From NCBI GenBank assembly GCA_017547385.1, contig JAFYPU010000006.1:142896-206895 (forward strand): 64,000 nucleotides of DNA. Direction: 5' to 3'. A model generated the notes under the pieces. It saw only the letters and a list, made by a program, of their open reading frames with translations, was not told where the DNA came from and did not search any database. Position numbers and translations under genes: made by a program. This document shows positions 1-64,000 of this stretch, one piece after another. Origin of the DNA: Bacteroidaceae bacterium (GTDB lineage: Bacteria; Bacteroidota; Bacteroidia; Bacteroidales; Bacteroidaceae). How positions within the stretch are numbered: position 1 is the stretch's first letter; the number at the start of each line of letters is the position of its first letter.

Positions 1-23
1 TTGATACAAGACTATAAAAACAT

Positions 24-1946
24 TTATTTTGTAAGGATTTTCAGAGTTTTTGTCGAATTTCTAGTTTGTAAGCTTGCAACGTAGACACCTGCGGTCAATT
101 GGGGGAGATGTATGATGTTTGTTCCTTTCTTTGTGGATGCTTGGTAGACAATGCGTCCGTCCATATTGGTCAGTGTCAGCGTGCCGTTTTCGCTTGTTTG
201 GTGGTATTTGATGGAATGATAATCTTCTGTAGCAAGAACTTCGAACACATCGTCGTTGAACTCAGATGAGATTCCGGTGATTGTGAGTGGGGTCTGGGCT
301 GCGTTTACCACATAGCCAGTGTTTTGGTCTATAAGCATGGCAACGATACGTGCATTGTTCGGATTTTGAATATTGCTTACGTTAAAGCTATATTCGAAGT
401 TGTAAGTTTCACCGGCTTTTATTTGTTTCGGTACAGAATTGGGGATTCCTTTGCGATGCCCGGCGATACTTAATGCTACGTCATTGAAAGTGAATGGAGT
501 GATTTTGTAAGGTTGGTTCTCGAAACCATCAAGGTTGTACTCAGTGAGTCCGGTCAGATAATTGGTCTGATAGAACTCACTGCTTTGCATGTTGTCTTCC
601 ACCACAACGAATGCCAATTGGTAAGAAGCATTGGCGATGTTGATAGCAAAGCGGGTCTGAGAATTTACCGTTACTGTTTGTTTTTCGAAAGAGGCCGTGA
701 GCGAAACGTCGGCTATGGTTTTTTCTGCTTGCTCCTTGAGGAAGAAAGTTTCAAATCCTCCGTGCATCATTGAATAGTCGACTATGCCATTTTCTTCAAT
801 CTTTATCATAGGATCCACCTCGTATCTACGATTTATCCATCCGCTTGGATAACCGGAGAAAAGCATTTCTCGGGCATATCCCTCTACTTCCAAAATGTCG
901 TCCCAGTGTACGGCAATTCCAATAAAGGTGTCGGGATATTTTTCTTTCATTCGTTCCATGGCCACAATGCCCAACGGACACCATCCGCACCACATGCCGG
1001 TTCCTTCCTCAATGACGGTGCGTCGCTGCGGCTCGAACAAGAATCCCACAACGTATGCTTTGAGTGTGTCGGGTCTTTCGCCTTCAATCCCTGTCCAGAG
1101 TTTGTAATTAAGGGTGTCTCCCGGGTTGATGGGGAATGTTTCGTCAAATTCGAAAAGAAATTTTTCACCAGGCTGCAGACCGATTCCATTGTATTCGCGG
1201 CGGAGCTCTTTGCCTCCCACTTCACAGAAAGCAACGAAATTGTCAAGAACATCTGTGGTGTTCGAGCGCAGCCAACCGGAAATGCGAATGGGGGCTTCAC
1301 CGATAGCATGTGTGTCTAATCCGCTTATGATGTCAAAATTTCCGCGACTGCTAGATACGCAGATGTCATCAATGGCAAGAATTTCTTTGTTCGTGCTGCG
1401 ATTTACGAAAGCGACATACACATCTTGACCTACATATGCCCCGAGTGAAACTTGGTGTTCGCTCCAACTGTTTACGGTTTCTTCATTGATTGTTATTAAT
1501 GCAGAATCGCTGAAATTGTCGGGGTGGTTGCCGGTAGTGCTGACGCGAATTTCGTAAGTGTCGCCCACTTTGATGTTATTGCAAATCGACATGCCTCTCC
1601 ATGTGAGAAGAGCATCATCGGCATAAATGCGGATACGGCCGGTTATGAGCCAGTCGTTTGCAGCTTCGGTTGTGCTACCTGTAGTTGCTTTGTATTTAGA
1701 GGTGCTTGCTGCGTAGCGGTTCGTACTTCCGCTTTCTCGCAAGCAAACCCAAGCATAGCCTTGGTCAATTCCCTCTTGCACCATTGTGAAGTGGTGGGTT
1801 TGTCCATCAAGATCATAGGTGGAATAATCCGTTGGTATTCCATTACTAAAATCATTTTGATGCGAGTAAATCACATCACTTTGTGCGTACGCAGGAACGC
1901 CTATACCTAATATATATATAAGGAATAAACAGATGTTTTGTTTCAT
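24..1946 (-). CDS. T9SS-secreted protein with Omp28-type thioredoxin-like domain
   Basis: 640 aa exported protein. Residues 1-22 are a signal peptide ending at AYAQ. Residues about 25-200 resemble the choice-of-anchor J / cleaved-adhesin jelly-roll fold (NDFSNGIP, ANDWLITGRI, EILAIDDICV). From about residue 310 comes an Omp28-related thioredoxin-like region with the redox-type motif MWCGWCPLG. The last ~80 residues form a type A T9SS sorting domain (GVYVASLQTRNSTKTLKILTK in part). Family knowledge predicts export to the cell surface, with the C-terminal domain removed or lipid-anchored. It lies 77 bp downstream of another T9SS cargo gene on the same strand. The substrate is unknown; the WCGWC motif suggests a surface thiol function, which is inference. 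Confidence 0.8.
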   Translation of the reverse strand: MKQNICLFLIYILGIGVPAYAQSDVIYSHQNDFSNGIPTDYSTYDLDGQTHHFTMVQEGIDQGYAWVCLRESGSTNRYAASTSKYKATTGSTTEAANDWLITGRIRIYADDALLTWRGMSICNNIKVGDTYEIRVSTTGNHPDNFSDSALITINEETVNSWSEHQVSLGAYVGQDVYVAFVNRSTNKEILAIDDICVSSSRGNFDIISGLDTHAIGEAPIRISGWLRSNTTDVLDNFVAFCEVGGKELRREYNGIGLQPGEKFLFEFDETFPINPGDTLNYKLWTGIEGERPDTLKAYVVGFLFEPQRRTVIEEGTGMWCGWCPLGIVAMERMKEKYPDTFIGIAVHWDDILEVEGYAREMLFSGYPSGWINRRYEVDPMIKIEENGIVDYSMMHGGFETFFLKEQAEKTIADVSLTASFEKQTVTVNSQTRFAINIANASYQLAFVVVEDNMQSSEFYQTNYLTGLTEYNLDGFENQPYKITPFTFNDVALSIAGHRKGIPNSVPKQIKAGETYNFEYSFNVSNIQNPNNARIVAMLIDQNTGYVVNAAQTPLTITGISSEFNDDVFEVLATEDYHSIKYHQTSENGTLTLTNMDGRIVYQASTKKGTNIIHLPQLTAGVYVASLQTRNSTKTLKILTK

Positions 1947-1989
1947 GGGAGGAACAGAGGAAGGTTCTGACGTTTTTGAGAGAATAAGA

Positions 1990-2015
1990 CAGAGGTGGGA
2001 AGAAGCCCACCTCTG
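1990..2015 (-). terminator. Hairpin after the Asp-box gene
   Basis: 10-bp perfect stem (1990-1999 with 2006-2015) and a 6-nt loop just past the stop at 2024. Only a weak T-run follows on the minus strand, so termination may be partial and the next T9SS gene may be co-transcribed. Confidence 0.5.
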
Positions 2016-2023
2016 ATATTTAA

Positions 2024-3340
2024 TTATTGTTTGGAAATTTTTCCGCTGATTGTTTGTCCGTTAACTTTGGCTCTATAAATGTATGTGCCGGGATTCAGGT
2101 GGTCTACGTTGATGCTGTTTCCTGATGAAAGCACTGACACCGGACGGCCACTCAAATCGTAAATAGCAGCTTGCTCTGCTTGATTAGAGAAATTCAAAGA
2201 AGAACCATTGAATGTGGCTGAATTGTTGCCCATTCCCAAGTTTTTAATTCCGGTAACCTTCGGGAGATCAGCTTTGGCCAATCTGTAGAGGCCGCTATTG
2301 CTTGTGGTCGCAAAGGGAGGCTCATAAGCTGCGAGGTAAACATATTCTTCGTCCGCACGGATGAACATCGGTGTGAAATAGGTGCCGCTGGAGTAAGGGA
2401 TACCATTGCTCAGTGTGCTCCAGTTTTCGCCGCCGTCGTTTGTGTAGTAAAGACCGCTTTGTTGCATGCCCACAAAAAGATCGTTGCCAGATGCGTAAAT
2501 GGCGCGGATGTTATTGTCGTCTGTACCTTCAGGACGCTCAATTGCACTCCAGACCCCATTTTCGTCTAAGGTTTCAATGAAGGGCACTTCAGTGGAATAG
2601 TTCATAACACTACGTCCTGTGCAGAGTTTTCCTTGGTAGATTGTGTACACCGCCATAAAGTTGGAGTCGCTGCGGATGGTCTCCCAAGAGTTTGTTTCAG
2701 GCAAGTAGCGGAAAACAAAATAAACACCGAAAGCATAGAGTTCGCCATTGTAAGATGCAAGACTATAGATGTTTTCCACCGGACGCTTGCCTAATTTGGG
2801 GTCTTCTTCGCCATAGGAGAGTGCATTTATATCTGTTTGTTTCCATGTTTCTCCATTGTCCTCGGAATAGATAATGCCACCGCCGGCGAAGTCTCCCAAG
2901 AAGAGTTTTCCGTCGTGCATAGTGAGGGCGTAAGCCACGGAATAGTCAGCTTCTTCTCCTAAAGCGTCTTCCACTGCACGTTTGTAGCTGAGCAACTCCC
3001 AAGTTTTTCCGCCATCATTAGAACGTGCAACGCGGCATGCGTTGCCGGCTGCAAATATATATTCGTCGTTTTCGTAGAAGATGTTATATGCATAGTCCAC
3101 GACGTCGGCTTTCTTCCATGTTTGGCCTTTGTCTTCTGAAAAATAAATGCCACCGGTAAAATCATATTGGTAGTCGGCCAAAATGAGGTTGCCGTTGCTG
3201 GCAATGTGGAAGGCGTTGGTTGCAGGCAACTTGTAGATTTGTTCCCAAGCAACTTCTTGCGCAAAGATGTTTGTGCTAAGCATGATGCTCAAAAGTAACA
3301 TAATGCTTTTGATGGTTTTTGAGTAATTTCTTTTTGTCAT
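2024..3340 (-). CDS. T9SS-secreted Asp-box (BNR/YCF48-like) beta-propeller protein
   Basis: 438 aa. Signal peptide residues 1-28 (ends IFAQ). At least four Asp-box motifs of the S/T-x-D-x-G-x-T/N-W type are visible: SEDKGQTW (~68), SNDGGKTW (~106), SEDNGETW (~157) and TNDGGENW (~300). These are typical of sialidase/BNR and YCF48-like propellers. The end (GTYIYRAKVNGQTISGKISK) is a type A T9SS sorting domain. No sialidase arginine triad or FRIP motif is recognisable, so a glycosidase call is not supported. It is probably a surface beta-propeller that binds protein or glycan. A TATATTTG -7 box lies 30 bp upstream of the start. Confidence 0.8.
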   Translation of the reverse strand: MTKRNYSKTIKSIMLLLSIMLSTNIFAQEVAWEQIYKLPATNAFHIASNGNLILADYQYDFTGGIYFSEDKGQTWKKADVVDYAYNIFYENDEYIFAAGNACRVARSNDGGKTWELLSYKRAVEDALGEEADYSVAYALTMHDGKLFLGDFAGGGIIYSEDNGETWKQTDINALSYGEEDPKLGKRPVENIYSLASYNGELYAFGVYFVFRYLPETNSWETIRSDSNFMAVYTIYQGKLCTGRSVMNYSTEVPFIETLDENGVWSAIERPEGTDDNNIRAIYASGNDLFVGMQQSGLYYTNDGGENWSTLSNGIPYSSGTYFTPMFIRADEEYVYLAAYEPPFATTSNSGLYRLAKADLPKVTGIKNLGMGNNSATFNGSSLNFSNQAEQAAIYDLSGRPVSVLSSGNSINVDHLNPGTYIYRAKVNGQTISGKISKQ

Positions 3341-3369
3341 GATATTTATAGTTTAGGAATTATTTCGCG

Positions 3370-3377
3370 CAAATATA
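3370..3377 (-). promoter_or_regulatory. -7 promoter box (TATATTTG)
   Basis: Matches the Bacteroidetes TAnnTTTG -7 consensus, 30 bp upstream of the Asp-box gene start. No clear -33 box. Confidence 0.5.
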
Positions 3378-3428
3378 TACATAAAATGTGTAAAAGTGTG
3401 GACAAAGTAAAAAAATGTGTATAAAACG

Positions 3429-3464
3429 ACGAAAGGGATACGCACAATGGCGTATCCCTTTCGT
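3429..3464 (-). terminator. Terminator of pckA
   Basis: 15-bp perfect stem (3429-3443 with 3450-3464), 6-nt loop, followed on the minus strand by CGTTTTAT. It sits 34 bp past the pckA stop. Confidence 0.8.
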
Positions 3465-3497
3465 GATTTCTATCTTTTTGATAGTTTGTTCGAGCTA

Positions 3498-5105
3498 TTA
3501 GAGCTTCGGACCGGCAGCTACGAGAGCCTGACCGGCTTCGTTACCGGTGAACTTAGCGAAGTTCTTGATGAAGCGACCGGCGAGGTCCTTAGCCTTTTCT
3601 TCCCACTTGCAAGCGCACTCGTAAGTGTCGCGGGGGTCGAGGATGTTAGGATCAACGTTGGGCAATTCTGTGGGAACTACGAAGTTGAAGTAAGGAATAG
3701 TCTTGGTAGGAGCAGTGTTGATGCTGCCGTCGAGGATAGCGTCGATGATACCGCGAGTATCCTTGATAGAGATACGCTTGCCGCTACCGTTCCAACCAGT
3801 GTTCACGAGGTAAGCCTTAGCACCTACTGCGTTCATCTTCTTAACGAGTTCTTCTGCGTACTTAGTGGGGTGCAAGCTCAAGAAGGCTGCGCCGAAGCAA
3901 GCAGAGAATGTAGGAGTGGGCTCGGTGATGCCGCGCTCAGTACCTGCCAACTTAGCGGTGAAGCCAGAGAGGAAGTAGTATTGAGCTTGTTGGTCGTCGA
4001 GGATAGATACGGGAGGCAATACACCGAAAGCATCAGCAGAGAGGAAAATTACCTGGTGAGCGTGAGGACCCTTAGATACGGGTTTCACGATGTTGTTGAT
4101 GTGTTCGATGGGGTAAGAAACACGAGTGTTCTCAGTAACGCTCTTGTCTGCGAAGTCAATCTTGCCGTCAGCAGCAACAGTTACGTTCTCGAGGAGAGCG
4201 TTGCGGCGGATAGCGTTGTAGATGTCGGGTTCGCTTTCCTTGTCGAGGTTGATAACCTTAGCGTAGCAACCGCCTTCGTAGTTGAAAACACCTTCTTCGT
4301 CCCAACCATGTTCGTCGTCACCGATGAGGAGACGCTTGGGGTCAGTAGAAAGAGTGGTCTTACCAGTACCGGAGAGACCGAAGAAGATTGCAGTGTCAGT
4401 GCCTTCCATGTTGGTGTTGGCAGAGCAGTGCATAGAAGCGATGCCCTTCAAGGGATTCAGGTAGTTCATGATTGAGAACATACCCTTCTTCATCTCACCG
4501 CCGTACCAAGTGTTCAGAATTACCTGTTCGTTGGTCTTGAGGTTGAAGACAGTGGCAGTTTCAGAGTTGAGGCCGAGTTCTTTGTAGTTGTCAACCTTGG
4601 TCTTAGAAGCGTTGTAGCATACGAAGTCGGGTTCGCCATAAGCTGCGAGTTCTTCTTCAGTGGGGCGGATGAACATGTTCTTTACGAAGTGTGCCTGCCA
4701 AGCTACTTCCATGATGAAGCGAACTTTCAGACGAGTAGCGGGGTTAGCACCGCAGAAAGTATCCATCACGAAGAGACGCTTGCCGCTGAGCTGCTTAACA
4801 GCCTTAGCCTTGAGGTCGGCCCAAGCTTCTTCAGAAACGGGCTTGTTGTCGTTCTTATATTCTTCAGAAGTCCACCAAACGGTGTCTTTGCTTGCTTCGT
4901 TCATAACGAAGAACTTGTCCTTGGGCGAACGGCCGGTGTAGATACCGGTCATTACGTTCACGGTGTCGAGTTCAGTTACCTGACCCACTTCGAAGCCTTC
5001 GAGGCCGGCCTTGGTTTCTTCTTCGAAGAGCACTTCGTAAGAAGGGTTGTGCAGCACTTCAACAGCTCCGGTGATACCGTACTTGCTTAAATCTAATGTT
5101 GCCAT
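3498..5105 (-). CDS. pckA: Phosphoenolpyruvate carboxykinase (ATP)
   Basis: Interconverts oxaloacetate + ATP and PEP + CO2 + ADP in the cytosol. In Bacteroidales it commonly runs in the CO2-fixing direction during succinate fermentation. 535 aa, normal for the ATP-type family. The kinase-1a P-loop [11 protein letters not shown] is at about 241-251, followed by IGDDEHGW. The N-terminal part carries RSPKDKFFV. The frame stays open upstream to 5288, but [10 protein letters not shown] at 5105 is the expected family start, and the extension overlaps the promoter at 5177-5205. Monocistronic: own promoter and a strong terminator. Confidence 0.97.
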
Positions 5106-5176
5106 AATTGTTTGAGGTATTAAAAAATTAGGAATTGCTTTGAATGTGTATGACCCCATCTCGCATGAAGTCGTAG

Positions 5177-5205
5177 CAAATTTACGAAAAACTTTTTTCC
5201 GCAAA
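5177..5205 (-). promoter_or_regulatory. pckA promoter (-33 TTTG / -7 TAAATTTG)
   Basis: On the minus strand TTTG (5202-5205) is separated by 17 nt from TAAATTTG (5177-5184). This leaves a leader of roughly 65 nt before the pckA ATG. Confidence 0.6.
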
Positions 5206-5417
5206 AAAAAATGCACATTTAATTGCTTGACTTTTGTGCTTTTTTGGGGAAAATCAAGTCGGGAAAGTTGTATTTGCAAAATATGCATAGCAAAATATAT
5301 GTGGGCTTATCGCAAATGCAGGGGTGTTTCAGAGTGATACACATGGGGGCAGAAGATTTGTCTCATGCGTCTTGGTGATGGTTGGGCAGGCTTGAAAATT
5401 CCGATGGGCTTTTCCCG

Positions 5418-5485
5418 AAAATCTGCAGTGCTTGCAGAATTTTTTGCAGTGCTTGCAGAAATTTCTAAACGCCTTGCAGATTTTT
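5418..5485 (+). repeat. Modular 21-nt-period intergenic element, copy 1 (P-P-Q)
   Basis: Three 15-nt cores joined by A/T hexamers. P = CTGCAGTGCTTGCAG, Q = CTAAACGCCTTGCAG; a prime means reverse complement. Order here is P, P (first base changed), Q, bounded by AAAATCTGCA and TGCAGATTTTT. The box AAAGTGTCAG follows 26 nt later (5512-5521). The copy lies in the divergent pckA/upp intergenic region (5106-5585), which otherwise holds only the two promoters. Confidence 0.85.
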
Positions 5486-5528
5486 GCCTGTTCGGAAGGC
5501 AGATTTCGTGTAAAGTGTCAGGAGGTCC

Positions 5529-5559
5529 TTGGCGGATTGGCGAGATTGCTATACTTTTG
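5529..5559 (+). promoter_or_regulatory. upp promoter (TTGG / TACTTTTG)
   Basis: -7 box TACTTTTG at 5552-5559 with a weak -33 TTGG at 5529-5532, spacing 19 nt. About 20 nt of leader precedes the upp ATG. Confidence 0.6.
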
Positions 5560-5585
5560 TTGAGAAACCAAGAAATCAAAGAACA

Positions 5586-6251
5586 ATGAAGGTAATCAAT
5601 CTTGGAGCCACTCATTCGGTGGTGAATGCTTATATGGCTCAGCTGCGCGATGTTGAATTGCAGAAAAACCGAACGCTCTTTCGCAACAATCTGAAACGCA
5701 TTGGCCATGCCATGGCTTACGAACTGAGTCGCACGTTGGCTTATTCGGACAAAGAGGTACGTACTCCCTTAGGGGTGAAGGTGGTGCCCACTTACGATGA
5801 CCGCGTTGTGGTGGGAACGGTGTTGCGAGCCGGACTGGCTTTTCACGAAGGTTTTTTGGATATTTTTGACGGGGCAGACAGTGCTTTTGTTTCGGCCTAT
5901 CGTGATGAGGGAAGCCGTGAGGAGTTGCAAATCTACATCGACTATCTCGCCACACCGAAGTTGGATGGTTGCACATTCTTGTTGGTGGACCCGATGCTGG
6001 CCACAGGTGGCAGCATGGAGCTTGCTTATAAGGCATTCGTGCGAGCCGGTGTTCCGGCCCGACTGCACATATGCTCGGTCATTGCTTCTCGCGAGGGCAT
6101 CGAGCGTTTGCAGAGGGTGTTCCCTTCAGACGAGGTTACGCTCTGGGTGGCCGGTGTTGATGACGAACTGAATGAAGCAGCCTACATCGTGCCCGGATTG
6201 GGTGATGCGGGCGATTTGTGTTTCGGACCGAAGCTTTCGGGTGTTTTTTAA
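5586..6251 (+). CDS. upp: Uracil phosphoribosyltransferase
   Basis: Salvages uracil with PRPP to give UMP in the cytosol. 221 aa. The PRPP-binding loop is LVDPMLATGGSM, and the C-terminus has the PGLGDAGDLCFG-type uracil-binding segment of UPRTases. The frame is open from 5529, but MKVINLG at 5586 gives normal family length and the promoter -7 box lies inside the longer version, so 5586 is chosen. Single-gene unit closed by a strong terminator. Confidence 0.95.
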   Translation: MKVINLGATHSVVNAYMAQLRDVELQKNRTLFRNNLKRIGHAMAYELSRTLAYSDKEVRTPLGVKVVPTYDDRVVVGTVLRAGLAFHEGFLDIFDGADSAFVSAYRDEGSREELQIYIDYLATPKLDGCTFLLVDPMLATGGSMELAYKAFVRAGVPARLHICSVIASREGIERLQRVFPSDEVTLWVAGVDDELNEAAYIVPGLGDAGDLCFGPKLSGVF

Positions 6252-6329
6252 GGCCGGGGTCGGTAGCCGTCTGGCGATGTAATGAAACCGGGATGGCTTT
6301 GCATCGTCAGTGCCGTTGAAAGAAAAAAA

Positions 6330-6377
6330 CGGGGACAACTGCTTGAAAACTCAAGTGGTTGTCCCCGAACTTTTTTT
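6330..6377. terminator. Bidirectional terminator between upp and the minus-strand lipoprotein gene
   Basis: 15-bp stem with two G-U pairs (6330-6344 with 6353-6367), 8-nt loop. It has T7 on the plus side (6371-6377) and a T-run on the minus side (6323-6329 read in reverse), so it serves both convergent genes. Confidence 0.85.
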
Positions 6378-6401
6378 GAGAGCGGTGGAAATCGTTTGTG
6401 A

Positions 6402-7400
6402 TTACTTCAGCAAATCCGAAACCCTCTGTTCCAAATTTTTCGGTGCAATGTCGCGTGCCACGATGCGTCCCTCGGCATTGAGTAACAGGATGCCCGGAAT
6501 GTGTCGAACGCCGAGCAGACTGACAAGGGGGGAGGAAAAGGCGCGACCGTCGCAGATGGTGGGAACGCTCTGCAGCGTGTCGGTTTGCAGTCGCTTGTCG
6601 ATGAGTCTGCGGTCGGTGTCGAGCGAAATGATAAGCATTCCCAACTTGTCTTTATGGGCGTTGCGCAAACGGCGAAGCGTCTGAAAAAGATAAGGTGTGT
6701 CGTTGCTCCATCCGGCGCAGAAGAGGATGATGGCCGGCTTGCCTTTCAACTCGTGGGCCATCACTTCTCTTCCATCGATGGTGGCAGCCTTGAAATCGGG
6801 CAGTGGCTTTCCGACGGTGTTTACCAACATTCCGCGATAATAACTGTCGAGGCGGGAAACTTCCGCATTGTCGGGCTGGGCTTTACGGATAGCGTCCAGC
6901 AATCCGAGAGCACTTTCTTCAAAATGTTCGGGCTTGAGGAAGTGCTCTTTCAGTACGGCAACGGCGGCTTGCGTACCGGCATTGTCGCGAATGAATTGGG
7001 CGGCTGCCATCTGTATGTCCGATACAGATTTTTTGAGATTATGCAATCGGAAATCGGTGAGCAGTTCGTTTTCCTCTGTACCGGTGATTTCGGTGGCCGA
7101 AAGGTGTCCGGCATTTCCTTTCACCTTGATTTCTTCTCCCGGCTCGGCGATGATGGGTAGCTCCGAAAAGTTGGGAAAAAGCAATGTCAGTGTGGTGGAT
7201 TTGGCCAAAGGTCTTTCATATTCGAAATCGCCGTTCTCGATTTTCAGTGTGTCGAGACCGGGAAATACACCTTCCGGGCTGTAAATGTAGCACTCGGCTT
7301 GTTTGATGCTCTTAAAGCTTCCGGTGATACGGATACGGTCATCGGCCACTCCGCACGAGGCGAGCAGCAAGGTGAACAATAGGAACGGAATTTTCTGCAT
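6402..7400 (-). CDS. Lipoprotein with DUF4369-like N-terminus and degenerate thioredoxin fold
   Basis: 332 aa from MQKIPFLLFTLLLASCG, a lipoprotein signal with lipobox LASC. The frame opens further up at 7433, but that extension lies inside a terminator hairpin. The first ~110 residues resemble the beta-sandwich domain found N-terminal to TlpA-like proteins in Bacteroidetes (FEYERPLAKSTTLTLLFPNF). The C-terminal ~140 residues are an AhpC/TlpA-type thioredoxin fold (VGKPLPDFKA, KPAIILFCAGWSND, LGVRHIPGILLLNAEGRIV). Where TlpA has WCxxC, this protein has FCAGWSND, so the redox pair is missing. Envelope-located; a binding or structural role is more likely than a reductase role. Confidence 0.75.
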   Translation of the reverse strand: MQKIPFLLFTLLLASCGVADDRIRITGSFKSIKQAECYIYSPEGVFPGLDTLKIENGDFEYERPLAKSTTLTLLFPNFSELPIIAEPGEEIKVKGNAGHLSATEITGTEENELLTDFRLHNLKKSVSDIQMAAAQFIRDNAGTQAAVAVLKEHFLKPEHFEESALGLLDAIRKAQPDNAEVSRLDSYYRGMLVNTVGKPLPDFKAATIDGREVMAHELKGKPAIILFCAGWSNDTPYLFQTLRRLRNAHKDKLGMLIISLDTDRRLIDKRLQTDTLQSVPTICDGRAFSSPLVSLLGVRHIPGILLLNAEGRIVARDIAPKNLEQRVSDLLK

Positions 7401-7417
7401 GCGATTGAGAAAAGCAA

Positions 7418-7456
7418 AAGTCCCAAGGCACACAGTCGAGGCGTGTCTTGGGACTT
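7418..7456 (-). terminator. Terminator of the OmpA/TPR lipoprotein gene
   Basis: 14-bp stem (7418-7431 with 7443-7456, one G-U), followed on the minus strand by TTTTGCTTTTC. It lies between the stop at 7491 and the next start at 7400. Confidence 0.75.
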
Positions 7457-7490
7457 CTGTGTTATGCGTTCGCGGAAATGAAATCCGCTA

Positions 7491-9185
7491 TTACTTAATC
7501 AGTTCAAGGAAAGCTGAATTGTTGAAAAGCGACAAGAACTCAAGGTCCTTGGCAGCACGCTCCTTGTACGAGGGATCCAACTTGATGGCTGTGCCGAGGT
7601 GGCTGAGAGCTTCGGCAGCCTTGTTGGTGCGAGCGGCAACGATGGCTTTCAGATAGTTGGTGGTAGCATTTTCGCTGCTGAGACCGGCCAAAGTGGTGGC
7701 TGCTCCGGCATAATCCTTGTTGAGGATCTGTGCGAGCACAGTGCTGTTTGAAGCCTTGCCATTGAGTGCGCTGACAGCCTGAGCGTAGTTACCTTTTGCC
7801 ACTTGCAGGTTGCCGAGCAGCTCGCTGTAGTTGGGAGCGGTTGTGGCGCGAGCCAAAAGAGTTTCGGCTTCGTCAATCTTTCCTTCTGCCATAGCTACAA
7901 GTGCCTTGTTCGCAAACACTTCAGGTGCATTGGCATTGAGTGATGCTGCCTTGTCGAGGTAGGCTTTTGCAGCCTCCAGGTCGCTATCTGCGTATGCCAA
8001 TGCGGCCATGTTGTTGTAGGCGCGGAAATCATTGGGATACTGCTTGATGGCTGTGGCATAGATGTCTTCTTTGCCGGTAGAGGTGAGTGTGGCAGCGTAG
8101 AGCAACTCTTCGAGGCTCAACTGTGTGGGATCGTTTTTATACTGGCTTTGGATTTCAGCGTCTGTGCGACCCACGATGTTGTAGTGGATGGTGAGGCGGG
8201 CGCGGCGAAGCTCGGGCAGAATTTCGTCAGCGAGTTCGCTGAAAGCCACAGAAAGGTTGCGGATTTGTGCTTCGCGTTCTTCGGGATCGGGATACATTGA
8301 CAAAACGCGCAGAATGGCATCCTTGTCTTGGATGTTGGATGCGGCAACGAGTTCTTGGAAACCTTCCCAGTCCTCAGCTGTGTAGCGAGTGTTGATGTCG
8401 GCGTTCAGACCGATTTCCTTCAACTGACCGCGCACGTAAGTGGCTGAGCTGCGTTCGCGAGCTGCGGCGAGACGGCTGTTAAGGTCGGTGGCACCATCGG
8501 GTGAAGCGTAGGCAGAAATTTCGATGTCGCCCATCTGAAGTCCTTTCTGGTCTTCCTTGATTTCGCGGAGTGTGCGGATGAAATCCTGCACAGAAGTTGT
8601 CTTCAGCTCGCTGGTACGCACTTTTGCCTGTTGGATGAGGTAGCGAATTTGTGCGCTTTTTGTCTGTGCGATGATGTACTGGTATGCATCCGGAGCTACA
8701 GCGGTGTTGGCACCGGAGAGCGTTTTGCCGAGCAGGGCCGAAGTTGCCACTACGCCATCAGCGATTTTCACTTCGGGCACTTCCACTTGGCGTTTTCCCA
8801 CTTGGGCGGTGAAAGTCAGGAACAGTTCGCTCTGTTGCATCTCGGGGATGTAGGCGAATGTGTTACGCATGGTGTAGTTTCCACCCACCTTGTAGGCAAT
8901 TTCCTGATTGTTTCCCTGCACTTTTTCTCCCTGGAAAGTGGCAGATTGTCCCACTGCTTCGCCACCGGCATAGCGCAGAACGGGTGTTACAGTAACGATA
9001 GCTTTTTTCTTCATGTATTTTTCGGGAAAGCGACCGTTGATGGTAACGGGAACTTGCCCTGCCACAGCTTCCAGAGGGGAAGGAGTAACGGTGAAGTTGT
9101 CGGCCGAAAGTTCGCCGAGCTTGTTGCAGGAACTCAGTGCCACGGTGGCGGCGAGTGCTGCGGTAAGGAAAAATTTGCTGTTCAT
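7491..9185 (-). CDS. OmpA-like / TPR outer-envelope lipoprotein
   Basis: 564 aa. Signal with lipobox SSC (MNSKFFLTAALAATVALSSC). An N-terminal beta-rich domain (about 25-170) with NFTVTPSPLEAVAGQVPVT is followed by an OmpA-C-like peptidoglycan-binding region (GDIEISAYASPDGATDLNSR, LAAARERSSATYVRGQL, about 240-290). The C-terminal ~200 residues are TPR-like helices (RAYNNMAALAYADSDLEAAK, LDKAASLNANAPEVFANKAL). Likely a periplasm-facing outer-membrane lipoprotein bridging peptidoglycan and partner proteins; the partner is unknown. It has its own promoter and terminator. Confidence 0.8.
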   Translation of the reverse strand: MNSKFFLTAALAATVALSSCNKLGELSADNFTVTPSPLEAVAGQVPVTINGRFPEKYMKKKAIVTVTPVLRYAGGEAVGQSATFQGEKVQGNNQEIAYKVGGNYTMRNTFAYIPEMQQSELFLTFTAQVGKRQVEVPEVKIADGVVATSALLGKTLSGANTAVAPDAYQYIIAQTKSAQIRYLIQQAKVRTSELKTTSVQDFIRTLREIKEDQKGLQMGDIEISAYASPDGATDLNSRLAAARERSSATYVRGQLKEIGLNADINTRYTAEDWEGFQELVAASNIQDKDAILRVLSMYPDPEEREAQIRNLSVAFSELADEILPELRRARLTIHYNIVGRTDAEIQSQYKNDPTQLSLEELLYAATLTSTGKEDIYATAIKQYPNDFRAYNNMAALAYADSDLEAAKAYLDKAASLNANAPEVFANKALVAMAEGKIDEAETLLARATTAPNYSELLGNLQVAKGNYAQAVSALNGKASNSTVLAQILNKDYAGAATTLAGLSSENATTNYLKAIVAARTNKAAEALSHLGTAIKLDPSYKERAAKDLEFLSLFNNSAFLELIK

Positions 9186-9236
9186 TTGAATATGAATTGA
9201 AAGTTAATTTCTGTTTTTGTGCATTGTTTCTTTGGG

Positions 9237-9244
9237 CAAAGATA
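9237..9244 (-). promoter_or_regulatory. -7 promoter box (TATCTTTG)
   Basis: Perfect TAnnTTTG on the minus strand, about 50 bp upstream of the OmpA/TPR lipoprotein start. Confidence 0.6.
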
Positions 9245-9330
9245 ATGCGTATGTGGCTTTTTTTGTCGTTTGGATGGGCTTATTTAGTGCTTTTTTTTGA
9301 AAAAACGGGCGGCGTTTTAACATTTGTAGA

Positions 9331-10179
9331 CTATTCTCCCAATTTTCGGCAGAGTTTTCCACCCAACAAACTGTAGATTCCGATGATGATAAACGGCAGA
9401 CTGAGCATCTGTCCTTGGTTGAGACCGATGGCCTGCACCATCTGCAACTCCCAAGGCTCTTGCACCTCTTTGCAGAACTCCACGAAGAAGCGGAAAACAA
9501 AGATGGTGGTGAGGCAGAAACCAAAGAAAAATCCTGTGCCTACTTTTTGCTTATACCTATAATATATTAGGACGCTTGCGACAAAGAAGACGAAATAGGC
9601 GATGGCTTCGTAGAGTTGCGCCGGATGCCGGGCAAAGTTTTCGCCCAGGTGAGCGAACACAAATCCATAGTCTGTGCCGGTGGGTTTGCCCACTATCTCG
9701 GAATTCATGAGGTTTCCCAGGCGTATGCAGCAGGCTGTGGCGGGTGTGGCAATGGCGATATTGTCGAGCACACGCATCAGGTTGATTTTGGTCTTGCGCA
9801 CATAAAGCCACAGGGCCAACATCAGTCCCAGCGTGCCACCATGCGAGGCCAGTCCGGCGTATCCGGTGCATCGCCAACCGCCATCGGGCGTTTCGCGAAT
9901 GGGGAGAAACATTTCGATGGGGTGTGTCAGAAAATAGCCCGGCTCATACAGCAAGCAGTGTCCCAAGCGTGCTCCGGCCAAAATGCCGACGAAGCAATAG
10001 AGAAACAATGGGTCGAACTTCTCTTGCGAAATGCCTTGTTGCCGATAGAGCTTGTAGACCACGAAATAGGCCAACGCCAACCCTATGCACCAGCACAAGG
10101 AATACCAGCGCAATTCGAAGTTGCCCAAATGCAGTGCCACCACATCGGGATTCCAAAGAATTGAATTGAAGATGGGCAT
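9331..10179 (-). CDS. lgt: Prolipoprotein diacylglyceryl transferase
   Basis: Transfers diacylglycerol from phosphatidylglycerol to the lipobox cysteine of prolipoproteins in the inner membrane. 282 aa, polytopic. The conserved blocks are present in order: LGNFELRWYSLCW near the N-terminus, YAGLASHGGTLG (essential His), RLGNLMNSEIVGKPT and RHPAQLYEA. It starts 8 bp after the ychF stop, so the two are probably co-transcribed. Its substrates include the many lipoproteins in this window. Confidence 0.96.
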   Translation of the reverse strand: MPIFNSILWNPDVVALHLGNFELRWYSLCWCIGLALAYFVVYKLYRQQGISQEKFDPLFLYCFVGILAGARLGHCLLYEPGYFLTHPIEMFLPIRETPDGGWRCTGYAGLASHGGTLGLMLALWLYVRKTKINLMRVLDNIAIATPATACCIRLGNLMNSEIVGKPTGTDYGFVFAHLGENFARHPAQLYEAIAYFVFFVASVLIYYRYKQKVGTGFFFGFCLTTIFVFRFFVEFCKEVQEPWELQMVQAIGLNQGQMLSLPFIIIGIYSLLGGKLCRKLGE

Positions 10180-10187
10180 GGCGGTGT

Positions 10188-11291
10188 TTATACGTTAAAG
10201 CGGAAGTGCATGATGTCGCCGTCCTGAACAACATACTCCTTGCCCTCGACGCGCATCAGACCGGCTTCGCGCACTGCAGCTTCGCTGCCCAAACGCACAT
10301 AGTCGTCATACTTGATCACTTCGGCGCGGATAAATCCTTTCTCGAAGTCGGTGTGAATCACGCCGGCGCACTGCGGTGCTTTCCAGCCGCGGTGATAAGT
10401 CCACGCTCTCACTTCCTGCACACCAGCAGTGATGTATGTTTCCAGCTGCAGCATGTTGTAGGCAGCTTTGATGAGTCGGTTGCATCCGCTCTCATCCAGG
10501 CCGACATCCTGCAGGAACATCTGACGTTCCTCGTATGTTTCCAGTTCTGCAATGTCTGCTTCTGTGCGTGCAGCCAGCACCAACACTTCTGCGTTTTCGT
10601 CAGCCACGGCTTTGCGCACGGCTTCCACATATTCGTTGCCGGTGGCGGCTGAAGCCTCGTCCACGTTGCAGACATACATCACCGGCTTTGAGGTCAGCAG
10701 GAACAGGTTGCGGGCGGCTTGTTGCGACTCTTTGCTGTCGAACTCCACGGAGCGTGCATTCTTGCCTTGCAACAAAGCTTCGCGGATGGCGGTGAGCACG
10801 TCATATTCCACTTTGGCGTTCTTGTCGCCACCCACTTGGGCTATTTTTTCAACGCGTTTGATGCGGTTTTCCACCGTTTCCAAATCTTTGAGCTGCAGTT
10901 CGGTGTCGATGATTTCCTTGTCGCGCACCGGGTCCACGCTTCCGTCCACGTGCACCACGTTGCCGTCGTCAAAGCAACGCAACACGTGAATGATGGCATC
11001 CGTTTCGCGAATGTTTCCCAGGAACTGGTTGCCGAGGCCTTCTCCCTTTGAAGCTCCTTTCACCAAACCGGCGATATCCACAATCTCAACCGTGGTCGGT
11101 ACGATGCGGTTGGGGTTGATCAGCTCGGCCAGACGGGTGAGACGCTCATCGGGCACGGTGATGACGCCTACATTCGGTTCGATGGTGCAAAAGGGGAAGT
11201 TGGCCGCCTGTGCTTTGGCATTGCTCAGGCAGTTGAAGAGGGTGGACTTACCCACATTGGGCAAACCCACGATACCACACTGTAAACTCAT
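10188..11291 (-). CDS. ychF: Redox-regulated ATPase YchF (Obg-family)
   Basis: Ribosome-associated P-loop NTPase that prefers ATP to GTP. 367 aa, full length. G1 is GLPNVGKST at 8-16, the switch region includes FCTIEPNVG, and G3 is [11 protein letters not shown] coiled-coil insert (about 130-200) and a C-terminal TGS domain ([35 protein letters not shown]) complete the YchF architecture. Expressed from a strong promoter at 11322-11352 with a ~30-nt leader. Confidence 0.97.
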
Positions 11292-11321
11292 AGGTGTATT
11301 ATGTATTTTTGTTTATGGGTG

Positions 11322-11352
11322 CAAAGTTAGTGCAAGGCGAGTGGAAAGCAAA
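11322..11352 (-). promoter_or_regulatory. ychF promoter (-33 TTTG / -7 TAACTTTG)
   Basis: On the minus strand TTTG (11349-11352), a 19-nt spacer and TAACTTTG (11322-11329) match the Bacteroidetes housekeeping consensus. The -33 box lies inside the first copy of the 86-bp duplicated segment. Confidence 0.75.
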
Positions 11353-11490
11353 GCAAAAACGCTGTTTTTAGGTTTGCTTTCCCGAGCCGCAGCCTAACTT
11401 GGGCTTTGCCAAAGTGTTCAAGGCGAGTGGAAAGCAAAGCAAAAACGCTGTTTTTAGATTGACTTTTCCGAGGTGCAGCCTGATTGCGCC
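11333..11490. repeat. 86-bp tandem duplication upstream of ychF
   Basis: A 39-nt segment is repeated perfectly at 11333-11371 and 11419-11457, an 86-nt offset. The following ~30 nt are also alike but diverged (GCAGCCTAACTTGGGC against GCAGCCTGATTGCGCC). The rest of the 11292-11782 intergenic region holds repeat copy 2 and the promoter of the next plus-strand gene. Confidence 0.9.
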
Positions 11491-11497
11491 TTGCGGG

Positions 11498-11565
11498 AAA
11501 ATCTGCAGTGCTTGCAGAATTTTCTACAAGCACTGCAGAAATTTCTAAACGCCTTGTAGATTTTT
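11498..11565 (+). repeat. Modular 21-nt-period intergenic element, copy 2 (P-P'-Q)
   Basis: Cores: CTGCAGTGCTTGCAG, CTACAAGCACTGCAG, CTAAACGCCTTGTAG with A/T hexamer linkers. The G/A change in the second and third cores keeps near-palindromic pairing. At the +26 position the box is weak (GGGTATTCAG). Divergent ychF / sorting-domain-gene region. Confidence 0.85.
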
Positions 11566-11718
11566 GCCCGTTTTATCGGTGATTTTCGTGAGGGTATTCA
11601 GCTTGCTGAAAAAGGGGGTGCAAAACAAGTTGGTGGCCGATGTGGAGAGTGAAGCGTGGGTTTGTCTATAAAATTTTGTGCTTTGTCTATTTTGTGTGTA
11701 CTGCTGCGGTGAATCCTC

Positions 11719-11726
11719 TATCTTTG
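11719..11726 (+). promoter_or_regulatory. -7 promoter box (TATCTTTG)
   Basis: Perfect TAnnTTTG on the plus strand, about 57 bp before the chosen start at 11783. Confidence 0.55.
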
Positions 11727-11782
11727 CGCAAAAATAAGCACACATGGAATGGCCTTGCAAAGGCTTGAATAACAAGGATAAC

Positions 11783-12247
11783 ATGAAGAATATGAAACGA
11801 TTGATGCTTGCTCTGATTGTGGCAGGCAGTGTGCAGGCGGTGCATGCCGACCTGGTGGTGCTCGAACGCGACGGAACAGCGTGTGCACTCAGCCCGGAGA
11901 ATGTGAGATGCATCACTTTCGACAACGGTCGTATGGTGGTGAAAACTGTCAGTGGAACGACACAAACATGGGAGGTGTCGGCAGTTCGCAAGTGCTATTT
12001 TGGCACTGCTCCCGAACTGCCAACGGGGATGACCATGCCCTCTGCAACGTGTTGGACGGTTTGTGGAGACAATGTGATGGTAAACAGTGCTTCGGCTTCG
12101 GTGCTCACTGTGCTGAATGCCGAGGGACGACTTGTGTTGATGCAACATGTGGTTGCCGGAAAGAGCGCGGTGAGTCTGGCCAAACTTCCGGCCGGTGTGT
12201 ACCTGGTGCGAATGAATGGTAAAACCCTGAAACTGATGAAACGATGA
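11783..12247 (+). CDS. Small secreted protein with C-terminal sorting domain
   Basis: 154 aa from MKNMKRLMLALIVAGSVQAVHA, which is a signal peptide; MKRLM at 11792 is an alternative, and the frame is open from 11744. The end (LPAGVYLVRMNGKTLKLMKR) is a T9SS type A sorting motif, leaving a mature region of only ~60 residues before it. That region contains LEPDG-like LVVLERDGTACALSPENVR. The stop overlaps the next start (ATGA at 12244), so the two are translationally coupled. No known function; probably a partner of the beta-helix protein that follows. Confidence 0.65.
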   Translation: MKNMKRLMLALIVAGSVQAVHADLVVLERDGTACALSPENVRCITFDNGRMVVKTVSGTTQTWEVSAVRKCYFGTAPELPTGMTMPSATCWTVCGDNVMVNSASASVLTVLNAEGRLVLMQHVVAGKSAVSLAKLPAGVYLVRMNGKTLKLMKR

Positions 12248-14409
12248 CGAAGAGAGGATTTTTGACAAGCCTTGCAGCCGTATTTTTCTTTGTGTTGCAA
12301 GCGCAGGAAACGGTGATGATACATCGGGCAGACGGTGTGATCTTGGCAACTCCCATCACAAGCACGGACAGCATTGACTTTGATGATGCTGCAGGCCTGG
12401 TACGTTTTCATTTGGGTACTACCGTTGGTACTGTGCCGATGGCTGAAATCGACAGCATTACTTTTGGTGCGGCTCCATCGGAGATTCGGGTAACCTATAA
12501 GGATGCAGAACGTCCCACGGTGGTCAATCCTTATGCCTTCCGCGGTGTGGATATTTCAGTTGTGGGAGGTACGGTGGTGGTGAACAATGCTCGCACTGAC
12601 GAACTGACTTACGAACTTTCGGGCTGTGGGACAGGAGCTTTCAAACTCTACAGTGCCAAGAAACAAGTGCTTCGGCTGAACGGACTGGTGCTCACGAGCG
12701 TTGACGGACCGGCCATAAACATTCAGAGCAAGAAGAAGACCATTGTCCAATTGGTTGCAGAAACAAGTAATCGGTTGGTAGATGTTCCCACATATATTCC
12801 CTGTGGTGATGAAGACATGAAAGGGGCACTCTTCTCTGAGGGACAACTGGTGTTCAGCGGTGATGGGACACTGTCTGTGCTCGGCCGTGCTGACCACGCC
12901 ATTTGCAGCGATGATTATGTGCGTGTCGAGAGTGGAACTGTGGTGGTGGAAAGTGCAGTGGGAGACGGTGTGAATGCCAACGACTGCTTTGAAATGTCGG
13001 GAGGCCTATTGCAGGTTTCGGGCACTGCCGGCGACTGTGTGGATGGCGGTGCCGGTTATGTGGAAATCACCGGCGGCGTGCTTCGACTCACGGCATCGAC
13101 GGCCGATACCAAGGCACTGAAGTGCGACAGCCTGATGAGTATATCGGGAGGCACATTGGAAATTACGTTGACGGGCGACTGTTGCAAAGGACTCAAGTCG
13201 GCTACTGACATTAACATTTCCGGAGGTTCGCTGACATTTGAGGCCTCGGGCGGAGTCGTTGTGGAAAGTGGCGAAACATCTTATTGCTCAGCCATCAAGT
13301 GCGATGGAAATATGCATGTCAGTGGTGGAAATCTTCAAATCCGACACACCGGAACTTCCGGTAAGGGCATATCTGTGGATGGAGCCATGGAGATGACTGC
13401 CGGTGAGGTGGAAATCAGCGTAACGGGCAATGGAGGAACTTATACCAATGCTTCGAACACGAGCGACACACACAATGCAACGTGCATTAAGGTGGATGGT
13501 GATCAGCACCTGCTGGGCGGAACGCTCCGTCTGTCGGCCTCCGGCACGGGCGGTAAATGCATCTCTGTGGATGGGACTTCAGTCTATGGAAATGCCGATG
13601 GCGGACCTATGATTACGGCGACCACTTCCGGCCGTCCCATCAGTAGCAGCTCCGGCTCGGGTGGTGGAGGCGGCGGCCGTCCCGGCGGTAATTGGCGTCC
13701 CGGTGGAACGTCTTCGAGTGCGGGCGGAAAACCCAAAGTGATACGCGGAGAGGGTGATATTACCGTGGAGAATGGTCAGTTTGTCTTGTCGTCTTCTGCC
13801 GAAGGCGGCGAGGGAATTGAGAGTAAGACGCAGCTCACCGTGAACGGCGGAACTATCGAGGCAAACACCTACGATGATGGCCTGCAGGCGAGCCGACAAC
13901 TTGTTATCAACGGTGGTAAAATCTTTGTAAACGCTTCAAATAATGATGGCATCGATTCCAACGGGACGCTGACGGTGTCCGGAGGAACGGTAATTTCGTG
14001 TGGAGCAACACAACCGGAAGAAGGGTTTGACTGCGACCAAAATACGTTTTCCGTTACCGGAGGCGCCATTGTGGGTGTGGGAGGCGCAACCAGCACGCCC
14101 ACATCGTCTGTTACCACGCAATGCGTGGCCATCTATTCGGGCAGTGGTTCGCAAAATACCCAATACACTGTGTGCAATTCGGCTACGGGTGAGCACATGT
14201 TCAGCTTTGTGTTGCCGCGTTCGTATAGTCAGATGACGATGCTCTTCTCGGCACCCAGCATGATGAAGTCGGCAGGATATGCCATTTATACGGGTGGTAC
14301 AAAAACCGGAGGTGAGGAGTTTCATGGCTTGACGACCGGGGCAACATTCGGAGGTGGCTCGCAGGTGGCTACTTTTACCACCGGCAGCATGGTAACTACG
14401 GTGCGTTGA
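12244..14409 (+). CDS. Carbohydrate-binding-domain (Cthe_2159-like) beta-helix surface protein
   Basis: 721 aa. Signal peptide MTKRGFLTSLAAVFFFVLQAQ. Residues ~20-80 repeat the motif style of the upstream small protein (HRADGVILATPITSTDSIDF). From ~100 onward there are many short beta-strand rungs with SGG-x-L/I (SGGTLEITL, SGGSLTFEA, SGGNLQIRH, VNGGTIEANT), the pattern of the Cthe_2159 acidic-sugar-binding right-handed beta-helix family. A Gly/Ser/Pro-rich insert at about 462-497 interrupts the helix. No T9SS sorting domain is obvious at the C-terminus (FTTGSMVTTVR), unlike its coupled neighbour. Likely a surface or extracellular polysaccharide-binding protein. Confidence 0.75.
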   Translation: MTKRGFLTSLAAVFFFVLQAQETVMIHRADGVILATPITSTDSIDFDDAAGLVRFHLGTTVGTVPMAEIDSITFGAAPSEIRVTYKDAERPTVVNPYAFRGVDISVVGGTVVVNNARTDELTYELSGCGTGAFKLYSAKKQVLRLNGLVLTSVDGPAINIQSKKKTIVQLVAETSNRLVDVPTYIPCGDEDMKGALFSEGQLVFSGDGTLSVLGRADHAICSDDYVRVESGTVVVESAVGDGVNANDCFEMSGGLLQVSGTAGDCVDGGAGYVEITGGVLRLTASTADTKALKCDSLMSISGGTLEITLTGDCCKGLKSATDINISGGSLTFEASGGVVVESGETSYCSAIKCDGNMHVSGGNLQIRHTGTSGKGISVDGAMEMTAGEVEISVTGNGGTYTNASNTSDTHNATCIKVDGDQHLLGGTLRLSASGTGGKCISVDGTSVYGNADGGPMITATTSGRPISSSSGSGGGGGGRPGGNWRPGGTSSSAGGKPKVIRGEGDITVENGQFVLSSSAEGGEGIESKTQLTVNGGTIEANTYDDGLQASRQLVINGGKIFVNASNNDGIDSNGTLTVSGGTVISCGATQPEEGFDCDQNTFSVTGGAIVGVGGATSTPTSSVTTQCVAIYSGSGSQNTQYTVCNSATGEHMFSFVLPRSYSQMTMLFSAPSMMKSAGYAIYTGGTKTGGEEFHGLTTGATFGGGSQVATFTTGSMVTTVR

Positions 14410-14435
14410 CGCTCGGAAGAACTTTGGAAAAACAC

Positions 14436-14478
14436 CAACGGTGCGCAAACACTTGAGATGTGTGTTTGCGCACCGTTG
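14436..14478. terminator. Terminator between convergent genes (beta-helix gene and rnc)
   Basis: 17-bp perfect stem (14436-14452 with 14462-14478), 9-nt loop, extended by flanking AACAC/GTGTT. On the minus strand it is followed by GTGTTTTTCC, a usable T-tract for rnc. Confidence 0.75.
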
Positions 14479-14492
14479 ATGTGTTAGGGCAT

Positions 14493-15767
14493 TTATGCTT
14501 GATTGAAAGCGGCTTCTTCGGCAGCACGGATGATTTCTTCGCGTGCCTTTTCGCTGTTTTCATCAGCCTTTTCAGTGTTTTGACGAGGGCGCTTCCGGCG
14601 GTGCGAACGTGCAGCCGACTTTTCGCCGTCGTTTTGCGCTGAGGCTTCTTGCTTTGTGGCGTTTTGTGCCGGCTTTTCCGATGTTTCAGTTGTCTGAAGC
14701 GGTTTTTCCGTAGGCACTTCAGCCTGTTTTGCTCCGGGATTGGCTTTTTTCTTTCGCGGTGTCGGTTTTTTCTTTTCCGTCTCAGCCTTTTCCGTCGTGT
14801 TGGCGTTGGGCTTTTCTGTGCTTTCCGCTTGTTGCATCTCGTTGTTGAGTTGGGTCTCACGGGCTGCCCGACGCGTGCGTTTCTTCACGGGACGCTCGGT
14901 GCGGCATTCGGGTGTGCGTTGTTCGAGTTTGGCGATTTCTTCCTCGATTTCCTCAATTTTGGGCAGCACCGAGAATTCTTCCGCTCCCATGGCTGTGCGT
15001 TTTTCTTTGGCTCTGAAGATGCTGTCGAGGAACTTGGGTTCGCGGCGAAGCTTCATCAATGCTTCTTTGGCGGCTTTCTGTTGGCTCTCTTTCTTTGAAT
15101 ATCCGGTGCCGGTGCCAGCCACAATTCCTTCGATGACAACGCGCATTTCGAAGCAGGGGTTGTTGGTGCCCGGGTTGATGGTGTTGGTCAGCTCAAAGGT
15201 GGCAGAGATTTTGTTCTTCTGACTCCATTCCAACAGCTTGCTTTTGAAATTCACTTCTTTCTTTGCCACGCCGTCGATGTCGATAAGGCGGCCCAGAATG
15301 CGGCGTTTCAAAAACCATTTGCAGTGGTCGTAACCTCGGTCAAGGTAGACTGCTCCCACCAAAGCCTCTAAGGCATTTCCGCCAAGGTGGCTGTTGTGCG
15401 ACGAGTTGTTGATTTGACTTTGCACAAGCTCTTCCAAATTCATTTCTTTGGCCAGCGCATTCAGTGTGGTGCGTTGCACGAGCTTGCTGCGCGTGTCTGT
15501 GAGAAATCCTTCGCGTTTGCGATCGAAGTGATGGTACAGGATGTCGCTCACAGTGGCTTCGAGAATGGCGTCGCCCAAGAATTCGAGTCGCTCGTTGTTC
15601 AGGGATTTTCCGTTGCGCCCTTTGAAAGCAACCGACTTGTGCACCAACGCCGTGCGATAGAACTCGATGTTTCGAGGATAGAACCCCAGAATGCGATATA
15701 AGGAAGAGTAAAGCTCCCTATCCTTTCGGAAGGGGAGCTTCACTTTGTCTATAAGATTGGCAATCAT
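14493..15767 (-). CDS. rnc: Ribonuclease III with long basic low-complexity C-terminal extension
   Basis: Cleaves double-stranded RNA in rRNA and mRNA processing. 424 aa, against about 220-250 (up to ~350 in some Bacteroidota) for most homologues. The signature NERLEFLGDAIL is at 58-69, the second acidic cluster GNALEALVGAVYLD follows, and the dsRBD covers roughly 175-245 (GYSKKESQQKAAKEALMKL). Residues ~250-424 are disordered-looking: K/E/A/T-rich with basic patches (PVKKRTRRAARE, HRRKRPRQ). It starts 12 bp after the fabF stop, so it belongs to the acpP-fabF-rnc operon found in many bacteria. Confidence 0.95.
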   Translation of the reverse strand: MIANLIDKVKLPFRKDRELYSSLYRILGFYPRNIEFYRTALVHKSVAFKGRNGKSLNNERLEFLGDAILEATVSDILYHHFDRKREGFLTDTRSKLVQRTTLNALAKEMNLEELVQSQINNSSHNSHLGGNALEALVGAVYLDRGYDHCKWFLKRRILGRLIDIDGVAKKEVNFKSKLLEWSQKNKISATFELTNTINPGTNNPCFEMRVVIEGIVAGTGTGYSKKESQQKAAKEALMKLRREPKFLDSIFRAKEKRTAMGAEEFSVLPKIEEIEEEIAKLEQRTPECRTERPVKKRTRRAARETQLNNEMQQAESTEKPNANTTEKAETEKKKPTPRKKKANPGAKQAEVPTEKPLQTTETSEKPAQNATKQEASAQNDGEKSAARSHRRKRPRQNTEKADENSEKAREEIIRAAEEAAFNQA

Positions 15768-15779
15768 ACGTGCGTTTTC

Positions 15780-17045
15780 TTATGCCTCATATTTCTTCAC
15801 GATGCAGCAGGCGTTGTGTCCGCCAAAACCGAACGTGTTGCTCAGAGCGGCGCGTACGGGACGCTCCTGTGCTTTGTTGAATGTGAAGTTGAGGTTGTAA
15901 TCGATGTTCTCATCGTTGTCGCCTTCCGTGTGATTGATGGTGGGAGGCACGATGTCGTTCTGTACAGACAGACATGAGATGAGCGTTTCCACAGCTCCTG
16001 CTGCACCGAGCAGGTGTCCGGTCATCGATTTTGTGGAGCTGATGTTGAGTTTGTAAGCGTGCTCTCCGAAAAGTTTCAAGATGGCTTTCACTTCCGACAC
16101 ATCGCCCACGGGAGTAGACGTGCCGTGCACGTTGATGTAATCGATGTCCTCGGGTTGCATCTCGGCGTCTTTGAGTGCGCGGCTCATCACCAAGTGGGCT
16201 CCCAAGCCTTCGGGGTGAGAGGCTGTGATGTGGTGTGCATCGGCCGACATGCCCACTCCGGCCACTTCGCAATAGATCTTTGCTCCGCGTGCCTTGGCGT
16301 GCTCAAGTTCTTCCAGAATGAGGCAGGCTGCGCCTTCGCCCATCACGAAACCGTCGCGGCTTGCGCTGAAGGGGCGTGAAGCGTGCTCGGGGTCATCGTT
16401 GCGGGTGGAGAGCGCGTGCATGGCTGTGAAACCTCCCACACCACCGGGGCAGATGGCTGCCTCGGCACCACCGGTTACGATGGCATTAGCCTTGCCGAGG
16501 CGGATGAGGTTGAAAGCATCGGCGATGGCATTTGTGGATGAGGCGCAGGCAGATGTGGTGGTGTAGTTGGGACCGTGAAATCCGTAGTTGATGGATATCT
16601 GTCCGGACGCGATGTCTGCAATCATCTTCGGGATGAAGAAAGGATTGAACTTGGGACCCATTCCGGCTCCGTTTACCGCGTAGTTGCTTATCTCTTGCTC
16701 GAAGGTGTTGATTCCTCCGATGCCGACACCGAGGATGACGCCGATTTCGTTTTTGTCGATGCCTTCTGCATCAATGCCGCTGTCTTGAACGGCTTGCATG
16801 GCTGCCACGATGGCATATTGTTCGTAGAGGTCCATTTTTCGGGCCTCTTTACGATCGATGAAGTCGGTGGCTTTAAAATTTTTTACTTCGCAGGCAAATT
16901 GTGCCTTAAACTGTGAAGCGTCGAAGTGAGTGATGGGGCCGGCTCCGCTGACACCTTTCTTGATGTTCTCCCATGTTTCTTCAACATTGTTTCCCACGGG
17001 AGTAAGTGCTCCGAGGCCGGTTACGACTACTCTTTTCAGTTCCAT
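15780..17045 (-). CDS. fabF: 3-oxoacyl-ACP synthase II
   Basis: Condenses malonyl-ACP with acyl-ACP to elongate fatty acids in the cytosol. 421 aa. Active-site Cys in TTSACASS (about 165), His in HGTSTPVGD (about 305), Lys/His in STKSMTGHLLGAAG (about 340), and the glycine-rich tail FGFGGHNACCIV. It lies between acpP and rnc on the minus strand; a large hairpin (17084-17145) separates it from acpP. Confidence 0.97.
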   Translation of the reverse strand: MELKRVVVTGLGALTPVGNNVEETWENIKKGVSGAGPITHFDASQFKAQFACEVKNFKATDFIDRKEARKMDLYEQYAIVAAMQAVQDSGIDAEGIDKNEIGVILGVGIGGINTFEQEISNYAVNGAGMGPKFNPFFIPKMIADIASGQISINYGFHGPNYTTTSACASSTNAIADAFNLIRLGKANAIVTGGAEAAICPGGVGGFTAMHALSTRNDDPEHASRPFSASRDGFVMGEGAACLILEELEHAKARGAKIYCEVAGVGMSADAHHITASHPEGLGAHLVMSRALKDAEMQPEDIDYINVHGTSTPVGDVSEVKAILKLFGEHAYKLNISSTKSMTGHLLGAAGAVETLISCLSVQNDIVPPTINHTEGDNDENIDYNLNFTFNKAQERPVRAALSNTFGFGGHNACCIVKKYEA

Positions 17046-17083
17046 AGTTATTTCTAAAATGTTGCGACCTTATTAAATACCTA

Positions 17084-17145
17084 CAAAGGAGTGTAGGATA
17101 GAGGTGCGGAATGTTCCGCGAGGCTTGCTATCCTACACCCCTTTG
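17084..17145 (-). other. Large hairpin between acpP and fabF
   Basis: A 17-bp outer stem with one mismatch (17084-17100 with 17129-17145) encloses a perfect 6-bp inner hairpin (GCGGAA, 17106-17111, with TTCCGC, 17114-17119). There is no T-tract on the minus strand, so a processing site, mRNA stabiliser or partial attenuator setting the acpP/fabF ratio is more likely than a full terminator. Confidence 0.75.
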
Positions 17146-17173
17146 ATGAGTGAATTGGGGTCTGATGTCAAAA

Positions 17174-17410
17174 TTATTTTGCGTTGGCTTCGATATATGC
17201 GATAGCGTCGCCTACGGTGCTGATCTTCTCAGCTTGATCGTCGGGAATTTGGATACCGAATTCCTTCTCAAACTCCATGATGAGCTCTACAGTGTCCAGA
17301 GAATCTGCACCGAGATCGTTGGCGAAGCTGGCTTCGTTGTTCACTTCTGCTTCTTCAACACTGAGCTTGTCTACGATGATTTGCTTTACTTTTGCTTCGA
17401 TTTCAGACAT
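17174..17410 (-). CDS. acpP: Acyl carrier protein
   Basis: Carries growing acyl chains on a 4'-phosphopantetheine arm. 78 aa, acidic; the attachment serine is S37 in [15 protein letters not shown]. First gene of acpP-fabF-rnc, with a well-formed promoter at 17465-17496 and a leader of about 50 nt. Confidence 0.98.
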
Positions 17411-17464
17411 GGTCTTTTACTTTTTAGATATTAGTAATATGTTTCTTGTGAATTCTTATGGCTG

Positions 17465-17496
17465 CAAAAATAGGGCATATAATTAATAAAAACAAA
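17465..17496 (-). promoter_or_regulatory. acpP promoter (-33 TTTG / -7 TATTTTTG)
   Basis: Minus strand TTTG (17493-17496), 20-nt spacer, TATTTTTG (17465-17472). Upstream, GCACATTT (17526-17533) and AAATGTGC (17541-17548) form an 8-bp inverted repeat that could be a regulator site; no regulator is identified. The remainder of 17411-17840 holds repeat copy 3 and the manC terminator. Confidence 0.65.
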
Positions 17497-17661
17497 TCTT
17501 TGAGGGAAAAAAAGAAGTGAGACTTGCACATTTCGACGCAAAATGTGCTTTTTGTGTGTCAGAAGTCGGTGTGTGGAAGTAGATATATGTCGTGGGAAAG
17601 TTTCAGGTGAGTGGTGATGAAAACCGTTTTCTTTTTACGGAATTTCGGAACTGCGACGATG

Positions 17662-17729
17662 AAAAATCTGCAGTGCTTGCAGAATTTTCTACAAGCACTG
17701 CAGAAATTTCTAAACGCCTTGCAGATTTT
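17662..17729 (+). repeat. Modular 21-nt-period intergenic element, copy 3 (P-P'-Q)
   Basis: Cores CTGCAGTGCTTGCAG, CTACAAGCACTGCAG, CTAAACGCCTTGCAG with A/T hexamer linkers, starting AAAAATCTGCA and ending TGCAGATTTT. It lies between the manC stop and the acpP promoter. No AAAGTGTCAG box on either side. Confidence 0.85.
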
Positions 17730-17777
17730 CGGTGCGTGCGCAGAGAGAAGCAAGGGAGGCGCGAAGGCAAAACAAAA

Positions 17778-17802
17778 ACACCCTCGGTGAGGCCGAGGGT
17801 GT
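17778..17802 (-). terminator. Terminator of manC
   Basis: 10-bp perfect stem (17778-17787 with 17793-17802), 5-nt loop, followed on the minus strand by TTTTTGTTTTG. 38 bp past the manC stop. Confidence 0.85.
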
Positions 17803-17840
17803 GATGGGTGAGTGTGAATAAGCAATTTCTGGAATTTCAG

Positions 17841-18923
17841 CTACACAAAGTCTTCTCCCAACTGCACTTGTGCTTCGTTGACCAGGCGGCGTACCAATGC
17901 CGGATCATCGTTGGGGCAAATCACGAGCACATTGTCGCTGGCTGCCACAAGGTATCCGTCGAGGCCGCGAATCACGGCGGCTGTGCCGGAGGGGAGGCGC
18001 ACCAAATTGTTGCGGCAGGCGGAGAACATCACACGCGAATCGCAAATCACGGCATTGCCATCGGCATCTTTTTCTTCCACCTGATATAATTCCGGCCAGC
18101 ATCCGATGTCGGCCCAACCGAAGGTGCATTCGCGTACCACCACCTTCTCGGAATGACCGAGGATGGTGAGGTCCAAGCTGCTGTGTGTGGTCGAAGGATA
18201 GTGCTCGATGATGATGTCAAGCTCCTCTTGGGGAGTGAGCGGTGTGCTCTCTGCCGCTTGGGGAGTCATGGCCGGAATGAGTGTCTTGATGCGCTCGTTC
18301 ATGGTGTGCACGTTCCAAAGAAACAGACCGGTGTTCCAAAGAAACTCGCCGCTTTCCACAAACATGCGGGCATATTCAATGTCGGGTTTCTCGGTGAACG
18401 ACTTCACGCGGCACAGGTTGGTCGAAATTTCTTCGCCTCGCTGAATGTATCCGTATCCGGTGTTGGGTTCAGTGGCGCGGACACCGATAGCCAGAAACTC
18501 ATTGTGGTCGTGCACATAGCGGAAGGCGTCGCGCAGTTGTTGTTCATACAGATCTGTGTCAACGATGTATTGGTCTGCCGGAACAGCCATCACGGCTGCA
18601 TTGGCATCGCGCACGGCAATGTGGGCTGAGGCGCGGACAGCGGCCGGAGCGGTGGAGAGTTGCACCGGCTCGGTCAGGATGTTGGCAGCCGGAAGCATCG
18701 GCAGTTGCTCGTTCACCAAATCCGTGTATTCAACGAATGTACTTATATATATGTGTGAGGGCGGAATGAAGCGCGACACTCGGTCGAACGTCTGCTGAAG
18801 CAGTGTGCGTCCAGTGCCGAAGAAGTCGAGAAACTGCTTGGGCTTGGCTTTGCGGCTGCATGGCCACAAACGCCGACCCACTCCGCCGGCCATAATGATG
18901 CAATAATTGCTGTTGTTCTCCAT
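17841..18923 (-). CDS. manC: Mannose-1-phosphate guanylyltransferase
   Basis: Makes GDP-mannose from mannose-1-phosphate and GTP for surface glycans. 360 aa, the short single-domain form without a phosphomannose isomerase domain. The nucleotidyltransferase signature GGVGRRLWPCSRKAKPKQFL is near residue 14, followed by the sugar-binding FTEKPDIEYA and FLWNTGLFLWN blocks. Monocistronic with a strong terminator; no consensus promoter is evident upstream. Confidence 0.93.
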   Translation of the reverse strand: MENNSNYCIIMAGGVGRRLWPCSRKAKPKQFLDFFGTGRTLLQQTFDRVSRFIPPSHIYISTFVEYTDLVNEQLPMLPAANILTEPVQLSTAPAAVRASAHIAVRDANAAVMAVPADQYIVDTDLYEQQLRDAFRYVHDHNEFLAIGVRATEPNTGYGYIQRGEEISTNLCRVKSFTEKPDIEYARMFVESGEFLWNTGLFLWNVHTMNERIKTLIPAMTPQAAESTPLTPQEELDIIIEHYPSTTHSSLDLTILGHSEKVVVRECTFGWADIGCWPELYQVEEKDADGNAVICDSRVMFSACRNNLVRLPSGTAAVIRGLDGYLVAASDNVLVICPNDDPALVRRLVNEAQVQLGEDFV

Positions 18924-19027
18924 ATCTGTAAGATTTTATGCAGGGCTAATATAGGCAATAAATGCTGAATAAAACAGCGTTTCTCTGATAAAAGAACGAA
19001 AAAACATGCTTTTTGGTACGTCTGCTC

Positions 19028-19057
19028 TTGTTTTTTAAGATTATTTCCTTACCTTTG
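19028..19057 (+). promoter_or_regulatory. tRNA-Leu promoter (TTG / TACCTTTG)
   Basis: TTG (19028-19030), 19-nt spacer, TACCTTTG (19050-19057), about 85 bp upstream of the mature tRNA. Confidence 0.65.
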
Positions 19058-19144
19058 CACCGCATTAACGCTTCACAGGCATTCTTTCTCGCCGCAAGGA
19101 AACTTCGGTTTTGAGTTCTGAAACACCTGAAAGCACGATGTAAG

Positions 19145-19226
19145 GCCCAGATGGCGGAATCGGTAGACGCGCTGGTCTCAAACACCAGTGGGGCAACCCG
19201 TGCCGGTTCGACCCCGGCTCTGGGTA
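19145..19226 (+). tRNA. tRNA-Leu (anticodon CAA)
   Basis: Class II tRNA with a variable arm. The acceptor stem GCCCAGA (19145-19151) pairs with TCTGGGT (19219-19225) including one G-U at the end. The anticodon arm is CTGGT-CTCAAAC-ACCAG, giving CAA. The T arm contains GGTTCGACC. CCA is not encoded. It has its own promoter and a strong terminator. Confidence 0.95.
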
Positions 19227-19231
19227 CGCAA

Positions 19232-19274
19232 GAAACAGGCGAACAGATTTTTCTGTTCGCCTGTTTCTTTTTTT
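19232..19274 (+). terminator. Terminator of tRNA-Leu
   Basis: 15-bp perfect stem (19232-19246 with 19253-19267), 6-nt loop, T7 tail (19268-19274). Confidence 0.9.
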
Positions 19275-19344
19275 GCAATGGTGTCGGCAGAGCTTCAGTC
19301 CGTATCAGGATGTCGATGGAGTGCCGTGCCGGAGCAGGGAGTAC

Positions 19345-20697
19345 CTATACCATAGGCAAAGAATGGCCGTTGATTTTTCTATAAAGGTCGAGAGCATAGA
19401 CGTCTGTCATTCCCGAAATGTAATCAAGCACTGCCATGATGCGTTCGTCCAAGGTGGCGGCAGTCAGTTGGTATTGATGGGAGACTTGGTCCAAAAGCAA
19501 GCGACTGTAAGCTTTCTCGGGTGAAAGTACGGCTTCGGTCATGAGTTCGAGCAAGGTGTAAATGATGCGATAACCGGCGAGGTCGACATCGATAACGTCC
19601 TTCGAACAATAAATGCGCCCACGCGCCACTTCCTCGCAATGCGTATAGGCATTGTGCAACAGAGGGGGCAGGTGGTCGATGAGCGAGCCGGAGAATGTGC
19701 CGGCCAGGATTGCTTCCTCGTGTTCGATGAAAATGCGGACACAGGCCTGTTCCAGGGTGTTGATGACGCACGAACGAAAATAGACGATGCGGTCGCCGGG
19801 GTCGGTGTCGGTGGGGTAGGCTTCGCGCAGGGCTTTTTGTTCCTCTTCGCTGAAGAATGCAAGCAGCAAATCGGCGGTTTCATCGGCGGAAAGCAGACGC
19901 AACTTGTAGGCATCCTCTATGTCCATGATTTCATAACAGATGTCGTCGGCGGCCTCCACCAGATAGACCAACGGGTGTCGGGCGTAACGCACAATATCGT
20001 CGCTTTCCGTGGGAAGACGAAGCATTCCCAAGGTGTCGGCAATGCGGCAGAAGTCTTCTTTCTCGGGTGTAAAAAAACCAAACTTCGATTTCTTTCCGCT
20101 CAACTGCGAACTGTAGGGGTATTTGGCGATGGCGGCCAATGTGGAATAGGTCATCACAAAACCTCCTTTGCGGCGTCCGTTGAAGCGGTGGGTGAGCAGA
20201 CGAAAGGTGTTTGCGTTTCCGTCGAAGTGAGTGATGTCCTGCCATGTGTCGTGGCGGAGTTTGTCTTTTCCCTCTCCATCCGGATGGAGGAGCAGGCCTT
20301 TTCCTTCGGCAAAGTAGCTGCGAATGGCTCGCTCTCCACTATGGCCGAAAGGTGGATTGCCCATGTCGTGTGCCAAACATGCTGCCGATACAATGGCTCC
20401 TATGGCGTGGATTTCGGTCTCGGCAAGTTCGGGATGGCGTGCCACAAGTTCGCAAGCCACGTCTGCTCCCAGCGAACGCCCCACGCTTGACACCTCCAGA
20501 CTGTGCGTGAGTCGGTTGTGCACGAACACGCTGCCCGGAAGCGGGAAAACCTGTGTCTTGTTTTGCATTCGGCGAAAGGCGGCTGAAAATATGAGGCGGT
20601 CGAAGTCGCGTTGGAACTCCGTGCGTCGTTCGGCCAAGAGCGATTGGGCACCTTCTTTGCCCAAACGTTGGGATGAAATGAGTTGTTTCCAGTTCAT
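19345..20697 (-). CDS. dgt: dGTP/dNTP triphosphohydrolase (HD superfamily)
   Basis: Hydrolyses dNTPs to deoxynucleosides and triphosphate in the cytosol, which controls dNTP pools. 450 aa from MNWKQLISSQRLG. The frame is open to 20745, but the extension overlaps the promoter -7 box. HD-domain metal ligands are seen in NRLTHSLEVSSVGR, LAHDMGNPPFGHSGE (HD) and EAADDICYEIMDIED. The family start motif RTEFQRDFDRLIFSAAFRRM is complete. It is divergent from dut, so two nucleotide-pool sanitising genes share one intergenic region. Confidence 0.93.
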   Translation of the reverse strand: MNWKQLISSQRLGKEGAQSLLAERRTEFQRDFDRLIFSAAFRRMQNKTQVFPLPGSVFVHNRLTHSLEVSSVGRSLGADVACELVARHPELAETEIHAIGAIVSAACLAHDMGNPPFGHSGERAIRSYFAEGKGLLLHPDGEGKDKLRHDTWQDITHFDGNANTFRLLTHRFNGRRKGGFVMTYSTLAAIAKYPYSSQLSGKKSKFGFFTPEKEDFCRIADTLGMLRLPTESDDIVRYARHPLVYLVEAADDICYEIMDIEDAYKLRLLSADETADLLLAFFSEEEQKALREAYPTDTDPGDRIVYFRSCVINTLEQACVRIFIEHEEAILAGTFSGSLIDHLPPLLHNAYTHCEEVARGRIYCSKDVIDVDLAGYRIIYTLLELMTEAVLSPEKAYSRLLLDQVSHQYQLTAATLDERIMAVLDYISGMTDVYALDLYRKINGHSLPMV

Positions 20698-20742
20698 GGG
20701 ATGAAACATCGGGAAGTGTGTCGGTGTAATTGTTCGTTGCTG

Positions 20743-20750
20743 CAAATTTA
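20743..20750 (-). promoter_or_regulatory. dgt -7 box (TAAATTTG)
   Basis: Perfect TAnnTTTG on the minus strand 45 bp upstream of the chosen dgt ATG. Confidence 0.55.
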
Positions 20751-20814
20751 GGACAAATTACTACGTTGGCTTGCTTTTTCGCACAAAACAAGAACCCATG
20801 TACGGGATTTTCTT

Positions 20815-20822
20815 TATTTTTG
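20815..20822 (+). promoter_or_regulatory. dut -7 box (TATTTTTG)
   Basis: Perfect TAnnTTTG on the plus strand, 56 bp before the dut ATG at 20879. Confidence 0.5.
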
Positions 20823-20878
20823 CCCATTACTTGTGTACGCGCACACGTATTATAATAATGTATAAACATTCGCTGAAA

Positions 20879-21313
20879 ATGAAAATCAACATCGTGAACC
20901 GCTCTCACCATGCGCTGCCTTCTTACGCCACGCTCCTGAGTGCAGGCATGGACCTTCGTGCCAATTTGGATGCCCCTGTGATACTTCGCCCCTTGGAACG
21001 TAAACTCATTCCCACGGGTTTGAGCATTGCTTTGCCCGAGGGGTATGAAGCGCAAGTGCGGCCGAGGTCCGGTTTGGCATTGAAGAAAGGTATCGGAGTG
21101 CTCAACGCTCCCGGCACCATCGATGCTGATTATCGGGGAGAGATTGGTGTAATTTTGGTGAACCTCTCTCAAGAAGATTTCGTGGTGAACGATGGCGAAC
21201 GCATCGCACAGATGGTGGTGGCCAAGCACGAAACCGTGGAATGGGTTGCAGTGGACGAACTCGATGATACGGAGCGCGGAGCCGGAGGCTTCGGTCATAC
21301 GGGTCGCCAATGA
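20879..21313 (+). CDS. dut: dUTP diphosphatase
   Basis: Hydrolyses dUTP to dUMP and PPi, which keeps uracil out of DNA and feeds dTMP synthesis. 144 aa, the usual trimeric dUTPase size. All five motifs are present: [42 protein letters not shown] and [11 protein letters not shown]. The start at MKINIVN is chosen; an in-frame ATG at 20858 would add seven residues. First gene of a run that continues with a TPR lipoprotein 42 bp downstream. Confidence 0.96.
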
Positions 21314-21355
21314 TTTTCGGAATTTTTCATTAGGAATCAGAAACAGAAAAATCCC

Positions 21356-23170
21356 ATGTCCCGACATTTCTCATTGATGCAAACGTTTTCCGCACTGCTT
21401 GTTGTTTTCTTGACAACGAGTTGCGGCAATTATGCTGTGCGTCGTGGAATGCCGGTGGTGCGTGAAAATCTGGCTGAACAAGCGCGGCAAAATCTTGGAT
21501 ACGATGCCCGACGCAGTTACGACGCTCTCTATCTTGAGTCGGTGCGTCAGCGAGAACGCGGAAGGTTTGATGCGCAATACGACTTGCTGACAGCTGCACT
21601 CGAAATCAATCCGCAGGCATCCGAAGCCCTTTTTGATTTGGCGCGGTTGGAATTGTCGTTCGGCGGATACAGCGATTCGGCTCATGTGCGCCGTGGCGAT
21701 TCTTTGTTGCAGCGAGCGGTGGCTTTGGAACCCGGCAATCGATATTACAAGGAGATGTTGGGTGAATTGATGGCTGAGCGGGGTGATTTGGTTCGCGCCA
21801 TAGATATTTACGAGAGCCTTGTGCGTGATTACGGAGGCACCGAACCGCTTCTTACGCTTGTCGGCCTTTACGAAGAACGGACAGACTACGATGGTGCAAT
21901 CCGTGCGCTTGATCGGTTACAGACGCAGGAAGGACGTACAGAGGCTTACAGTCTTGAAAAGTTCAAGATATATATTCAGAAAGGGGACACAGAACATGCT
22001 TATGCCGAAATAGAAGCTCTTTGTGCCGAGTTTCCGCTCGATTTGCGGTATCGCGTGCTTTTGGGAGACCTTTACCGCGAATACGGGCAGCGTGAAATGG
22101 CATTGGCCATCTATCGTGATGTGCTGACAATGGAGCCGGAAAATTCGTTGGCGCAACAATCTTTGTTGTCATACTATCGGGAAACGGGAGAAGACTCTCT
22201 CTATCGCGCCACAGTGGACGATGTAATTCTGAACCCCGCCACCCAACATGCTGCACGCATCAACACAATGTATACATACATCACAGAGAGTTCGCAGCAC
22301 TTTCCGGAAGATTCCACTCACATTCGGCAACTTTTCAGAACGGCTTTGCAAATGCCGCAGGAGGACAGAGGGTTGGCAGAACTCCGGGTGGGGTATTCCA
22401 AACTGCTTTCCGAACCCGAGGATTCGCTTTCGGCTGCTTTGAAGCGCGTTTTGGAAATAGAACCCGACTATGGGCGAGCCCGGTTGGAGCTTCTGCAAAT
22501 TTTGGGTCGCCACAACGACGACTCGGCTGCCATCGATTTGTGTCGCGAAGGGCAGTTGTATGAACCCACGCAGGTGGTGTACTATTATTACGAAGGTATA
22601 TCTCATTACAGACTCGATAATAAAAAAACAGCCTTGGAAGCACTGCAACGCGGTGTGCCTCACATCACTTCGGAAACCTATCCCGAATTGGCTTCCGACC
22701 TTTTTTGCACTATGGGAGACCTTCTTCATGATTTGGGTCGCAATACCGAGGCTTATGCGGCTTATGATTCGTCTTTGGTCTACAATCCCGAAAATATTCT
22801 CTGCCTGAACAATTACGCCTACTTCCTATCCTTGGATGCTCGCGATCTTGATAAAGCAGCGGACATGGCACGCAGAGCCGTGCAGACCGAACCGCAAAAT
22901 CCTACCTATCTTGACACATATGCCTGGGTGCTCTTTGTACAACGCCATTACGAGCAGGCAAAAATCTACATTGACGAAACGTTGAAGTACATCAGTCCGG
23001 AGGACAACAATGCCGGTCTGTACGAACATGCCGGTGATATTTATTATAAGTGCGGAGAGCGTGCCCAAGCGGTGGAATACTGGCGACAAGCGCTCGAACT
23101 CACTACGGATGCCAAGCGGAAGGCGATTTTAAAAAAGAAAATACGATATAAGAAATACTATGCGAGATAA
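21356..23170 (+). CDS. TPR-repeat lipoprotein
   Basis: 604 aa. Lipoprotein signal with lipobox TTSC (MSRHFSLMQTFSALLVVFLTTSCG). The rest is made of tetratricopeptide repeats, such as LLTAALEINPQASEALFDLA, YKEMLGELMAERGDLVRAID and ALAIYRDVLTMEPENSLAQQ, and near the end LCLNNYAYFLSLDARDLDKA. Outer-membrane lipoprotein scaffolds of this type are common in Bacteroidetes. The frame ends close to the DUF4292 lipoprotein gene, and the dut / TPR / DUF4292 / EnvC-like order suggests an envelope-biogenesis operon. Partners are unknown. Confidence 0.85.
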   Translation: MSRHFSLMQTFSALLVVFLTTSCGNYAVRRGMPVVRENLAEQARQNLGYDARRSYDALYLESVRQRERGRFDAQYDLLTAALEINPQASEALFDLARLELSFGGYSDSAHVRRGDSLLQRAVALEPGNRYYKEMLGELMAERGDLVRAIDIYESLVRDYGGTEPLLTLVGLYEERTDYDGAIRALDRLQTQEGRTEAYSLEKFKIYIQKGDTEHAYAEIEALCAEFPLDLRYRVLLGDLYREYGQREMALAIYRDVLTMEPENSLAQQSLLSYYRETGEDSLYRATVDDVILNPATQHAARINTMYTYITESSQHFPEDSTHIRQLFRTALQMPQEDRGLAELRVGYSKLLSEPEDSLSAALKRVLEIEPDYGRARLELLQILGRHNDDSAAIDLCREGQLYEPTQVVYYYYEGISHYRLDNKKTALEALQRGVPHITSETYPELASDLFCTMGDLLHDLGRNTEAYAAYDSSLVYNPENILCLNNYAYFLSLDARDLDKAADMARRAVQTEPQNPTYLDTYAWVLFVQRHYEQAKIYIDETLKYISPEDNNAGLYEHAGDIYYKCGERAQAVEYWRQALELTTDAKRKAILKKKIRYKKYYAR

Positions 23171-23222
23171 CCGATGTTTGGCAGTGCGCAAAGCAAGGAA
23201 GTCTCGGGAGAACCATTTACCT

Positions 23223-24071
23223 ATGAAAGAAGTAAGAAAGATGTTAAGCCTGGCCGGGGTGATGGTCATGCTCTTGTGGCTGACAGGATGCCGTTTGGCC
23301 GAAAATACTTCAAGGGGCGATAATGCCGGAAGCATGGCAGCATCGGCCGAAGCCTATAAGCAAAAAGTGCAAACCAATGCTCAAACTTCATCAACGCTCA
23401 CAGCACGCATCAAGATGGCAGTCTGTCTTGGCGGAAACGATGTCAGCGTGAACGGAACGCTTCGCATGAAGCGCAATGACGTGGTGCAACTTTCGGCCAC
23501 GGTGCTCGGTATGGAAGTAGGTCGCATAGAGTTTTCGCCCGAAGATGTGCTCATTATCGATCGCTTCAATGGCAGATATGTGCGAGCAGCTTACGATCGT
23601 GTGAGTTTCTTGCGTAATGCCGGCCTCAACTTCTATGCGCTTCAGGCATTGTTCTGGAACGAACTCTTTGTGCCTGGTAAAACCTCAGTGAGCACAGCCG
23701 ACCTTCAACGCTTCAAGAGTTCGGTTTCGGGCGGGCATACTTTGCTGTTGTTGGACGATGCTCCGAAACTCGACTACCGCTTCCTGACAATCACCGAGAG
23801 TGCCACCATTGATCGTCTTACGGTGGAAAGCAAAGAGGGTGCGACCCGGGGAAAGCTCATTTGGAAGTATGACAACTTCACTACCCTGAACGGGAAACCC
23901 TTTCCCACGCAGATGTCTGTCAATGTGAGCGGTGTGGGAAAGGATGGCGGCTTGGTTCTCACACTCAGCAAGCTCAACAATGCTGCCGATTGGCAGTCGC
24001 ATACCACTCCCTCTTCCAAATACAAGGAGTGCGATGCCGATGCTTTGTTTCACAGTTTGCTCGGTTTGTGA
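23223..24071 (+). CDS. DUF4292 lipoprotein (LolB-like fold)
   Basis: 282 aa from MKEVRKMLSLAGVMVMLLWLTGC, a lipoprotein signal with lipobox LTGC. The frame is open from 23160, but that region overlaps the TPR gene and lacks a signal. Body: VNGTLRMKRNDVVQLSATVLG, MEVGRIEFSPEDVLIIDRFN and a C-terminal FPTQMSVNVSG, typical of DUF4292, which resembles LolA/LolB-type lipoprotein carriers. It is consistently found beside a murein hydrolase activator in Bacteroidetes, as here. A role in outer-membrane lipoprotein or envelope assembly is inference. Confidence 0.8.
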   Translation: MKEVRKMLSLAGVMVMLLWLTGCRLAENTSRGDNAGSMAASAEAYKQKVQTNAQTSSTLTARIKMAVCLGGNDVSVNGTLRMKRNDVVQLSATVLGMEVGRIEFSPEDVLIIDRFNGRYVRAAYDRVSFLRNAGLNFYALQALFWNELFVPGKTSVSTADLQRFKSSVSGGHTLLLLDDAPKLDYRFLTITESATIDRLTVESKEGATRGKLIWKYDNFTTLNGKPFPTQMSVNVSGVGKDGGLVLTLSKLNNAADWQSHTTPSSKYKECDADALFHSLLGL

Positions 24072-24128
24072 TGCTTTGGTGGAACACTGTTCTGAAAGAA
24101 ATTTTTTCAACTCCCTATAATAATATAT

Positions 24129-25523
24129 ATGTGTCCTTTGCATAAAAATTCCATATCCCGTTTCGTGTTGCTGATGCTGATGGCCGTTTTTGCCTTGGGC
24201 GGTGTGGCGCAGACCAATCGCAACATACGCAAATTGCAATCGCAGCAAGCAGCATTGAAAAAGCAGATTGCTGAGTCTGAACAGCTTTTGCGCAGCAACA
24301 AGAAGGACGTGCGTTCTCAGTTGAGCAATTTGGAAGTGCTCAACACCCAAATCAGCACGCAGCAGCAGTATGTGGAAGGAATGCGAGGGCAGGTTGATTC
24401 GCTTGACCGCAGCATAGCCGTTTTGCAAGGGCAGCTCGATGTGTTGCAGAGCGAGTTGACGGAATGCAAACGCAAGTATCATCGCTCGGTGATGTATATG
24501 TATCGCAATCGATTGGTTCACAATAAACTCATGTTCATATTTTCGGCGCACAACTTCCGTGAGATGTTTCGCCGCACGCGGTATATGATGGAGTATGCTA
24601 AGTATCAGCGTGCGCAAGGTGAGATTGTGAAACGCAAAGAGGCTGCGGTGCGCGAAAAGCGAGCGGCATTGTTGTCTGCCAAGGCCGAGAAGAGTGCTTT
24701 GCTGCAGGAAGGAAAAAACGTGCAGGCCAAGCTCGAAACTCAGAAGGGCGAGCGCGAAGCCGTGGTGGCCGAACTGAATCGTCAGCAGGCGCAACTCCAG
24801 AGCGCCATCAACGAACGTAAGAAAAAATATAATGCGCTCAACGCTCGCATCGAGCAACTCATCCAGCAGGAGATAGCGGCAGCCGAGCGTCGGCGCAAGG
24901 AGGCTGAAGCCCGTCGTAAGCGTGAACGCGAAGAACGAGAGCGCAAGGAACGTGCCGAGCGCGAACGGCGTGAACGTGAAGCACGTGCCAAGAAAAATCG
25001 TCGCAATTCGGGAGGAAGCGACAATCGCTCTTCTGCCTCGTCGCGTGCCGGTTCGAGCGGTGCAACCGCCACACCGCGTTTCAATGCGCCCGATGATGCC
25101 GACCGTGCTTTGAGCAACAACTTTGCCGCCAATCGTGGCCGTCTGCCTGTGCCTATCACGGGTTCTTACGTCATATCCAGTCGTTACGGGCAATATGCTG
25201 TCGAAGGTTTGCAGGGTGTTCAGCTTGATAATAAAGGCATCAACATCACCGGTCGTCAGGGAGCGCAAGCGCGTTGTGTCTTTGATGGCGAAGTTTCCGC
25301 AGTGTTTGCATTTGGCGGCTTGAAGAATGTGATTGTTCGCCACGGCAGTTACATCACTGTTTACTGCAATCTCTCTTCTGTATCTGTGCGTCAGGGACAG
25401 AAGGTAAGCACTCGGCAGACACTTGGAAGCGTTGCCCCCGATGGTTCAGGCAATTGCACACTTCATTTCCAGCTACGCAAGGAAGCCTCCAAGCTTAATC
25501 CCGAGGTTTGGATTGCTCGCTGA
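24129..25523 (+). CDS. EnvC-like murein hydrolase activator with degenerate LytM domain
   Basis: 464 aa. Signal peptide ending GGVAQ. Residues ~25-260 are coiled coil (RNIRKLQSQQAALKKQIAES), followed by a very R/E-rich stretch (~245-275) and a Ser-rich linker. The C-terminal ~120 residues are an M23/LytM fold (ISSRYGQYAVEGLQGVQLDN, TLHFQLRKEASKLNPEVWI). The zinc-binding HxxxD position of active LytM enzymes (HKGIDI) reads DNKGINI, so the first His and the Asp are lost. This fits an EnvC/NlpD-type non-catalytic activator of cell-separation amidases. Fourth gene after dut. Confidence 0.85.
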   Translation: MCPLHKNSISRFVLLMLMAVFALGGVAQTNRNIRKLQSQQAALKKQIAESEQLLRSNKKDVRSQLSNLEVLNTQISTQQQYVEGMRGQVDSLDRSIAVLQGQLDVLQSELTECKRKYHRSVMYMYRNRLVHNKLMFIFSAHNFREMFRRTRYMMEYAKYQRAQGEIVKRKEAAVREKRAALLSAKAEKSALLQEGKNVQAKLETQKGEREAVVAELNRQQAQLQSAINERKKKYNALNARIEQLIQQEIAAAERRRKEAEARRKREREERERKERAERERREREARAKKNRRNSGGSDNRSSASSRAGSSGATATPRFNAPDDADRALSNNFAANRGRLPVPITGSYVISSRYGQYAVEGLQGVQLDNKGINITGRQGAQARCVFDGEVSAVFAFGGLKNVIVRHGSYITVYCNLSSVSVRQGQKVSTRQTLGSVAPDGSGNCTLHFQLRKEASKLNPEVWIAR

Positions 25524-25572
25524 CACAACTTTTTCCACTGACTAAAAATGCGCCGGCACGGCGCAGATTTCC

Positions 25573-25633
25573 GCAAGGCGTTTAGAAATTTCTGCAGTGC
25601 TTGTAGAAAATTCTAAACGCCTTGCAGATTTTT
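25573..25633 (+). repeat. Modular 21-nt-period intergenic element, copy 4 (Q'-P-Q)
   Basis: Cores CCGCAAGGCGTTTAG, CTGCAGTGCTTGTAG, CTAAACGCCTTGCAG with A/T linkers. The left end is altered (GATTTCC instead of AAAATCT). It lies after the EnvC-like gene. The rest of 25524-25953 is T/C-rich with no recognisable gene, apart from the promoter box at 25919. Confidence 0.8.
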
Positions 25634-25918
25634 GTCCTTGCCCGACGGCTGCTGTGGTGTGGCACAAAGCGAGAAGCTGAGGCGCGGTGTCGTTTCATCC
25701 TGAACATTTACTTTTTTCTCCATTTCATCGGCATTTTCTTGTGCTGATGTTTCGCTTTTTCTTCTTCACGGACTGATTTTCTTCTTCGCTCTCTCCTATA
25801 TCTTTTTCCATCTTGTTTTTCTTTTCTTGTCATTCAAGAATGATGCCACCCATCGTTGCTCCCTATAAAATTATGTAAAATTAACCAAGGCCGTATGTGT
25901 GGTTTCGAGCTATTTACA

Positions 25919-25926
25919 TACATTTG
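25919..25926 (+). promoter_or_regulatory. -7 promoter box (TACATTTG)
   Basis: Perfect TAnnTTTG, 27 bp before the ATG of the cysteine-rich TlpA gene; it marks the start of the three-gene cluster. Confidence 0.6.
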
Positions 25927-25953
25927 CAGCCTAACATAGTAAAAAATAAAGAT

Positions 25954-26745
25954 ATGAAACGTAATTTTCTTGTAATGGCAGCCCTCTTCCTGCTTGCCAC
26001 CACAGCCGTTTTTGCGCAGCTTCCGTCTGTAACGCTCAAGAGTATGGACGGCAAGGAAGTCAATACCGCCACGCTCAACAACGGTGGCAAGCCTTTTATC
26101 ATCAGTTTCTTCGCCACATGGTGCAAACCCTGCAATCGTGAACTCGATGCCATCAACGAAGTTTATGCCGATTGGCAGGAAGAAACCGGCGTGAAGGTGA
26201 TTGCCATCTCCATCGACCAGGCTCAAAACATCAACAAGGTGAAACCTCTTGTTGACGGAAAAGGTTGGGAATACGAAGTGTTGCTCGACCCGAACAGCGA
26301 ATTTCGTCGTGCCATGGGCGTAAACCTCATTCCCCACGTGTTCATCATCGATGGCAATGGCAAAATCGTAGAGTCGCGCAGTGGTTACACTGAAGGCGGT
26401 GAGGGTCATCTCATCGAGAAAGTGCGCGAGATTTTGGCAGCCGGTGGCAATGCTGATGTGAAACCCGCTTGCAAGAACAAGGGTGGTCAGTGCTCAGGTG
26501 CAGGAGCCGCTTGTCCCAACCAGAAGCCCGCTTGTGCAAATGCGCAGCCCCAATGCAAGGATGGTCAGCCCGGTTGCCCCAACCAAAAGCCCGGTTGCAA
26601 GAATGGTGAACGCAAATGCAAGGACGGAAAATGTCAATGCAAGGATGGCGAGTGCAAGTGCGAAAAATGCAAAGAACAATGCAAGGATGGTGAGCGTCAG
26701 TGCAAGAATGGCGCCAAGTGTTCTGACTGTCCCCATAACAAATAA
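25954..26745 (+). CDS. TlpA-type thioredoxin with C-terminal cysteine-heptad tail
   Basis: 263 aa from MKRNFLVMAALFLLATTAVFAQ (signal peptide 1-22). Residues ~23-165 are a TlpA/ResA-like thioredoxin domain with active site FFATWCKPCNRE (C57, C60) and cis-Pro segment VNLIPHVFIID. Residues 171-263 are a tail with 17 Cys. The first eight are spaced exactly seven residues apart (CKNKGGQ, CSGAGAA, CPNQKPA and so on), then denser (KCKDGKCQCKDGECKCEKC). The tail is rich in Lys, Asp and Gly with no hydrophobic core, like a metallothionein. The DNA shows 21-bp repeats, so the tail probably grew by unit duplication. First gene of a likely operon with DUF6029 and Omp28-like genes. Metal binding is inference; a redox-buffer role is an alternative. 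Confidence 0.85.
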   Translation: MKRNFLVMAALFLLATTAVFAQLPSVTLKSMDGKEVNTATLNNGGKPFIISFFATWCKPCNRELDAINEVYADWQEETGVKVIAISIDQAQNINKVKPLVDGKGWEYEVLLDPNSEFRRAMGVNLIPHVFIIDGNGKIVESRSGYTEGGEGHLIEKVREILAAGGNADVKPACKNKGGQCSGAGAACPNQKPACANAQPQCKDGQPGCPNQKPGCKNGERKCKDGKCQCKDGECKCEKCKEQCKDGERQCKNGAKCSDCPHNK

Positions 26746-26757
26746 GCCATTCACCGA

Positions 26758-28557
26758 ATGACTATGAACAAATACAGATTTACACTTGCGGCAGCCTTCA
26801 TGCTGTCCGCAAGTTTTGTTACTATTTCGGCACAAGAGCCCGAAGACGGTAAGAAAATCACTCTTACCGGTAGTGTGCAGAGCGATGTGCTCATACCGCA
26901 GGAAGACGTTGTTGACGAACAAGGCAACGTGCTTTCCGATGATCCTGTGATGACCAACACTTACGTCGAACTCCATGCCCACAGTCGTTACGTCGATGCC
27001 GGTGCACGCTTGGAGTTTACGCAGTATCCGCTGCCGGGCTTTGAGAAAGATTTCAAAGGCTGGGGCGTTCCTTTCTATTACGTTACGGGAAAATACAAGT
27101 GGGCTGAGCTCACCGCCGGATGCTATTATGAGCAATTTGGTTCGGGTCTGATTTTGCGCACTTACGAAGAGCGTTCCTTGGGCGTTGACGGAGCGTTGCG
27201 CGGAGGCCGTTTGGCTTTGAAGCCCTACAAAGGCGTCAACTTGAAACTCATTGCCGGTCAGCAGCGCAACTATTGGGGCAATGACAACTTCTTTGGCGGC
27301 TATAACGAAAGCTTTGTGTATGGCGGCGACCTCGAACTGAACATCGACAGATGGAGCAAGCGCATGCAGGAAAGCGGCACTTATTTCACCTTGGGCCTTT
27401 CGGCTGTTGGTAAACACGAGGGCGATCCCGAAACCCCCATTCTCAGTATGCGTCCCACGGGCAACCAAAATCCTGATGGCACTCCTGAAATGGGAAGCTA
27501 CAGTCTGAACATTCCCAACAAGGTGGCTGCGTTCGATGTCCGTGCTTCTTTGCAAAAGGGAAACTATAATTTCCTGGCCGAATACGCCTGGAAGAGTCAG
27601 GACCCTTCGGCAGACAATGCTTACACCTACCATCCAGGAAATGCGCTCCTGCTTTCCGGTTCTTACTCCAAGCGAGGCATGAGTGTGCTCCTGCAGGCCA
27701 AACGCAGTCAGAACATGGGTTACAGAAGTGAGCGTGCCGTCAACGGAGCTTCTTCCTACCTCAACCATCTTCCTGCTTTCTCCATGCAGCACACCTACAC
27801 GCTGGCTGCACTCTACCCCTATGCCACTCAGTACGGTCGTTTCAGTTCCAACTCTGCGCTGCAAGTGCCGGGCGAATGGGCGTTCCAAGCCGAGGTGGGC
27901 TATAACTTCAAGCGCAAAACTCCGCTCGGCGGTAAGTATGGCACCAACTTCAAGGTGAATTTCTCGCACATCCGTTCCATCGATTTTACCCCCGTTACAG
28001 ACGGTGATGTGGTGGGTACGGATGGTTGGAAAACCAATGTATTCCAATCCGGCAATGGTTTCGGACAATTCTTTGGTGCAGGTGGAGAAACTTTCTATCA
28101 GGACGTGAACGTGCAGATGGAGAAGAAAATCACCAAAGATTGGAAGCTGAATTTGATGTACATGCACCAACGTTACAACAAGAGCATCGTGGAAGGCGAA
28201 GGTGGAACCATCAAATCGCACATCGCCATTGCAGAAGCCAAGTGGAACATCAACAAGAAGCTCACCCTGCGTGGAGAAGCGCAATACCTGCACACAAAGC
28301 AGGACGAGGGCGACTGGTGTTTCGGCTTGCTGGAACTCTCAGTGCTTCCTTCGCTCATGTTCACCGTGTCTGACCTTTGGAATTGCGGTGAGACCAATAC
28401 GCACTATTACATGGCTCAGGCCACTTTCACTCACAAGGCGCATCGTTTGCAACTGGGATATGGCCGCACCCGTGCGGGCTACAACTGCACCGGTGGCGTG
28501 TGTCGCTTTGTGCCCGAGAGCAAGGGTGTAACCTTATCATATAACTTCAATTTCTAA
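26758..28557 (+). CDS. DUF6029-family outer-membrane protein
   Basis: 599 aa; ATG at 26764 (MNKYRFTLAAAFML) is an equally plausible start two codons later. Signal peptide ends TISAQ. The body has alternating aromatic-rich strands and turns (YYVTGKYKWAELTAGCYYEQ, FGSGLILRTYEERSLGVDGA, AEVGYNFKRKTPLGGKYGTN) and ends in KGVTLSYNFNF, the C-terminal aromatic of an outer-membrane beta-barrel. This matches the Bacteroidetes DUF6029 family, whose function is unknown to me. It follows the cysteine-rich TlpA gene by 12 bp and precedes an Omp28-like lipoprotein gene by 19 bp, so the three probably work together at the outer membrane. Confidence 0.8.
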   Translation: MTMNKYRFTLAAAFMLSASFVTISAQEPEDGKKITLTGSVQSDVLIPQEDVVDEQGNVLSDDPVMTNTYVELHAHSRYVDAGARLEFTQYPLPGFEKDFKGWGVPFYYVTGKYKWAELTAGCYYEQFGSGLILRTYEERSLGVDGALRGGRLALKPYKGVNLKLIAGQQRNYWGNDNFFGGYNESFVYGGDLELNIDRWSKRMQESGTYFTLGLSAVGKHEGDPETPILSMRPTGNQNPDGTPEMGSYSLNIPNKVAAFDVRASLQKGNYNFLAEYAWKSQDPSADNAYTYHPGNALLLSGSYSKRGMSVLLQAKRSQNMGYRSERAVNGASSYLNHLPAFSMQHTYTLAALYPYATQYGRFSSNSALQVPGEWAFQAEVGYNFKRKTPLGGKYGTNFKVNFSHIRSIDFTPVTDGDVVGTDGWKTNVFQSGNGFGQFFGAGGETFYQDVNVQMEKKITKDWKLNLMYMHQRYNKSIVEGEGGTIKSHIAIAEAKWNINKKLTLRGEAQYLHTKQDEGDWCFGLLELSVLPSLMFTVSDLWNCGETNTHYYMAQATFTHKAHRLQLGYGRTRAGYNCTGGVCRFVPESKGVTLSYNFNF

Positions 28558-28576
28558 ACCTGAACGTACAAGGATT

Positions 28577-29371
28577 ATGATACTGAAAAGATTTTTCCCC
28601 CTCTTGTTGGGCATGGTTGCCGCCGTGGGCGGATTTTCCTCTTGCGAAAATATTGATGAAGCCGACCGCTGGGAAGGTCCTCTGCCTTTCGAGGTGAGAA
28701 AGAATGTTCTCATCGAGGATTTCACCGGTCAGATGTGTCTCAACTGCCCCTTGGCTTCCGAGGAGGTGCACAAGTTGCAGGAAGCCTATGGTGCCGAGCA
28801 TGTGATTGCCGTTGCCATTCATGGCGGTGCGCTCTCCATTTCGAAGGATAAGAACGGCCTGGCCACCGATGAGGGCAACGCATACGTTTCGCATTGGGGC
28901 ATCGATGCGTTCCCCAAAGGCAAAATCGATCGTGGCAATACGCTTGATTACCAATCGTGGGGCGGTGCTGTTTACACAAATCTGCAGAAAGAAGCTGCGG
29001 TAGGTATCGCTCTTTTGGGTAACTACGATGCCGCAACACGCATGTTTAAGGCCCAGGTTTCGCTCAAAGCTCCCGAAGCCGTGGCAGGCCATTTGCAACT
29101 TTGGTTGACCGAAGACAACATCACAGCCCTGCAGCGCCAACCCGAGGGTAGCATGGATCGTGCTTACGTGCACAACCACGTGTTCCGCCAAACCATCAAT
29201 GGTTTGTGGGGCGACGCTGTGCAAGTATCGGCCGGCGAGGAGAGTGTTCATACTTATGAAGTGCAAATCCCTGCCGACTATGTGGCCGAGAACCTGAACC
29301 TTGTGGCTTTTGTCTACAACGATTCCGGCGTGCTCCAAGTTGAGCAACTCTCTGTCTGCTCCAAGAATTGA
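28577..29371 (+). CDS. Omp28-related lipoprotein with thioredoxin-like CxxC
   Basis: 264 aa. Lipoprotein signal with lipobox FSSC (C23). VRKNVLIEDFTGQMCLNCPL at about 40-59 is the Omp28-family thioredoxin-like entry strand with CxxC (C54, C57), followed by VIAVAIHGGALS and GIDAFPKGKIDRG. The C-terminal half is an Ig-like beta domain (VAENLNLVAFVYNDSGVLQ). Related to P. gingivalis Omp28. Last gene of the TlpA-DUF6029-Omp28 cluster and closed by a strong terminator. It could exchange thiols with the cysteine-rich tail of the first gene's product; this is inference. Confidence 0.85.
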   Translation: MILKRFFPLLLGMVAAVGGFSSCENIDEADRWEGPLPFEVRKNVLIEDFTGQMCLNCPLASEEVHKLQEAYGAEHVIAVAIHGGALSISKDKNGLATDEGNAYVSHWGIDAFPKGKIDRGNTLDYQSWGGAVYTNLQKEAAVGIALLGNYDAATRMFKAQVSLKAPEAVAGHLQLWLTEDNITALQRQPEGSMDRAYVHNHVFRQTINGLWGDAVQVSAGEESVHTYEVQIPADYVAENLNLVAFVYNDSGVLQVEQLSVCSKN

Positions 29372-29399
29372 TCAACGAAGCCGGCTTTCAGATACCTCT

Positions 29400-29439
29400 A
29401 AGGCCCATGGCGTAAGCAATTCACGCCATGGGCCTTTTT
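29400..29439 (+). terminator. Terminator of the TlpA-DUF6029-Omp28 cluster
   Basis: 14-bp perfect stem (29400-29413 with 29423-29436), 9-nt loop, T5 tail to 29439. Confidence 0.9.
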
Positions 29440-29455
29440 CTATGCGCTTTGCCGG

Positions 29456-29523
29456 AAAATCTGCAGTGCTTGTAGAATTTTCTGCAAGCACTGCAGAAAA
29501 TTCTAAACGCCTTGTAAATTTTT
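29456..29523 (+). repeat. Modular 21-nt-period intergenic element, copy 5 (P-P'-Q)
   Basis: Cores CTGCAGTGCTTGTAG, CTGCAAGCACTGCAG, CTAAACGCCTTGTAA with A/T linkers. AAAGTGTCAG follows exactly 26 nt later (29550-29559), on the side of the argB promoter. Together with the terminator and promoter it accounts for most of 29372-29689. Confidence 0.85.
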
Positions 29524-29633
29524 GCACACCGAAAGCTCGATTTTTTGTCAAAGTGTCAGGCTTCATTCTGAGGCAGATGGCCTTTTTCGTAGGCCGTAGG
29601 TTTCCCTTTTCGTGGGAAACTCGTACCTTTGCG

Positions 29634-29641
29634 AAGCCTTG
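29634..29641 (+). promoter_or_regulatory. argB -7 box (TACCTTTG)
   Basis: Perfect TAnnTTTG 48 bp before the argB ATG; TTTC at 29611-29614 is a possible -33 with 19-nt spacing. Confidence 0.6.
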
Positions 29642-29689
29642 GGAAGACAGAAAAGTCGTTCCCGTTTTATTGAAAATCCTATCATCGAT

Positions 29690-30517
29690 ATGAAAGAAGC
29701 ACTCACACTCGTAAAAGTAGGCGGTAAAATCGTTGAAAACGAAGCCTCGCTTTCTGCTCTGCTGACAGCCTTTAATGCCATTCGCGGTCCGAAACTTTTA
29801 GTGCACGGTGGCGGTCGTACAGCCACCGATGTAGCATCCCGTCTCGGCATCGAAACCCACATGGTGGGCGGACGGCGCATCACCGATGCCGCGATGCTCG
29901 ATGTGGTTACCATGGTCTATGGCGGTCTTGTGAACAAGCGTGTGGTGGCAGGCTTGCAAGCGCGTGGCATCAATGCCGTGGGACTGACGGGTGCCGATAT
30001 GGATGTGATGCGCTCGCGTCGCCGTCCGGTGGTGCGTATGGCCGATGGCACGGAGGTCGACTACGGATTTGTGGGCGATGTTGAGGCCGTTGACGGGCAG
30101 CGTTTGGCCGATCTCATCCGCAGTGGCGTTACACCGGTGTTGGCTCCGCTCACACACGATGGCTGGGGAAGTTTGCTCAATACCAATGCCGACACCATTG
30201 CCGGCGAGGCTGCCAAAGCCTTGGCGCAGCATTTCGATGTGTCGTTGGTGTTCTGCTTCGAACACGCAGGAGTCCTGGCCGACCCCGACGATGAAACAAG
30301 TGTCATCCCCCACATCGGGCGTGCCGACTTTGCGCAGTTGGTGGCCGACGGAGTGGTGGCCGGTGGCATGATACCGAAGATAGAAAACAGTCTTGCCGCC
30401 GTCGAGGCCGGTGTGGCACGTGTCATCATCACCCGAGCCGATGCCTTGGCTCAAACATTGGTGCAAGATGAACAAAAGGATGATGCCGGATTTAACATAG
30501 GTACGATAATATCTTGA
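29690..30517 (+). CDS. argB: Acetylglutamate kinase
   Basis: Phosphorylates N-acetylglutamate (or N-acetylornithine-pathway analogues in some Bacteroidetes) in arginine synthesis. 275 aa from MKEALTLVKVGGKIVENEAS; the frame opens at 29612 but that part contains the promoter box. Amino-acid-kinase features: KVGGK near residue 9, LVHGGGRTATDVASRLG, NTNADTIAGEAAKAL and a C-terminal GGMIPKIENSLAAVEAGVAR. First gene of a closely spaced run (U32 peptidase 17 bp on). Bacteroidetes often use succinylated intermediates, so the exact acyl group is not settled by sequence. Confidence 0.93.
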   Translation: MKEALTLVKVGGKIVENEASLSALLTAFNAIRGPKLLVHGGGRTATDVASRLGIETHMVGGRRITDAAMLDVVTMVYGGLVNKRVVAGLQARGINAVGLTGADMDVMRSRRRPVVRMADGTEVDYGFVGDVEAVDGQRLADLIRSGVTPVLAPLTHDGWGSLLNTNADTIAGEAAKALAQHFDVSLVFCFEHAGVLADPDDETSVIPHIGRADFAQLVADGVVAGGMIPKIENSLAAVEAGVARVIITRADALAQTLVQDEQKDDAGFNIGTIIS

Positions 30518-30534
30518 ATAAGTAGTTTGAAATA

Positions 30535-31821
30535 ATGAATACCCATCTGAAAACTTCCGACTTTGCAGCCCTTACCCCCGAATGCTTTGAGGTGATGGCA
30601 CCCGTCGGTTCGCGCGAGAGTTTGGCGGCAGCCTTGGAAGCCGGTGCCGATTCGGTGTATTTCGGCATCGAGAGTCTCAATATGCGTGCCCATTCTGCCA
30701 GTCGTTTCACCATAACCGACCTGCGCGAGATAGCCTCCGTGTGCTCCGAACGGGGAGTGAAGACTTATCTCACGGTGAACACCATTATTTACGACGATGA
30801 TATGGTGATGATGCGTCGCATCTGTGATGCTGCGCTCCAAGCCGGCATTTCCGCTGTGATAGCTTCGGATGTGGCAGTGCTGGTTTATTGTCGCGAAATA
30901 GGGCAGGAGGTGCATCTCTCCACCCAGCTTAATATCTCCAACATCGAGGCTCTGCGCTTCTATGCCCGTTATGCCGATGTGGCCGTGCTGGCGCGCGAAT
31001 TAAACCTCCAACAGGTGCGTTCCATCTACGAGGGCATTGTTTCAGAGAACATCTGCGGTCCGGCCGGCCGCCCCGTGCGCATCGAGATGTTCTGCCACGG
31101 CGCGCTCTGCATGGCCGTGAGCGGCAAGTGCTACCTCTCACTCGACAACCTGGGTCGCTCTGCCAATCGTGGCGAATGCATGCAGGTGTGTCGTCGCGGT
31201 TACACTGTGCGCGACCGTGAGACCGGTACGGAGCTGGATGTGGACAACAAATACATCATGAGCCCGAAGGATCTTAAAACCATCGGTTTCATCGACGAAA
31301 TGATGCATGCCGGTGTGCGTGTATTCAAGATCGAAGGACGCGCCCGCAGTGCCGAATATGTGCTCACCGTGGTGCGCTGTTACAAGGAAGCCATTCGGGC
31401 AGTGCTCGATGGCACTTACAGTGCAGAGAAAGTGGAGCAGTGGAACACAGAGTTGGCGCGTGTCTTCAATCGTGGCTTCTGGGATGGTTATTATCTCGGG
31501 CAGAAACTTGGCGAATGGAGTGCGCAATATGGCTCTTCGGCCACAGAAAAGAAACAATACGTAGGGAAAGGCATAAAGTATTATTCCAAACTTGGCGTTG
31601 CCGAGTTCCTTATCGAAGCCGGTGAGTTGAATGTAGGAGACAAACTTCTCGTTATCGGTCCTACCACCGGAGCCGTTTATCTCTCGGCAGAAGAAATCCG
31701 CTACGAACTTCAGCCGGTGACCACTGCCAAGAAAGGACAACACATTTCCCTGCCCGTGCCTTGCAAAGTGCGTCCCAGCGATAAGCTCTACAAAGTGGTA
31801 TCCTCTGAAAACCTCTCTTAA
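30535..31821 (+). CDS. Peptidase U32 family protein (TrhP/YegQ-like)
   Basis: 428 aa. N-terminal TIM-barrel-like U32 core: VMAPVGSRESLAAALEAGAD, VYFGIESLNMRA and LTVNTIIYDDD. The conserved cysteines of the family are present in EMFCHGALCMAVSGKCYLS and NRGECMQVCRR; these bind an iron-sulfur cluster in the RNA-modifying U32 members. KIEGRARSAEYV and a C-terminal beta-barrel-like part follow. The size and motif set resemble TrhP (YegQ), which hydroxylates tRNA uridine-34, more than a true collagenase. No signal peptide, so cytosolic. Confidence 0.85.
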   Translation: MNTHLKTSDFAALTPECFEVMAPVGSRESLAAALEAGADSVYFGIESLNMRAHSASRFTITDLREIASVCSERGVKTYLTVNTIIYDDDMVMMRRICDAALQAGISAVIASDVAVLVYCREIGQEVHLSTQLNISNIEALRFYARYADVAVLARELNLQQVRSIYEGIVSENICGPAGRPVRIEMFCHGALCMAVSGKCYLSLDNLGRSANRGECMQVCRRGYTVRDRETGTELDVDNKYIMSPKDLKTIGFIDEMMHAGVRVFKIEGRARSAEYVLTVVRCYKEAIRAVLDGTYSAEKVEQWNTELARVFNRGFWDGYYLGQKLGEWSAQYGSSATEKKQYVGKGIKYYSKLGVAEFLIEAGELNVGDKLLVIGPTTGAVYLSAEEIRYELQPVTTAKKGQHISLPVPCKVRPSDKLYKVVSSENLS

Positions 31822-31854
31822 AAATTCCCGTTTCATCGACAAATCTTATCAAGC

Positions 31855-32472
31855 ATGACTCTGCTTTTCGACTTTGGCGGCGTGCTCGTCGACCTTGACA
31901 AAGAACGCTGCATCCGCAACTTCCAGAATTTGGGTTTCGACATACGTCCCTATCTCGGCACTTATGTGCAAGGCGGCTTCTTTGCTGAATTCGAGCGAGG
32001 GGAACTGAGCGTGGCCGGGTTTTGTCAGAAAATTCGGGAAATCAGTGGCCGAGATCTCACCGACGAAGCCATTGTTTCGGCATGGCAGAGTTTTTTGTTG
32101 GATGTGCCCGTGGAACGTCTCGAGATGCTTCTGAAAATTCGCCGACACTATCCCGTTGCCGTTTTGAGCAACACCAACGTTGTGCACTGGGACATGGCGC
32201 GCCACGATTACTTCACGTATCAAGGCCGAAGCGTTTCCGACTTTTTTGACCACGTCTTCCTTTCTTGCGAATTGGGTGTGTGCAAACCCGACAGCCCCAT
32301 TTTTCAAGCCGTGTGCGACGGAACAGGTTGCCCGGCCGAGGGCATACTTTTCTTCGATGATTCTGAGGTAAATTGCGAAGCAGCCCGCAAGTTTGGCATG
32401 CAAGCCCGCATTGCGCCTGCCGGCGGAGCGTGGCTTTCATACTTCGACGAGGAAGGACGCCTTTGCGAATAG
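31855..32472 (+). CDS. HAD-superfamily hydrolase
   Basis: 205 aa. HAD motif I LLFDFGGVLVDLD (nucleophile Asp; the second motif position is Gly, as in the IA subgroup with DFGGV). Motif II is AVLSNTNVVHW. Motif III/IV region: GVCKPDSPIFQ (Lys) and ILFFDDSEVNCEAARKFGM (acidic pair). An alpha-helical cap lies between motifs I and II. Similar to Bacteroidetes HAD-IA phosphatases of small phosphorylated metabolites; since ribF follows 53 bp downstream, a flavin-pathway phosphatase is possible but unproven. Confidence 0.85.
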   Translation: MTLLFDFGGVLVDLDKERCIRNFQNLGFDIRPYLGTYVQGGFFAEFERGELSVAGFCQKIREISGRDLTDEAIVSAWQSFLLDVPVERLEMLLKIRRHYPVAVLSNTNVVHWDMARHDYFTYQGRSVSDFFDHVFLSCELGVCKPDSPIFQAVCDGTGCPAEGILFFDDSEVNCEAARKFGMQARIAPAGGAWLSYFDEEGRLCE

Positions 32473-32525
32473 AAATTTGAGCCTGCCAGCCTCACAAATA
32501 GAGATCTCTTATAGAAATATAGCCC

Positions 32526-33488
32526 ATGCTGATAGTAGATGCCCTGACCGATGCCGATTTTTGCACATCGTGTGCGGAAAAACCGGCAAGCCTTTCCGAA
32601 AAACCTGTGGCCGCAGCCATTGGTTTCTTTGACGGTGTGCATCTTGGCCATCGGCATTTGCTCGAACAGGTACGCCGTGAGGCTGCCTGTCGAGGCTTTT
32701 CAGCGGCAGCCATCACCTTTGCACAACATCCTCGAAGCACTTTGTGCACCGATTACAAGCCTCGGCTGATTTCCTCGTTGCCTGAAAAAATCAGCCACTT
32801 GCAAGCTGAAGGCCTGGCCGCTTGTTTTGTGTTGAACTTCACGCCGTTTGTGGCTTCGTTGTCTGCGCGTCAATTCATGGAAGTGCTTCGCAAGAGAATG
32901 AATGTGCGTTGTTTGGTTATCGGCTACGACCATCGGTTTGGCTGCCATCGTTCTGAAACTTTTCCCGACTATGTGGCATTCGGCCGGGAGCTTGGCATCG
33001 ATGTAGTGCGAGCCACGGAACTTCCTGCAGACGGCGAGAGCGTGAGTTCGTCGGCCATTCGTCGTGCCTTGGAAAGCGGTGATGTGAAACGTGCCTCCTT
33101 TTGCCTGGGGCGCAACTACACGCTGGAAGCAGTGGTAGTGCCCGGCCGGAAAATAGGTCGCACCATCGGTTTCCCCACAGCCAATTTGCAACCCTGCGAT
33201 TCCCTCAGACTCATTCCGGCTCGCGGTGTGTATGCCGTGCACGTTCGGTGGGAGAATATGTGCCATGGTGCCATGCTCAACATCGGTTGCCGTCCCACCA
33301 TCGGCGAGGCTTTGGCGCAAACGCTCGAAGCACATATCTTCGATTTCAACGGCGATCTGTATGGTTCGCATATCACTTTGGAATTTGTGGAACGCCTTCG
33401 CGATGAGTGCACCTTCGCTTCACTTGATTCTCTGCGCCAACAGTTGGTTGCCGACGCCGCATGTGCAAAAAACATCCTGCGAATATGA
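32526..33488 (+). CDS. ribF: Bifunctional riboflavin kinase / FAD synthetase
   Basis: Converts riboflavin to FMN and FMN to FAD in the cytosol. 320 aa. The N-terminal nucleotidyltransferase domain has AIGFFDGVHLGHRHLL (~35-50), FAQHPRS and SSSAIRRALESGDVKRA. The C-terminal kinase domain has PGRKIGRTIGFPTANL (~205-220), GVYAVHVRWENM and an acidic tail LEAHIFDFNGDLYG. The stop overlaps the next start by ATGA. Confidence 0.95.
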   Translation: MLIVDALTDADFCTSCAEKPASLSEKPVAAAIGFFDGVHLGHRHLLEQVRREAACRGFSAAAITFAQHPRSTLCTDYKPRLISSLPEKISHLQAEGLAACFVLNFTPFVASLSARQFMEVLRKRMNVRCLVIGYDHRFGCHRSETFPDYVAFGRELGIDVVRATELPADGESVSSSAIRRALESGDVKRASFCLGRNYTLEAVVVPGRKIGRTIGFPTANLQPCDSLRLIPARGVYAVHVRWENMCHGAMLNIGCRPTIGEALAQTLEAHIFDFNGDLYGSHITLEFVERLRDECTFASLDSLRQQLVADAACAKNILRI

Positions 33489-34276
33489 AAAAGTCCTTGC
33501 TCTATCTGATACTTTTTGTCGCCGCCAACATGGTGGGTGGTGCTGTTGCCCTTTTGCTGTCTCGTTGGGAGCATTTTGCAGAAGGCACTGAGGTTTCCAT
33601 GGATGGTTTGGGAAATCTGCCGGTAAGCATCGGTGTGGCCATGTTTTGTACTTATGTGGTTCTGGTGGTGCTGATGTGGGTCTTGAAACTCATTCCCCGT
33701 CCGTTGTTTCCGCGCACTGATAAATCTCCATGGCATGCCGAAGTTTCAGCCATGGCTGCAGTGGCGTTTCTGGCCGTTGCCTTGTCGTTGCTGATAGCAC
33801 CGCTGCATTTGTCCGATGGAGGTATGACGGAGCAGTTTGATGCCATGAAAGACAATGTGCTGTGTCTGCTTTTGCTCACCGTGGTTGGTCCTTTGGTGGA
33901 GGAACTTGTGTTTCGCGCCGGTGTGTTGCGGAGTCTGTTGCAGAGCCGTTGGCATCCTTTGGTAGCCATTCTGACAACCGCCGCTCTGTTTGCCGTGGTT
34001 CATGCCAACCCGATGCAGGCACTTCCGGCACTTGTGTCGGGTTCGCTCTTCGGTGTGTTATATTATCGTTCGGGCAACCTTCGATTGCCGCTCATGGCAC
34101 ATATACTTAATAACACGCTGGCCGTTCTCTCCATGCATTTTCCCGAAATGGAAAGCCACCTTGAAGCATGGCCGGTGCTTTGGCAATTGCTTTTGGGCTT
34201 TGCGCTGTTGTGTGTAAGCTTTTTCCTCGTGGCTCAATGGTGGAAAAAAACTCCTCAACGCATGGTGAAACAATAA
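33485..34276 (+). CDS. CPBP-family intramembrane metalloprotease
   Basis: 263 aa, polytopic membrane protein from MKKSLLYLILFVAANM. The Abi/CPBP catalytic motif VEELVFRAGVLRS (E139, E140, R144) and the second motif FAVVHANPMQALPAL (His) are present, followed by LRLPLMAHILNNTLAVLSM. Relatives cleave CAAX-type or bacteriocin-related substrates within the membrane; the substrate here is unknown. It overlaps ribF by 4 bp and precedes dusB by 13 bp, so it is in the same transcript. Confidence 0.88.
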   Translation: MKKSLLYLILFVAANMVGGAVALLLSRWEHFAEGTEVSMDGLGNLPVSIGVAMFCTYVVLVVLMWVLKLIPRPLFPRTDKSPWHAEVSAMAAVAFLAVALSLLIAPLHLSDGGMTEQFDAMKDNVLCLLLLTVVGPLVEELVFRAGVLRSLLQSRWHPLVAILTTAALFAVVHANPMQALPALVSGSLFGVLYYRSGNLRLPLMAHILNNTLAVLSMHFPEMESHLEAWPVLWQLLLGFALLCVSFFLVAQWWKKTPQRMVKQ

Positions 34277-34289
34277 AAAACGTTTGTCG

Positions 34290-35303
34290 ATGAAAATAGG
34301 AACGATTGATTTGGGCCCTCGCCCCTTGTTGCTGGCTCCGATGGAGGATGTAACCGACATCGGTTTTCGCTTGCTGTGTCGCAAGTTGGGTGCGGCGATG
34401 GTCTATTCCGAGTTTGTGGCGGCCGATGCCCTTGTGCGCATGGTCAACAAGAGTTTGCAGAAACTCACCGTGTGTGATGAAGAGCGCCCCGTAGCCATAC
34501 AGATTTACGGAAAGGATCCGGCAGCTTGTGCCGAGGCGGCTCAAATTGTGGTGGAGCGTGCGCATCCCGATGTGTTGGATATCAACTTCGGTTGCCCCGT
34601 GAAGCGTGTGGCCGGAAAGGGTGCCGGTGCCGGTCTGTTGCAGGACGTGCCCCGTATGCTCGACATCGCACGTTCGGTGGTGCAGGCAGTGAATGTTCCC
34701 GTTACGGCCAAAACGCGTCTGGGCTGGGACGGCAGTCATATTATCATTGAAGAATTGGCCGAACAGCTTCAGGATTGCGGCATACAGGCACTGACCATTC
34801 ACGGACGCACTCGGGCGCAAATGTACACGGGGTCAGCCGATTGGAACCCCATTGCTGCCGTGAAGCGCAACCCACGTGTGAAAATCCCCATCATCGGCAA
34901 TGGCGACCTGTGTACCGCAGAGGATGCCCGTCGTGCTTTTGACGAATTCGGGGTCGATGCTACCATGGTGGGACGTGCCACTTTCGGTCGTCCGTGGGTG
35001 TTCAAGGAAATGCGCGATGCCTTGCAGAGCGAGCCGCACGATGTTTCCGGCGTTATCGACAGCCGGTGCGAACCCATGTCGGCCGGTTGGAAACTTGACG
35101 TGCTGAAAGAGCAGGTGCGTCAGAGCGTGGCACGCATCGACGAATACCGCGGCATTTTGCACATACGCCGCCACCTGGCTGCCAGTCCCATCTTCAAGGG
35201 CATCCCCGACTTTCGGCAAACGCGCATTGCCATGTTGCGTGCCGAAACCGTGGACGAACTTTTCTCCATCATGGAAAGCACACGCCCGATGATCGGTGCC
35301 TGA
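34290..35303 (+). CDS. dusB: tRNA-dihydrouridine synthase
   Basis: FMN enzyme that reduces uridines in the tRNA D-loop. 337 aa from ATG at 34290; a TTG two codons earlier is in frame but less likely. Motifs: LLLAPMEDVTDIGFR, the catalytic-loop cysteine in DINFGCPVKRVAGKGAGAGL, AKTRLGW, TIHGRTRAQMYTG, and phosphate-binding GNGDL and GRATFGRPW. DusB is the assignment most consistent with the length and Bacteroidetes content; subfamily is inferred. Confidence 0.9.
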   Translation: MKIGTIDLGPRPLLLAPMEDVTDIGFRLLCRKLGAAMVYSEFVAADALVRMVNKSLQKLTVCDEERPVAIQIYGKDPAACAEAAQIVVERAHPDVLDINFGCPVKRVAGKGAGAGLLQDVPRMLDIARSVVQAVNVPVTAKTRLGWDGSHIIIEELAEQLQDCGIQALTIHGRTRAQMYTGSADWNPIAAVKRNPRVKIPIIGNGDLCTAEDARRAFDEFGVDATMVGRATFGRPWVFKEMRDALQSEPHDVSGVIDSRCEPMSAGWKLDVLKEQVRQSVARIDEYRGILHIRRHLAASPIFKGIPDFRQTRIAMLRAETVDELFSIMESTRPMIGA

Positions 35304-35324
35304 AAACGCGCACCCATTCCCGAG

Positions 35325-35391
35325 AAATCTACACGGCGTTTAGAATTTTCTACAAGCACTGCAGAAATTTCTAAACGCCGTGTAAATTTTT
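35325..35391 (+). repeat. Modular 21-nt-period intergenic element, copy 6 (Q'-P'-Q)
   Basis: Cores CTACACGGCGTTTAG, CTACAAGCACTGCAG, CTAAACGCCGTGTAA. The outer two cores carry matching changes (ACACGG / CCGTGT), so the ends still pair. The box AAAATGTCAG follows exactly 26 nt later (35418-35427), on the side of the sigma-factor promoter. Confidence 0.85.
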
Positions 35392-35489
35392 GCGCATCTC
35401 AACCCCGTTTTTCCGACAAAATGTCAGCGTTTTTTTCTTCCTTTCCCGTCAAAATCGGAAGGGAAGAAATTTTTTTTCGAACAAATCTG

Positions 35490-35497
35490 TAACTTTG
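35490..35497 (+). promoter_or_regulatory. -7 box of the sigma-factor operon (TAACTTTG)
   Basis: Perfect TAnnTTTG 33 bp before the ECF sigma-factor start, with a T-rich -33 region. Confidence 0.6.
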
Positions 35498-35529
35498 GGC
35501 AAACTCATCCGTCTTGTAAATAGAGGGCT

Positions 35530-36042
35530 ATGAAAGATTGGGATTTCAGATACGATTTGCTGCCACTGAAAGACAAGCTCTTTCGGTTGGCTTATCGCAT
35601 CACCCTCCACACCGCCGAAGCCGAGGACATCACGCAGGACACGCTCATCCGCGTGTGGAACAAACGGCACGAGCTGGAAGACGTTCGCTCGTTGGAGGCC
35701 TATTGCCTCACCGTGTGTCGCAATTTGGCCAATGACCGACGCGAGTTGCACGAAGCGCAAAACCTTTCGCTCGACGGCACCCCCTGCGATGCGCCGGACA
35801 ATGCCGACGAAATCGACAGCCGCATGGAACGCGACGAACGCCTGCAGTGGGTGCACCGCCTCATGGCAAAGCTGCCCGAAAAGCAACGCGCCATCCTTCA
35901 CTTGCGCGACATCGAGGGGCACTCCTATCACGAAATTGCCGACATCCTGGGCGTGAGCGAGGAACAGGTGAAAGTAAACCTCTTCCGTGCCCGCCGGTGG
36001 ATCAAAGAACAATATGAGAAAATCGAGAATTATGGACTATAA
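35530..36042 (+). CDS. ECF-type RNA polymerase sigma factor
   Basis: 170 aa. Region 2 is KDKLFRLAYRITLHTAEAED followed by ITQDTLIRVWNKR (about 15-50). Region 4 is KLPEKQRAILHLRDIEGHSY and EIADILGVSEEQVKVNLFRA with a helix-turn-helix (about 115-155). There is no region 1 or 3, which defines the ECF group. The stop lies 11 bp inside the next gene, a membrane protein with anti-sigma-like layout, and DUF4252 follows, so this is a compact stress-response or envelope-signalling unit. Target promoters are not identifiable from the window. Confidence 0.92.
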   Translation: MKDWDFRYDLLPLKDKLFRLAYRITLHTAEAEDITQDTLIRVWNKRHELEDVRSLEAYCLTVCRNLANDRRELHEAQNLSLDGTPCDAPDNADEIDSRMERDERLQWVHRLMAKLPEKQRAILHLRDIEGHSYHEIADILGVSEEQVKVNLFRARRWIKEQYEKIENYGL

Positions 36043-36538
36043 ATACATCGAGCAACTGCTGGAACGCTATTGGGATTGCGAAACTTCCGTCGAGGAAGAA
36101 CGCATCTTGCGCGACTTCTTCGCACAAGCGGAGGTGCCGGCACATCTGGCTGTTCACAAGTCGCTGTTCGATTATCAGCGAGCCGAGGCCACAGTCGGCC
36201 TTTCCGATGATTTCGATGCCCGTGTGTTGGCACAGGTGGAGCAGACAGAAACAGCTGTTCGCGCTCGCCGCCTCACACTGAGCCGTCGGTTGCGTCCGTT
36301 GTTCCGTGCTGCCGCTGCGGTGGCCATCGTGTCGCTGTTGGGAATGGCGGCACAACATTCTTTCAAGCGTTCGGCAACGTCCGAAGGCTGGGACTACAGC
36401 GTGGCGGGCTATTCCGACAGCTACAGCACGCCCCAGGCCGCGCTCGATTCCTGCATCAAAGTACTCGAATTCGTGCAGGACGGTCTGAAAACGGCTGTGG
36501 TCGACTCGGCACACTCTTCCAAAATCTCCGGAAAATGA
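36032..36538 (+). CDS. Anti-sigma-factor-like single-pass membrane protein
   Basis: 168 aa from MDYKYIEQLLERYWDCETSV. A cytosolic N-terminal helical part (EEERILRDFFAQAEVPAHLA) comes first, then one transmembrane segment at about 88-108 (LFRAAAAVAIVSLLGMAAQ), then a ~60-residue periplasmic tail. This layout, and its position overlapping an ECF sigma gene, fits an anti-sigma factor. There is no HxxxCxxC zinc motif, so it is not a ZAS-type anti-sigma. The function is inferred from context. Confidence 0.7.
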   Translation: MDYKYIEQLLERYWDCETSVEEERILRDFFAQAEVPAHLAVHKSLFDYQRAEATVGLSDDFDARVLAQVEQTETAVRARRLTLSRRLRPLFRAAAAVAIVSLLGMAAQHSFKRSATSEGWDYSVAGYSDSYSTPQAALDSCIKVLEFVQDGLKTAVVDSAHSSKISGK

Positions 36539-37008
36539 GGAAAACCGTCGTTCTGACCCTCCTCCTTTGGATCACAGCCATGGCCGCACAAGCCCAACGC
36601 GAGCAGGATTTCGCTTCGCGCTTCATGGGACTTTATGGTGAGGAAGCAGCACTCTCGTGCCACACCGTGAGTCCGTCCATGATGGGACGCATCGTTCCTC
36701 TGACCGGTGATAGTTTGCCCGCCCTGCGACAGGTGCTTTCGCAAATCAAGAGCATACGTGTGGTGATGCCCACGGCCGAAACCGAAATGCCCAATCTGAA
36801 GGACAAAGCCTGCCAATTGGCACTCGATAACCGCCGCCGCTATAAACCCTATGCCGAAACCGAAGAACGCAGCATCTATCTGCGAAAACGCGGAAAGTAT
36901 GTGGTGGAATTTGTGATGATTGCAGGAAAACCAACCTCAGGTTTTGCCGTTGTTAGCATCACCGGAAATATGACAGAAGACTTCTTCAGCGAACTGATGA
37001 AGATTTGA
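36535..37008 (+). CDS. DUF4252 secreted protein
   Basis: 157 aa. Signal peptide MRKTVVLTLLLWITAMAAQAQ. The mature part contains SRFMGLYGEEAALSCHTVSP and a C-terminal VVEFVMIAGKPTSGFAVVSI characteristic of DUF4252, often found with ECF sigma operons in Bacteroidetes. ATGA overlap with the upstream gene. It may be the regulated or sensing output of the sigma/anti-sigma pair; biochemical function unknown. Confidence 0.75.
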   Translation: MRKTVVLTLLLWITAMAAQAQREQDFASRFMGLYGEEAALSCHTVSPSMMGRIVPLTGDSLPALRQVLSQIKSIRVVMPTAETEMPNLKDKACQLALDNRRRYKPYAETEERSIYLRKRGKYVVEFVMIAGKPTSGFAVVSITGNMTEDFFSELMKI

Positions 37009-37166
37009 CAAAAACAAGAATACAACAGAAGCAAAGATACATGAAGACTGCCTCGAAACGCGAGGTTCACAGGTAAACCAACCATTGTACTATTAAAACA
37101 CCCGAACGGGCGCAACGTCTGCCAACGCCGCCTGAAATCGTCCGGTGGGGCGATGCAAAGATAAAC

Positions 37167-37197
37167 GGGGGAGCCTGCCACTGCGGCAAGCTCCCCC
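37167..37197. terminator. Bidirectional terminator between the sigma operon and the B12 operon
   Basis: 13-bp stem with one G-U (37167-37179 with 37185-37197), 5-nt loop. Plus side continues TTATCTTTT, minus side GTTTATC. Serves both convergent operons. Confidence 0.75.
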
Positions 37198-37232
37198 TTA
37201 TCTTTTACAATAAATTCGGCGATTTTATCGAA

Positions 37233-38327
37233 CTATTTGAACACCACGGCAAAGGGATGCGAACCTGCATCGTAGCGTTTCACCAAACTGCCGTCGGGGG
37301 CATAACGATAGACGTAGCCCGGTGAATTGTAGTCGTAGACACTGCGATCGCCGGTGACGTAGATGTGTCCGTCATCGGGGTTTACGAAAATGCTAATGGG
37401 AGCAGCAGGAAGATCGTTGAGCGACAAGAGATTTTCCTTGAGCACAGCGCCTGTTTCGCAACTGTAAGCCCGATAATTCAGTGTGCTTTCGTTGGTGGTG
37501 TAGTTGGTATAGTTGTAAATGGTGTACAGCGTGTTTTCGCGCACGGCAATGCTTGTGGCGGGAACGAAAGTGCTAGCCGAATTGTCGGGAGTGATTTTCC
37601 ACACTTCGGGCTTCACTTCCGTGGTTCCCATGCCGTAGTTGCCTTGACACACAGCGAAGATATTGCCTTGTGCATCGGCTTGCACGATGTTGGGATTCAT
37701 TCCGACGATGATTTCAGCCTGTTTTGAGAAGTCGGACGTGTTTACGCGCACCACGCGAAAGCCGTTGGCATAGTCGTTGGCGTAGTTGTAACCATCGGAA
37801 ATCGCTACGTAAACGCTACCATTGGCACTGCAGACGCCGGCAGGGTTCGGCCCCACTTCCAACCGCTTGGCATCGGCTTCGAGACTGAGTGTGTCGATGC
37901 GGGCAAGGTAGCCGTCGTTGCACGAAACGTACACATAGCCGTCGGCAGCGCAGATGCCTTCGGGCGAGGGCATGGCAATTTGTCGGACAATGCGTCCGGA
38001 GGCAGCGTCGATGCACCAAACGAGATTGCTGCCGTACATGGCGACATACAGACGCGAACCATAGACCACACCGGCCTGTGGCGTGTCGCCCAACTGCACT
38101 CCGTTGGCTTGCAGGAACAATCCGGAAGTGTAGGCATCGGTGGAGAAATCAAGAAAATCGAGTGTGCCGGCAATGCCATCGTACATGTTGCCTTGGTTAA
38201 GCACAAAGGCACCGTCAGCACCGGTGGTTGTGGGTTGGGAAGGTGGGAGCGACGGTTCGTCGTCGGCACAGGCGTAGAAGTTCAGGGCTGCCAGCAAAGT
38301 GATGAGGGCAAGTTGGAGCTGTTTCAT
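37233..38327 (-). CDS. BtuG-like beta-propeller surface lipoprotein
   Basis: 364 aa. Lipoprotein signal with lipobox FYAC (C20). The body is a seven-blade YncE/DUF5074-type propeller: GSRLYVAMYGSNLVWCIDAA, GYVYVSCNDGYLARIDTLSL, GSVYVAISDGYNYANDYANG and GHIYVTGDRSVYDYNSPGYV. Bacteroides BtuG proteins have this fold, sit on the cell surface, bind vitamin B12 with very high affinity and lie next to BtuB. Here it follows btuB by 76 bp under a cobalamin riboswitch, so cobalamin capture is well supported by context. Confidence 0.85.
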   Translation of the reverse strand: MKQLQLALITLLAALNFYACADDEPSLPPSQPTTTGADGAFVLNQGNMYDGIAGTLDFLDFSTDAYTSGLFLQANGVQLGDTPQAGVVYGSRLYVAMYGSNLVWCIDAASGRIVRQIAMPSPEGICAADGYVYVSCNDGYLARIDTLSLEADAKRLEVGPNPAGVCSANGSVYVAISDGYNYANDYANGFRVVRVNTSDFSKQAEIIVGMNPNIVQADAQGNIFAVCQGNYGMGTTEVKPEVWKITPDNSASTFVPATSIAVRENTLYTIYNYTNYTTNESTLNYRAYSCETGAVLKENLLSLNDLPAAPISIFVNPDDGHIYVTGDRSVYDYNSPGYVYRYAPDGSLVKRYDAGSHPFAVVFK

Positions 38328-38403
38328 AGTGTTTGGGTGTTTTTGAGTGAATGTTAGGCGTGAGTGCTCACTATGTTTGAAAATCGCGATTTACTTTTAA
38401 GAC

Positions 38404-40413
38404 TCAGAGGTTGGCGCGCAGTGTCAGCTTGTAAGCCCGTCCGGGCATGGGGTAGCGTCGCACAATTTCGTATTGCGTGTTGAGTGCATTGATGAGGTCG
38501 GCGCGGAGGTCGAGGCGCAGTTTCCCCAAAGTGAAGGACCGATAGAGCGCAAATCCCAGTTCGGCGTAGGCCGGCAGGCGCGTGTCGGGCAAATGCTCGT
38601 GAGTGCTGTAGCGTTGGCCGGAAGCGGTGCAGCTGATGCTCAGGTTGACCCAGGGATTTTCGTAAGCCACGGCCGTGCTTCCTGCGTGGCGTGGCATGTA
38701 GGCCGGTTGCTTGCCGTACGAACCCGAAGCAGGGTCGGTGCGGTCGGTGGCGCATTGCAGGGTGTAGGCAAGGGTGAGAAAAATGTGGTGCTTGTCGTGG
38801 GCTCTCCACCGACTGTCGGCCGAGAGTTCCAGACCGCCGCCGCGCACACGTCCCATGTTGATGGTGCGCCACACATAGAGGTTGTAGGGGATGGAAGTGA
38901 TTTTGTCGTCGATGCGATTGTAGTAGCCGTCGGCGGTGAGGCGCAGCGAGGGCCACCATGTGCTTGACGGTGCGGCCGAGAGCGTCAGGCCTGCGCCCAG
39001 CTGCCGTGTGAGTTCGGGCCGAAGGTCTTGCGAGCCGAGGTGATAGTAGTAGGCCTCGGTGAAGGTGGGCACGCGAAAGCTCTCCTTATAATATATGCGT
39101 GTGTGGAGCGTTGTGCCATGATTGTCCTTCAAGGCCTTCCACACGACGGAGGCTTCGGGCGTGAGGCGGTGTGCATCGCGGGCGGCGGTGATGCCGTCTT
39201 TCGTTTTGTTGAAATAGAGGCTGCCCGTGAGGCGTGCCGTGGCTTTCAGCGGTCCGGCTTCGTAGCGCAACGAGAGGGCTTGCAAGAGGCTGTGGCGTGC
39301 GGCATGCGAGCCTGGCATGTTGCTGTTGATGTTTTGAAAGGCATAGTCGGCGGCATAGGCTGCGTTCCAACCGTTCGTGCCCCAACTCGCACCGCCTGTG
39401 GCATACCATTCGCGTTGTGTGTAGTGCTGCCGTGAGGCTCCGCCCGGATATTGCGGATGTATGTCGGCATAGCGTGAGGTCTGCCACTGGAACTTGCCGG
39501 CGGCAAAGGCCTGCCATGCATTTCTGCTGTATTTCCACATGGTTTGTGCTGCGGCTTCCTCTTCCTCCAGGTGCTCGTTGTTGTTTTCGGTGTAGAGCAC
39601 CACTTGTCCCGGCAGCCGGCGGTGGTTGCTGTAATAGGAGGCCTTGGCTGTGAGCTGTGAGTGCGTGAAGCGGTGCAGCAGGTTGGCTTCGGTGCTCCAC
39701 ACCTGCATGTTGCTGTTGGCTCTGCGTTCTTGTGTGGTCTGTGTTCCGTTTTTCAGGGTAAAGGGATAGTCGTTTCGGGCGTGGAAGAAGTCGCCTCCGA
39801 TGCTCACTTGCGTGCGGCTGCCGGCACTTTGCGTGAGCCGGAATGTGGGGTTCACCATTCCGAACGAACCTTGCGAAAGTGCAGCCGCGAGGTGTGTGCC
39901 TTTGCGCAGCGGAGCAGTGCCGACGGATTGCAGTTCGACGGTGGCCGAAGCGATGTTGCGCACCGGTGTCAGCAGACGGTCGCTGCCGGCCACGGTGAGC
40001 GTGATGGATGAGAGGTTGTCGAGGTGAAAACGACCGATGTCCGTTTGTCCCTGACGGGCGTTCGACACGGCCAGTCCGTCGTAAGTAACGGTGGTGTGCG
40101 CTGCACCGAGTCCGCGCACGGAGACAGTTTTCAGTCCTCCGGCTCCGCCATAATCGCGCACGTTCACGCCGTTCATGCGTCGCAGGGCGTCGGCGGTGGT
40201 GGTGATGGCCATGCGTCGGAAGGCCGTGCTGTCGATGCGCCGTGCCGGAACGGAGGATGAAATGCCGGCCGGGCGGCGCGAGGCTGCAACGCGGGCTTCC
40301 GACAACTGCAGACTGAGGCTGTCGGTGGGCTGTTGTGCCAATGCAGAGGGGCTACAAAGACAGACAACGGCCATTGCTGCAACGGCAACAATGGAGCGAA
40401 GATTTTGCTTCAT
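38404..40413 (-). CDS. btuB: TonB-dependent outer-membrane receptor, vitamin B12 (BtuB-like)
   Basis: 669 aa from MKQNLRSIVAVAAMAVVCLC; the frame starts at 40443 but that leader lies in the riboswitch region. After the signal peptide, the plug domain shows TADALRRMNGVNVRDYGGAG, VSVRGLGAAHTTVTYDGLAV and SNARQGQTDIG. The barrel runs to a C-terminal RAYKLTLRANL. The first ~60 residues include the TonB-box region (EARVAASRRPAGI). It imports cobalamin, handed over by the BtuG-like lipoprotein. Expression is controlled by the riboswitch at 40450-40665. Confidence 0.92.
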   Translation of the reverse strand: MKQNLRSIVAVAAMAVVCLCSPSALAQQPTDSLSLQLSEARVAASRRPAGISSSVPARRIDSTAFRRMAITTTADALRRMNGVNVRDYGGAGGLKTVSVRGLGAAHTTVTYDGLAVSNARQGQTDIGRFHLDNLSSITLTVAGSDRLLTPVRNIASATVELQSVGTAPLRKGTHLAAALSQGSFGMVNPTFRLTQSAGSRTQVSIGGDFFHARNDYPFTLKNGTQTTQERRANSNMQVWSTEANLLHRFTHSQLTAKASYYSNHRRLPGQVVLYTENNNEHLEEEEAAAQTMWKYSRNAWQAFAAGKFQWQTSRYADIHPQYPGGASRQHYTQREWYATGGASWGTNGWNAAYAADYAFQNINSNMPGSHAARHSLLQALSLRYEAGPLKATARLTGSLYFNKTKDGITAARDAHRLTPEASVVWKALKDNHGTTLHTRIYYKESFRVPTFTEAYYYHLGSQDLRPELTRQLGAGLTLSAAPSSTWWPSLRLTADGYYNRIDDKITSIPYNLYVWRTINMGRVRGGGLELSADSRWRAHDKHHIFLTLAYTLQCATDRTDPASGSYGKQPAYMPRHAGSTAVAYENPWVNLSISCTASGQRYSTHEHLPDTRLPAYAELGFALYRSFTLGKLRLDLRADLINALNTQYEIVRRYPMPGRAYKLTLRANL

Positions 40414-40449
40414 AATGATTAGGAAAATGTTCCCGGTGTGCACCGGTGC

Positions 40450-40665
40450 CCTTCCTCGAAGGCACAGGTCGGAGGAGTGTTGGCAGCGGCAGGTCTTCTG
40501 ACTTTTCCCCGCTCGACACGCCTTCCCGGTGCAGCCGCCATGTGTGTGGCTGACCAGTGGCTCGGTGTGTGTCGGCGAAAATGGGAATTACAGCAGCGGG
40601 ACTGTACGGGACTTGCACCCGTTTCCCTTTTCATCGCGCTCCCAAGGGGAGTGGCGAACCGTTGC
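40450..40665 (-). promoter_or_regulatory. Cobalamin (adenosylcobalamin) riboswitch
   Basis: Read on the minus strand it contains the family core in order: GGGTGCAAGTCCCGTACAGT and CCGCTGCTGTAA (40588-40620), GCCACTGG (40554-40561) and the B12 box AGTCAGAAGACCTGCC (40488-40503). Between the core and the gene, GTGCC/GGCAC (40446-40450 with 40461-40465) can form a small hairpin, a candidate expression platform that hides the ribosome-binding region. It governs btuB and the btuG-like gene. Confidence 0.95.
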
Positions 40666-40670
40666 GTGGG

Positions 40671-40701
40671 CAAAGGTAAGGCAAACACGATGAACAGACA
40701 A
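40671..40701 (-). promoter_or_regulatory. btuB operon promoter (CTTG / TACCTTTG)
   Basis: Minus strand TTG (40699-40701), 20-nt spacer, TACCTTTG (40671-40678). Transcription would start at the 5' edge of the riboswitch. Confidence 0.7.
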
Positions 40702-40747
40702 GGGATGCTGCCGCTTTTTCTTTTCTTTGAAGCGTAATAAACTTTTT

Positions 40748-40870
40748 CGCAGTGCTTCCAAACTTGCCCACAATGCTCATAAAGTATATCCCAAGCCTTG
40801 CAATATATATTTCAAGGCTTGCAATAAATATCTCAAGGCATGCAATATATATTGCAAGGCATGAGATATA
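40748..40870 (+). repeat. Diverged 21-nt-period core array
   Basis: Six consecutive 15-nt cores with 6-nt A/T-rich linkers: CGCAGTGCTTCCAAA, CACAATGCTCATAAA, TCCCAAGCCTTGCAA (40789), TTTCAAGGCTTGCAA (40810), TCTCAAGGCATGCAA (40831) and TTGCAAGGCATGAGA (40852). The last is in the opposite orientation to its neighbour. The linkers of the last four are TATATA or TAAATA. Same design as the nine interspersed elements, but different core sequence. It lies between the divergent btuB and metK promoters. Confidence 0.8.
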
Positions 40871-40930
40871 GTTTTCCTGCGCTTTCGGCGAACTCTTTGC
40901 GCCTTTTGTGATTTTTTATGAAACTCTCCG

Positions 40931-40962
40931 TTGTGTTATGTAGGCGGAAAAGCGTACCTTTG
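40931..40962 (+). promoter_or_regulatory. metK promoter (TTGTG / TACCTTTG)
   Basis: TTGTG (40931-40935), 19-nt spacer, TACCTTTG (40955-40962). The transcript would begin a few nt before the SAM-II-like aptamer. Confidence 0.7.
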
Positions 40963-40977
40963 CAGCCGAAAAGAAGA

Positions 40978-41025
40978 ATGTGGACAGATTTGGCTGCTTG
41001 CAACCACGGTAAAAAATGCTAAAAC
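40978..41025 (+). promoter_or_regulatory. SAM-II-type riboswitch aptamer upstream of metK
   Basis: P1 is GTGG (40980-40983) with CCAC (41004-41007). The loop contains GATTT and the conserved TTGCA (40998-41002). After P1 come GGTAAA and GCTAAAA (41018-41024), the 3' strand of the pseudoknot. Order and spacing follow the SAM-II family (GAUUU...UUGCA-P1'-UAAA-GCUAAA). Downstream, CGTGG and TTGCAA (41046-41058) can pair with TTGCAACCACG of the aptamer (40998-41008), a natural on/off switch. The rest of the 140-nt leader shows no other signal. Confidence 0.85.
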
Positions 41026-41166
41026 ATACGGCCTCAGTGTGCGGTCGTGGCATTGCAAAGACGGGCGTGTGCCCGAAAGTTTTCACTCAGCCTTATCTTG
41101 AGATACCATGTTCTGCCTTCGACTTTCGGAGACAGATTATTTTTTATATATACCAACGATAGAAAA

Positions 41167-42459
41167 ATGGGATACTTATTTACATCCGAATCGGTGTCTG
41201 AGGGACACCCCGACAAGGTGGCCGACCAAATATCGGACGCCGTGCTTGATGAGCTTCTGGCTTACGACCCGAACTCAAAAGTAGCTTGCGAAACAATGGT
41301 TACCACAGGGCAAGTGGTGGTGGCCGGGGAAGTAAAATCCGAAGCCTATGTGGATTTGCAGGAAGTGGCACGTCGCACCATCCGTCGCATCGGCTACACT
41401 CGCGCAGAGTATAAATTCGATGCCGAAAGTTGCGGCATCTTCAGCGCCATACACGAGCAGAGTGCCGACATCAACCGTGGTGTGGAGCGCACCGACCCCA
41501 TGAGTCAGGGCGCGGGCGACCAGGGAATGATGTTCGGCTATGCCAACAACGAAACCGACACGCTGATGCCGCTGCCCCTTTCGCTGGCGCACGACATCCT
41601 GATTGTGCTGGCTGACATCCGTCGCGAAGGCAAGCAGATGCAATATCTGCGCCCCGACTCGAAGAGCCAGGTAACGGTGGAATATGACGACAACAACCGC
41701 GCCGCACGCATCGACACCATCGTGGTGAGCACGCAGCACGACGACTTTATCTCGGCCGCCGAAGCAGGCTCGCAGGAAGAGGCCGACCGCCTGATGCTCG
41801 AACAAATCCGCAAGGACGTCATCGAAATCCTCATCCCCCGCGTTCTCGAAGAGCGTGTTCACACTCCCGAAGTGCGTGCCCTGTTTGAGAAAGGCGAGAT
41901 AAAATACTTTGTGAACCCCACCGGAAAATTCGTTATCGGCGGACCGCACGGCGACACGGGACTCACCGGTCGCAAAATCATTGTCGATACCTACGGAGGC
42001 CGTGGCGCACACGGCGGCGGTGCTTTCTCAGGAAAAGATCCCTCGAAGGTGGACCGCTCGGCGGCCTATGCAGCCCGCCACATTGCGAAGAACATGGTGG
42101 CTGCGGGAGTGGCAGACGAGATGTTGGTGCAGCTGAGTTACGCTATCGGAGTGGCTGAGCCCATCAGTGTTTATGTGAACACCTACGGCACATCTCACGT
42201 GTCGCAGAGTGATGGCGAAATTGCCCGCAAGGTGAGCGAACTCTTCGACCTTCGTCCCAAAGCAATCGAAGAACGTCTCAAGCTTCGCTACCCCATTTAT
42301 GAAGAAACGGCCAGCTATGGCCACGTGGGCCGCGAGCCTCGCATGGTAACGAAAACCTTCTGTGCGCGTGGCGGAGAGCCTCGCACGATGGAGGTGGAAC
42401 TCTTCACGTGGGAGAAACTCGACTACGTGGAACAGGTGAAAGCCGCTTTCGGAATTTGA
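41167..42459 (+). CDS. metK: S-adenosylmethionine synthetase
   Basis: Makes SAM from methionine and ATP. 430 aa from [20 protein letters not shown]; the frame opens at 41047 but that region is leader and riboswitch switch strand. Motifs: GHPDK (13-17), [20 protein letters not shown] followed by [12 protein letters not shown], and [20 protein letters not shown] with [18 protein letters not shown]. The protein is longer than the E. coli form (384 aa), as usual in Bacteroidetes. Product feedback through the upstream SAM-II-type riboswitch is expected. Confidence 0.97.
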
Positions 42460-42487
42460 TGTCGCATCCCTATTGATTGAGAAAGGA

Positions 42488-43063
42488 ATGAAAATCACAG
42501 TCTATAGTGCCTCGAGCGGCCAAGTGCCGGAAGTATATTTGCAAGCAGCCGATGCGCTGGGTTGCGAACTGGCTCAGTGTGGGCACACGCTGATTAACGG
42601 TGCGGGACGTACCGGCTTAATGGGCCGGACGGCAGAGGCGTGTATGCAAGCCGGAGGTAAAGCCATAGGTGTGATACCCCAATTCATGATTGACCAAGGT
42701 TGGCATCACCAAGGGCTTTCCGAAATGATTGTAACCGAGGATATGCACCGCCGCAAGGAAACCATGGCTTCACTCTCCGATGCCTGCATTGCCTTGCCGG
42801 GAGGTGTGGGAACCATGGAAGAACTTCTCGAAATCATCACTTGGAAGCAGTTGGGGTTATACTTGAAGCCCATCATCGTGTTCAACGTAGAGGGATATTT
42901 CGATCCCTTGTTGGAAATGCTGAACCGCGCGGCCGATGAACGCTTTATGAGAGAGCAACACCGCAACATCTGGTGTGTGGCCACCGATGCGGCTGAGGCG
43001 ATTCGTCTGGCTGAGACCACACCGCTGTGGGATAGCAGTGTGCGCAAACTCGCCGCTTTGTGA
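42488..43063 (+). CDS. LOG-family protein (TIGR00730)
   Basis: 191 aa from MKITVYSASSGQVPEVYLQA; the frame starts at 42473. The LOG signature PGGVGTMEELLEIITWKQLG is present, with NGAGRTGLMG in the N-terminal Rossmann-like part and VIPQFMIDQG after it. Family members hydrolyse nucleotide 5'-monophosphates at the N-glycosidic bond (cytokinin-activating type in plants); the bacterial substrate is often unknown. It follows metK by 28 bp. Confidence 0.88.
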   Translation: MKITVYSASSGQVPEVYLQAADALGCELAQCGHTLINGAGRTGLMGRTAEACMQAGGKAIGVIPQFMIDQGWHHQGLSEMIVTEDMHRRKETMASLSDACIALPGGVGTMEELLEIITWKQLGLYLKPIIVFNVEGYFDPLLEMLNRAADERFMREQHRNIWCVATDAAEAIRLAETTPLWDSSVRKLAAL

Positions 43064-43085
43064 AATCAGAATACAACGTAGGGGA

Positions 43086-44117
43086 ATGTGGCAGACGACA
43101 ACAGACAGCTTGCAAGCAGTGGCGCCGGTGGCAGACACCGTGCGCACCGCTGCCGTAGCCGTCAAGCCGCAACGCAAAACGGTTGAACAAATCATACGAA
43201 GTCTTCCAGAGAATGCTACGCCCGCACAGCAGGATTCTGCCGTGCAGGCGTATTTTCGTATCAAGGAATTTGTGTGGACGGACAGCACACGTGGAGATTT
43301 ACCCTTGGGCTCACAAACGTGCGAAGACCTTCTGAAACGCGAAGTGAACCTCTACGAACTTCCGGGGAAGCCTCATTATGATTGGCAGGTTGAAGCTCAA
43401 ATTTACGACCCCCAAGGCATTGCCGGCGACCCGCTTCCTTATCGCTTCCGCTCCGACGATTATGTTTCCGGCATTCTCATTCTGAGTTTCTTCCTTATGG
43501 CTTGGGTGATTGCTCATTCGTGGCATTTTCTTGTGGGAAGCATCAAGGATTTTTTCTATACCCGCGAGCGGGGAAATATGTTCGATTCACGCACTGATAC
43601 AGAGCTTCGGGGACAATTGTTTCTCGTCTTTCAAACCTGTTTCGTGCTGGGACTGCTTTTTTTTGACTATACGCAGGAACGCATGACGGAGGTGTTCAAT
43701 ATCGTGTCGCCTTACCAAATTTTGGGCATGGGTGTGGGCGTTTGTCTGGCCTATTATGTGATAAAGCTCCTGCTATATGAATTTGTCAATGCTGTGTTTT
43801 TCGATTCTCAGAAAGCCACTCGTTGGCGTGAGGCCTACTTCCTGTCGATTTTGGCCATCGGTCTGTTGCTTTTGCCGGTGTCTCTGCTGGTGGTTTACTT
43901 CGATATAGAATTTTCCACCCTCAGCATACTCTTCTTTATGATAGTCATAAGCATCAAAATGATGCTATTATATAAATGTGGAAGCATCTTTTTTAATTAC
44001 AGGTTCGGTGGAGTGCATTTAATTTTGTACTTTTGTGCGCTCGAAATCGTGCCTGCACTTGTGCTGTGGCGTGCTTTGGCTTTCGCCAACAACTATCTGT
44101 TGACTTACGGACTATAG
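43086..44117 (+). CDS. DUF4271 membrane protein
   Basis: 343 aa from MWQTTTDSLQAVAPVADTVR. The N-terminal ~150 residues are soluble (RKTVEQIIRSLPENATPAQQ, YELPGKPHYDWQVEAQIYDP). About seven transmembrane segments follow from LILSFFLMAWVIAHSW to LRALAFANN-like LWRALAFANNYLLTYGL. This matches DUF4271, which is regularly encoded just before uroporphyrinogen-III synthase in Bacteroidetes. The conserved pairing suggests a link to tetrapyrrole or envelope metabolism, but no function is established. Confidence 0.8.
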   Translation: MWQTTTDSLQAVAPVADTVRTAAVAVKPQRKTVEQIIRSLPENATPAQQDSAVQAYFRIKEFVWTDSTRGDLPLGSQTCEDLLKREVNLYELPGKPHYDWQVEAQIYDPQGIAGDPLPYRFRSDDYVSGILILSFFLMAWVIAHSWHFLVGSIKDFFYTRERGNMFDSRTDTELRGQLFLVFQTCFVLGLLFFDYTQERMTEVFNIVSPYQILGMGVGVCLAYYVIKLLLYEFVNAVFFDSQKATRWREAYFLSILAIGLLLLPVSLLVVYFDIEFSTLSILFFMIVISIKMMLLYKCGSIFFNYRFGGVHLILYFCALEIVPALVLWRALAFANNYLLTYGL

Positions 44118-44140
44118 AAAATTACAAAAACTAAGTATAG

Positions 44141-44887
44141 ATGATTAAGAAAATCCTGGTGTCGCAACCGCAACCGACATCCGAAAAATCTCCTTACTTC
44201 GACATTTCTAAAAAACATGGGGTGGAATTTGTGTTCCATCCTTTCATTAAAGTCGAAGGGCTTAGTGCGAAAGAATTTCGCCAACAGAAAGTTCAAATCC
44301 TCGAACATACAGCCATCGTCTTCAACTCCCGACATGCCATCGACCATTTCTTCAATCTCTGCAAGGAGATGCGCATTGCCATCCCTGCCGACATGAAATA
44401 CTTTGCCATATCGGAGTCGATTGCGCTCTACATTCAGAAGTATGTGCAATACCGCAAGCGAAAAGTTTCATTCGGTTCGACCGGTAAATGGCCCGAGCTT
44501 ATACAAGTGATGGCCAAGCATAAAACCGAGAAATACCTTGTTCCGCAAAGCGACGTCCATACCGACGAAGTGAGAACGCTGCTCGATGCCAAGAAACTCA
44601 AGTACACGGAGTGTGTGATGTATCGCACAGTTCCCAACGCCATATCCGAAGAAGAGATGCGCGGCATGGACATGTTGGTGGTCTTCACGCCAGCTGGTGT
44701 ACAGTCGTTGCAGAAAAATTTCCCGGATTTCAAGCAAGACGAAAGCATCAAGATAGGTTGTTTCGGAAAGGCTACGGCAAAAGCGCTGGAGGATGCAGGA
44801 TTCCGTATAGACTTGGAAGCACCTTCGGAAAAGGCTCCTTCGATGACTGGATGTTTGGACTTGTATTTGGAAGAGGCCAACGCCTGA
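44141..44887 (+). CDS. hemD: Uroporphyrinogen-III synthase
   Basis: Closes hydroxymethylbilane into uroporphyrinogen III. 248 aa. The family has little motif conservation, but the two-domain layout is visible: ILVSQPQPTSEKSPYFDISK, HTAIVFNSRHAIDHFF (domain 1), FTPAGVQSLQKNFPDFKQ and IGCFGKATAKALEDAGFRID (domain 2 with the YT/FTS-like and GxxTA-like positions). The bacteroidetes DUF4271-hemD order supports it. 23 bp after DUF4271. Confidence 0.85.
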   Translation: MIKKILVSQPQPTSEKSPYFDISKKHGVEFVFHPFIKVEGLSAKEFRQQKVQILEHTAIVFNSRHAIDHFFNLCKEMRIAIPADMKYFAISESIALYIQKYVQYRKRKVSFGSTGKWPELIQVMAKHKTEKYLVPQSDVHTDEVRTLLDAKKLKYTECVMYRTVPNAISEEEMRGMDMLVVFTPAGVQSLQKNFPDFKQDESIKIGCFGKATAKALEDAGFRIDLEAPSEKAPSMTGCLDLYLEEANA

Positions 44888-44925
44888 ACCTATAAGCTGT
44901 CGGGGCAGCATGAACCCCGTTGATG

Positions 44926-44990
44926 GAAACCGGAAGCAAAATTCAGAGATGTCGATAAGGCATCGGGATTTTTGCTTTCGGTTTTCATTT
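44926..44990 (+). terminator. Terminator of hemD
   Basis: Imperfect long stem (GAAACCGGAAGCAAAA around 44926-44941 with TTTTGCTTTCGGTTTTC around 44970-44986) and an inner GATG/CATC pair, followed by a T-rich run to 45003. Confidence 0.65.
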
Positions 44991-45095
44991 GTTTTTATTT
45001 TGCCTTTTGCGACTTTAGAACAAGCTTTGATGCGGATCCGCAAAGTTTTTGAAAATTTCGCAAGCTCATTTTCTGACTTTCCACTTGCCTTTCAC

Positions 45096-45103
45096 TATCT
45101 TTG
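45096..45103 (+). promoter_or_regulatory. rnpA -7 box (TATCTTTG)
   Basis: Perfect TAnnTTTG 26 bp before the rnpA ATG. Confidence 0.6.
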
Positions 45104-45129
45104 TCCGGCAATAAGAAAATCCAATATTC

Positions 45130-45522
45130 ATGAAGCAGTTTGCTTTTCCCAAGGCTGAGCATTTGTGCTTGCAGCGCGAAATTGATGCCCTCTTTGTGCC
45201 GGGTGTTCATTCGGCTGTGGCCTTTCCTCTGCGTGCGGTGTTCCGTTCGGTGGAGTGGGAGAGCGGTCCTACAGTCAAGGTTCTGCTGAGTGTTTCGAAG
45301 CGGAAACATAAATTGGCAGTGGATCGCAACTGTGCCAAACGGCAGATTCGAGAAGCCTATCGCAAAAACAAACATCTGCTGCATGCCTCTTTGCTTCCCG
45401 GTGAGGGCGTGCACATTGGTTTTTTATGGTTGTCGGATGCTCCGGTGTCCTCGGCCGTGGTGGAACGCCGCATGGTGGGATTGTTGCAACGCATTGCTGA
45501 AAAAATAGCTCAAAGTCGATGA
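45130..45522 (+). CDS. rnpA: Ribonuclease P protein component
   Basis: Protein cofactor of RNase P for tRNA 5' maturation. 130 aa, basic. The RNR motif is [18 protein letters not shown] (Cys in place of the usual Arg), preceded by [10 protein letters not shown]. Unlike the common rpmH-rnpA order, no rpmH lies upstream. It overlaps yidD by 4 bp (ATGA), the typical rnpA-yidD coupling. Confidence 0.93.
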
Positions 45523-45743
45523 TACGCCAGGTCCTGACATGGTTGCTCGTAGCTCCTATTCGTTTTTATCAACACTTCATTTCGCCCTACACCCCTCCGG
45601 CCTGTCGCTTCACTCCCACGTGTTCGCAATATGCGGTCGAGGCTTTGAAGAAACATGGACCTTTGAAGGGTTTGTGGTTGGCTGTTCGCCGTTTGTTGCG
45701 CTGTCATCCGTGGGGTGGGAGTGGTTATGATCCGGTTCCATGA
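45519..45743 (+). CDS. yidD: Membrane protein insertion efficiency factor YidD
   Basis: 74 aa, membrane-associated, assists YidC-dependent insertion. Full signature: [34 protein letters not shown], and [13 protein letters not shown]. Translationally coupled to rnpA. Confidence 0.96.
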
Positions 45744-45785
45744 CGGACATTGTGTTTTTCTTCCGTTTGTTTGAAAAACAGAGAT

Positions 45786-46364
45786 ATGTTCGCACTCGAT
45801 TTCCATACACATAACATGTTTGCTCCGGCCGGCAGTGCCATTGTTTCATTGCCTCGGGAGTTGTTGTTGAACCCCGAGGATTTTTCTCCTGTGCCCGGTG
45901 CTTTACATTCGGCCGGTTTGCACCCTTGGTGGACCGAGGATGATGTTGACAGGATGCTTTCAGGCTTGTCAGCATTGCTTCGGCATTCGCAGGTGGTGGC
46001 TGTGGGCGAGTGTGGTCTCGACAAGTTGCGCGGTGCTTCCTTGTCGTGTCAGTGCGAGGTCTTTGCCCGTCAGGTGGAACTGGCTTCGGAGCATTCGCTG
46101 CCCATGACGATACATTGCGTGAAAGCTTTTGGCGAATTGCTCCATCTTCATAAAACGCTCCGTCCCGCCACGCGTTGGACGGTGCATGGGTTTCGTGGCG
46201 GTCCGAAGTTGGCCGAGCAGTTACTGGATGCCGGAATGGATCTCAGCTTCGGTCTGCATCACAATGCCGACAGCTTGCGCCTCACTCCGGAGCACCGTCG
46301 GCACTTCGAGACCGATGACAGCGGTGTTTCGTTGGCCGATGTGCTGAGGGCTGCCGGCTTCTGA
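45786..46364 (+). CDS. TatD-family metal-dependent hydrolase
   Basis: 192 aa from MFALDFHTHNMFAPAGS, shorter than typical TatD (~250-265 aa). HxH metal ligand motif DFHTHN is at about 5-10. Further ligands: VVAVGECGLDKLRG (Glu), PMTIHCVKAFGE (His) and WTVHGFRGG (His). The final conserved Asp position is present in FETDDSGVS. The short form is seen in Bacteroidetes. Likely a 3'-5' exonuclease or phosphoesterase; substrate open. 42 bp after yidD. Confidence 0.85.
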   Translation: MFALDFHTHNMFAPAGSAIVSLPRELLLNPEDFSPVPGALHSAGLHPWWTEDDVDRMLSGLSALLRHSQVVAVGECGLDKLRGASLSCQCEVFARQVELASEHSLPMTIHCVKAFGELLHLHKTLRPATRWTVHGFRGGPKLAEQLLDAGMDLSFGLHHNADSLRLTPEHRRHFETDDSGVSLADVLRAAGF

Positions 46365-46409
46365 CACGAAGGAGGAAATCATCCGAGATATTATGGAAAT
46401 AATAGCGTG

Positions 46410-46475
46410 AAAATCTGCAAGGCGTTTAGAAAATTCTGCAAGCACTGCAGAATTTTTTAAACGCCTTGCAGATTT
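46410..46475 (+). repeat. Modular 21-nt-period intergenic element, copy 7 (Q'-P'-Q)
   Basis: Cores CTGCAAGGCGTTTAG, CTGCAAGCACTGCAG, TTAAACGCCTTGCAG; left end AAAATCTGCA, right end TGCAGATTT. The right end overlaps the left arm of the following terminator by 4 nt. The only copy between convergent genes. Confidence 0.85.
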
Positions 46476-46514
46476 CGCCCCAAAGCCTTGTGTGGTTTTG
46501 GGGCGAAATGTTGT
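46472..46514 (+). terminator. Terminator of the TatD-like gene
   Basis: 13-bp stem (46472-46484 with 46497-46509), 12-nt loop, then GTTGTTTTT. It lies between convergent genes. Confidence 0.75.
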
Positions 46515-46528
46515 TTTTCCGAAGAGGT

Positions 46529-48163
46529 TTACTTAACGATGTGTTTGCAACCGTTGATAACGTAGATACCGGCCGGCAAGCGTAAGATTTGGGCTTTCGT
46601 CCCTCCTCTCAGCACGCAGACACCGCTGAGGTCATAGACATCGGTTGTGCCCGGGGCGAGGATTTCTGCTGCATGGATGCCCACCCCGTTTGGATTGTAG
46701 GTGGCAGTAAATGCTTCGCTGTGGTCAATACCGTCGGCTGTTTGCAGGTGATAGGCTGTCAGTGTTACGTTTTTCGCCTTGGCCACTTCGGTCGGCACGG
46801 CTATGTTGATGATATATGCACCCTCATAGTCGGGGTCTGCCGTAGCGGTATAGTCGTTTGTGATCCACTCGGTTTCTTTTCCGTCAGCGTCGGTGTAAGT
46901 GAAAACAAAGGCCTCGTATTTCACCTTCTCGTAGTTGGTAACCCAGAGTTCGATTTTGCTCACTCCCTCAAGGCTTTTTCCGGAAGCCGGAGTGAATTCG
47001 CTGATGATGTCGACACTGATTTCTTCGTAGGGAAGTGTGAAAGCGTAAGAGCCCAAAGAACTTTCTTCTTCGTTGAAAGTGTAGTTGCCGTTAGAGGCCC
47101 GCACGTTTGAAAATTTGAGATATATGTCAGAGAAAGTTGTTTCGGTTTCAACCATGTCGTGGTGGCGACGCAATTTTCCGCTCAAATCGAGTACGATTTT
47201 GTTGTTATCAACCACGTAAGGAATGGCTTCGGTGTAATAGTTGCTTCCTTCCAAGTCAAGATCTCCGTAACTCAGAGTAGCGACAGCGTCGCTCTCACGG
47301 CCTTCGTGCGAAAGCAATGCATCGCTGAATGTGAGCATGATGATGCTTGCGGGGTCGCCAGGCATCCAATACGACAAGAACTTGTTGTTTTCAAGACCGG
47401 TGGTGGAAATAAGCATGGTGGGCATAGCACCACATACAAAGGGAATTTCAATAGTTCCGTCTGTGCCGTAGATAATGCTTTCATCCACGACAGAACGCAC
47501 GCCGGTGATGCGAAGTTTGAAGGCCATACCTTCGGAAATTGTGCCGTTCTGAAGGAGCGAAAGCAAAGTGGCTTTCGTTTCGATGGCAGCAGTGGATCCA
47601 AGAATGTTCATGCTGACTTTGTGGGTTGTTTCTCCCACAACGAGTTCTGCTTCATTGGCGTAGAAAGCTCGGTTAAACACTACGCTGATGAGACCTCCGT
47701 TACTGATGTCGAGCACAGAGCCCTCAGCAGGAATAACCTTGGAGAGTTCCATTTTTGGAGTCTCTTCCATCAATAATACGGTTGTGCCATTGGCCAAGCA
47801 GAATACTTTCTGAAAGTAATAGGTGGTGCCTTCTTCAACGTGTATGTCGTATGATTCGCCGGTTTGAGTGAACTGGTGAGTATAGCTGATCTCATTCTGA
47901 AATTCCGCATCGCTATACACCGTCATCAAGCAGCCGTTGGTGGCATTCACCGTGAGGGTTCCGCTTTTGGGAGCGACGAAATAACCTTCGTAAGTGTTGA
48001 AGTCGCTTTTTAGCTCATAGGGCGTGGAAAGTTTCATCTCACCAAAGTTAATGGTGACAGCATTTGCCGTTCCTGCCGATGCAACCATCCAGCCAAAGAA
48101 AAGGAGGAAAAGTCGGCCGCATAAAGGCAGGGAACGCAGGGATTGGGTGTTGAAAGTTTTCAT
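46529..48163 (-). CDS. T9SS-secreted protein, Ig-like (SbsA-type) repeats
   Basis: 544 aa. Signal peptide 1-36 (ends TANA). The mature part begins VTINFGEMKLSTPYELKSDF and contains beta-rich repeats with ILDISNGGLISVVFNRAFYA (SbsA Ig-like pattern) and VVGETTHKVSMNILGSTAAI. The end DVYDLSGVCVLRGGTKAQIL followed by RLPAGIYVINGCKHIVK is a T9SS type A sorting domain. It lies 58 bp downstream of a very large T9SS cargo gene and shares its domain style, so the two are probably co-expressed. No enzymatic motif is visible. Confidence 0.8.
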   Translation of the reverse strand: MKTFNTQSLRSLPLCGRLFLLFFGWMVASAGTANAVTINFGEMKLSTPYELKSDFNTYEGYFVAPKSGTLTVNATNGCLMTVYSDAEFQNEISYTHQFTQTGESYDIHVEEGTTYYFQKVFCLANGTTVLLMEETPKMELSKVIPAEGSVLDISNGGLISVVFNRAFYANEAELVVGETTHKVSMNILGSTAAIETKATLLSLLQNGTISEGMAFKLRITGVRSVVDESIIYGTDGTIEIPFVCGAMPTMLISTTGLENNKFLSYWMPGDPASIIMLTFSDALLSHEGRESDAVATLSYGDLDLEGSNYYTEAIPYVVDNNKIVLDLSGKLRRHHDMVETETTFSDIYLKFSNVRASNGNYTFNEEESSLGSYAFTLPYEEISVDIISEFTPASGKSLEGVSKIELWVTNYEKVKYEAFVFTYTDADGKETEWITNDYTATADPDYEGAYIINIAVPTEVAKAKNVTLTAYHLQTADGIDHSEAFTATYNPNGVGIHAAEILAPGTTDVYDLSGVCVLRGGTKAQILRLPAGIYVINGCKHIVK

Positions 48164-48221
48164 GTGTGTATGTGATTATTTAATGTTGTCGGATAAAACT
48201 GATTTGCGGAGTTCGTGTTGC

Positions 48222-51200
48222 TCAATTGAGCAGGAGTTTCTTAGTGAAGCATCCCGAAATCGTGGTAACCTTTGCCACAACCATGCCTTTGTATCCTCGG
48301 GTGGGCAGTGTGAGTGTGCCTTTGCCGGCAGCACCGGCTAGCAATGTTCCATCGCCGGTGTAAATCTGCACTTGGGATTGCTCGCTTGTTTGCACGGTGA
48401 TTTCATTGTCCGAAACACGAACTCTCGGGGCTTCGCCGGCAATGTGATGAATGCCCACGGGATCGTAAGCCTTCACGGCGCATTGGGTAGCATTGACAAC
48501 GCGACCCGTGTTGGCGTCGATCATCATCACAACAACGTGCAAGCGGCTCAAATCGATGGCGTTGGCCGGCAGCATGGCGGTGATATCGGCGCTATATTCC
48601 TTTCCGGCAACCACGTTTGCGGGGATATATCCTCCGGTTCCGTTAAAGGTCTGCCCGATGGTGGCACGTGCCACATGATTGTGATAGAAAGGATAGGTGG
48701 TTCCGGCCGAAAGGCTTCCGCCTTCACCCCATTCGCCCAAATCAGCGTCGGAAATACCGCCGAAAGTGTTACGCTGGTATCCTTTGACATTATCCTCCAA
48801 GATGACAGCAAACAGATTGAGGTTCTGTTTTTCTGCCTCCAAGGCGAATTTCACGGAACACGGGATGACGATGGCGGTAGAGTCGGTGTTGAAACTTGCT
48901 GTGGCCGAGATTTCAGCATCCGCAGGCACTGCCAATTCTTCTTGAACGAGGTCCAACCACAGTTTCTCGCCGTTCACTCCATTGAAAACATAGTCGCCAT
49001 CAATCGACATCATGGGAGCAGCAATGAAACCGCTGCGGTTGATAATGCCGCTGGGAGCCGCGTTCAGTCCGAGGAAGGAGTTGTAAGCCTCCAAGCCGGC
49101 TCCGAGATTGTCGCCGGTATAGGTGTGCAGGGCGATGGGGATGAATTGGTTGCCGAAAGTGCTGCTGATTTTCTCGATGGCCAGTTTGCCCAACGGACAG
49201 TTCACGCAGCCTTGTCCCGTCATCTCTTCCAAAACCACGCGCTTCACGGGCTGAAATTGCAAGTTCTTCACAGCCGCGTTGATGGTGTTTTCGGTGTTGT
49301 CGAGACGCACGTCAATGGAGTAAGCATTGTTCTTACCTTTTTCCAAAGGCAGTGCTTCGGTGAATTCGAAAGGATAAACATCACCTTTCTTCAAGTTCAG
49401 ATTTTCTGCCGAGAGTCTGCTCACAACGATGCCTGCGGCATTCTTAAGCACGAGTTCGGCCGACGAGTATGTCTCTGCTTCGGTGTCGATGGTGATACGT
49501 CCTTTGATAATCAGGTTGTCCTTGTTGACAACCGAGGAAGCATTGTCCAAAGTTACAAGGAAAGGAATGTTGTGCGTAACCTCAACGTTGTTAATCATGA
49601 GCGCACTTTGCGCTTCGTTTTCGTTGATGAAGGCGATGTAGATGTTCTTGCCGGCAAATTGGCGCAGGTCCACGGAGTATTCGCTCCATTCTCCGTCGAG
49701 TCCGTCCTCGGTGGCACCGGGTGTGAGGCGTTCGTGGAAAACGGTGGTTCCCTCGGAGCGCATTTTCTCTACGATGGAGGGGGTCAAAGCATTGTACACG
49801 CTGTTGTTCTCCCACACGATAACGCGCAACATGTCAGTAGCTGTATGCTTGTAGCTCTGACCCTGGAATTTCAGCACACACAGGTTGTCGGGAATAAACA
49901 CTTGGGGCATCACCATCCAGTCGTCCGACTTTCCTGCCGGTTCGTAGCACGAATGTGAGCAAGCCGACATGTCGGTGCTCGAAGTGTTGTCGCGCACCAG
50001 AGACCACGGGTAATTGGTGGCATCGGCAAATCCCCACGATTGCATGGTGCTGTTGGGAGTGCGGCCATCGCCTTCGTAGAACATGAAGTTCATGAGGCCG
50101 TTGTCGAAGTCGTCGTAGAAGAGCGTTTTGTCGTCGAATGAAATTTCGCGCTCATAGGCTCCGACATAGTTGAGCACTATTTCGCTGTTGGCATTGTTGC
50201 CGGCCAAATCTGTGATAACACCGGCGGGAATCACCACCTTATATTCCACGTCTTTATAAAGGTATTCGGTGGTGGCAGGATACACGGCCACTTGTTTTCC
50301 ACCGTATGACATCAGTAGTTTGGCGCATGTCTCATTCTCGCCGGTGCGATATAAATCGGCTTGAACGGCTTCGGCAATCATTACTTCGGTATCGAAGGTC
50401 AGGATGATGGGGTTGGCAGCGTAGTCGATTTGGGCAAACGTGGCGTTGTCGGCCGGATAGGCGTTTGTGAGTTGCACGGGGATGTCTGCGCGGCCCATGT
50501 AGTCGATGTCGATGTCGCGGTTGGTGCGTGTCTCATCTCCTTCAATGCAAATGCTTCCTGCCGGAATGTGGAGTGTGTAGGCTTTGCCGGCTTCTAATGC
50601 TCCTTTGCGGAAAGTGATGTTGACGGTTTTCGAATGGCTTTCGGCACTGAGTCCCACGGATGTATAGACGGTAGCTCCTTCGGCATCGCGTATTTCGACG
50701 CAGTTGGCAGCTCCGAGCACTTTGACATAGCGTCCGAAGTTCACCTTGATCTTTTGCAGCTTCGACAGAGCAGCACCTGCGGTGGGCGAAACGGTGTATT
50801 GACCCAACAGATCGATGTCGGTGCAAGTGCTTGCAAAGGTTTCGGGAATTTCCAGCACGTAGCTGCCTTCGATGTCGGCCATGATGGCAATTCTGCATCC
50901 GTTGTCGGCTATGGTCATCGGTGTTCCGGTGTTGTCGTAACCGGTTTTGGCTGTGTAGTCGATGCCATATTTCTGTTTCAGAATCAGGTCGATGTCAAAC
51001 CAATACAGCCCGGAGCGAACGCTCCAGTCGCGGTAGGGGTTTGAGATGGGCGATGCTCCCATCACGTTGCCGAGGTTGTCGACTGTCCAACCGCCTTTGT
51101 CGGCATCTTCGGTTGCATCGAAAAGTGTGAACTCGCCGGTAGTGACATTCATCAGATAGGGGGCATCATATTCTGTGCCGAATTGGCTTCCTTCCACCTC

Positions 51201-52019
51201 CTTTATGATGTGTGCGCTGCCCGTAATCCACAATCCGTTGTTGCTGAGGCGTGCTGTGGAGATGTGGCTTATGTTGTCTGCTTTGGCTTCCCAAGAAAAC
51301 ACAGGGTCGTCCTCAAATCCCACCATGCTGTAGCTGTCGGTCTCGGTGTCGTAAACGTAATAGCAGATACCGCCGGCATATTCAGCCATGGGGAGGTAAG
51401 AAAACGACATGCATCCCAGGATGTATCGGCCGTCGGCCGAGATGCTCACGAAGCGGTTTTGCCCTTTGTCCTCGTGCGCCATGTCCTTGGTGGGAATGCC
51501 CGGAGTGGCAATCAGTTCGCCGGTGGTGATGTCCCATAGGGCTTGTGTCTCTTTGTAGAGGTCGGAGGTATAGGTGAGCTTGCCCACGGCATATCGGCCA
51601 TCAGCGGTAATCGAAAAGGCTACGCCGCCGTCGGCTTCTGTTCCGGTGCTCAGCAAGGTGTAACGCCCGGTGGCTTTGCTCCAATAGGCAGGCCGTTCAT
51701 TCAATTCGCCCACCACAATAGTACCGTCGTTGTTCACGTCATTGGCGGCGGCACTGATGATTTCGGCTTCGTCGTAGGCGGTTGTGAGCAGGGTGCTCTC
51801 TTCGGTTTCGATGTTGATAAGGCGCGGGCCTGTACGGAAGAGCGAGTTGGCCGAATTGGTGGCATCGGCCGCTGCCCACAGACCATTGTCCGACATGCTG
51901 TTGATGAGCGCAGCGTCATCGAATTTGAAAAAACGAAAATGGGGTGCTCCTTGTGCAAATGCCGTATGTGCAAGCAACGAACTGAGGAGCAAAAGGAGGC
52001 TGAACAGTGTTCTTCTCAT
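48222..52019 (-). CDS. Large T9SS-secreted multidomain protein with Omp28-type domain
   Basis: 1265 aa. Signal peptide ends TAFAQ. Domains in order: a beta-propeller-like part (~25-390, for example VAFSITADGRYAVGKLTYTS); SbsA-type Ig-like repeats (~395-625, VSPTAGAALSKLQKIKVNFG); a choice-of-anchor J region (~636-820, TLFYDDFDNGLMNFMFYEGD, KSDDWMVMPQVFI); an Omp28-type thioredoxin-like region at about 935-1180 with EEMTGQGCVNCPLGKLAIEK; and a T9SS type A sorting domain (MVVAKVTTISGCFTKKLLLN). The Omp28 part parallels the genes at 24-1946 and 28577-29371. Probably a surface protein with thiol-binding activity; target unknown. Confidence 0.8.
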   Translation of the reverse strand: MRRTLFSLLLLLSSLLAHTAFAQGAPHFRFFKFDDAALINSMSDNGLWAAADATNSANSLFRTGPRLINIETEESTLLTTAYDEAEIISAAANDVNNDGTIVVGELNERPAYWSKATGRYTLLSTGTEADGGVAFSITADGRYAVGKLTYTSDLYKETQALWDITTGELIATPGIPTKDMAHEDKGQNRFVSISADGRYILGCMSFSYLPMAEYAGGICYYVYDTETDSYSMVGFEDDPVFSWEAKADNISHISTARLSNNGLWITGSAHIIKEVEGSQFGTEYDAPYLMNVTTGEFTLFDATEDADKGGWTVDNLGNVMGASPISNPYRDWSVRSGLYWFDIDLILKQKYGIDYTAKTGYDNTGTPMTIADNGCRIAIMADIEGSYVLEIPETFASTCTDIDLLGQYTVSPTAGAALSKLQKIKVNFGRYVKVLGAANCVEIRDAEGATVYTSVGLSAESHSKTVNITFRKGALEAGKAYTLHIPAGSICIEGDETRTNRDIDIDYMGRADIPVQLTNAYPADNATFAQIDYAANPIILTFDTEVMIAEAVQADLYRTGENETCAKLLMSYGGKQVAVYPATTEYLYKDVEYKVVIPAGVITDLAGNNANSEIVLNYVGAYEREISFDDKTLFYDDFDNGLMNFMFYEGDGRTPNSTMQSWGFADATNYPWSLVRDNTSSTDMSACSHSCYEPAGKSDDWMVMPQVFIPDNLCVLKFQGQSYKHTATDMLRVIVWENNSVYNALTPSIVEKMRSEGTTVFHERLTPGATEDGLDGEWSEYSVDLRQFAGKNIYIAFINENEAQSALMINNVEVTHNIPFLVTLDNASSVVNKDNLIIKGRITIDTEAETYSSAELVLKNAAGIVVSRLSAENLNLKKGDVYPFEFTEALPLEKGKNNAYSIDVRLDNTENTINAAVKNLQFQPVKRVVLEEMTGQGCVNCPLGKLAIEKISSTFGNQFIPIALHTYTGDNLGAGLEAYNSFLGLNAAPSGIINRSGFIAAPMMSIDGDYVFNGVNGEKLWLDLVQEELAVPADAEISATASFNTDSTAIVIPCSVKFALEAEKQNLNLFAVILEDNVKGYQRNTFGGISDADLGEWGEGGSLSAGTTYPFYHNHVARATIGQTFNGTGGYIPANVVAGKEYSADITAMLPANAIDLSRLHVVVMMIDANTGRVVNATQCAVKAYDPVGIHHIAGEAPRVRVSDNEITVQTSEQSQVQIYTGDGTLLAGAAGKGTLTLPTRGYKGMVVAKVTTISGCFTKKLLLN

Positions 52020-52111
52020 TATGAATGGTTTTTATGTGTTTACGAAAGGAATGAAACGGTAAGGAGTTCGGTGTGTCGATAATCCGGGCCTTTTCGGGAA
52101 TATATACCGCG

Positions 52112-52119
52112 CAAAGTTA
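52112..52119 (-). promoter_or_regulatory. -7 promoter box (TAACTTTG)
   Basis: Perfect TAnnTTTG on the minus strand, about 90 bp before the start of the 1265-aa T9SS gene. Confidence 0.6.
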
Positions 52120-52204
52120 CGAAAAAACACTTTAAGGTGTTGAGTTTCTGCGATAATTGTGCATTTCTCGGACACTTTGTTCGAAAAATGGGGATTTGAT
52201 GGAC

Positions 52205-52272
52205 AAAAATTTACAAGCACTGCAGAAATTTCTAAACGCCTTGCAGAAAATTCTGCAGTGCTTGCAGATTTT
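52205..52272 (-). repeat. Modular 21-nt-period intergenic element, copy 8 (P'-Q'-P on the minus strand)
   Basis: Read on the minus strand: CTGCAAGCACTGCAG, CTGCAAGGCGTTTAG, CTGCAGTGCTTGTAA. The box AAAGTGTCCG follows exactly 26 nt later (52169-52178 on the plus strand), facing the -7 box at 52112. With the tdh terminator this explains most of 52020-52384. Confidence 0.85.
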
Positions 52273-52312
52273 GCCCCGAAGCCTTGCCGTTTTTTCTCGA
52301 CGTAAAAAGAAA

Positions 52313-52353
52313 TCCCCACAAGCTCCGCCGGTCATCGGTCGGGCTTGTGGGGA
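52313..52353 (-). terminator. Terminator of tdh
   Basis: 11-bp perfect stem (52313-52323 with 52343-52353) with a small inner CCG/CGG pair, followed on the minus strand by TTTCTTTTTACG. Confidence 0.8.
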
Positions 52354-52384
52354 GGCTGAATGAAGTGTCTCAACTTTTCGCTTG

Positions 52385-53338
52385 TCAGCGCAAACGTGCG
52401 GAGAGTTTCTCCAGCATGTCGCGTGTCATGCTGTCAAGATCGTATTTGGCGCACCAATCCCATTCTTGGCGGGCACAGATGTCGTCAAGGCTGTTGGGCC
52501 AGCTGTCGGCATTGTTCTGCTTGAGCGGTTCCACCTTGTAGGTCATCTTGAAGTCGGGTTTGTATTTTCGGATGGCTGCGAGAATTCCTTCGGGGTCGAA
52601 GCTCATCGCTGCGATGTTGAAGGCATTGCGGTGGATAAGGCGTGTGGGGTCGGCTTCCATGAGGTTGACACACGCGTCAAGAGCATCAGGCATGTACATC
52701 ATGTCCATGTAAGTTCCGGCAGCGATGGGGCATACAAAGTCCTCACCACGCACCGCGCTGTAGAAGATGTCCACGGCATAGTCGGTGGTGCCGCCGCCCG
52801 GTGGGGTTACGTAGGAGATAAGTCCGGGAAAACGAACGGAACGTGTGTCTACACCATACTTTTTGAAATAATAGTCGGAGAGAAGTTCTGTCGTTACTTT
52901 GCTCACTCCGTAAATGGTGATGGGTCGCTGGATGGTGTCTTGCGGTGTGTGGTTGCGCGGTGTCTCCGGACCGAAAGAGCCGATGGAACTCGGCGTGAAC
53001 ACGGCACAACCATTCTCGCGGGCAATCTCAAGAATGTTCCACAGACCATCAATTCCAATCTTCCAAGCTAGCATCGGCTTCGACTCGGCCACAACCGAGA
53101 GCAAAGCCGCCAGGTTGTAGATGGTGTCGATGTCAAACTTCTTCACAACTGCGTCAATGCCTGCGCAGTCGGTTACGTCGCAGATTTCTGCAGGTCCGCT
53201 TTCTTTGAGCTCGCCTTTGGGTTCTGCTCCCGGAATGTAGCCCGCCACAACATGGTCGTTGCCATAAATGCAACGCAGTTTCATGGTCAGTTCAGAGCCT
53301 ATCTGTCCTGTTGCACCGATTACCAAAATGTTTTTCAT
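52385..53338 (-). CDS. tdh: L-threonine 3-dehydrogenase, SDR (epimerase-like) type
   Basis: Oxidises L-threonine to 2-amino-3-ketobutyrate with NAD+. 317 aa. Rossmann motif GATGQIGSELTMKL (8-14), TIYNLAALLSVVAES, and the catalytic Tyr/Lys in ITIYGVSKVTTELLSDYYF (about 143-147). FDVDTIY-like FDIDTIYNLAA and YMDMMYMPDALDACVNLMEA are characteristic of this threonine-dehydrogenase branch rather than sugar epimerases. It is divergent from kbl, which uses its product. Candidate promoter: TTCCTTTG at 53380-53387, one mismatch to TAnnTTTG. Confidence 0.9.
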   Translation of the reverse strand: MKNILVIGATGQIGSELTMKLRCIYGNDHVVAGYIPGAEPKGELKESGPAEICDVTDCAGIDAVVKKFDIDTIYNLAALLSVVAESKPMLAWKIGIDGLWNILEIARENGCAVFTPSSIGSFGPETPRNHTPQDTIQRPITIYGVSKVTTELLSDYYFKKYGVDTRSVRFPGLISYVTPPGGGTTDYAVDIFYSAVRGEDFVCPIAAGTYMDMMYMPDALDACVNLMEADPTRLIHRNAFNIAAMSFDPEGILAAIRKYKPDFKMTYKVEPLKQNNADSWPNSLDDICARQEWDWCAKYDLDSMTRDMLEKLSARLR

Positions 53339-53577
53339 AGCACTGGATTTATGAAAAGTGGTTAATAGTCTTCACGATACAAAGGAATAGTTTTTTTCAT
53401 AAATTCGCCACAAACGCCTTGATATTTTCAAAAAAATACGTTCCTTTGCCTACAACGCTATGCTCATGGCCGGAACGCCTTTCCTTATGGGTGATTTCGG
53501 CTGTTGCCATATCCGATTTTTCGGAAGGCAATCAGAGAGCCTGAGAGTCATTTTAAACTTATTTAAACATATTTCTT

Positions 53578-54765
53578 ATGTACGGTAAAATGCAACAGCA
53601 TCTCCAGCAAGAACTGGAGGCAATCAAGGAAGCCGGTCTGTACAAAACAGAACGACTCATCGAAGGTCCGCAACAAGCAGCCATCAATGTGAACGGCAAG
53701 GAAGTGCTCAACTTCTGCGCTAACAATTATCTGGGACTCTCCAACCATCCTCGCTTGGTGCAGGCCGCGAAGGACATGATGGACCGTCGCGGTTACGGCA
53801 TGTCTTCCGTGCGTTTCATCTGCGGAACACAGGATGCGCACAAAGAGCTTGAAACTGCCATCTCGCGCTTCTTCAAAACTGAGGACACCATTCTCTATGC
53901 TGCCTGCTTCGATGCCAATGGTGGCGTGTTCGAGCCGCTGCTCACTGCAGAGGATGCCATTATTTCCGATGCCCTCAATCACGCTTCCATCATCGACGGT
54001 GTGCGTCTCTGCAAGGCCAAGCGTTATCGCTACGCCAATGCCGACATGGCCGACCTCGAACGTTGCTTGCAGGAAGCCCAAGAACAGCGTTTCCGCATCA
54101 TCGTTACCGATGGTGTGTTCTCTATGGACGGAAACGTGGCTCCCATGGACAAAATCTGCGACTTGGCTGAAAAATACGACGCTCTCGTGATGGTGGACGA
54201 AAGCCACAGCGCCGGTGTTGTGGGTGCCACAGGCCGCGGTGTGAGCGAGTTCTACAACACTTACGATCGCGTGGACATTTACACAGGCACACTTGGTAAG
54301 GCCTTTGGTGGTGCTATGGGTGGTTTTACAACCGGTCGCAAAGAAATCATCGACATGTTGCGTCAGCGCAGTCGCCCCTATCTTTTCTCCAACTCCCTCG
54401 CCCCTGCCATCGTAGGTGCTGCGCTCGAAATGTTCGCCATACTTGACGAAAGCAACGAGCTTCACGACCGTTTGGTGGAGAATGTTGAGTATTTCCGCAC
54501 CAAGATGATGGCTGCTGGCTTCGATATCAAGCCCACGCAGAGTGCCATCTGTGCTGTGATGCTCTATGATGCAAAACTTTCACAAGTTTATGCCGCTCGC
54601 ATGCAGGAGGAAGGCATTTACGTAACCGGCTTCTACTATCCCGTAGTGCCGAAGGATCAGGCTCGCATCCGCGTTCAGCTTTCGGCCGGACACACTCGCG
54701 AACACCTCGACAAGTGCATCGATGCCTTCATCAAGGTGGGTAAGGAACTCGGAGTGCTGAAATAA
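53578..54765 (+). CDS. kbl: Glycine C-acetyltransferase (2-amino-3-ketobutyrate CoA ligase)
   Basis: PLP enzyme that splits 2-amino-3-ketobutyrate with CoA into glycine and acetyl-CoA, completing threonine breakdown with tdh. 395 aa. N-terminal [35 protein letters not shown], cofactor-binding [12 protein letters not shown], and the Schiff-base lysine in [20 protein letters not shown] (about 241). Candidate promoter TTCCTTTG at 53441-53448 leaves a leader of ~125 nt. Closed by a strong terminator. Confidence 0.95.
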
Positions 54766-54808
54766 GAATTTGTCAAGCCTTTCGGAAAAACCGAAGCTTC
54801 AGATAAAG

Positions 54809-54846
54809 AATATCCCCGCTGAAACCATGATTTCAGCGGGGATATT
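54809..54846 (+). terminator. Terminator of kbl (also faces ybeY)
   Basis: 16-bp perfect stem (54809-54824 with 54831-54846), 6-nt loop, short T-rich tail. As a near-perfect palindrome it may also end ybeY transcripts. Confidence 0.8.
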
Positions 54847-54905
54847 TGTATTGTTGCGCAAGGCTAAGGAAAACCGGCACGTGCCTTGTTTGAAAAGTTG
54901 CGGAC

Positions 54906-55340
54906 TTACAAAATGCTTGGTAATTGGGACATCCGCATCTCCAAAGCCTTGTTTTCGGCGGCTTCCATGATTTCGCGTTCGCCGGGACCCTTGTCATCGA
55001 TGCCGCAAAGGTGCAGGATGCCGTGTATGATGACTCTGAAAAGCTCTTCCATGTATTCGCAACCCTGCTCCTCGGCATTCGATCGCACGGTGTCAAGGCT
55101 GATAAAAAGGTCGCCGCTGATACGATTTTCTTCAGTGTAGTCGAAAGTGATGATGTCCGTGTAATAATCGTGGTTGAGGTATTCGCGGTTTACTTCGAGT
55201 ATCTTCTCATCATCGCAGAAGATGTAAGCGATATCGCCTATGCTTTTGCCATATTCGGCTGCTACGGTGCGTATCCATGCAGACACTTCGCGGCGGCGCA
55301 GTTTCGGCATCTTGATGTTTTCGGATTGGTAGGAAATCAT
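54906..55340 (-). CDS. ybeY: rRNA maturation RNase YbeY
   Basis: Metal-dependent RNase for 16S rRNA 3'-end maturation. 144 aa. The zinc motif is FRVIIHGILHLCGIDDKG (H-x3-H). The third histidine of the classic HGxLHLxGYDH motif is replaced by DK, which Bacteroidetes homologues also show. LNHDYYTDIITFDYTEENRI and SGDLFISLDTVRSNA precede it. 91 bp after ruvB on the same strand. Confidence 0.93.
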   Translation of the reverse strand: MISYQSENIKMPKLRRREVSAWIRTVAAEYGKSIGDIAYIFCDDEKILEVNREYLNHDYYTDIITFDYTEENRISGDLFISLDTVRSNAEEQGCEYMEELFRVIIHGILHLCGIDDKGPGEREIMEAAENKALEMRMSQLPSIL

Positions 55341-55431
55341 AGGGCTATGATTGTGTGATTTTGTTCGATGGAATGGGGATTTTTGTTGTTGTCTTTAATG
55401 AGTCGCAAGGTGCTTGCGCCTTTTGCCCGAC

Positions 55432-56475
55432 TCAGAACAGCGTTGGCTGCTCGGGATTGGCGGCATACGGCAGTGGGCGTCCCAAATGTTGGTAGGCGAG
55501 TTCGGTAACTTCGCGGCCTCGCGGCGTACGGCGGATGAAGCCCTCTTTGATGAGGAAAGGTTCGTAAACTTCTTCCAGTGTGCCCGGGTCTTCACCGATG
55601 GCTGTGGCAATGGTCGAAACTCCCACGGGGCCGCCTTTGAACTTGTCGATGATGGTCGACAAAATCTTGTTGTCGATTTCGTCAAGGCCGTAGCGGTCGA
55701 TGTTGAGTGCTTCCAGTGCGAAGCGGGCTATGCCGATGTCAATGCTGCCGTTGCCTTTCACTTGTGCAAAGTCGCGCACGCGACGCAGCAAAGCATTGGC
55801 GATACGCGGTGTGCCGCGTGAGCGACCGGCAATCTCGGAGGCCGCTTTCTCGTCGATGGGCACTTGCAGGATGTCGGCCGAACGGCGCACAATGCGTTGC
55901 AAGGTCCGGGCATCGTAGTATTCGAGGTGAAGATTGATGCCGAAACGGGCACGCAGCGGCGCGGTGAGCAGACCACTGCGTGTGGTAGCTCCGACGAGGG
56001 TAAAGGGATTCAGGTCAATCTGAATGCTGCGAGCTGCCGGTCCGCGGTCAATCATGATGTCGATGCGATAGTCTTCCATGGCTGAATAAAGGTATTCCTC
56101 CACCACGGGAGAGAGTCGGTGAATTTCATCAATGAAAAGCACATCGTTCGGCTCGAGCGATGTGAGCAGGCCGGCCAAATCGCCAGGTTTGTCGAGCACC
56201 GGTCCGGAAGTTATCTTGAAGCCTACGCCCAGTTCGTTGGCAATGATGTTTGAGAGTGTTGTTTTGCCAAGTCCGGGAGGGCCGTGCAGCAATGTGTGGT
56301 CAAGGGGTTCGCCACGATACTTCGCAGCCTCCACAAACACGCACAGGTTCTCCACCACCTTTTGTTGTCCGCTGAAATCGCCGAAGCGCAAGGGGCGCAA
56401 TGCGTTCTCAAAGTCGCGTTCGGTGGCAGCCGGTGTGTGTTGTTCCGACCGTATGTCAAATGTATCTTCTTTCAT
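55432..56475 (-). CDS. ruvB: Holliday junction DNA helicase RuvB
   Basis: AAA+ motor driving branch migration with RuvA. 347 aa. Walker [13 protein letters not shown] (65-73), Walker [12 protein letters not shown], sensor [18 protein letters not shown], and a C-terminal winged helix ([29 protein letters not shown]). MKEDTFDIR at 56475 is chosen over the in-frame ATG at 56484 because that codon would lie in the promoter -7 box. ruvA is not in the window. Confidence 0.97.
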
Positions 56476-56481
56476 GGGGAG

Positions 56482-56489
56482 CAAAGTTA
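56482..56489 (-). promoter_or_regulatory. ruvB -7 box (TAACTTTG)
   Basis: Perfect TAnnTTTG on the minus strand, only 6 bp from the ruvB ATG at 56475, implying a leaderless or nearly leaderless mRNA. Confidence 0.6.
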
Positions 56490-56606
56490 AAGATTTTCCG
56501 TTAAATCCTCAGCTTTGACCGGATAAACCTGTGGTGTGTTGTTGCTTTTGCACTTGCCGTCCCGAGAGAGCCACTTTGCAGCCTGTTTCCTCCCTGCGGC
56601 ATGGCC

Positions 56607-56674
56607 AAAAATCTGCAAGGCGTTTAGAATTTTTTGCAGTGCTTGCAGAAATTTCTAAACGCCTTGCAGATTTT
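56607..56674 (+). repeat. Modular 21-nt-period intergenic element, copy 9 (Q'-P-Q)
   Basis: Cores CTGCAAGGCGTTTAG, TTGCAGTGCTTGCAG, CTAAACGCCTTGCAG with A/T linkers; ends AAAAATCTGCA and TGCAGATTTT. It lies between ruvB and cydB. No AAAGTGTCAG box at +26 on either side. Confidence 0.85.
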
Positions 56675-56727
56675 CAGTGGGTGCGGAGATGTTTTTGAGA
56701 ATGCTTTTCCGCTGTTTCAGGCAGGCC

Positions 56728-57879
56728 TCAATACTTGTGCTCCTCGCCCTCCAACTCCTCTTTTGTGAGCGACCGACGGTCCATGACGCGCCAGGTGTAA
56801 GCGATGTAAGCCAGCACAAAGGGGATGAGCAGCGACACCACGGCCATCACGCGCAGGGTGAATTCGCTGCTGCAACTGTTGGCTATTGTGAGCGAGCTTT
56901 GCAAATCGGCGGTCGAGGGATAATAAGCCGTATGATTGAAGCCGGCTGTCAGCAGCAGCGAGAGAACGGTCAGCACGGTGCCGATGCCGGCCGGCCAAAT
57001 GCCTCGATGATATTGTGCGCAGACAACCGATTTTCCCCAACCGAAGAGCACCAGTGCCACTCCCGTGAGACACATGGCGGCAATGGCCGGCATCTCCATC
57101 AGGTTGTGAGCATAGTGATAAGATTGCACTTCCATGAGTGCTGTTTCGGGATTGAAAAAGATGCCGTCCTTTGTCAGCCAGCGTCCGGCAAATGTCAGAA
57201 ACAGCGCAACAAATGCCACACCCTCCGTCCGCAAGCGACGTTGCAGACGAGGGCGCAGAGTGTCGTCGGAAATGTTGTTGATGAGATAAAGAAGGCCGAG
57301 GGTGCGTGCCAAAAACAGGATGGTGAGTCCTGCCACGATGTTCCAAGGATTGGCAAAGGCATCCAAGCCATGCCATGCATTGTCCCAACGACTGATGACG
57401 GGGCTGAGGTTTGCACCGGTCAATGCCCCCTTTTCCACCACGAAGTCGGCACCTTCCAACAAAGTGCTGACGGCCATTCCCAGCAGCAAGGGACCCATCA
57501 TTCCGTTGAGCACCAGTGCACAGCGATAGCCTCTCCGGCCGGCAATGTTGCCGGGCTTCGATTGAAACTCGTAGGCCACCGCTTGCAAGATGAAACTGAA
57601 GAGGATGAGCATCCACAACCAATATGCACCACCGAAGCTGGTGCTATAGAAAAGGGGAAACGAGGCAAAGAATGCGCCGCCAAAGGTTACGAGGGTGGTG
57701 AAGGTGAGTTCCCACTTGCGTCCGGTGGAATTGACTATCAACGACTGTTCCGCCTCGTTGCGACCCAGCACAAAGATGAGGGAGTTGGCTCCCTGCACAA
57801 AGAGGAGAAAAACCAAGAGTCCGGCCAACAGCGAAACCAGAAACCACCAATAATGTTGCAGCAGACTGTATGTAATCAT
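56728..57879 (-). CDS. cydB: Cytochrome bd ubiquinol oxidase subunit II
   Basis: 383 aa, about eight or nine transmembrane segments. N-terminal MITYSLLQHYWWFLVSLLAG and GANSLIFVLGRNEAEQSLIV; W-rich motif GRKWELTFTTLVTFGGAFFA. Partner of cydA 72 bp upstream on the same strand. Allows high-affinity O2 respiration or scavenging in an otherwise anaerobic organism. C-terminus YIAYTWRVMDRRSLTKEELE. Confidence 0.95.
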   Translation of the reverse strand: MITYSLLQHYWWFLVSLLAGLLVFLLFVQGANSLIFVLGRNEAEQSLIVNSTGRKWELTFTTLVTFGGAFFASFPLFYSTSFGGAYWLWMLILFSFILQAVAYEFQSKPGNIAGRRGYRCALVLNGMMGPLLLGMAVSTLLEGADFVVEKGALTGANLSPVISRWDNAWHGLDAFANPWNIVAGLTILFLARTLGLLYLINNISDDTLRPRLQRRLRTEGVAFVALFLTFAGRWLTKDGIFFNPETALMEVQSYHYAHNLMEMPAIAAMCLTGVALVLFGWGKSVVCAQYHRGIWPAGIGTVLTVLSLLLTAGFNHTAYYPSTADLQSSLTIANSCSSEFTLRVMAVVSLLIPFVLAYIAYTWRVMDRRSLTKEELEGEEHKY

Positions 57880-57951
57880 GATGAAAGATTGTTATGTTTT
57901 GAAAAGTGTGTGAGGGTAGGCCTTATGGGCCGAGATGTCTTTCTTCGAGGC

Positions 57952-59454
57952 TTATTCGCCCTTTTCCTCCGGTCCTTGATGGATGGCTCGGCACATGATG
58001 CGTATCTCAGCAGCCAGCAGGGCCGTGAAGAGCAGTGCGAAAATCACAAAAGTGGTCTGCACGGAGGCCGTCTCGAGTTGCGAAACGGCAGCACCTACGG
58101 GCAGCATGTCCTGAATGGCCCATGGCTGTCGGCCCACTTCGGCCACAATCCACCCGGCCTGGCCGGCGGCATAAACGAGCAGGATGCTCCAAACTCCCAA
58201 GTGCAACAACCATCGTTGGCGCTCAAGTCGGCCACGCCGTTCGTGCCACAGCACCAATATGAGCACCAGCAGCAAAGCCATGCCGGCACCCACCATCACG
58301 CGGAACGACCAATAGACAATGGGAATGTTGGGCACGAGTTCGTCGGGATGTGTGATGTATCCGTAGCCAAAGTAGGCCACGTTTTTATCAAACTGTCGGC
58401 GAGCTTCGGCTGCCGCCTCGGGATCAGTCTTGAGGTTGGCTCGCAATCGGCCGAAGGCTTCCACGGCTTGGCGGCCCCGTTCCATTTTTTCGGTGGCTGA
58501 CAGATGTGTTTCGCCATGGTGTGAATATCCGTTCAGCAGGTCATTGATGCCGGGCACAAAGCCTTCTGGATTGTGAGTGGCAAGGAAAGAAAGCAGTTTG
58601 GGCACTTCCACACCTGGCACAATGGAGAAAGCCGCTCCTTCACCGCCTTGCCGAAGCCCTTCGGCGGCTGCCAGTTTCATGGGTTGGTGTCGGGCAATTT
58701 CGATGCCTGAACGATCGCCGGTGTAAATCACGGCCAAGGTGGCAAAAAGGCCTATGGCACATGCCACACGGATGCTGGCCAAAGCCATGCGCTTGTGCCG
58801 GCCTTGCAACAAGTACCAGCAACTCACGCCCACGGCAAAAACGGCACCGGTCATCCATCCGCTCATAACGGTGTGGAAGAACTTGGTAACGGCCACGCCT
58901 TGGAAAGCCACGGCCCAGAAGTCCACCATCTCGTGGCGCACGGTTTCGGGGTTGAACACCATGCCTACGGGATGCTGCATCCAGCTGTTGGCCACCAAAA
59001 TCCACCAGGCAGAAAGCGTGGCACCGATGCCGGTGAGCCACGTCGAAGCTAAATGGAAACGGCGGCTCACCTTGTTCCAGCCGAAGAACATCACGGCAAT
59101 GAAAGTGGCTTCCATGAAAAATGCCACAATGCCCTCAATGGCCAAGGGTGCACCGAAGATGTCGCCCACCAACCATGAGTAATTGCTCCAGTTGGTGCCG
59201 AATTCAAACTCGAGGATGATGCCTGTGGCCACGCCGATGGCAAAATTGATACCGAAGAGGCGCATCCAGAACTGAGCGGTGCGTTTCCAGAAATCGTCCT
59301 TTCGGATGACGTAAAGTGTTTCCATCACTCCCATCACCACGGCCAGACCGAGGGTGAGAGGAACGAAGAGCCAATGATAGCACGCCGTGAGTGCGAACTG
59401 TGCTCGCGACCAATCGACCAGTGCGACATCAATCAAATAAGGTTGTATCATCAT
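57952..59454 (-). CDS. cydA: Cytochrome bd ubiquinol oxidase subunit I
   Basis: 500 aa, nine predicted transmembrane segments, carrying the three haems. Haem-ligand region ALTACYHWLFVPLTLG (His ~27), FFHTVMSGWMTG (His) and the quinol-proximal GRQPWAIQDMLP near the C-terminus. GFEFGTNWSNYS-like FEFGTNWSNYSWLVGDIFG is conserved. Shorter than E. coli CydA (522), with a reduced Q-loop. It follows DUF4492 by 53 bp. Confidence 0.96.
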   Translation of the reverse strand: MMIQPYLIDVALVDWSRAQFALTACYHWLFVPLTLGLAVVMGVMETLYVIRKDDFWKRTAQFWMRLFGINFAIGVATGIILEFEFGTNWSNYSWLVGDIFGAPLAIEGIVAFFMEATFIAVMFFGWNKVSRRFHLASTWLTGIGATLSAWWILVANSWMQHPVGMVFNPETVRHEMVDFWAVAFQGVAVTKFFHTVMSGWMTGAVFAVGVSCWYLLQGRHKRMALASIRVACAIGLFATLAVIYTGDRSGIEIARHQPMKLAAAEGLRQGGEGAAFSIVPGVEVPKLLSFLATHNPEGFVPGINDLLNGYSHHGETHLSATEKMERGRQAVEAFGRLRANLKTDPEAAAEARRQFDKNVAYFGYGYITHPDELVPNIPIVYWSFRVMVGAGMALLLVLILVLWHERRGRLERQRWLLHLGVWSILLVYAAGQAGWIVAEVGRQPWAIQDMLPVGAAVSQLETASVQTTFVIFALLFTALLAAEIRIMCRAIHQGPEEKGE

Positions 59455-59507
59455 GTGCGGTATGAAGTTATGGATTTAAGGATAATGACGAGAGAAAAAC
59501 CATGGTT

Positions 59508-59720
59508 TCATCGAAGAAGTTCGCGCCCCACCGCCTCCTGTTTTTCCTGCTCGGAGAGTCCTTCCAAGACCGGTTGGAAAAAGAACAGTCGCAGCACGAG
59601 AAACATGATGGCCAGTTTCAGCAGAATGATAAGCCACAAAGTGCGTCCCAAAGTCATGGAGCGAAATCCTTCGTAGTAGAAGCGACAAACGCGCAGCAAG
59701 GCATTTGTTTTTGTGCTCAT
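59508..59720 (-). CDS. DUF4492 small membrane protein of the cyd operon
   Basis: 70 aa from MSTKTNALLRVCRFYYEGFR. One transmembrane helix LWLIILLKLAIMFLVLRLFF. This family (DUF4492) is regularly encoded just upstream of cydA in Bacteroidetes and may be a small accessory subunit, like CydX in other bacteria; that role is inference. The ATG at 59720 is chosen over 59747. Confidence 0.85.
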   Translation of the reverse strand: MSTKTNALLRVCRFYYEGFRSMTLGRTLWLIILLKLAIMFLVLRLFFFQPVLEGLSEQEKQEAVGRELLR

Positions 59721-59760
59721 AATGAAATCATGTGAAAGCTTCAACAAAAAATGTTTGCGG

Positions 59761-59768
59761 CAAATGTA
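59761..59768 (-). promoter_or_regulatory. cyd operon -7 box (TACATTTG)
   Basis: Perfect TAnnTTTG on the minus strand 41 bp before the DUF4492 start. Confidence 0.6.
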
Positions 59769-59806
59769 TGTTTTTTGTGGGCTTCCGACAAACGAAAACG
59801 GCTTAT

Positions 59807-60340
59807 TTATGTCAATTCGCTGAGCATCGGCAACAATCGGCGGACGCCTTCGCGGATGGACTGCAACCCGAAATCGTCGGGCGAAAGCCTATGTGGCTCG
59901 CACCAGAACAGTTCTGCTGCATCGTCGTTGGGACGAAGCTTCTGTCCGGGCTTTATTTTTACCAGAAAAAAGGCATCGGTGGTGTGCACATCAAAGTCGG
60001 AGAAACGATAAGTGTTGGGCAGAGAGAAGAGATAACGTTCCAGGATAGCTTCTGCCCCTGTCTCCTCCATCACCTCGCGCAGACAACCGTCCTCGATGCT
60101 TTCGCCCGGATCCACAAAGCCGCCCGGCAAATCGAGCGTCCCTTTGGCAGGTTCCAAGGCACGACGTGTGATGAGCAGTCGGCCTTGCTCATCTATGATG
60201 ACGGCCACAGTGGCAGCAGAAGCATTGTGATAAAACACGAAGTTGCATGATGCACAACGCTTGGAACGCTCGTCGTTTTCGCCGAATGCGTCGCAACCGC
60301 AGCGCGGACAATGACGGAACAAGTGCAGAGGGTGGGGCAT
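59807..60340 (-). CDS. NUDIX hydrolase with N-terminal zinc ribbon
   Basis: 177 aa. Zinc ribbon CPRCGCDAFGENDERSKRC.. with CASC (C11, C14, C29, C32). Nudix box GGFVDPGESIEDGCLREVME followed by ETGA. The zinc-ribbon plus Nudix order is that of NADH pyrophosphatase-like or ADP-ribose-type enzymes, but the NudC SQPWPFPxS motif is absent, so the substrate is open. It starts 31 bp after the M16 protease gene and probably shares its transcript. Confidence 0.9.
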   Translation of the reverse strand: MPHPLHLFRHCPRCGCDAFGENDERSKRCASCNFVFYHNASAATVAVIIDEQGRLLITRRALEPAKGTLDLPGGFVDPGESIEDGCLREVMEETGAEAILERYLFSLPNTYRFSDFDVHTTDAFFLVKIKPGQKLRPNDDAAELFWCEPHRLSPDDFGLQSIREGVRRLLPMLSELT

Positions 60341-60371
60341 GGTGAAGATGGGAGGTGAAAGATGGGGTTGC

Positions 60372-61637
60372 CTATCGGTAAATCAATGTGGAGAGCTGTT
60401 CCGGTGCATAGACCTTGGCTGCTGTTTGTTGCACATCGGCGGCGGTGATTTCGTCGATGCGTTGCAGAATGTCGTCAACATTGCGGTGAATGCCATAGTG
60501 GGCATAGGTTTTGCCAAGTGCCAAGGCGTAACTCTCGGAAGCATCGCACGAGATGCCCACCTGTCCTTTCAATTGCTTCTTGGCAGCTGCCAATTGTGTC
60601 GGAGTCAGCGGATTGTCGATGAAACGGCGCAATTCGCGTTCCACAAGCCGTCGGCATCGTTCCACATCTCCTGTGTCGCAACCGAAATACACGTTCCACA
60701 GGCCTGTGTCGGGATAAGAACTGAGATAAGCATCGACGGAATAAACAAGGCCGGCTTTCTCACGAAGACTCATGTTGAGGCGTGAATTCATGCCCGGGCC
60801 GCCCAGCATGTTGTTGAGCAGCAAGAGGGCAAAGCGATGCGGGTCGTTGCCACCGAAAGTGCGTGCTCCGATGAGCACATGGGCTTGGTGTGTGTCGCGG
60901 TGGGTCTCACGAATTTGGGGCGAGTATGGTGGAAATGCCGATGCTGGAGTGTCGATGAACAATGCTTGAGGCTTGTTTGTGCCGGTTTCATCGCTCAAAT
61001 CGTGGGTTTGCTTTTCGAGGGTCTTGACGATTTTGTTGAAATCCAGGTTGCCGTAAACAAAGAATACGGCATTCTCCGGACGGTACCACTTGCGGGCAAA
61101 ACGCAGGGCATCGGCGGTGCGATAGGTGCGAAGACGCTCGGCCGAACCCAAAATGTCGCGGCCCAGAGGTGAGCCGGCAAAGACCATGGATTCGAACTCG
61201 TCGAAGATAAGTTCGGAAGGCGTGTCAAGATAGCTGTCAATCTCGTCGCAAATCACTTCTACCTCGCGGTCGATTTCGTGTTGCGGATAAGTGCTTCTGA
61301 ACACGATGTCGGTGAGCAGCTCTGCGGCTCTCACAAAGTCATTGCGCAGCACAGTGGCATGATAGACCGTTTCCTGCTTGTTGGTGAATGCATTGAGATC
61401 GCCTCCCACGCGCTCCAATCCGTTGGCAATGTGGAACGAGCGGCGACGCTCCGTCCCCTTGAAACTCATGTGCTCGATGAAGTGGGCCATGCCCGAATCG
61501 GCCTCTTCTTCGTGGCGTGTTCCGGCTTTGATGACGTAGCCGCAATACACCACGGCCGAGTCAGAATGCTCATGGATGAGGCGCAAACCGTTGGGCAGTG
61601 TGTGAGTGTTGTGAGAAGGTGAGTGAGGCAATTTCAT
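60372..61637 (-). CDS. M16-family zinc metalloprotease (insulinase/PqqL-like)
   Basis: 421 aa from MKLPHSPSHNTHTLPNGLRL. The frame continues to a TTG at 61658, judged less likely. Inverted zinc motif HFIEH (H52, E55, H56) with the distal Glu in EVEVICDEIDSY (~130). C-terminal R/Y motif region LNMSLREKAGLVYSVDAYLS is the second M16 domain. No signal peptide, so probably cytosolic peptide processing. It lies 39 bp after the flippase gene. Confidence 0.92.
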   Translation of the reverse strand: MKLPHSPSHNTHTLPNGLRLIHEHSDSAVVYCGYVIKAGTRHEEEADSGMAHFIEHMSFKGTERRRSFHIANGLERVGGDLNAFTNKQETVYHATVLRNDFVRAAELLTDIVFRSTYPQHEIDREVEVICDEIDSYLDTPSELIFDEFESMVFAGSPLGRDILGSAERLRTYRTADALRFARKWYRPENAVFFVYGNLDFNKIVKTLEKQTHDLSDETGTNKPQALFIDTPASAFPPYSPQIRETHRDTHQAHVLIGARTFGGNDPHRFALLLLNNMLGGPGMNSRLNMSLREKAGLVYSVDAYLSSYPDTGLWNVYFGCDTGDVERCRRLVERELRRFIDNPLTPTQLAAAKKQLKGQVGISCDASESYALALGKTYAHYGIHRNVDDILQRIDEITAADVQQTAAKVYAPEQLSTLIYR

Positions 61638-61676
61638 GAGAAGTGGTGATGAAAACAATAAGCATTTCCCCGGGGG

Positions 61677-63185
61677 TTAGCGGCGGAAGTATTTGCCGAC
61701 CAACGGCAGTCGCGACAGGGGGAAATCGTGATAAAGAATGTGTCCCACAAAGGCGGCTACAATCACGGTGTTGGCCAAAAGCGACACCATGCCGCTTCCG
61801 CAATAGTGCTGCACCAAAAGCATGGCAGCATAGCACAAGCCTGCAAGAAAAACATACACGGCGATGCTCTTCAGCGGATAGCGGATGGGATAATAATGTT
61901 GGCCGACAAAATAGCTCAACACCATGGCCGTGCCATAACCGGCCACACCGGCCCAGGCACAAGCCATATATCCGTATGTGGGGATGAAAATAAGGTTGAT
62001 AGCAATCAGCACCAAGCAACCGGCTCCCGAGAAGAAGGCACCCCAAATGGTGCGATCGGTCAGCTTATACCAAAACGACAGGTTGAAGTAGACCCCCATC
62101 ATGATTTCGGCAGCCATGACGATGGGCACAACGCGCAGCCCCTCCCAATAATCGGGGGCAATGATGCGCTTCAGGATGTCCAGATAGCCCACCACCAGGA
62201 GAAATGCCAGCAGCGTGAAGATGATAAAATACTTCATGGCCGAAGCATACGTCTCGCGGCTGTCTTTTTCCTGACTCTTGCTGAACACAAATGGCTCGTA
62301 GGCATAGCGAAAGGCCTGCGTAATCATGGCCATGATCATGGCAATCTTGACACTCGCACCATAGATGCCGAGTTGTACCTTGCCCTCTTGTCCCGGCACC
62401 ACCTGGGGGAAAATGATTTTGTCGGCCGTCTGGTTCAGAATACCGGCAATGCCCAAAATCAGGATGGGCCAGGCGTAACGCAACATCTGTTGCAGCAACT
62501 GTTTGTCAAAAACGTAGCGAAAGCCGGTCAGCTCGCGGAAGAAGAAGAGCGTGATGAGTGAGGTGCAACACAGGTTGATGGCAAAAGCGTAGCCCACGCC
62601 GAAACTCGGATGATAGATGCTTGCCACAGCATCGTGCCAATCGGGATCGGCATAGAGGGTGGGCAGCAGCAGGAAATAAACAAGGTTCAACGCAATGTTC
62701 ATGACGATGAACAGCAATTTCAGCGCGGCAAACTTGAGCGGTCTGCGGCGAAACCGCAAGTAAGCAAACGGGATGCACTGAAAGGCATCGATGGCCACGC
62801 ACACCGCCATCATTCCGAGAAATTCGGGGTGGGCGGCATAACCCAGCACGTTGGCAATGGGCGAAAGGAAACCCAGGATGGCAGCGCAGAAGAATAGCCC
62901 CACGCTCCCCACGGTGATGAGTGTGGTGGAATAAACACGCATCCGTTCTGCTTCGTCCGAAGTCTTATTGATGAAACGGAAGAAAGTGGTTTCCATGCCG
63001 AAAGTCAGGAACACCAGCAACAAAGCCACGTAACTATAAACCTCAGTGATGACACCATAGCCACCGCTCGAGGCAGCCAACTGTGCCGTGTAGAGCGGCA
63101 CGAGCAAGTAATTGAGAAAACGCCCCACAATGCTGCTCAGTCCGTAGATGGCAGTTTCTTTGGCTAAAGATTTCAGGTTGGCCAT
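61677..63185 (-). CDS. Lipid-linked sugar flippase (Wzx/MATE-like, polysaccharide transport)
   Basis: 502 aa, 12-14 transmembrane segments. N-terminal MANLKSLAKETAIYGLSSIV and GRFLNYLLVPLYTAQLAASS are typical of polysaccharide biosynthesis (Wzx) exporters, with EVYSYVALLLVFLTFGMETT. It would translocate undecaprenyl-linked glycan precursors across the inner membrane. There is no glycosyltransferase cluster next to it, so it may serve a housekeeping glycan. Promoter TACCTTTG at 63226. Confidence 0.88.
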   Translation of the reverse strand: MANLKSLAKETAIYGLSSIVGRFLNYLLVPLYTAQLAASSGGYGVITEVYSYVALLLVFLTFGMETTFFRFINKTSDEAERMRVYSTTLITVGSVGLFFCAAILGFLSPIANVLGYAAHPEFLGMMAVCVAIDAFQCIPFAYLRFRRRPLKFAALKLLFIVMNIALNLVYFLLLPTLYADPDWHDAVASIYHPSFGVGYAFAINLCCTSLITLFFFRELTGFRYVFDKQLLQQMLRYAWPILILGIAGILNQTADKIIFPQVVPGQEGKVQLGIYGASVKIAMIMAMITQAFRYAYEPFVFSKSQEKDSRETYASAMKYFIIFTLLAFLLVVGYLDILKRIIAPDYWEGLRVVPIVMAAEIMMGVYFNLSFWYKLTDRTIWGAFFSGAGCLVLIAINLIFIPTYGYMACAWAGVAGYGTAMVLSYFVGQHYYPIRYPLKSIAVYVFLAGLCYAAMLLVQHYCGSGMVSLLANTVIVAAFVGHILYHDFPLSRLPLVGKYFRR

Positions 63186-63225
63186 GGTGAAATGTGCGTG
63201 TTGGGTGAAAAAATGTTAGCAAGCG

Positions 63226-63233
63226 CAAAGGTA
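63226..63233 (-). promoter_or_regulatory. Flippase operon -7 box (TACCTTTG)
   Basis: Perfect TAnnTTTG on the minus strand, 41 bp before the flippase ATG. It would drive flippase, M16 and NUDIX genes. Confidence 0.6.
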
Positions 63234-63351
63234 ATGCTTTCTTGTTTTGCAGTGTCCCAATGTCGGCGCAAATTCTTTTTTTGAATGGAGAAATGCGCTA
63301 ACAGAAACCATATTGTTATGTTTTATCTCGTGGATGAAAAAAGTCAACAGA

Positions 63352-64000
63352 TTACACAGAAATTTCGTATTCTGATTAAGTTTTTGAACACGAATAGCAC
63401 GGATTTATCAAATGTTTTTTGAGTCAACAGATTGTACAGATTACACAGAGATTGTTTCTCCTTAATGCGAAAGCATAGCTTAACCGTTTAATCTGTGTAA
63501 TCAGTTGATAATAAATTTCCGCGTAGATATAGAGCTTCGTGTCATTCGTGAAATTCGTGTTCTAATTAAATCAACAGATTGCACAGATTGCACAGTTTTC
63601 GTGTTCTAATTAAATCAGCAGATTGCACAGTTTTCGTATTCTGATTAAGTTTTTGAACACGAATATCACGAATTTATCGAATGTTTTTTGAGTCAACTGA
63701 TTGCACAGATTACACAGAGATTGTCTCTCCTCCATGCGAAAGCATAGCTTAACCGTTTAATCTGTGCAATCAGTTGATAATAAATTTCCGCGTAGATATA
63801 GTGCTTCGTGTTATTCGTGAAATTCGTGTTCTAATTAAATCAATAGATAGCACAGATTGCACAGTTTTTGTGTTCCAATTAAGTTTTTGAACACGAATAT
63901 CACGGATTTATCGAATGTTTTTTGAGTCAACAGATTGCACAGATTACACAGAGATTGTCTCTCCTTAATGCGAAAGCATTGCTTAACCGTTAAATCTGTG
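63352..64000. repeat. Long foldback tandem repeat, continues past the window edge
   Basis: At least three partial-to-full units, anchored by the same GTTTTTGAACACGAATA segment at 63380, 63649 and 63883 (spacing 269 and 234 nt). The length difference comes from extra short AGATTGCACAG / TTCGTGTTCTAATTA copies around 63550-63640. Each unit is a big imperfect palindrome: outer arms GAACACGAATATCACGAATT against AATTCGTGTTC, and inner arms TCAACTGATTGCACAGATTA (63693-63712) perfectly complementary to 63758-63777. No open reading frame of note. 63234-63351 shows nothing recognisable. Confidence 0.9.

What the first reader, a model, noticed from the sequence alone, without database searches (positions are those of the whole stretch)
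5418..56674. Nine copies of a modular 21-nt-period intergenic element built from invertible 15-nt cores
Copies at 5418, 11498, 17662, 25573, 29456, 35325, 46410, 52205 and 56607 all consist of three 15-nt cores separated by A/T hexamers, so the period is 21 nt, two helical turns. Only two core types occur, P (CTGCAGTGCTTGCAG) and Q (CTAAACGCCTTGCAG), in either orientation. Orders seen: PPQ, PP'Q (three times), Q'PQ (twice), Q'P'Q (twice) and P'Q'P. The ends are inverted (AAAATCTGCA / TGCAGATTTT). All copies are intergenic, about one per 5-6 kb. The design resembles REP/BIME mosaics, but the strict helical phasing and core shuffling are unusual. No transposase or RAYT gene is in the window. Possible roles are phased binding sites for a nucleoid or partition protein, or a non-autonomous mobile element.
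Basis: seen in the sequence. Interest (0 to 1): 0.8.

Follow-up and report, generated by a model that had tools for sequence, protein, structure and literature searches.

The report
Evenly spaced triple 21-bp intergenic palindromes
Between the genes of this uncultured gut bacterium lie short DNA elements, each made of three 21-letter palindromic blocks, spaced rather evenly along the chromosome and mostly kept in place in a sister species while their letters change, which hints at a DNA-organising role.

Summary
In detail: all nine copies are three 15-nt cores with 6-nt A/T linkers. The sampled 19.6% of the genome has 59 such elements, intergenic, never two in one intergenic region (IGR), spaced more evenly than chance (CV 0.50; shuffles 0.86-1.16). 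In 41 of 59 the outer cores are complementary types; Q'-x-Q elements form one long palindrome with compensatory changes, and the "invertible" middle core is a loop pentamer flipping. In a sister species 26 of 30 arrays lie at the orthologous place; 14 of 25 three-core pairs differ in core order.

New: A/T tracts keep 21-bp phase for 200 bp or more into unconserved flanks; a second family with other stems also has three modules; three of four sampled congeners have other cores at 21-22 bp; orthologous IGR lengths change in multiples of 21 nt (54 of 64 changes within 3 nt; 4 of 20 in comparably diverged pairs of another genus).

RNA or terminator roles fit poorly and no cognate RAYT was found in two drafts. 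Best reading: three-site arrays, two helical turns apart, for an unidentified DNA-wrapping protein, in intergenic DNA gained and lost as 21-bp modules. A REPIN/BIME-like mobile origin is the main rival.

The parts
5418..5484 (+). element 1, cores P-P-Q (5423, 5444, 5465)
   Evidence: sister array at the orthologous place, P-P'-P'
5511..5521 (+). TAAAGTGTCAG motif 31 nt outside element 1
11498..11564 (+). element 2, cores P-P'-Q (11503, 11524, 11545)
   Evidence: sister P'-P'-P'
17663..17729 (+). element 3, cores P-P'-Q (17668, 17689, 17710)
   Evidence: sister same order
25566..25632 (+). element 4, cores Q'-P-Q (25571, 25592, 25613)
   Evidence: sister Q'-P'-Q with four compensatory double changes
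29456..29522 (+). element 5, cores P-P'-Q (29461, 29482, 29503)
   Evidence: sister P-P-Q
29549..29559 (+). CAAAGTGTCAG motif 31 nt outside element 5
35324..35390 (+). element 6, cores Q'-P'-Q (35329, 35350, 35371), ACACGGCG/CGCCGTGT arm variant
35417..35427 (+). CAAAATGTCAG motif variant 31 nt outside element 6
46410..46476 (+). element 7, cores Q'-P'-Q (46415, 46436, 46457)
   Evidence: six compensatory double changes in the sister
52206..52272 (+). element 8, cores P'-Q-P (52211, 52232, 52253)
   Evidence: no array called at the sister place, where one core-like stretch remains
56608..56674 (+). element 9, cores Q'-P-Q (56613, 56634, 56655)
   Evidence: sister same order, two compensatory double changes
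40771..40875 (.). AT-rich 21-nt tandem repeat of another sequence (my family C)
11330..11492 (-). two copies of a repeat at 86-nt spacing (my family F; strand and promoter-like box inferred)
   Evidence: related sister sequences

Best explanation
Each element is a set of three palindromic sites two helical turns apart, on one face of the DNA. Shown: three modules at strict 21-bp phase; outer arms mutually complementary in most; A/T tracts phased outward into unconserved flanks; intergenic, at most one per IGR; over-dispersed; mostly kept at orthologous places in one sister species while core order turns over. Inferred: dimers of an unidentified architectural (nucleoid or Lrp-like) protein bind the palindromes side by side and bend or wrap about 100 bp or more, and regularly spaced wrapped points help shape the chromosome. 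The elements probably arose by REPIN/BIME-like duplication and are now maintained (inferred). Flips of the middle core are inversions of the 5-nt loop of a long palindrome, by template switching or cruciform (inferred). More widely, intergenic DNA of this genus is gained and lost as 21-bp modules.
For: Three modules in 59 of 59 own elements (one nominal fourth core is a 4-mismatch hit), and 31 of 36 in the sister, 5 scored as four. Palindromic triplets: 18 arrays at spacing 21, 0 to 2 at each of eight other spacings. Density per intergenic kb near equal in tandem, divergent and convergent IGRs: own 0.88, 0.83, 0.80 (34, 16, 9 elements); sister 0.70, 0.70, 0.55 (23, 8, 5). Spacing CV 0.495 over 56 intervals against 1.16 (random in IGRs) and 0.86 (one per IGR), 0 of 2000 each; 0 IGRs with two elements against 13.3 expected. 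Sister: CV 0.68 against 0.95, 19 of 1000. A/T phase at 21 bp in 190 flanks beats jitter in all eleven 63-bp windows out to 384 bp (0 of 500 in ten, 1 of 500 in one). 26 of 30 own arrays have an array at the orthologous sister place. 17 of 31 pairs change on both sides, 0 of 500 shuffles; slid controls 1 to 7. Family B, with other stems, had three modules in 12 of 12 arrays listed, with middle box AGCAC in 5 of 5 own. Precedent: Lrp-type sites two or three helical turns apart, and Ss-LrpB wrapping about 100 bp round three dimers (passages of PMC2995911).
Against: No protein is identified; no binding or expression data; an Lrp/AsnC gene was not searched for. In tandem IGRs 52 of 57 elements lie nearer the upstream stop codon (median 69 against 244 nt), as a terminator model predicts, though avoidance of promoters also explains it. 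Complementary arms are expected of REPINs or of palindrome-correcting mutation without function. TAnnTTTG boxes pointing away are not phased with the elements (R21 0.07, n = 94). Congeners' arrays often have one, two or four modules, so the number three is not general. Family B middle boxes are AGCAC in 0 of 7 sister arrays. Even spacing could come from transposition immunity or from deletion between close repeats.
Confidence: 0.45

Rival explanations
1. REPIN/BIME- or MITE-like non-autonomous mobile elements without host function, spread by an enzyme acting in trans on the hairpin; evenness and stability follow from selection against harmful insertions.
For: Dispersed, intergenic, strongly palindromic (RNA fold z about -11 for the Q'-x-Q types), modular, with families of different stems in one genome and letters changing between species. 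Four of 30 own arrays have no array at the sister place and one sister array is unmatched.
Against: One Y1_Tnp match in own and one in the sister, of subclass 1.2 signature, without P/Q arrays around it. At the four empty places no clean element-sized gap or target duplication is visible, but the IGRs are too diverged to be sure. 26 of 30 positions kept at coding identity 0.84-0.88. Phased flanks outside the element are unexplained. Both genomes are drafts (86.5% and 81% complete), so absence of a gene is not proven.
Confidence: 0.33
2. RNA-level hairpins: bidirectional intrinsic terminators or mRNA 3'-end stabilisers.
For: Long hairpin flanked by A-run and T-run; compensatory changes; 52 of 57 tandem elements nearer the upstream stop.
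Against: 24 of 95 elements lie in divergent IGRs, at similar density per bp. On the sense strand of 36 symmetric tandem elements, G-T cells (34) do not exceed A-C cells (36), p = 0.90, so wobble is not preferred. Linker columns 23/45 and 24/44 are unpaired in 20 and 18 of 41. A crude scan finds a conventional terminator between stop and element in 14 of 57 tandem cases, none in 43. None of the three Rfam matches in the window is an element.
Confidence: 0.13
3. Mutational by-product: intergenic 21-bp minisatellites that expand, decay and are made palindromic by template switching, without function.
For: 21-nt length steps, loop pentamers AGCAC 21 and GTGCT 20 of 41, decayed-looking arrays and the AT-rich repeat at 40771.
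Against: Fixed number of three in own, one per IGR, even spacing and positional conservation are not expected.
Confidence: 0.09

Closest known systems
BIME / REP and REPIN elements
   Same: Dispersed extragenic palindromic units in both orientations, hairpin-forming, often more than 100 copies per genome.
   Different: Here three units at strict 21 bp, no GTAG or CGTC tag at the foot, no REP-type RAYT found, A/T phase continuing outside. REP features from abstracts and one passage and recall; I have no measured comparison of positional conservation for REPs.
BrickBuilt MITE of Porphyromonas gingivalis (PMC4596501)
   Same: Also in Bacteroidales; always intergenic; built of short tandem units near two helical turns (23 nt); some sites shared with P. 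gulae.
   Different: 23-nt direct repeats, 1 to 22.8 copies, leader/tail with IS5-like terminal repeats, 19 copies per genome (outline, section 5 and section 7 part 1 read).
Lrp-type multi-dimer operators (Ss-LrpB)
   Same: Regularly spaced sites, centres two or three helical turns apart; about 100 bp wrapped by three dimers (passages).
   Different: There a few control regions in archaea; here hundreds of arrays and no known protein.
TnpA-REP subclass 2.6 of Bacteroidetes (PMC6006769)
   Same: Said to be flanked by atypical secondary structures with copies elsewhere in the genome (section 25).
   Different: Its signature (NH[LIV]H, YIH[QN]NP; passage) is not that of the Y1 protein of own or sister.

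Membership tests
REP/REPIN-RAYT | dispersed extragenic palindromes able to form hairpins | tested here: met
REP/REPIN-RAYT | GTAG or CGTC tag at the palindrome foot | tested here: not met
   41 aligned Q'-x-Q elements have AAAAT / ATTTT-like feet; tag definition from the abstract and one passage of PMC3733652
REP/REPIN-RAYT | cognate REP-type RAYT gene in the genome, flanked by copies | tested here: not met
   single Y1_Tnp match in each draft, subclass 1.2 signature, no P/Q array in its 3.3-kb locus; drafts incomplete
BIME | palindromic units in alternating orientation at regular spacing | tested here: inconclusive
   both orientations and fixed linkers, but no strict alternation
BrickBuilt-type MITE | tandem direct repeats | tested here: not met
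   three palindromic modules, mostly of mixed type or orientation
BrickBuilt-type MITE | leader and tail with IS5-like terminal inverted repeats | not tested
   no search for those letters was made; the flank profile of 95 elements shows only phased A/T tracts and weak positions
MITE in general | target-site duplication at filled versus empty sites | tested here: inconclusive
   four empty sister places, alignments too diverged
Intrinsic terminator | found at gene 3' ends, not between divergent genes | tested here: not met
   24 of 95 in divergent IGRs
Lrp-type multi-dimer operator | sites spaced two or three helical turns | tested here: met
   21-nt spacing
Lrp-type multi-dimer operator | bound by an Lrp/AsnC-family protein | not tested
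   no search for the protein was made

The most novel reading that the evidence does not exclude
Intergenic DNA of this genus is organised on a 21-bp (two-turn) module lattice read by a DNA-wrapping protein. The three-module arrays are evenly spaced nucleation points; species change the module letters but keep the period, and intergenic regions grow and shrink in whole modules: a bacterial counterpart of a nucleosome-positioning code.
Probability: 0.2. Interest if true: 0.93.

Novelty: new variant of a known kind. Interest (0 to 1): 0.72.

Why it matters
Some hundreds of positionally stable, helically phased triple sites (59 seen in 19.6% of one draft) would be a directly testable chromosome-organising system in uncultured gut Bacteroidales. 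A 21-nt step in intergenic length change between species turned up in none of my eight literature searches, which cover open-licence PubMed Central papers only. Even if selfish, the elements are a new design of modular palindrome: fixed unit number, strict phase and no evident partner enzyme.

Tried and rejected
RNA terminators: rejected as the main role. My first G-T/A-C count (39 against 40) was invalid because elements were not oriented by transcription and symmetry forces equality; redone on the sense strand.

RAYT mobilisation: no cognate gene found. One search read the wrong strand for own, sister and one G047 locus and was replaced for those.

'IGR length stasis is extraordinary': rejected. 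Pairs of another genus at similar divergence have 53 of 82 differences within 3 nt (own and sister 143 of 219); only the 21-nt steps are special. A global phase of gene ends, IGR lengths or outward promoter-like boxes to the elements: not found (21 inward boxes gave p = 0.036, untested further). 21-nt preference of coding gaps: not found. Periodic length of diverged blocks: not found. AAAGTGTCAG as a marker of gene starts: 20 of 105 ends facing starts, 10 of 85 facing stops, p = 0.23. The automatic same/different tally (11/15) holds one scoring artefact (65528); in-register assignment gives 11 same and 14 different of 25 three-core pairs.

Led nowhere: G088 and G089 as matched controls (too diverged, no match); synteny with samples of G009, G040, G004; the IGR downstream of one gene in 30 congener loci.
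Full report
OBSERVATION. The nine copies are real: three 15-nt cores at exactly 21-nt spacing with A/T linkers, all intergenic. The window lies at C26:142896-206895 of a draft genome of 2,354,218 nt in 34 contigs, 86.5% complete. The exact core Q' occurs 90 times there and 45 times in one congener, G008, and in none of the other 148 genomes of that search. The two-core pattern (up to 1 mismatch) gives 254 forward matches in own and 176 in G008 (reversed controls 1 and 1); of the other 56 congeners G047 has 13, of a different core, seven have 1 or 2, and 48 have none.

SAMPLE. I read C9 (256,944 nt), C26:1-140000 and the window: 460,944 nt. It holds 59 elements of three cores, a few with cores at 4 mismatches; ten further hits of one or two cores were dropped. 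My own gene caller puts them between genes, one overlapping a called gene by 1 nt. There are 34 tandem, 16 divergent and 9 convergent elements, 0.88, 0.83 and 0.80 per intergenic kb; in the sister 23, 8 and 5, at 0.70, 0.70 and 0.55. No IGR has two, where 13.3 doubles are expected; interval CV is 0.495 against 1.16 and 0.86 in two null models, 0 of 2000 each. In the sister (36 elements) CV is 0.68 against 0.95, 19 of 1000. Transposition immunity or loss of close repeats could also give this.

ANATOMY. Ends point outward as Q (66 of 118) or P' (39 of 118); both ends are of like, hence complementary, type in 41 of 59; Q'-x-Q is the commonest order (25 of 59). Q'-x-Q elements fold as one hairpin of about 30 pairs with a 5-nt loop (mean z about -11; other orders -5 to -11). 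On 41 such elements of both species 17 of 31 pairs show double changes, 0 of 500 shuffles, slid controls 1 to 7; the structure was taken from the consensus, which favours it. Inner linker pairs 23/45 and 24/44 are unpaired in 20 and 18 of 41. The loop is AGCAC in 21 and GTGCT in 20. Palindromic triplets at 21-nt spacing number 18; at eight other spacings 0 to 2. Outside the cores the A/T content of 190 flanks keeps a 21-bp phase in all eleven windows tested out to 384 bp, with little sequence conservation beyond about 30 nt. IGRs without such elements also show A/T autocorrelation at 21, 42 and 63 nt in own and sister, not in G004; decayed arrays and other families contribute. AAAGTGTCAG or a close variant sits exactly 31 nt (28) or 52 nt (2) outside 30 of 190 ends; the exact 10-mer occurs 30 times in 852,750 sampled nt, 22 of them at these places by my count of the rows; three of the four other own copies lie 84-85 nt beyond one.

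OTHER FAMILIES. Family B (GTGGCA-N5-TGCCAC): five arrays in own, seven in the sister, from a scan listing arrays of two or more modules; all twelve have three; the middle N5 is AGCAC in five of five own and none of seven sister arrays; one sister array fell in a called gene. Two AT-rich arrays (window 40771, C26 138613) and one TACCA array (C9 255040) were also seen. G009, G040 and G047 show other cores at lag 21 or 22, often in ones, twos or fours; a 100-kb sample of G004 shows none.

EVOLUTION. G008 C2 is colinear with C26. Of 30 own arrays of two or more cores in the aligned part 26 have an array at the orthologous place, four have none, and one sister array is unmatched. At one empty place (52211) the sister keeps a core-like stretch. 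With cores assigned in register, 11 of 25 three-core pairs have the same order and 14 another. Orthologous Q'-x-Q pairs show 16 compensatory double changes, 46 single changes that break pairing (many in linkers and ends), 18 double changes with neither paired (many of them loop flips) and 1 other. IGR length differences in C26 plus window: 77 of 99 within 3 nt, the other 22 all within 3 of a multiple of 21. On one pipeline, changes of 8-300 nt lie within 3 of a multiple of 21 in 17 of 17 (C26), 5 of 5 (window) and 32 of 42 (C9); chance is one third; eleven differences above 300 nt in C9 are left out. Three pairs of another genus of the family at coding identity 0.854-0.886 give 0 of 6, 3 of 7 and 1 of 7; seven further pairs at 0.753-0.768 or 0.961 give 9 of 45; these pairs are not independent, and one (G163-G180) clusters at another phase (R21 0.71, p = 0.018). 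Other pairs of the focal genus: 4 of 4, 4 of 5, 1 of 2 and no large change (p 0.05, 0.15, 0.9). Pairs of 78-81% identity elsewhere: R21 0.08, n = 69 of 89 differences (from; pairs of other identities left out). Unambiguous matched 20-nt segments within 60 nt of register in 66 IGR pairs are offset only by -2 to 3, or in size 18 to 24 or 41 to 45 nt. Some 84-108-nt steps are gain or loss of another repeat, family F, so this shows gain and loss in 21-nt units, not selection on helical phase.

FUNCTION. RNA roles are disfavoured: similar density in divergent IGRs, no wobble preference on the sense strand (34 G-T, 36 A-C, 36 elements), no Rfam match on an element. Against me, 52 of 57 tandem elements lie nearer the upstream stop. 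Mobility by a RAYT is disfavoured: the one Y1 match of each draft has DHVH, WQ and YILHQAEHH / YVGNQKEHH, like subclass 1.2 of PMC6006769, and no array around it. What remains is a phased three-site DNA element; the nearest working model is an Lrp-like three-dimer wrap, with no protein tested. I file it under no family.

LIMITS. Draft MAGs, home-made gene calls, one close sister, no wet data. Literature: PMC4596501 outline, section 5 and section 7 part 1; PMC6006769 passages and section 25; PMC3733652 one passage; PMC2995911 passages; other papers only as search listings.

Noticed in passing
window 40471-41032: A cobalamin riboswitch (minus strand, 40471-40678) and a SAM-II riboswitch (plus strand, 40974-41032) share one divergent IGR, with the AT-rich 21-nt repeat (40771-40875) between them.
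   Followed up: no
window 11330-11492 and sister places: Repeat with about 84-86-nt unit (family F), with GCTCGCCTTTCACTATCTTTG-like boxes, at times tandem; one query stretch gave about 40 short matches in G008.
   Followed up: partly
window 5511, 29549, 35417: AAAGTGTCAG-like motif at exactly 31 nt outside a minority of elements; 44 exact copies in the whole own draft.
   Followed up: partly
window 63327-64000: Tandem-like repeats of about 234-269 nt with TCAACAGATTGCACAGATT cores running to the window end.
   Followed up: no
L054:14893-14933, L053:8064-8105: 21-nt period repeats of another sequence (CAAAAAAGGTTAGACCTTTTT type) in two relatives.
   Followed up: no
L157 (flanks of a Y1 transposase gene of G004): Tandem AACCCCGATAGGGGTGGCATA-type hairpin repeats border the gene, a separate repeat class; similar-looking repeats stand by other Y1 genes.
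   Followed up: no
L112:16256-16417: A 23-nt unit repeated seven times in a Muribaculaceae MAG, the same period as BrickBuilt.
   Followed up: no
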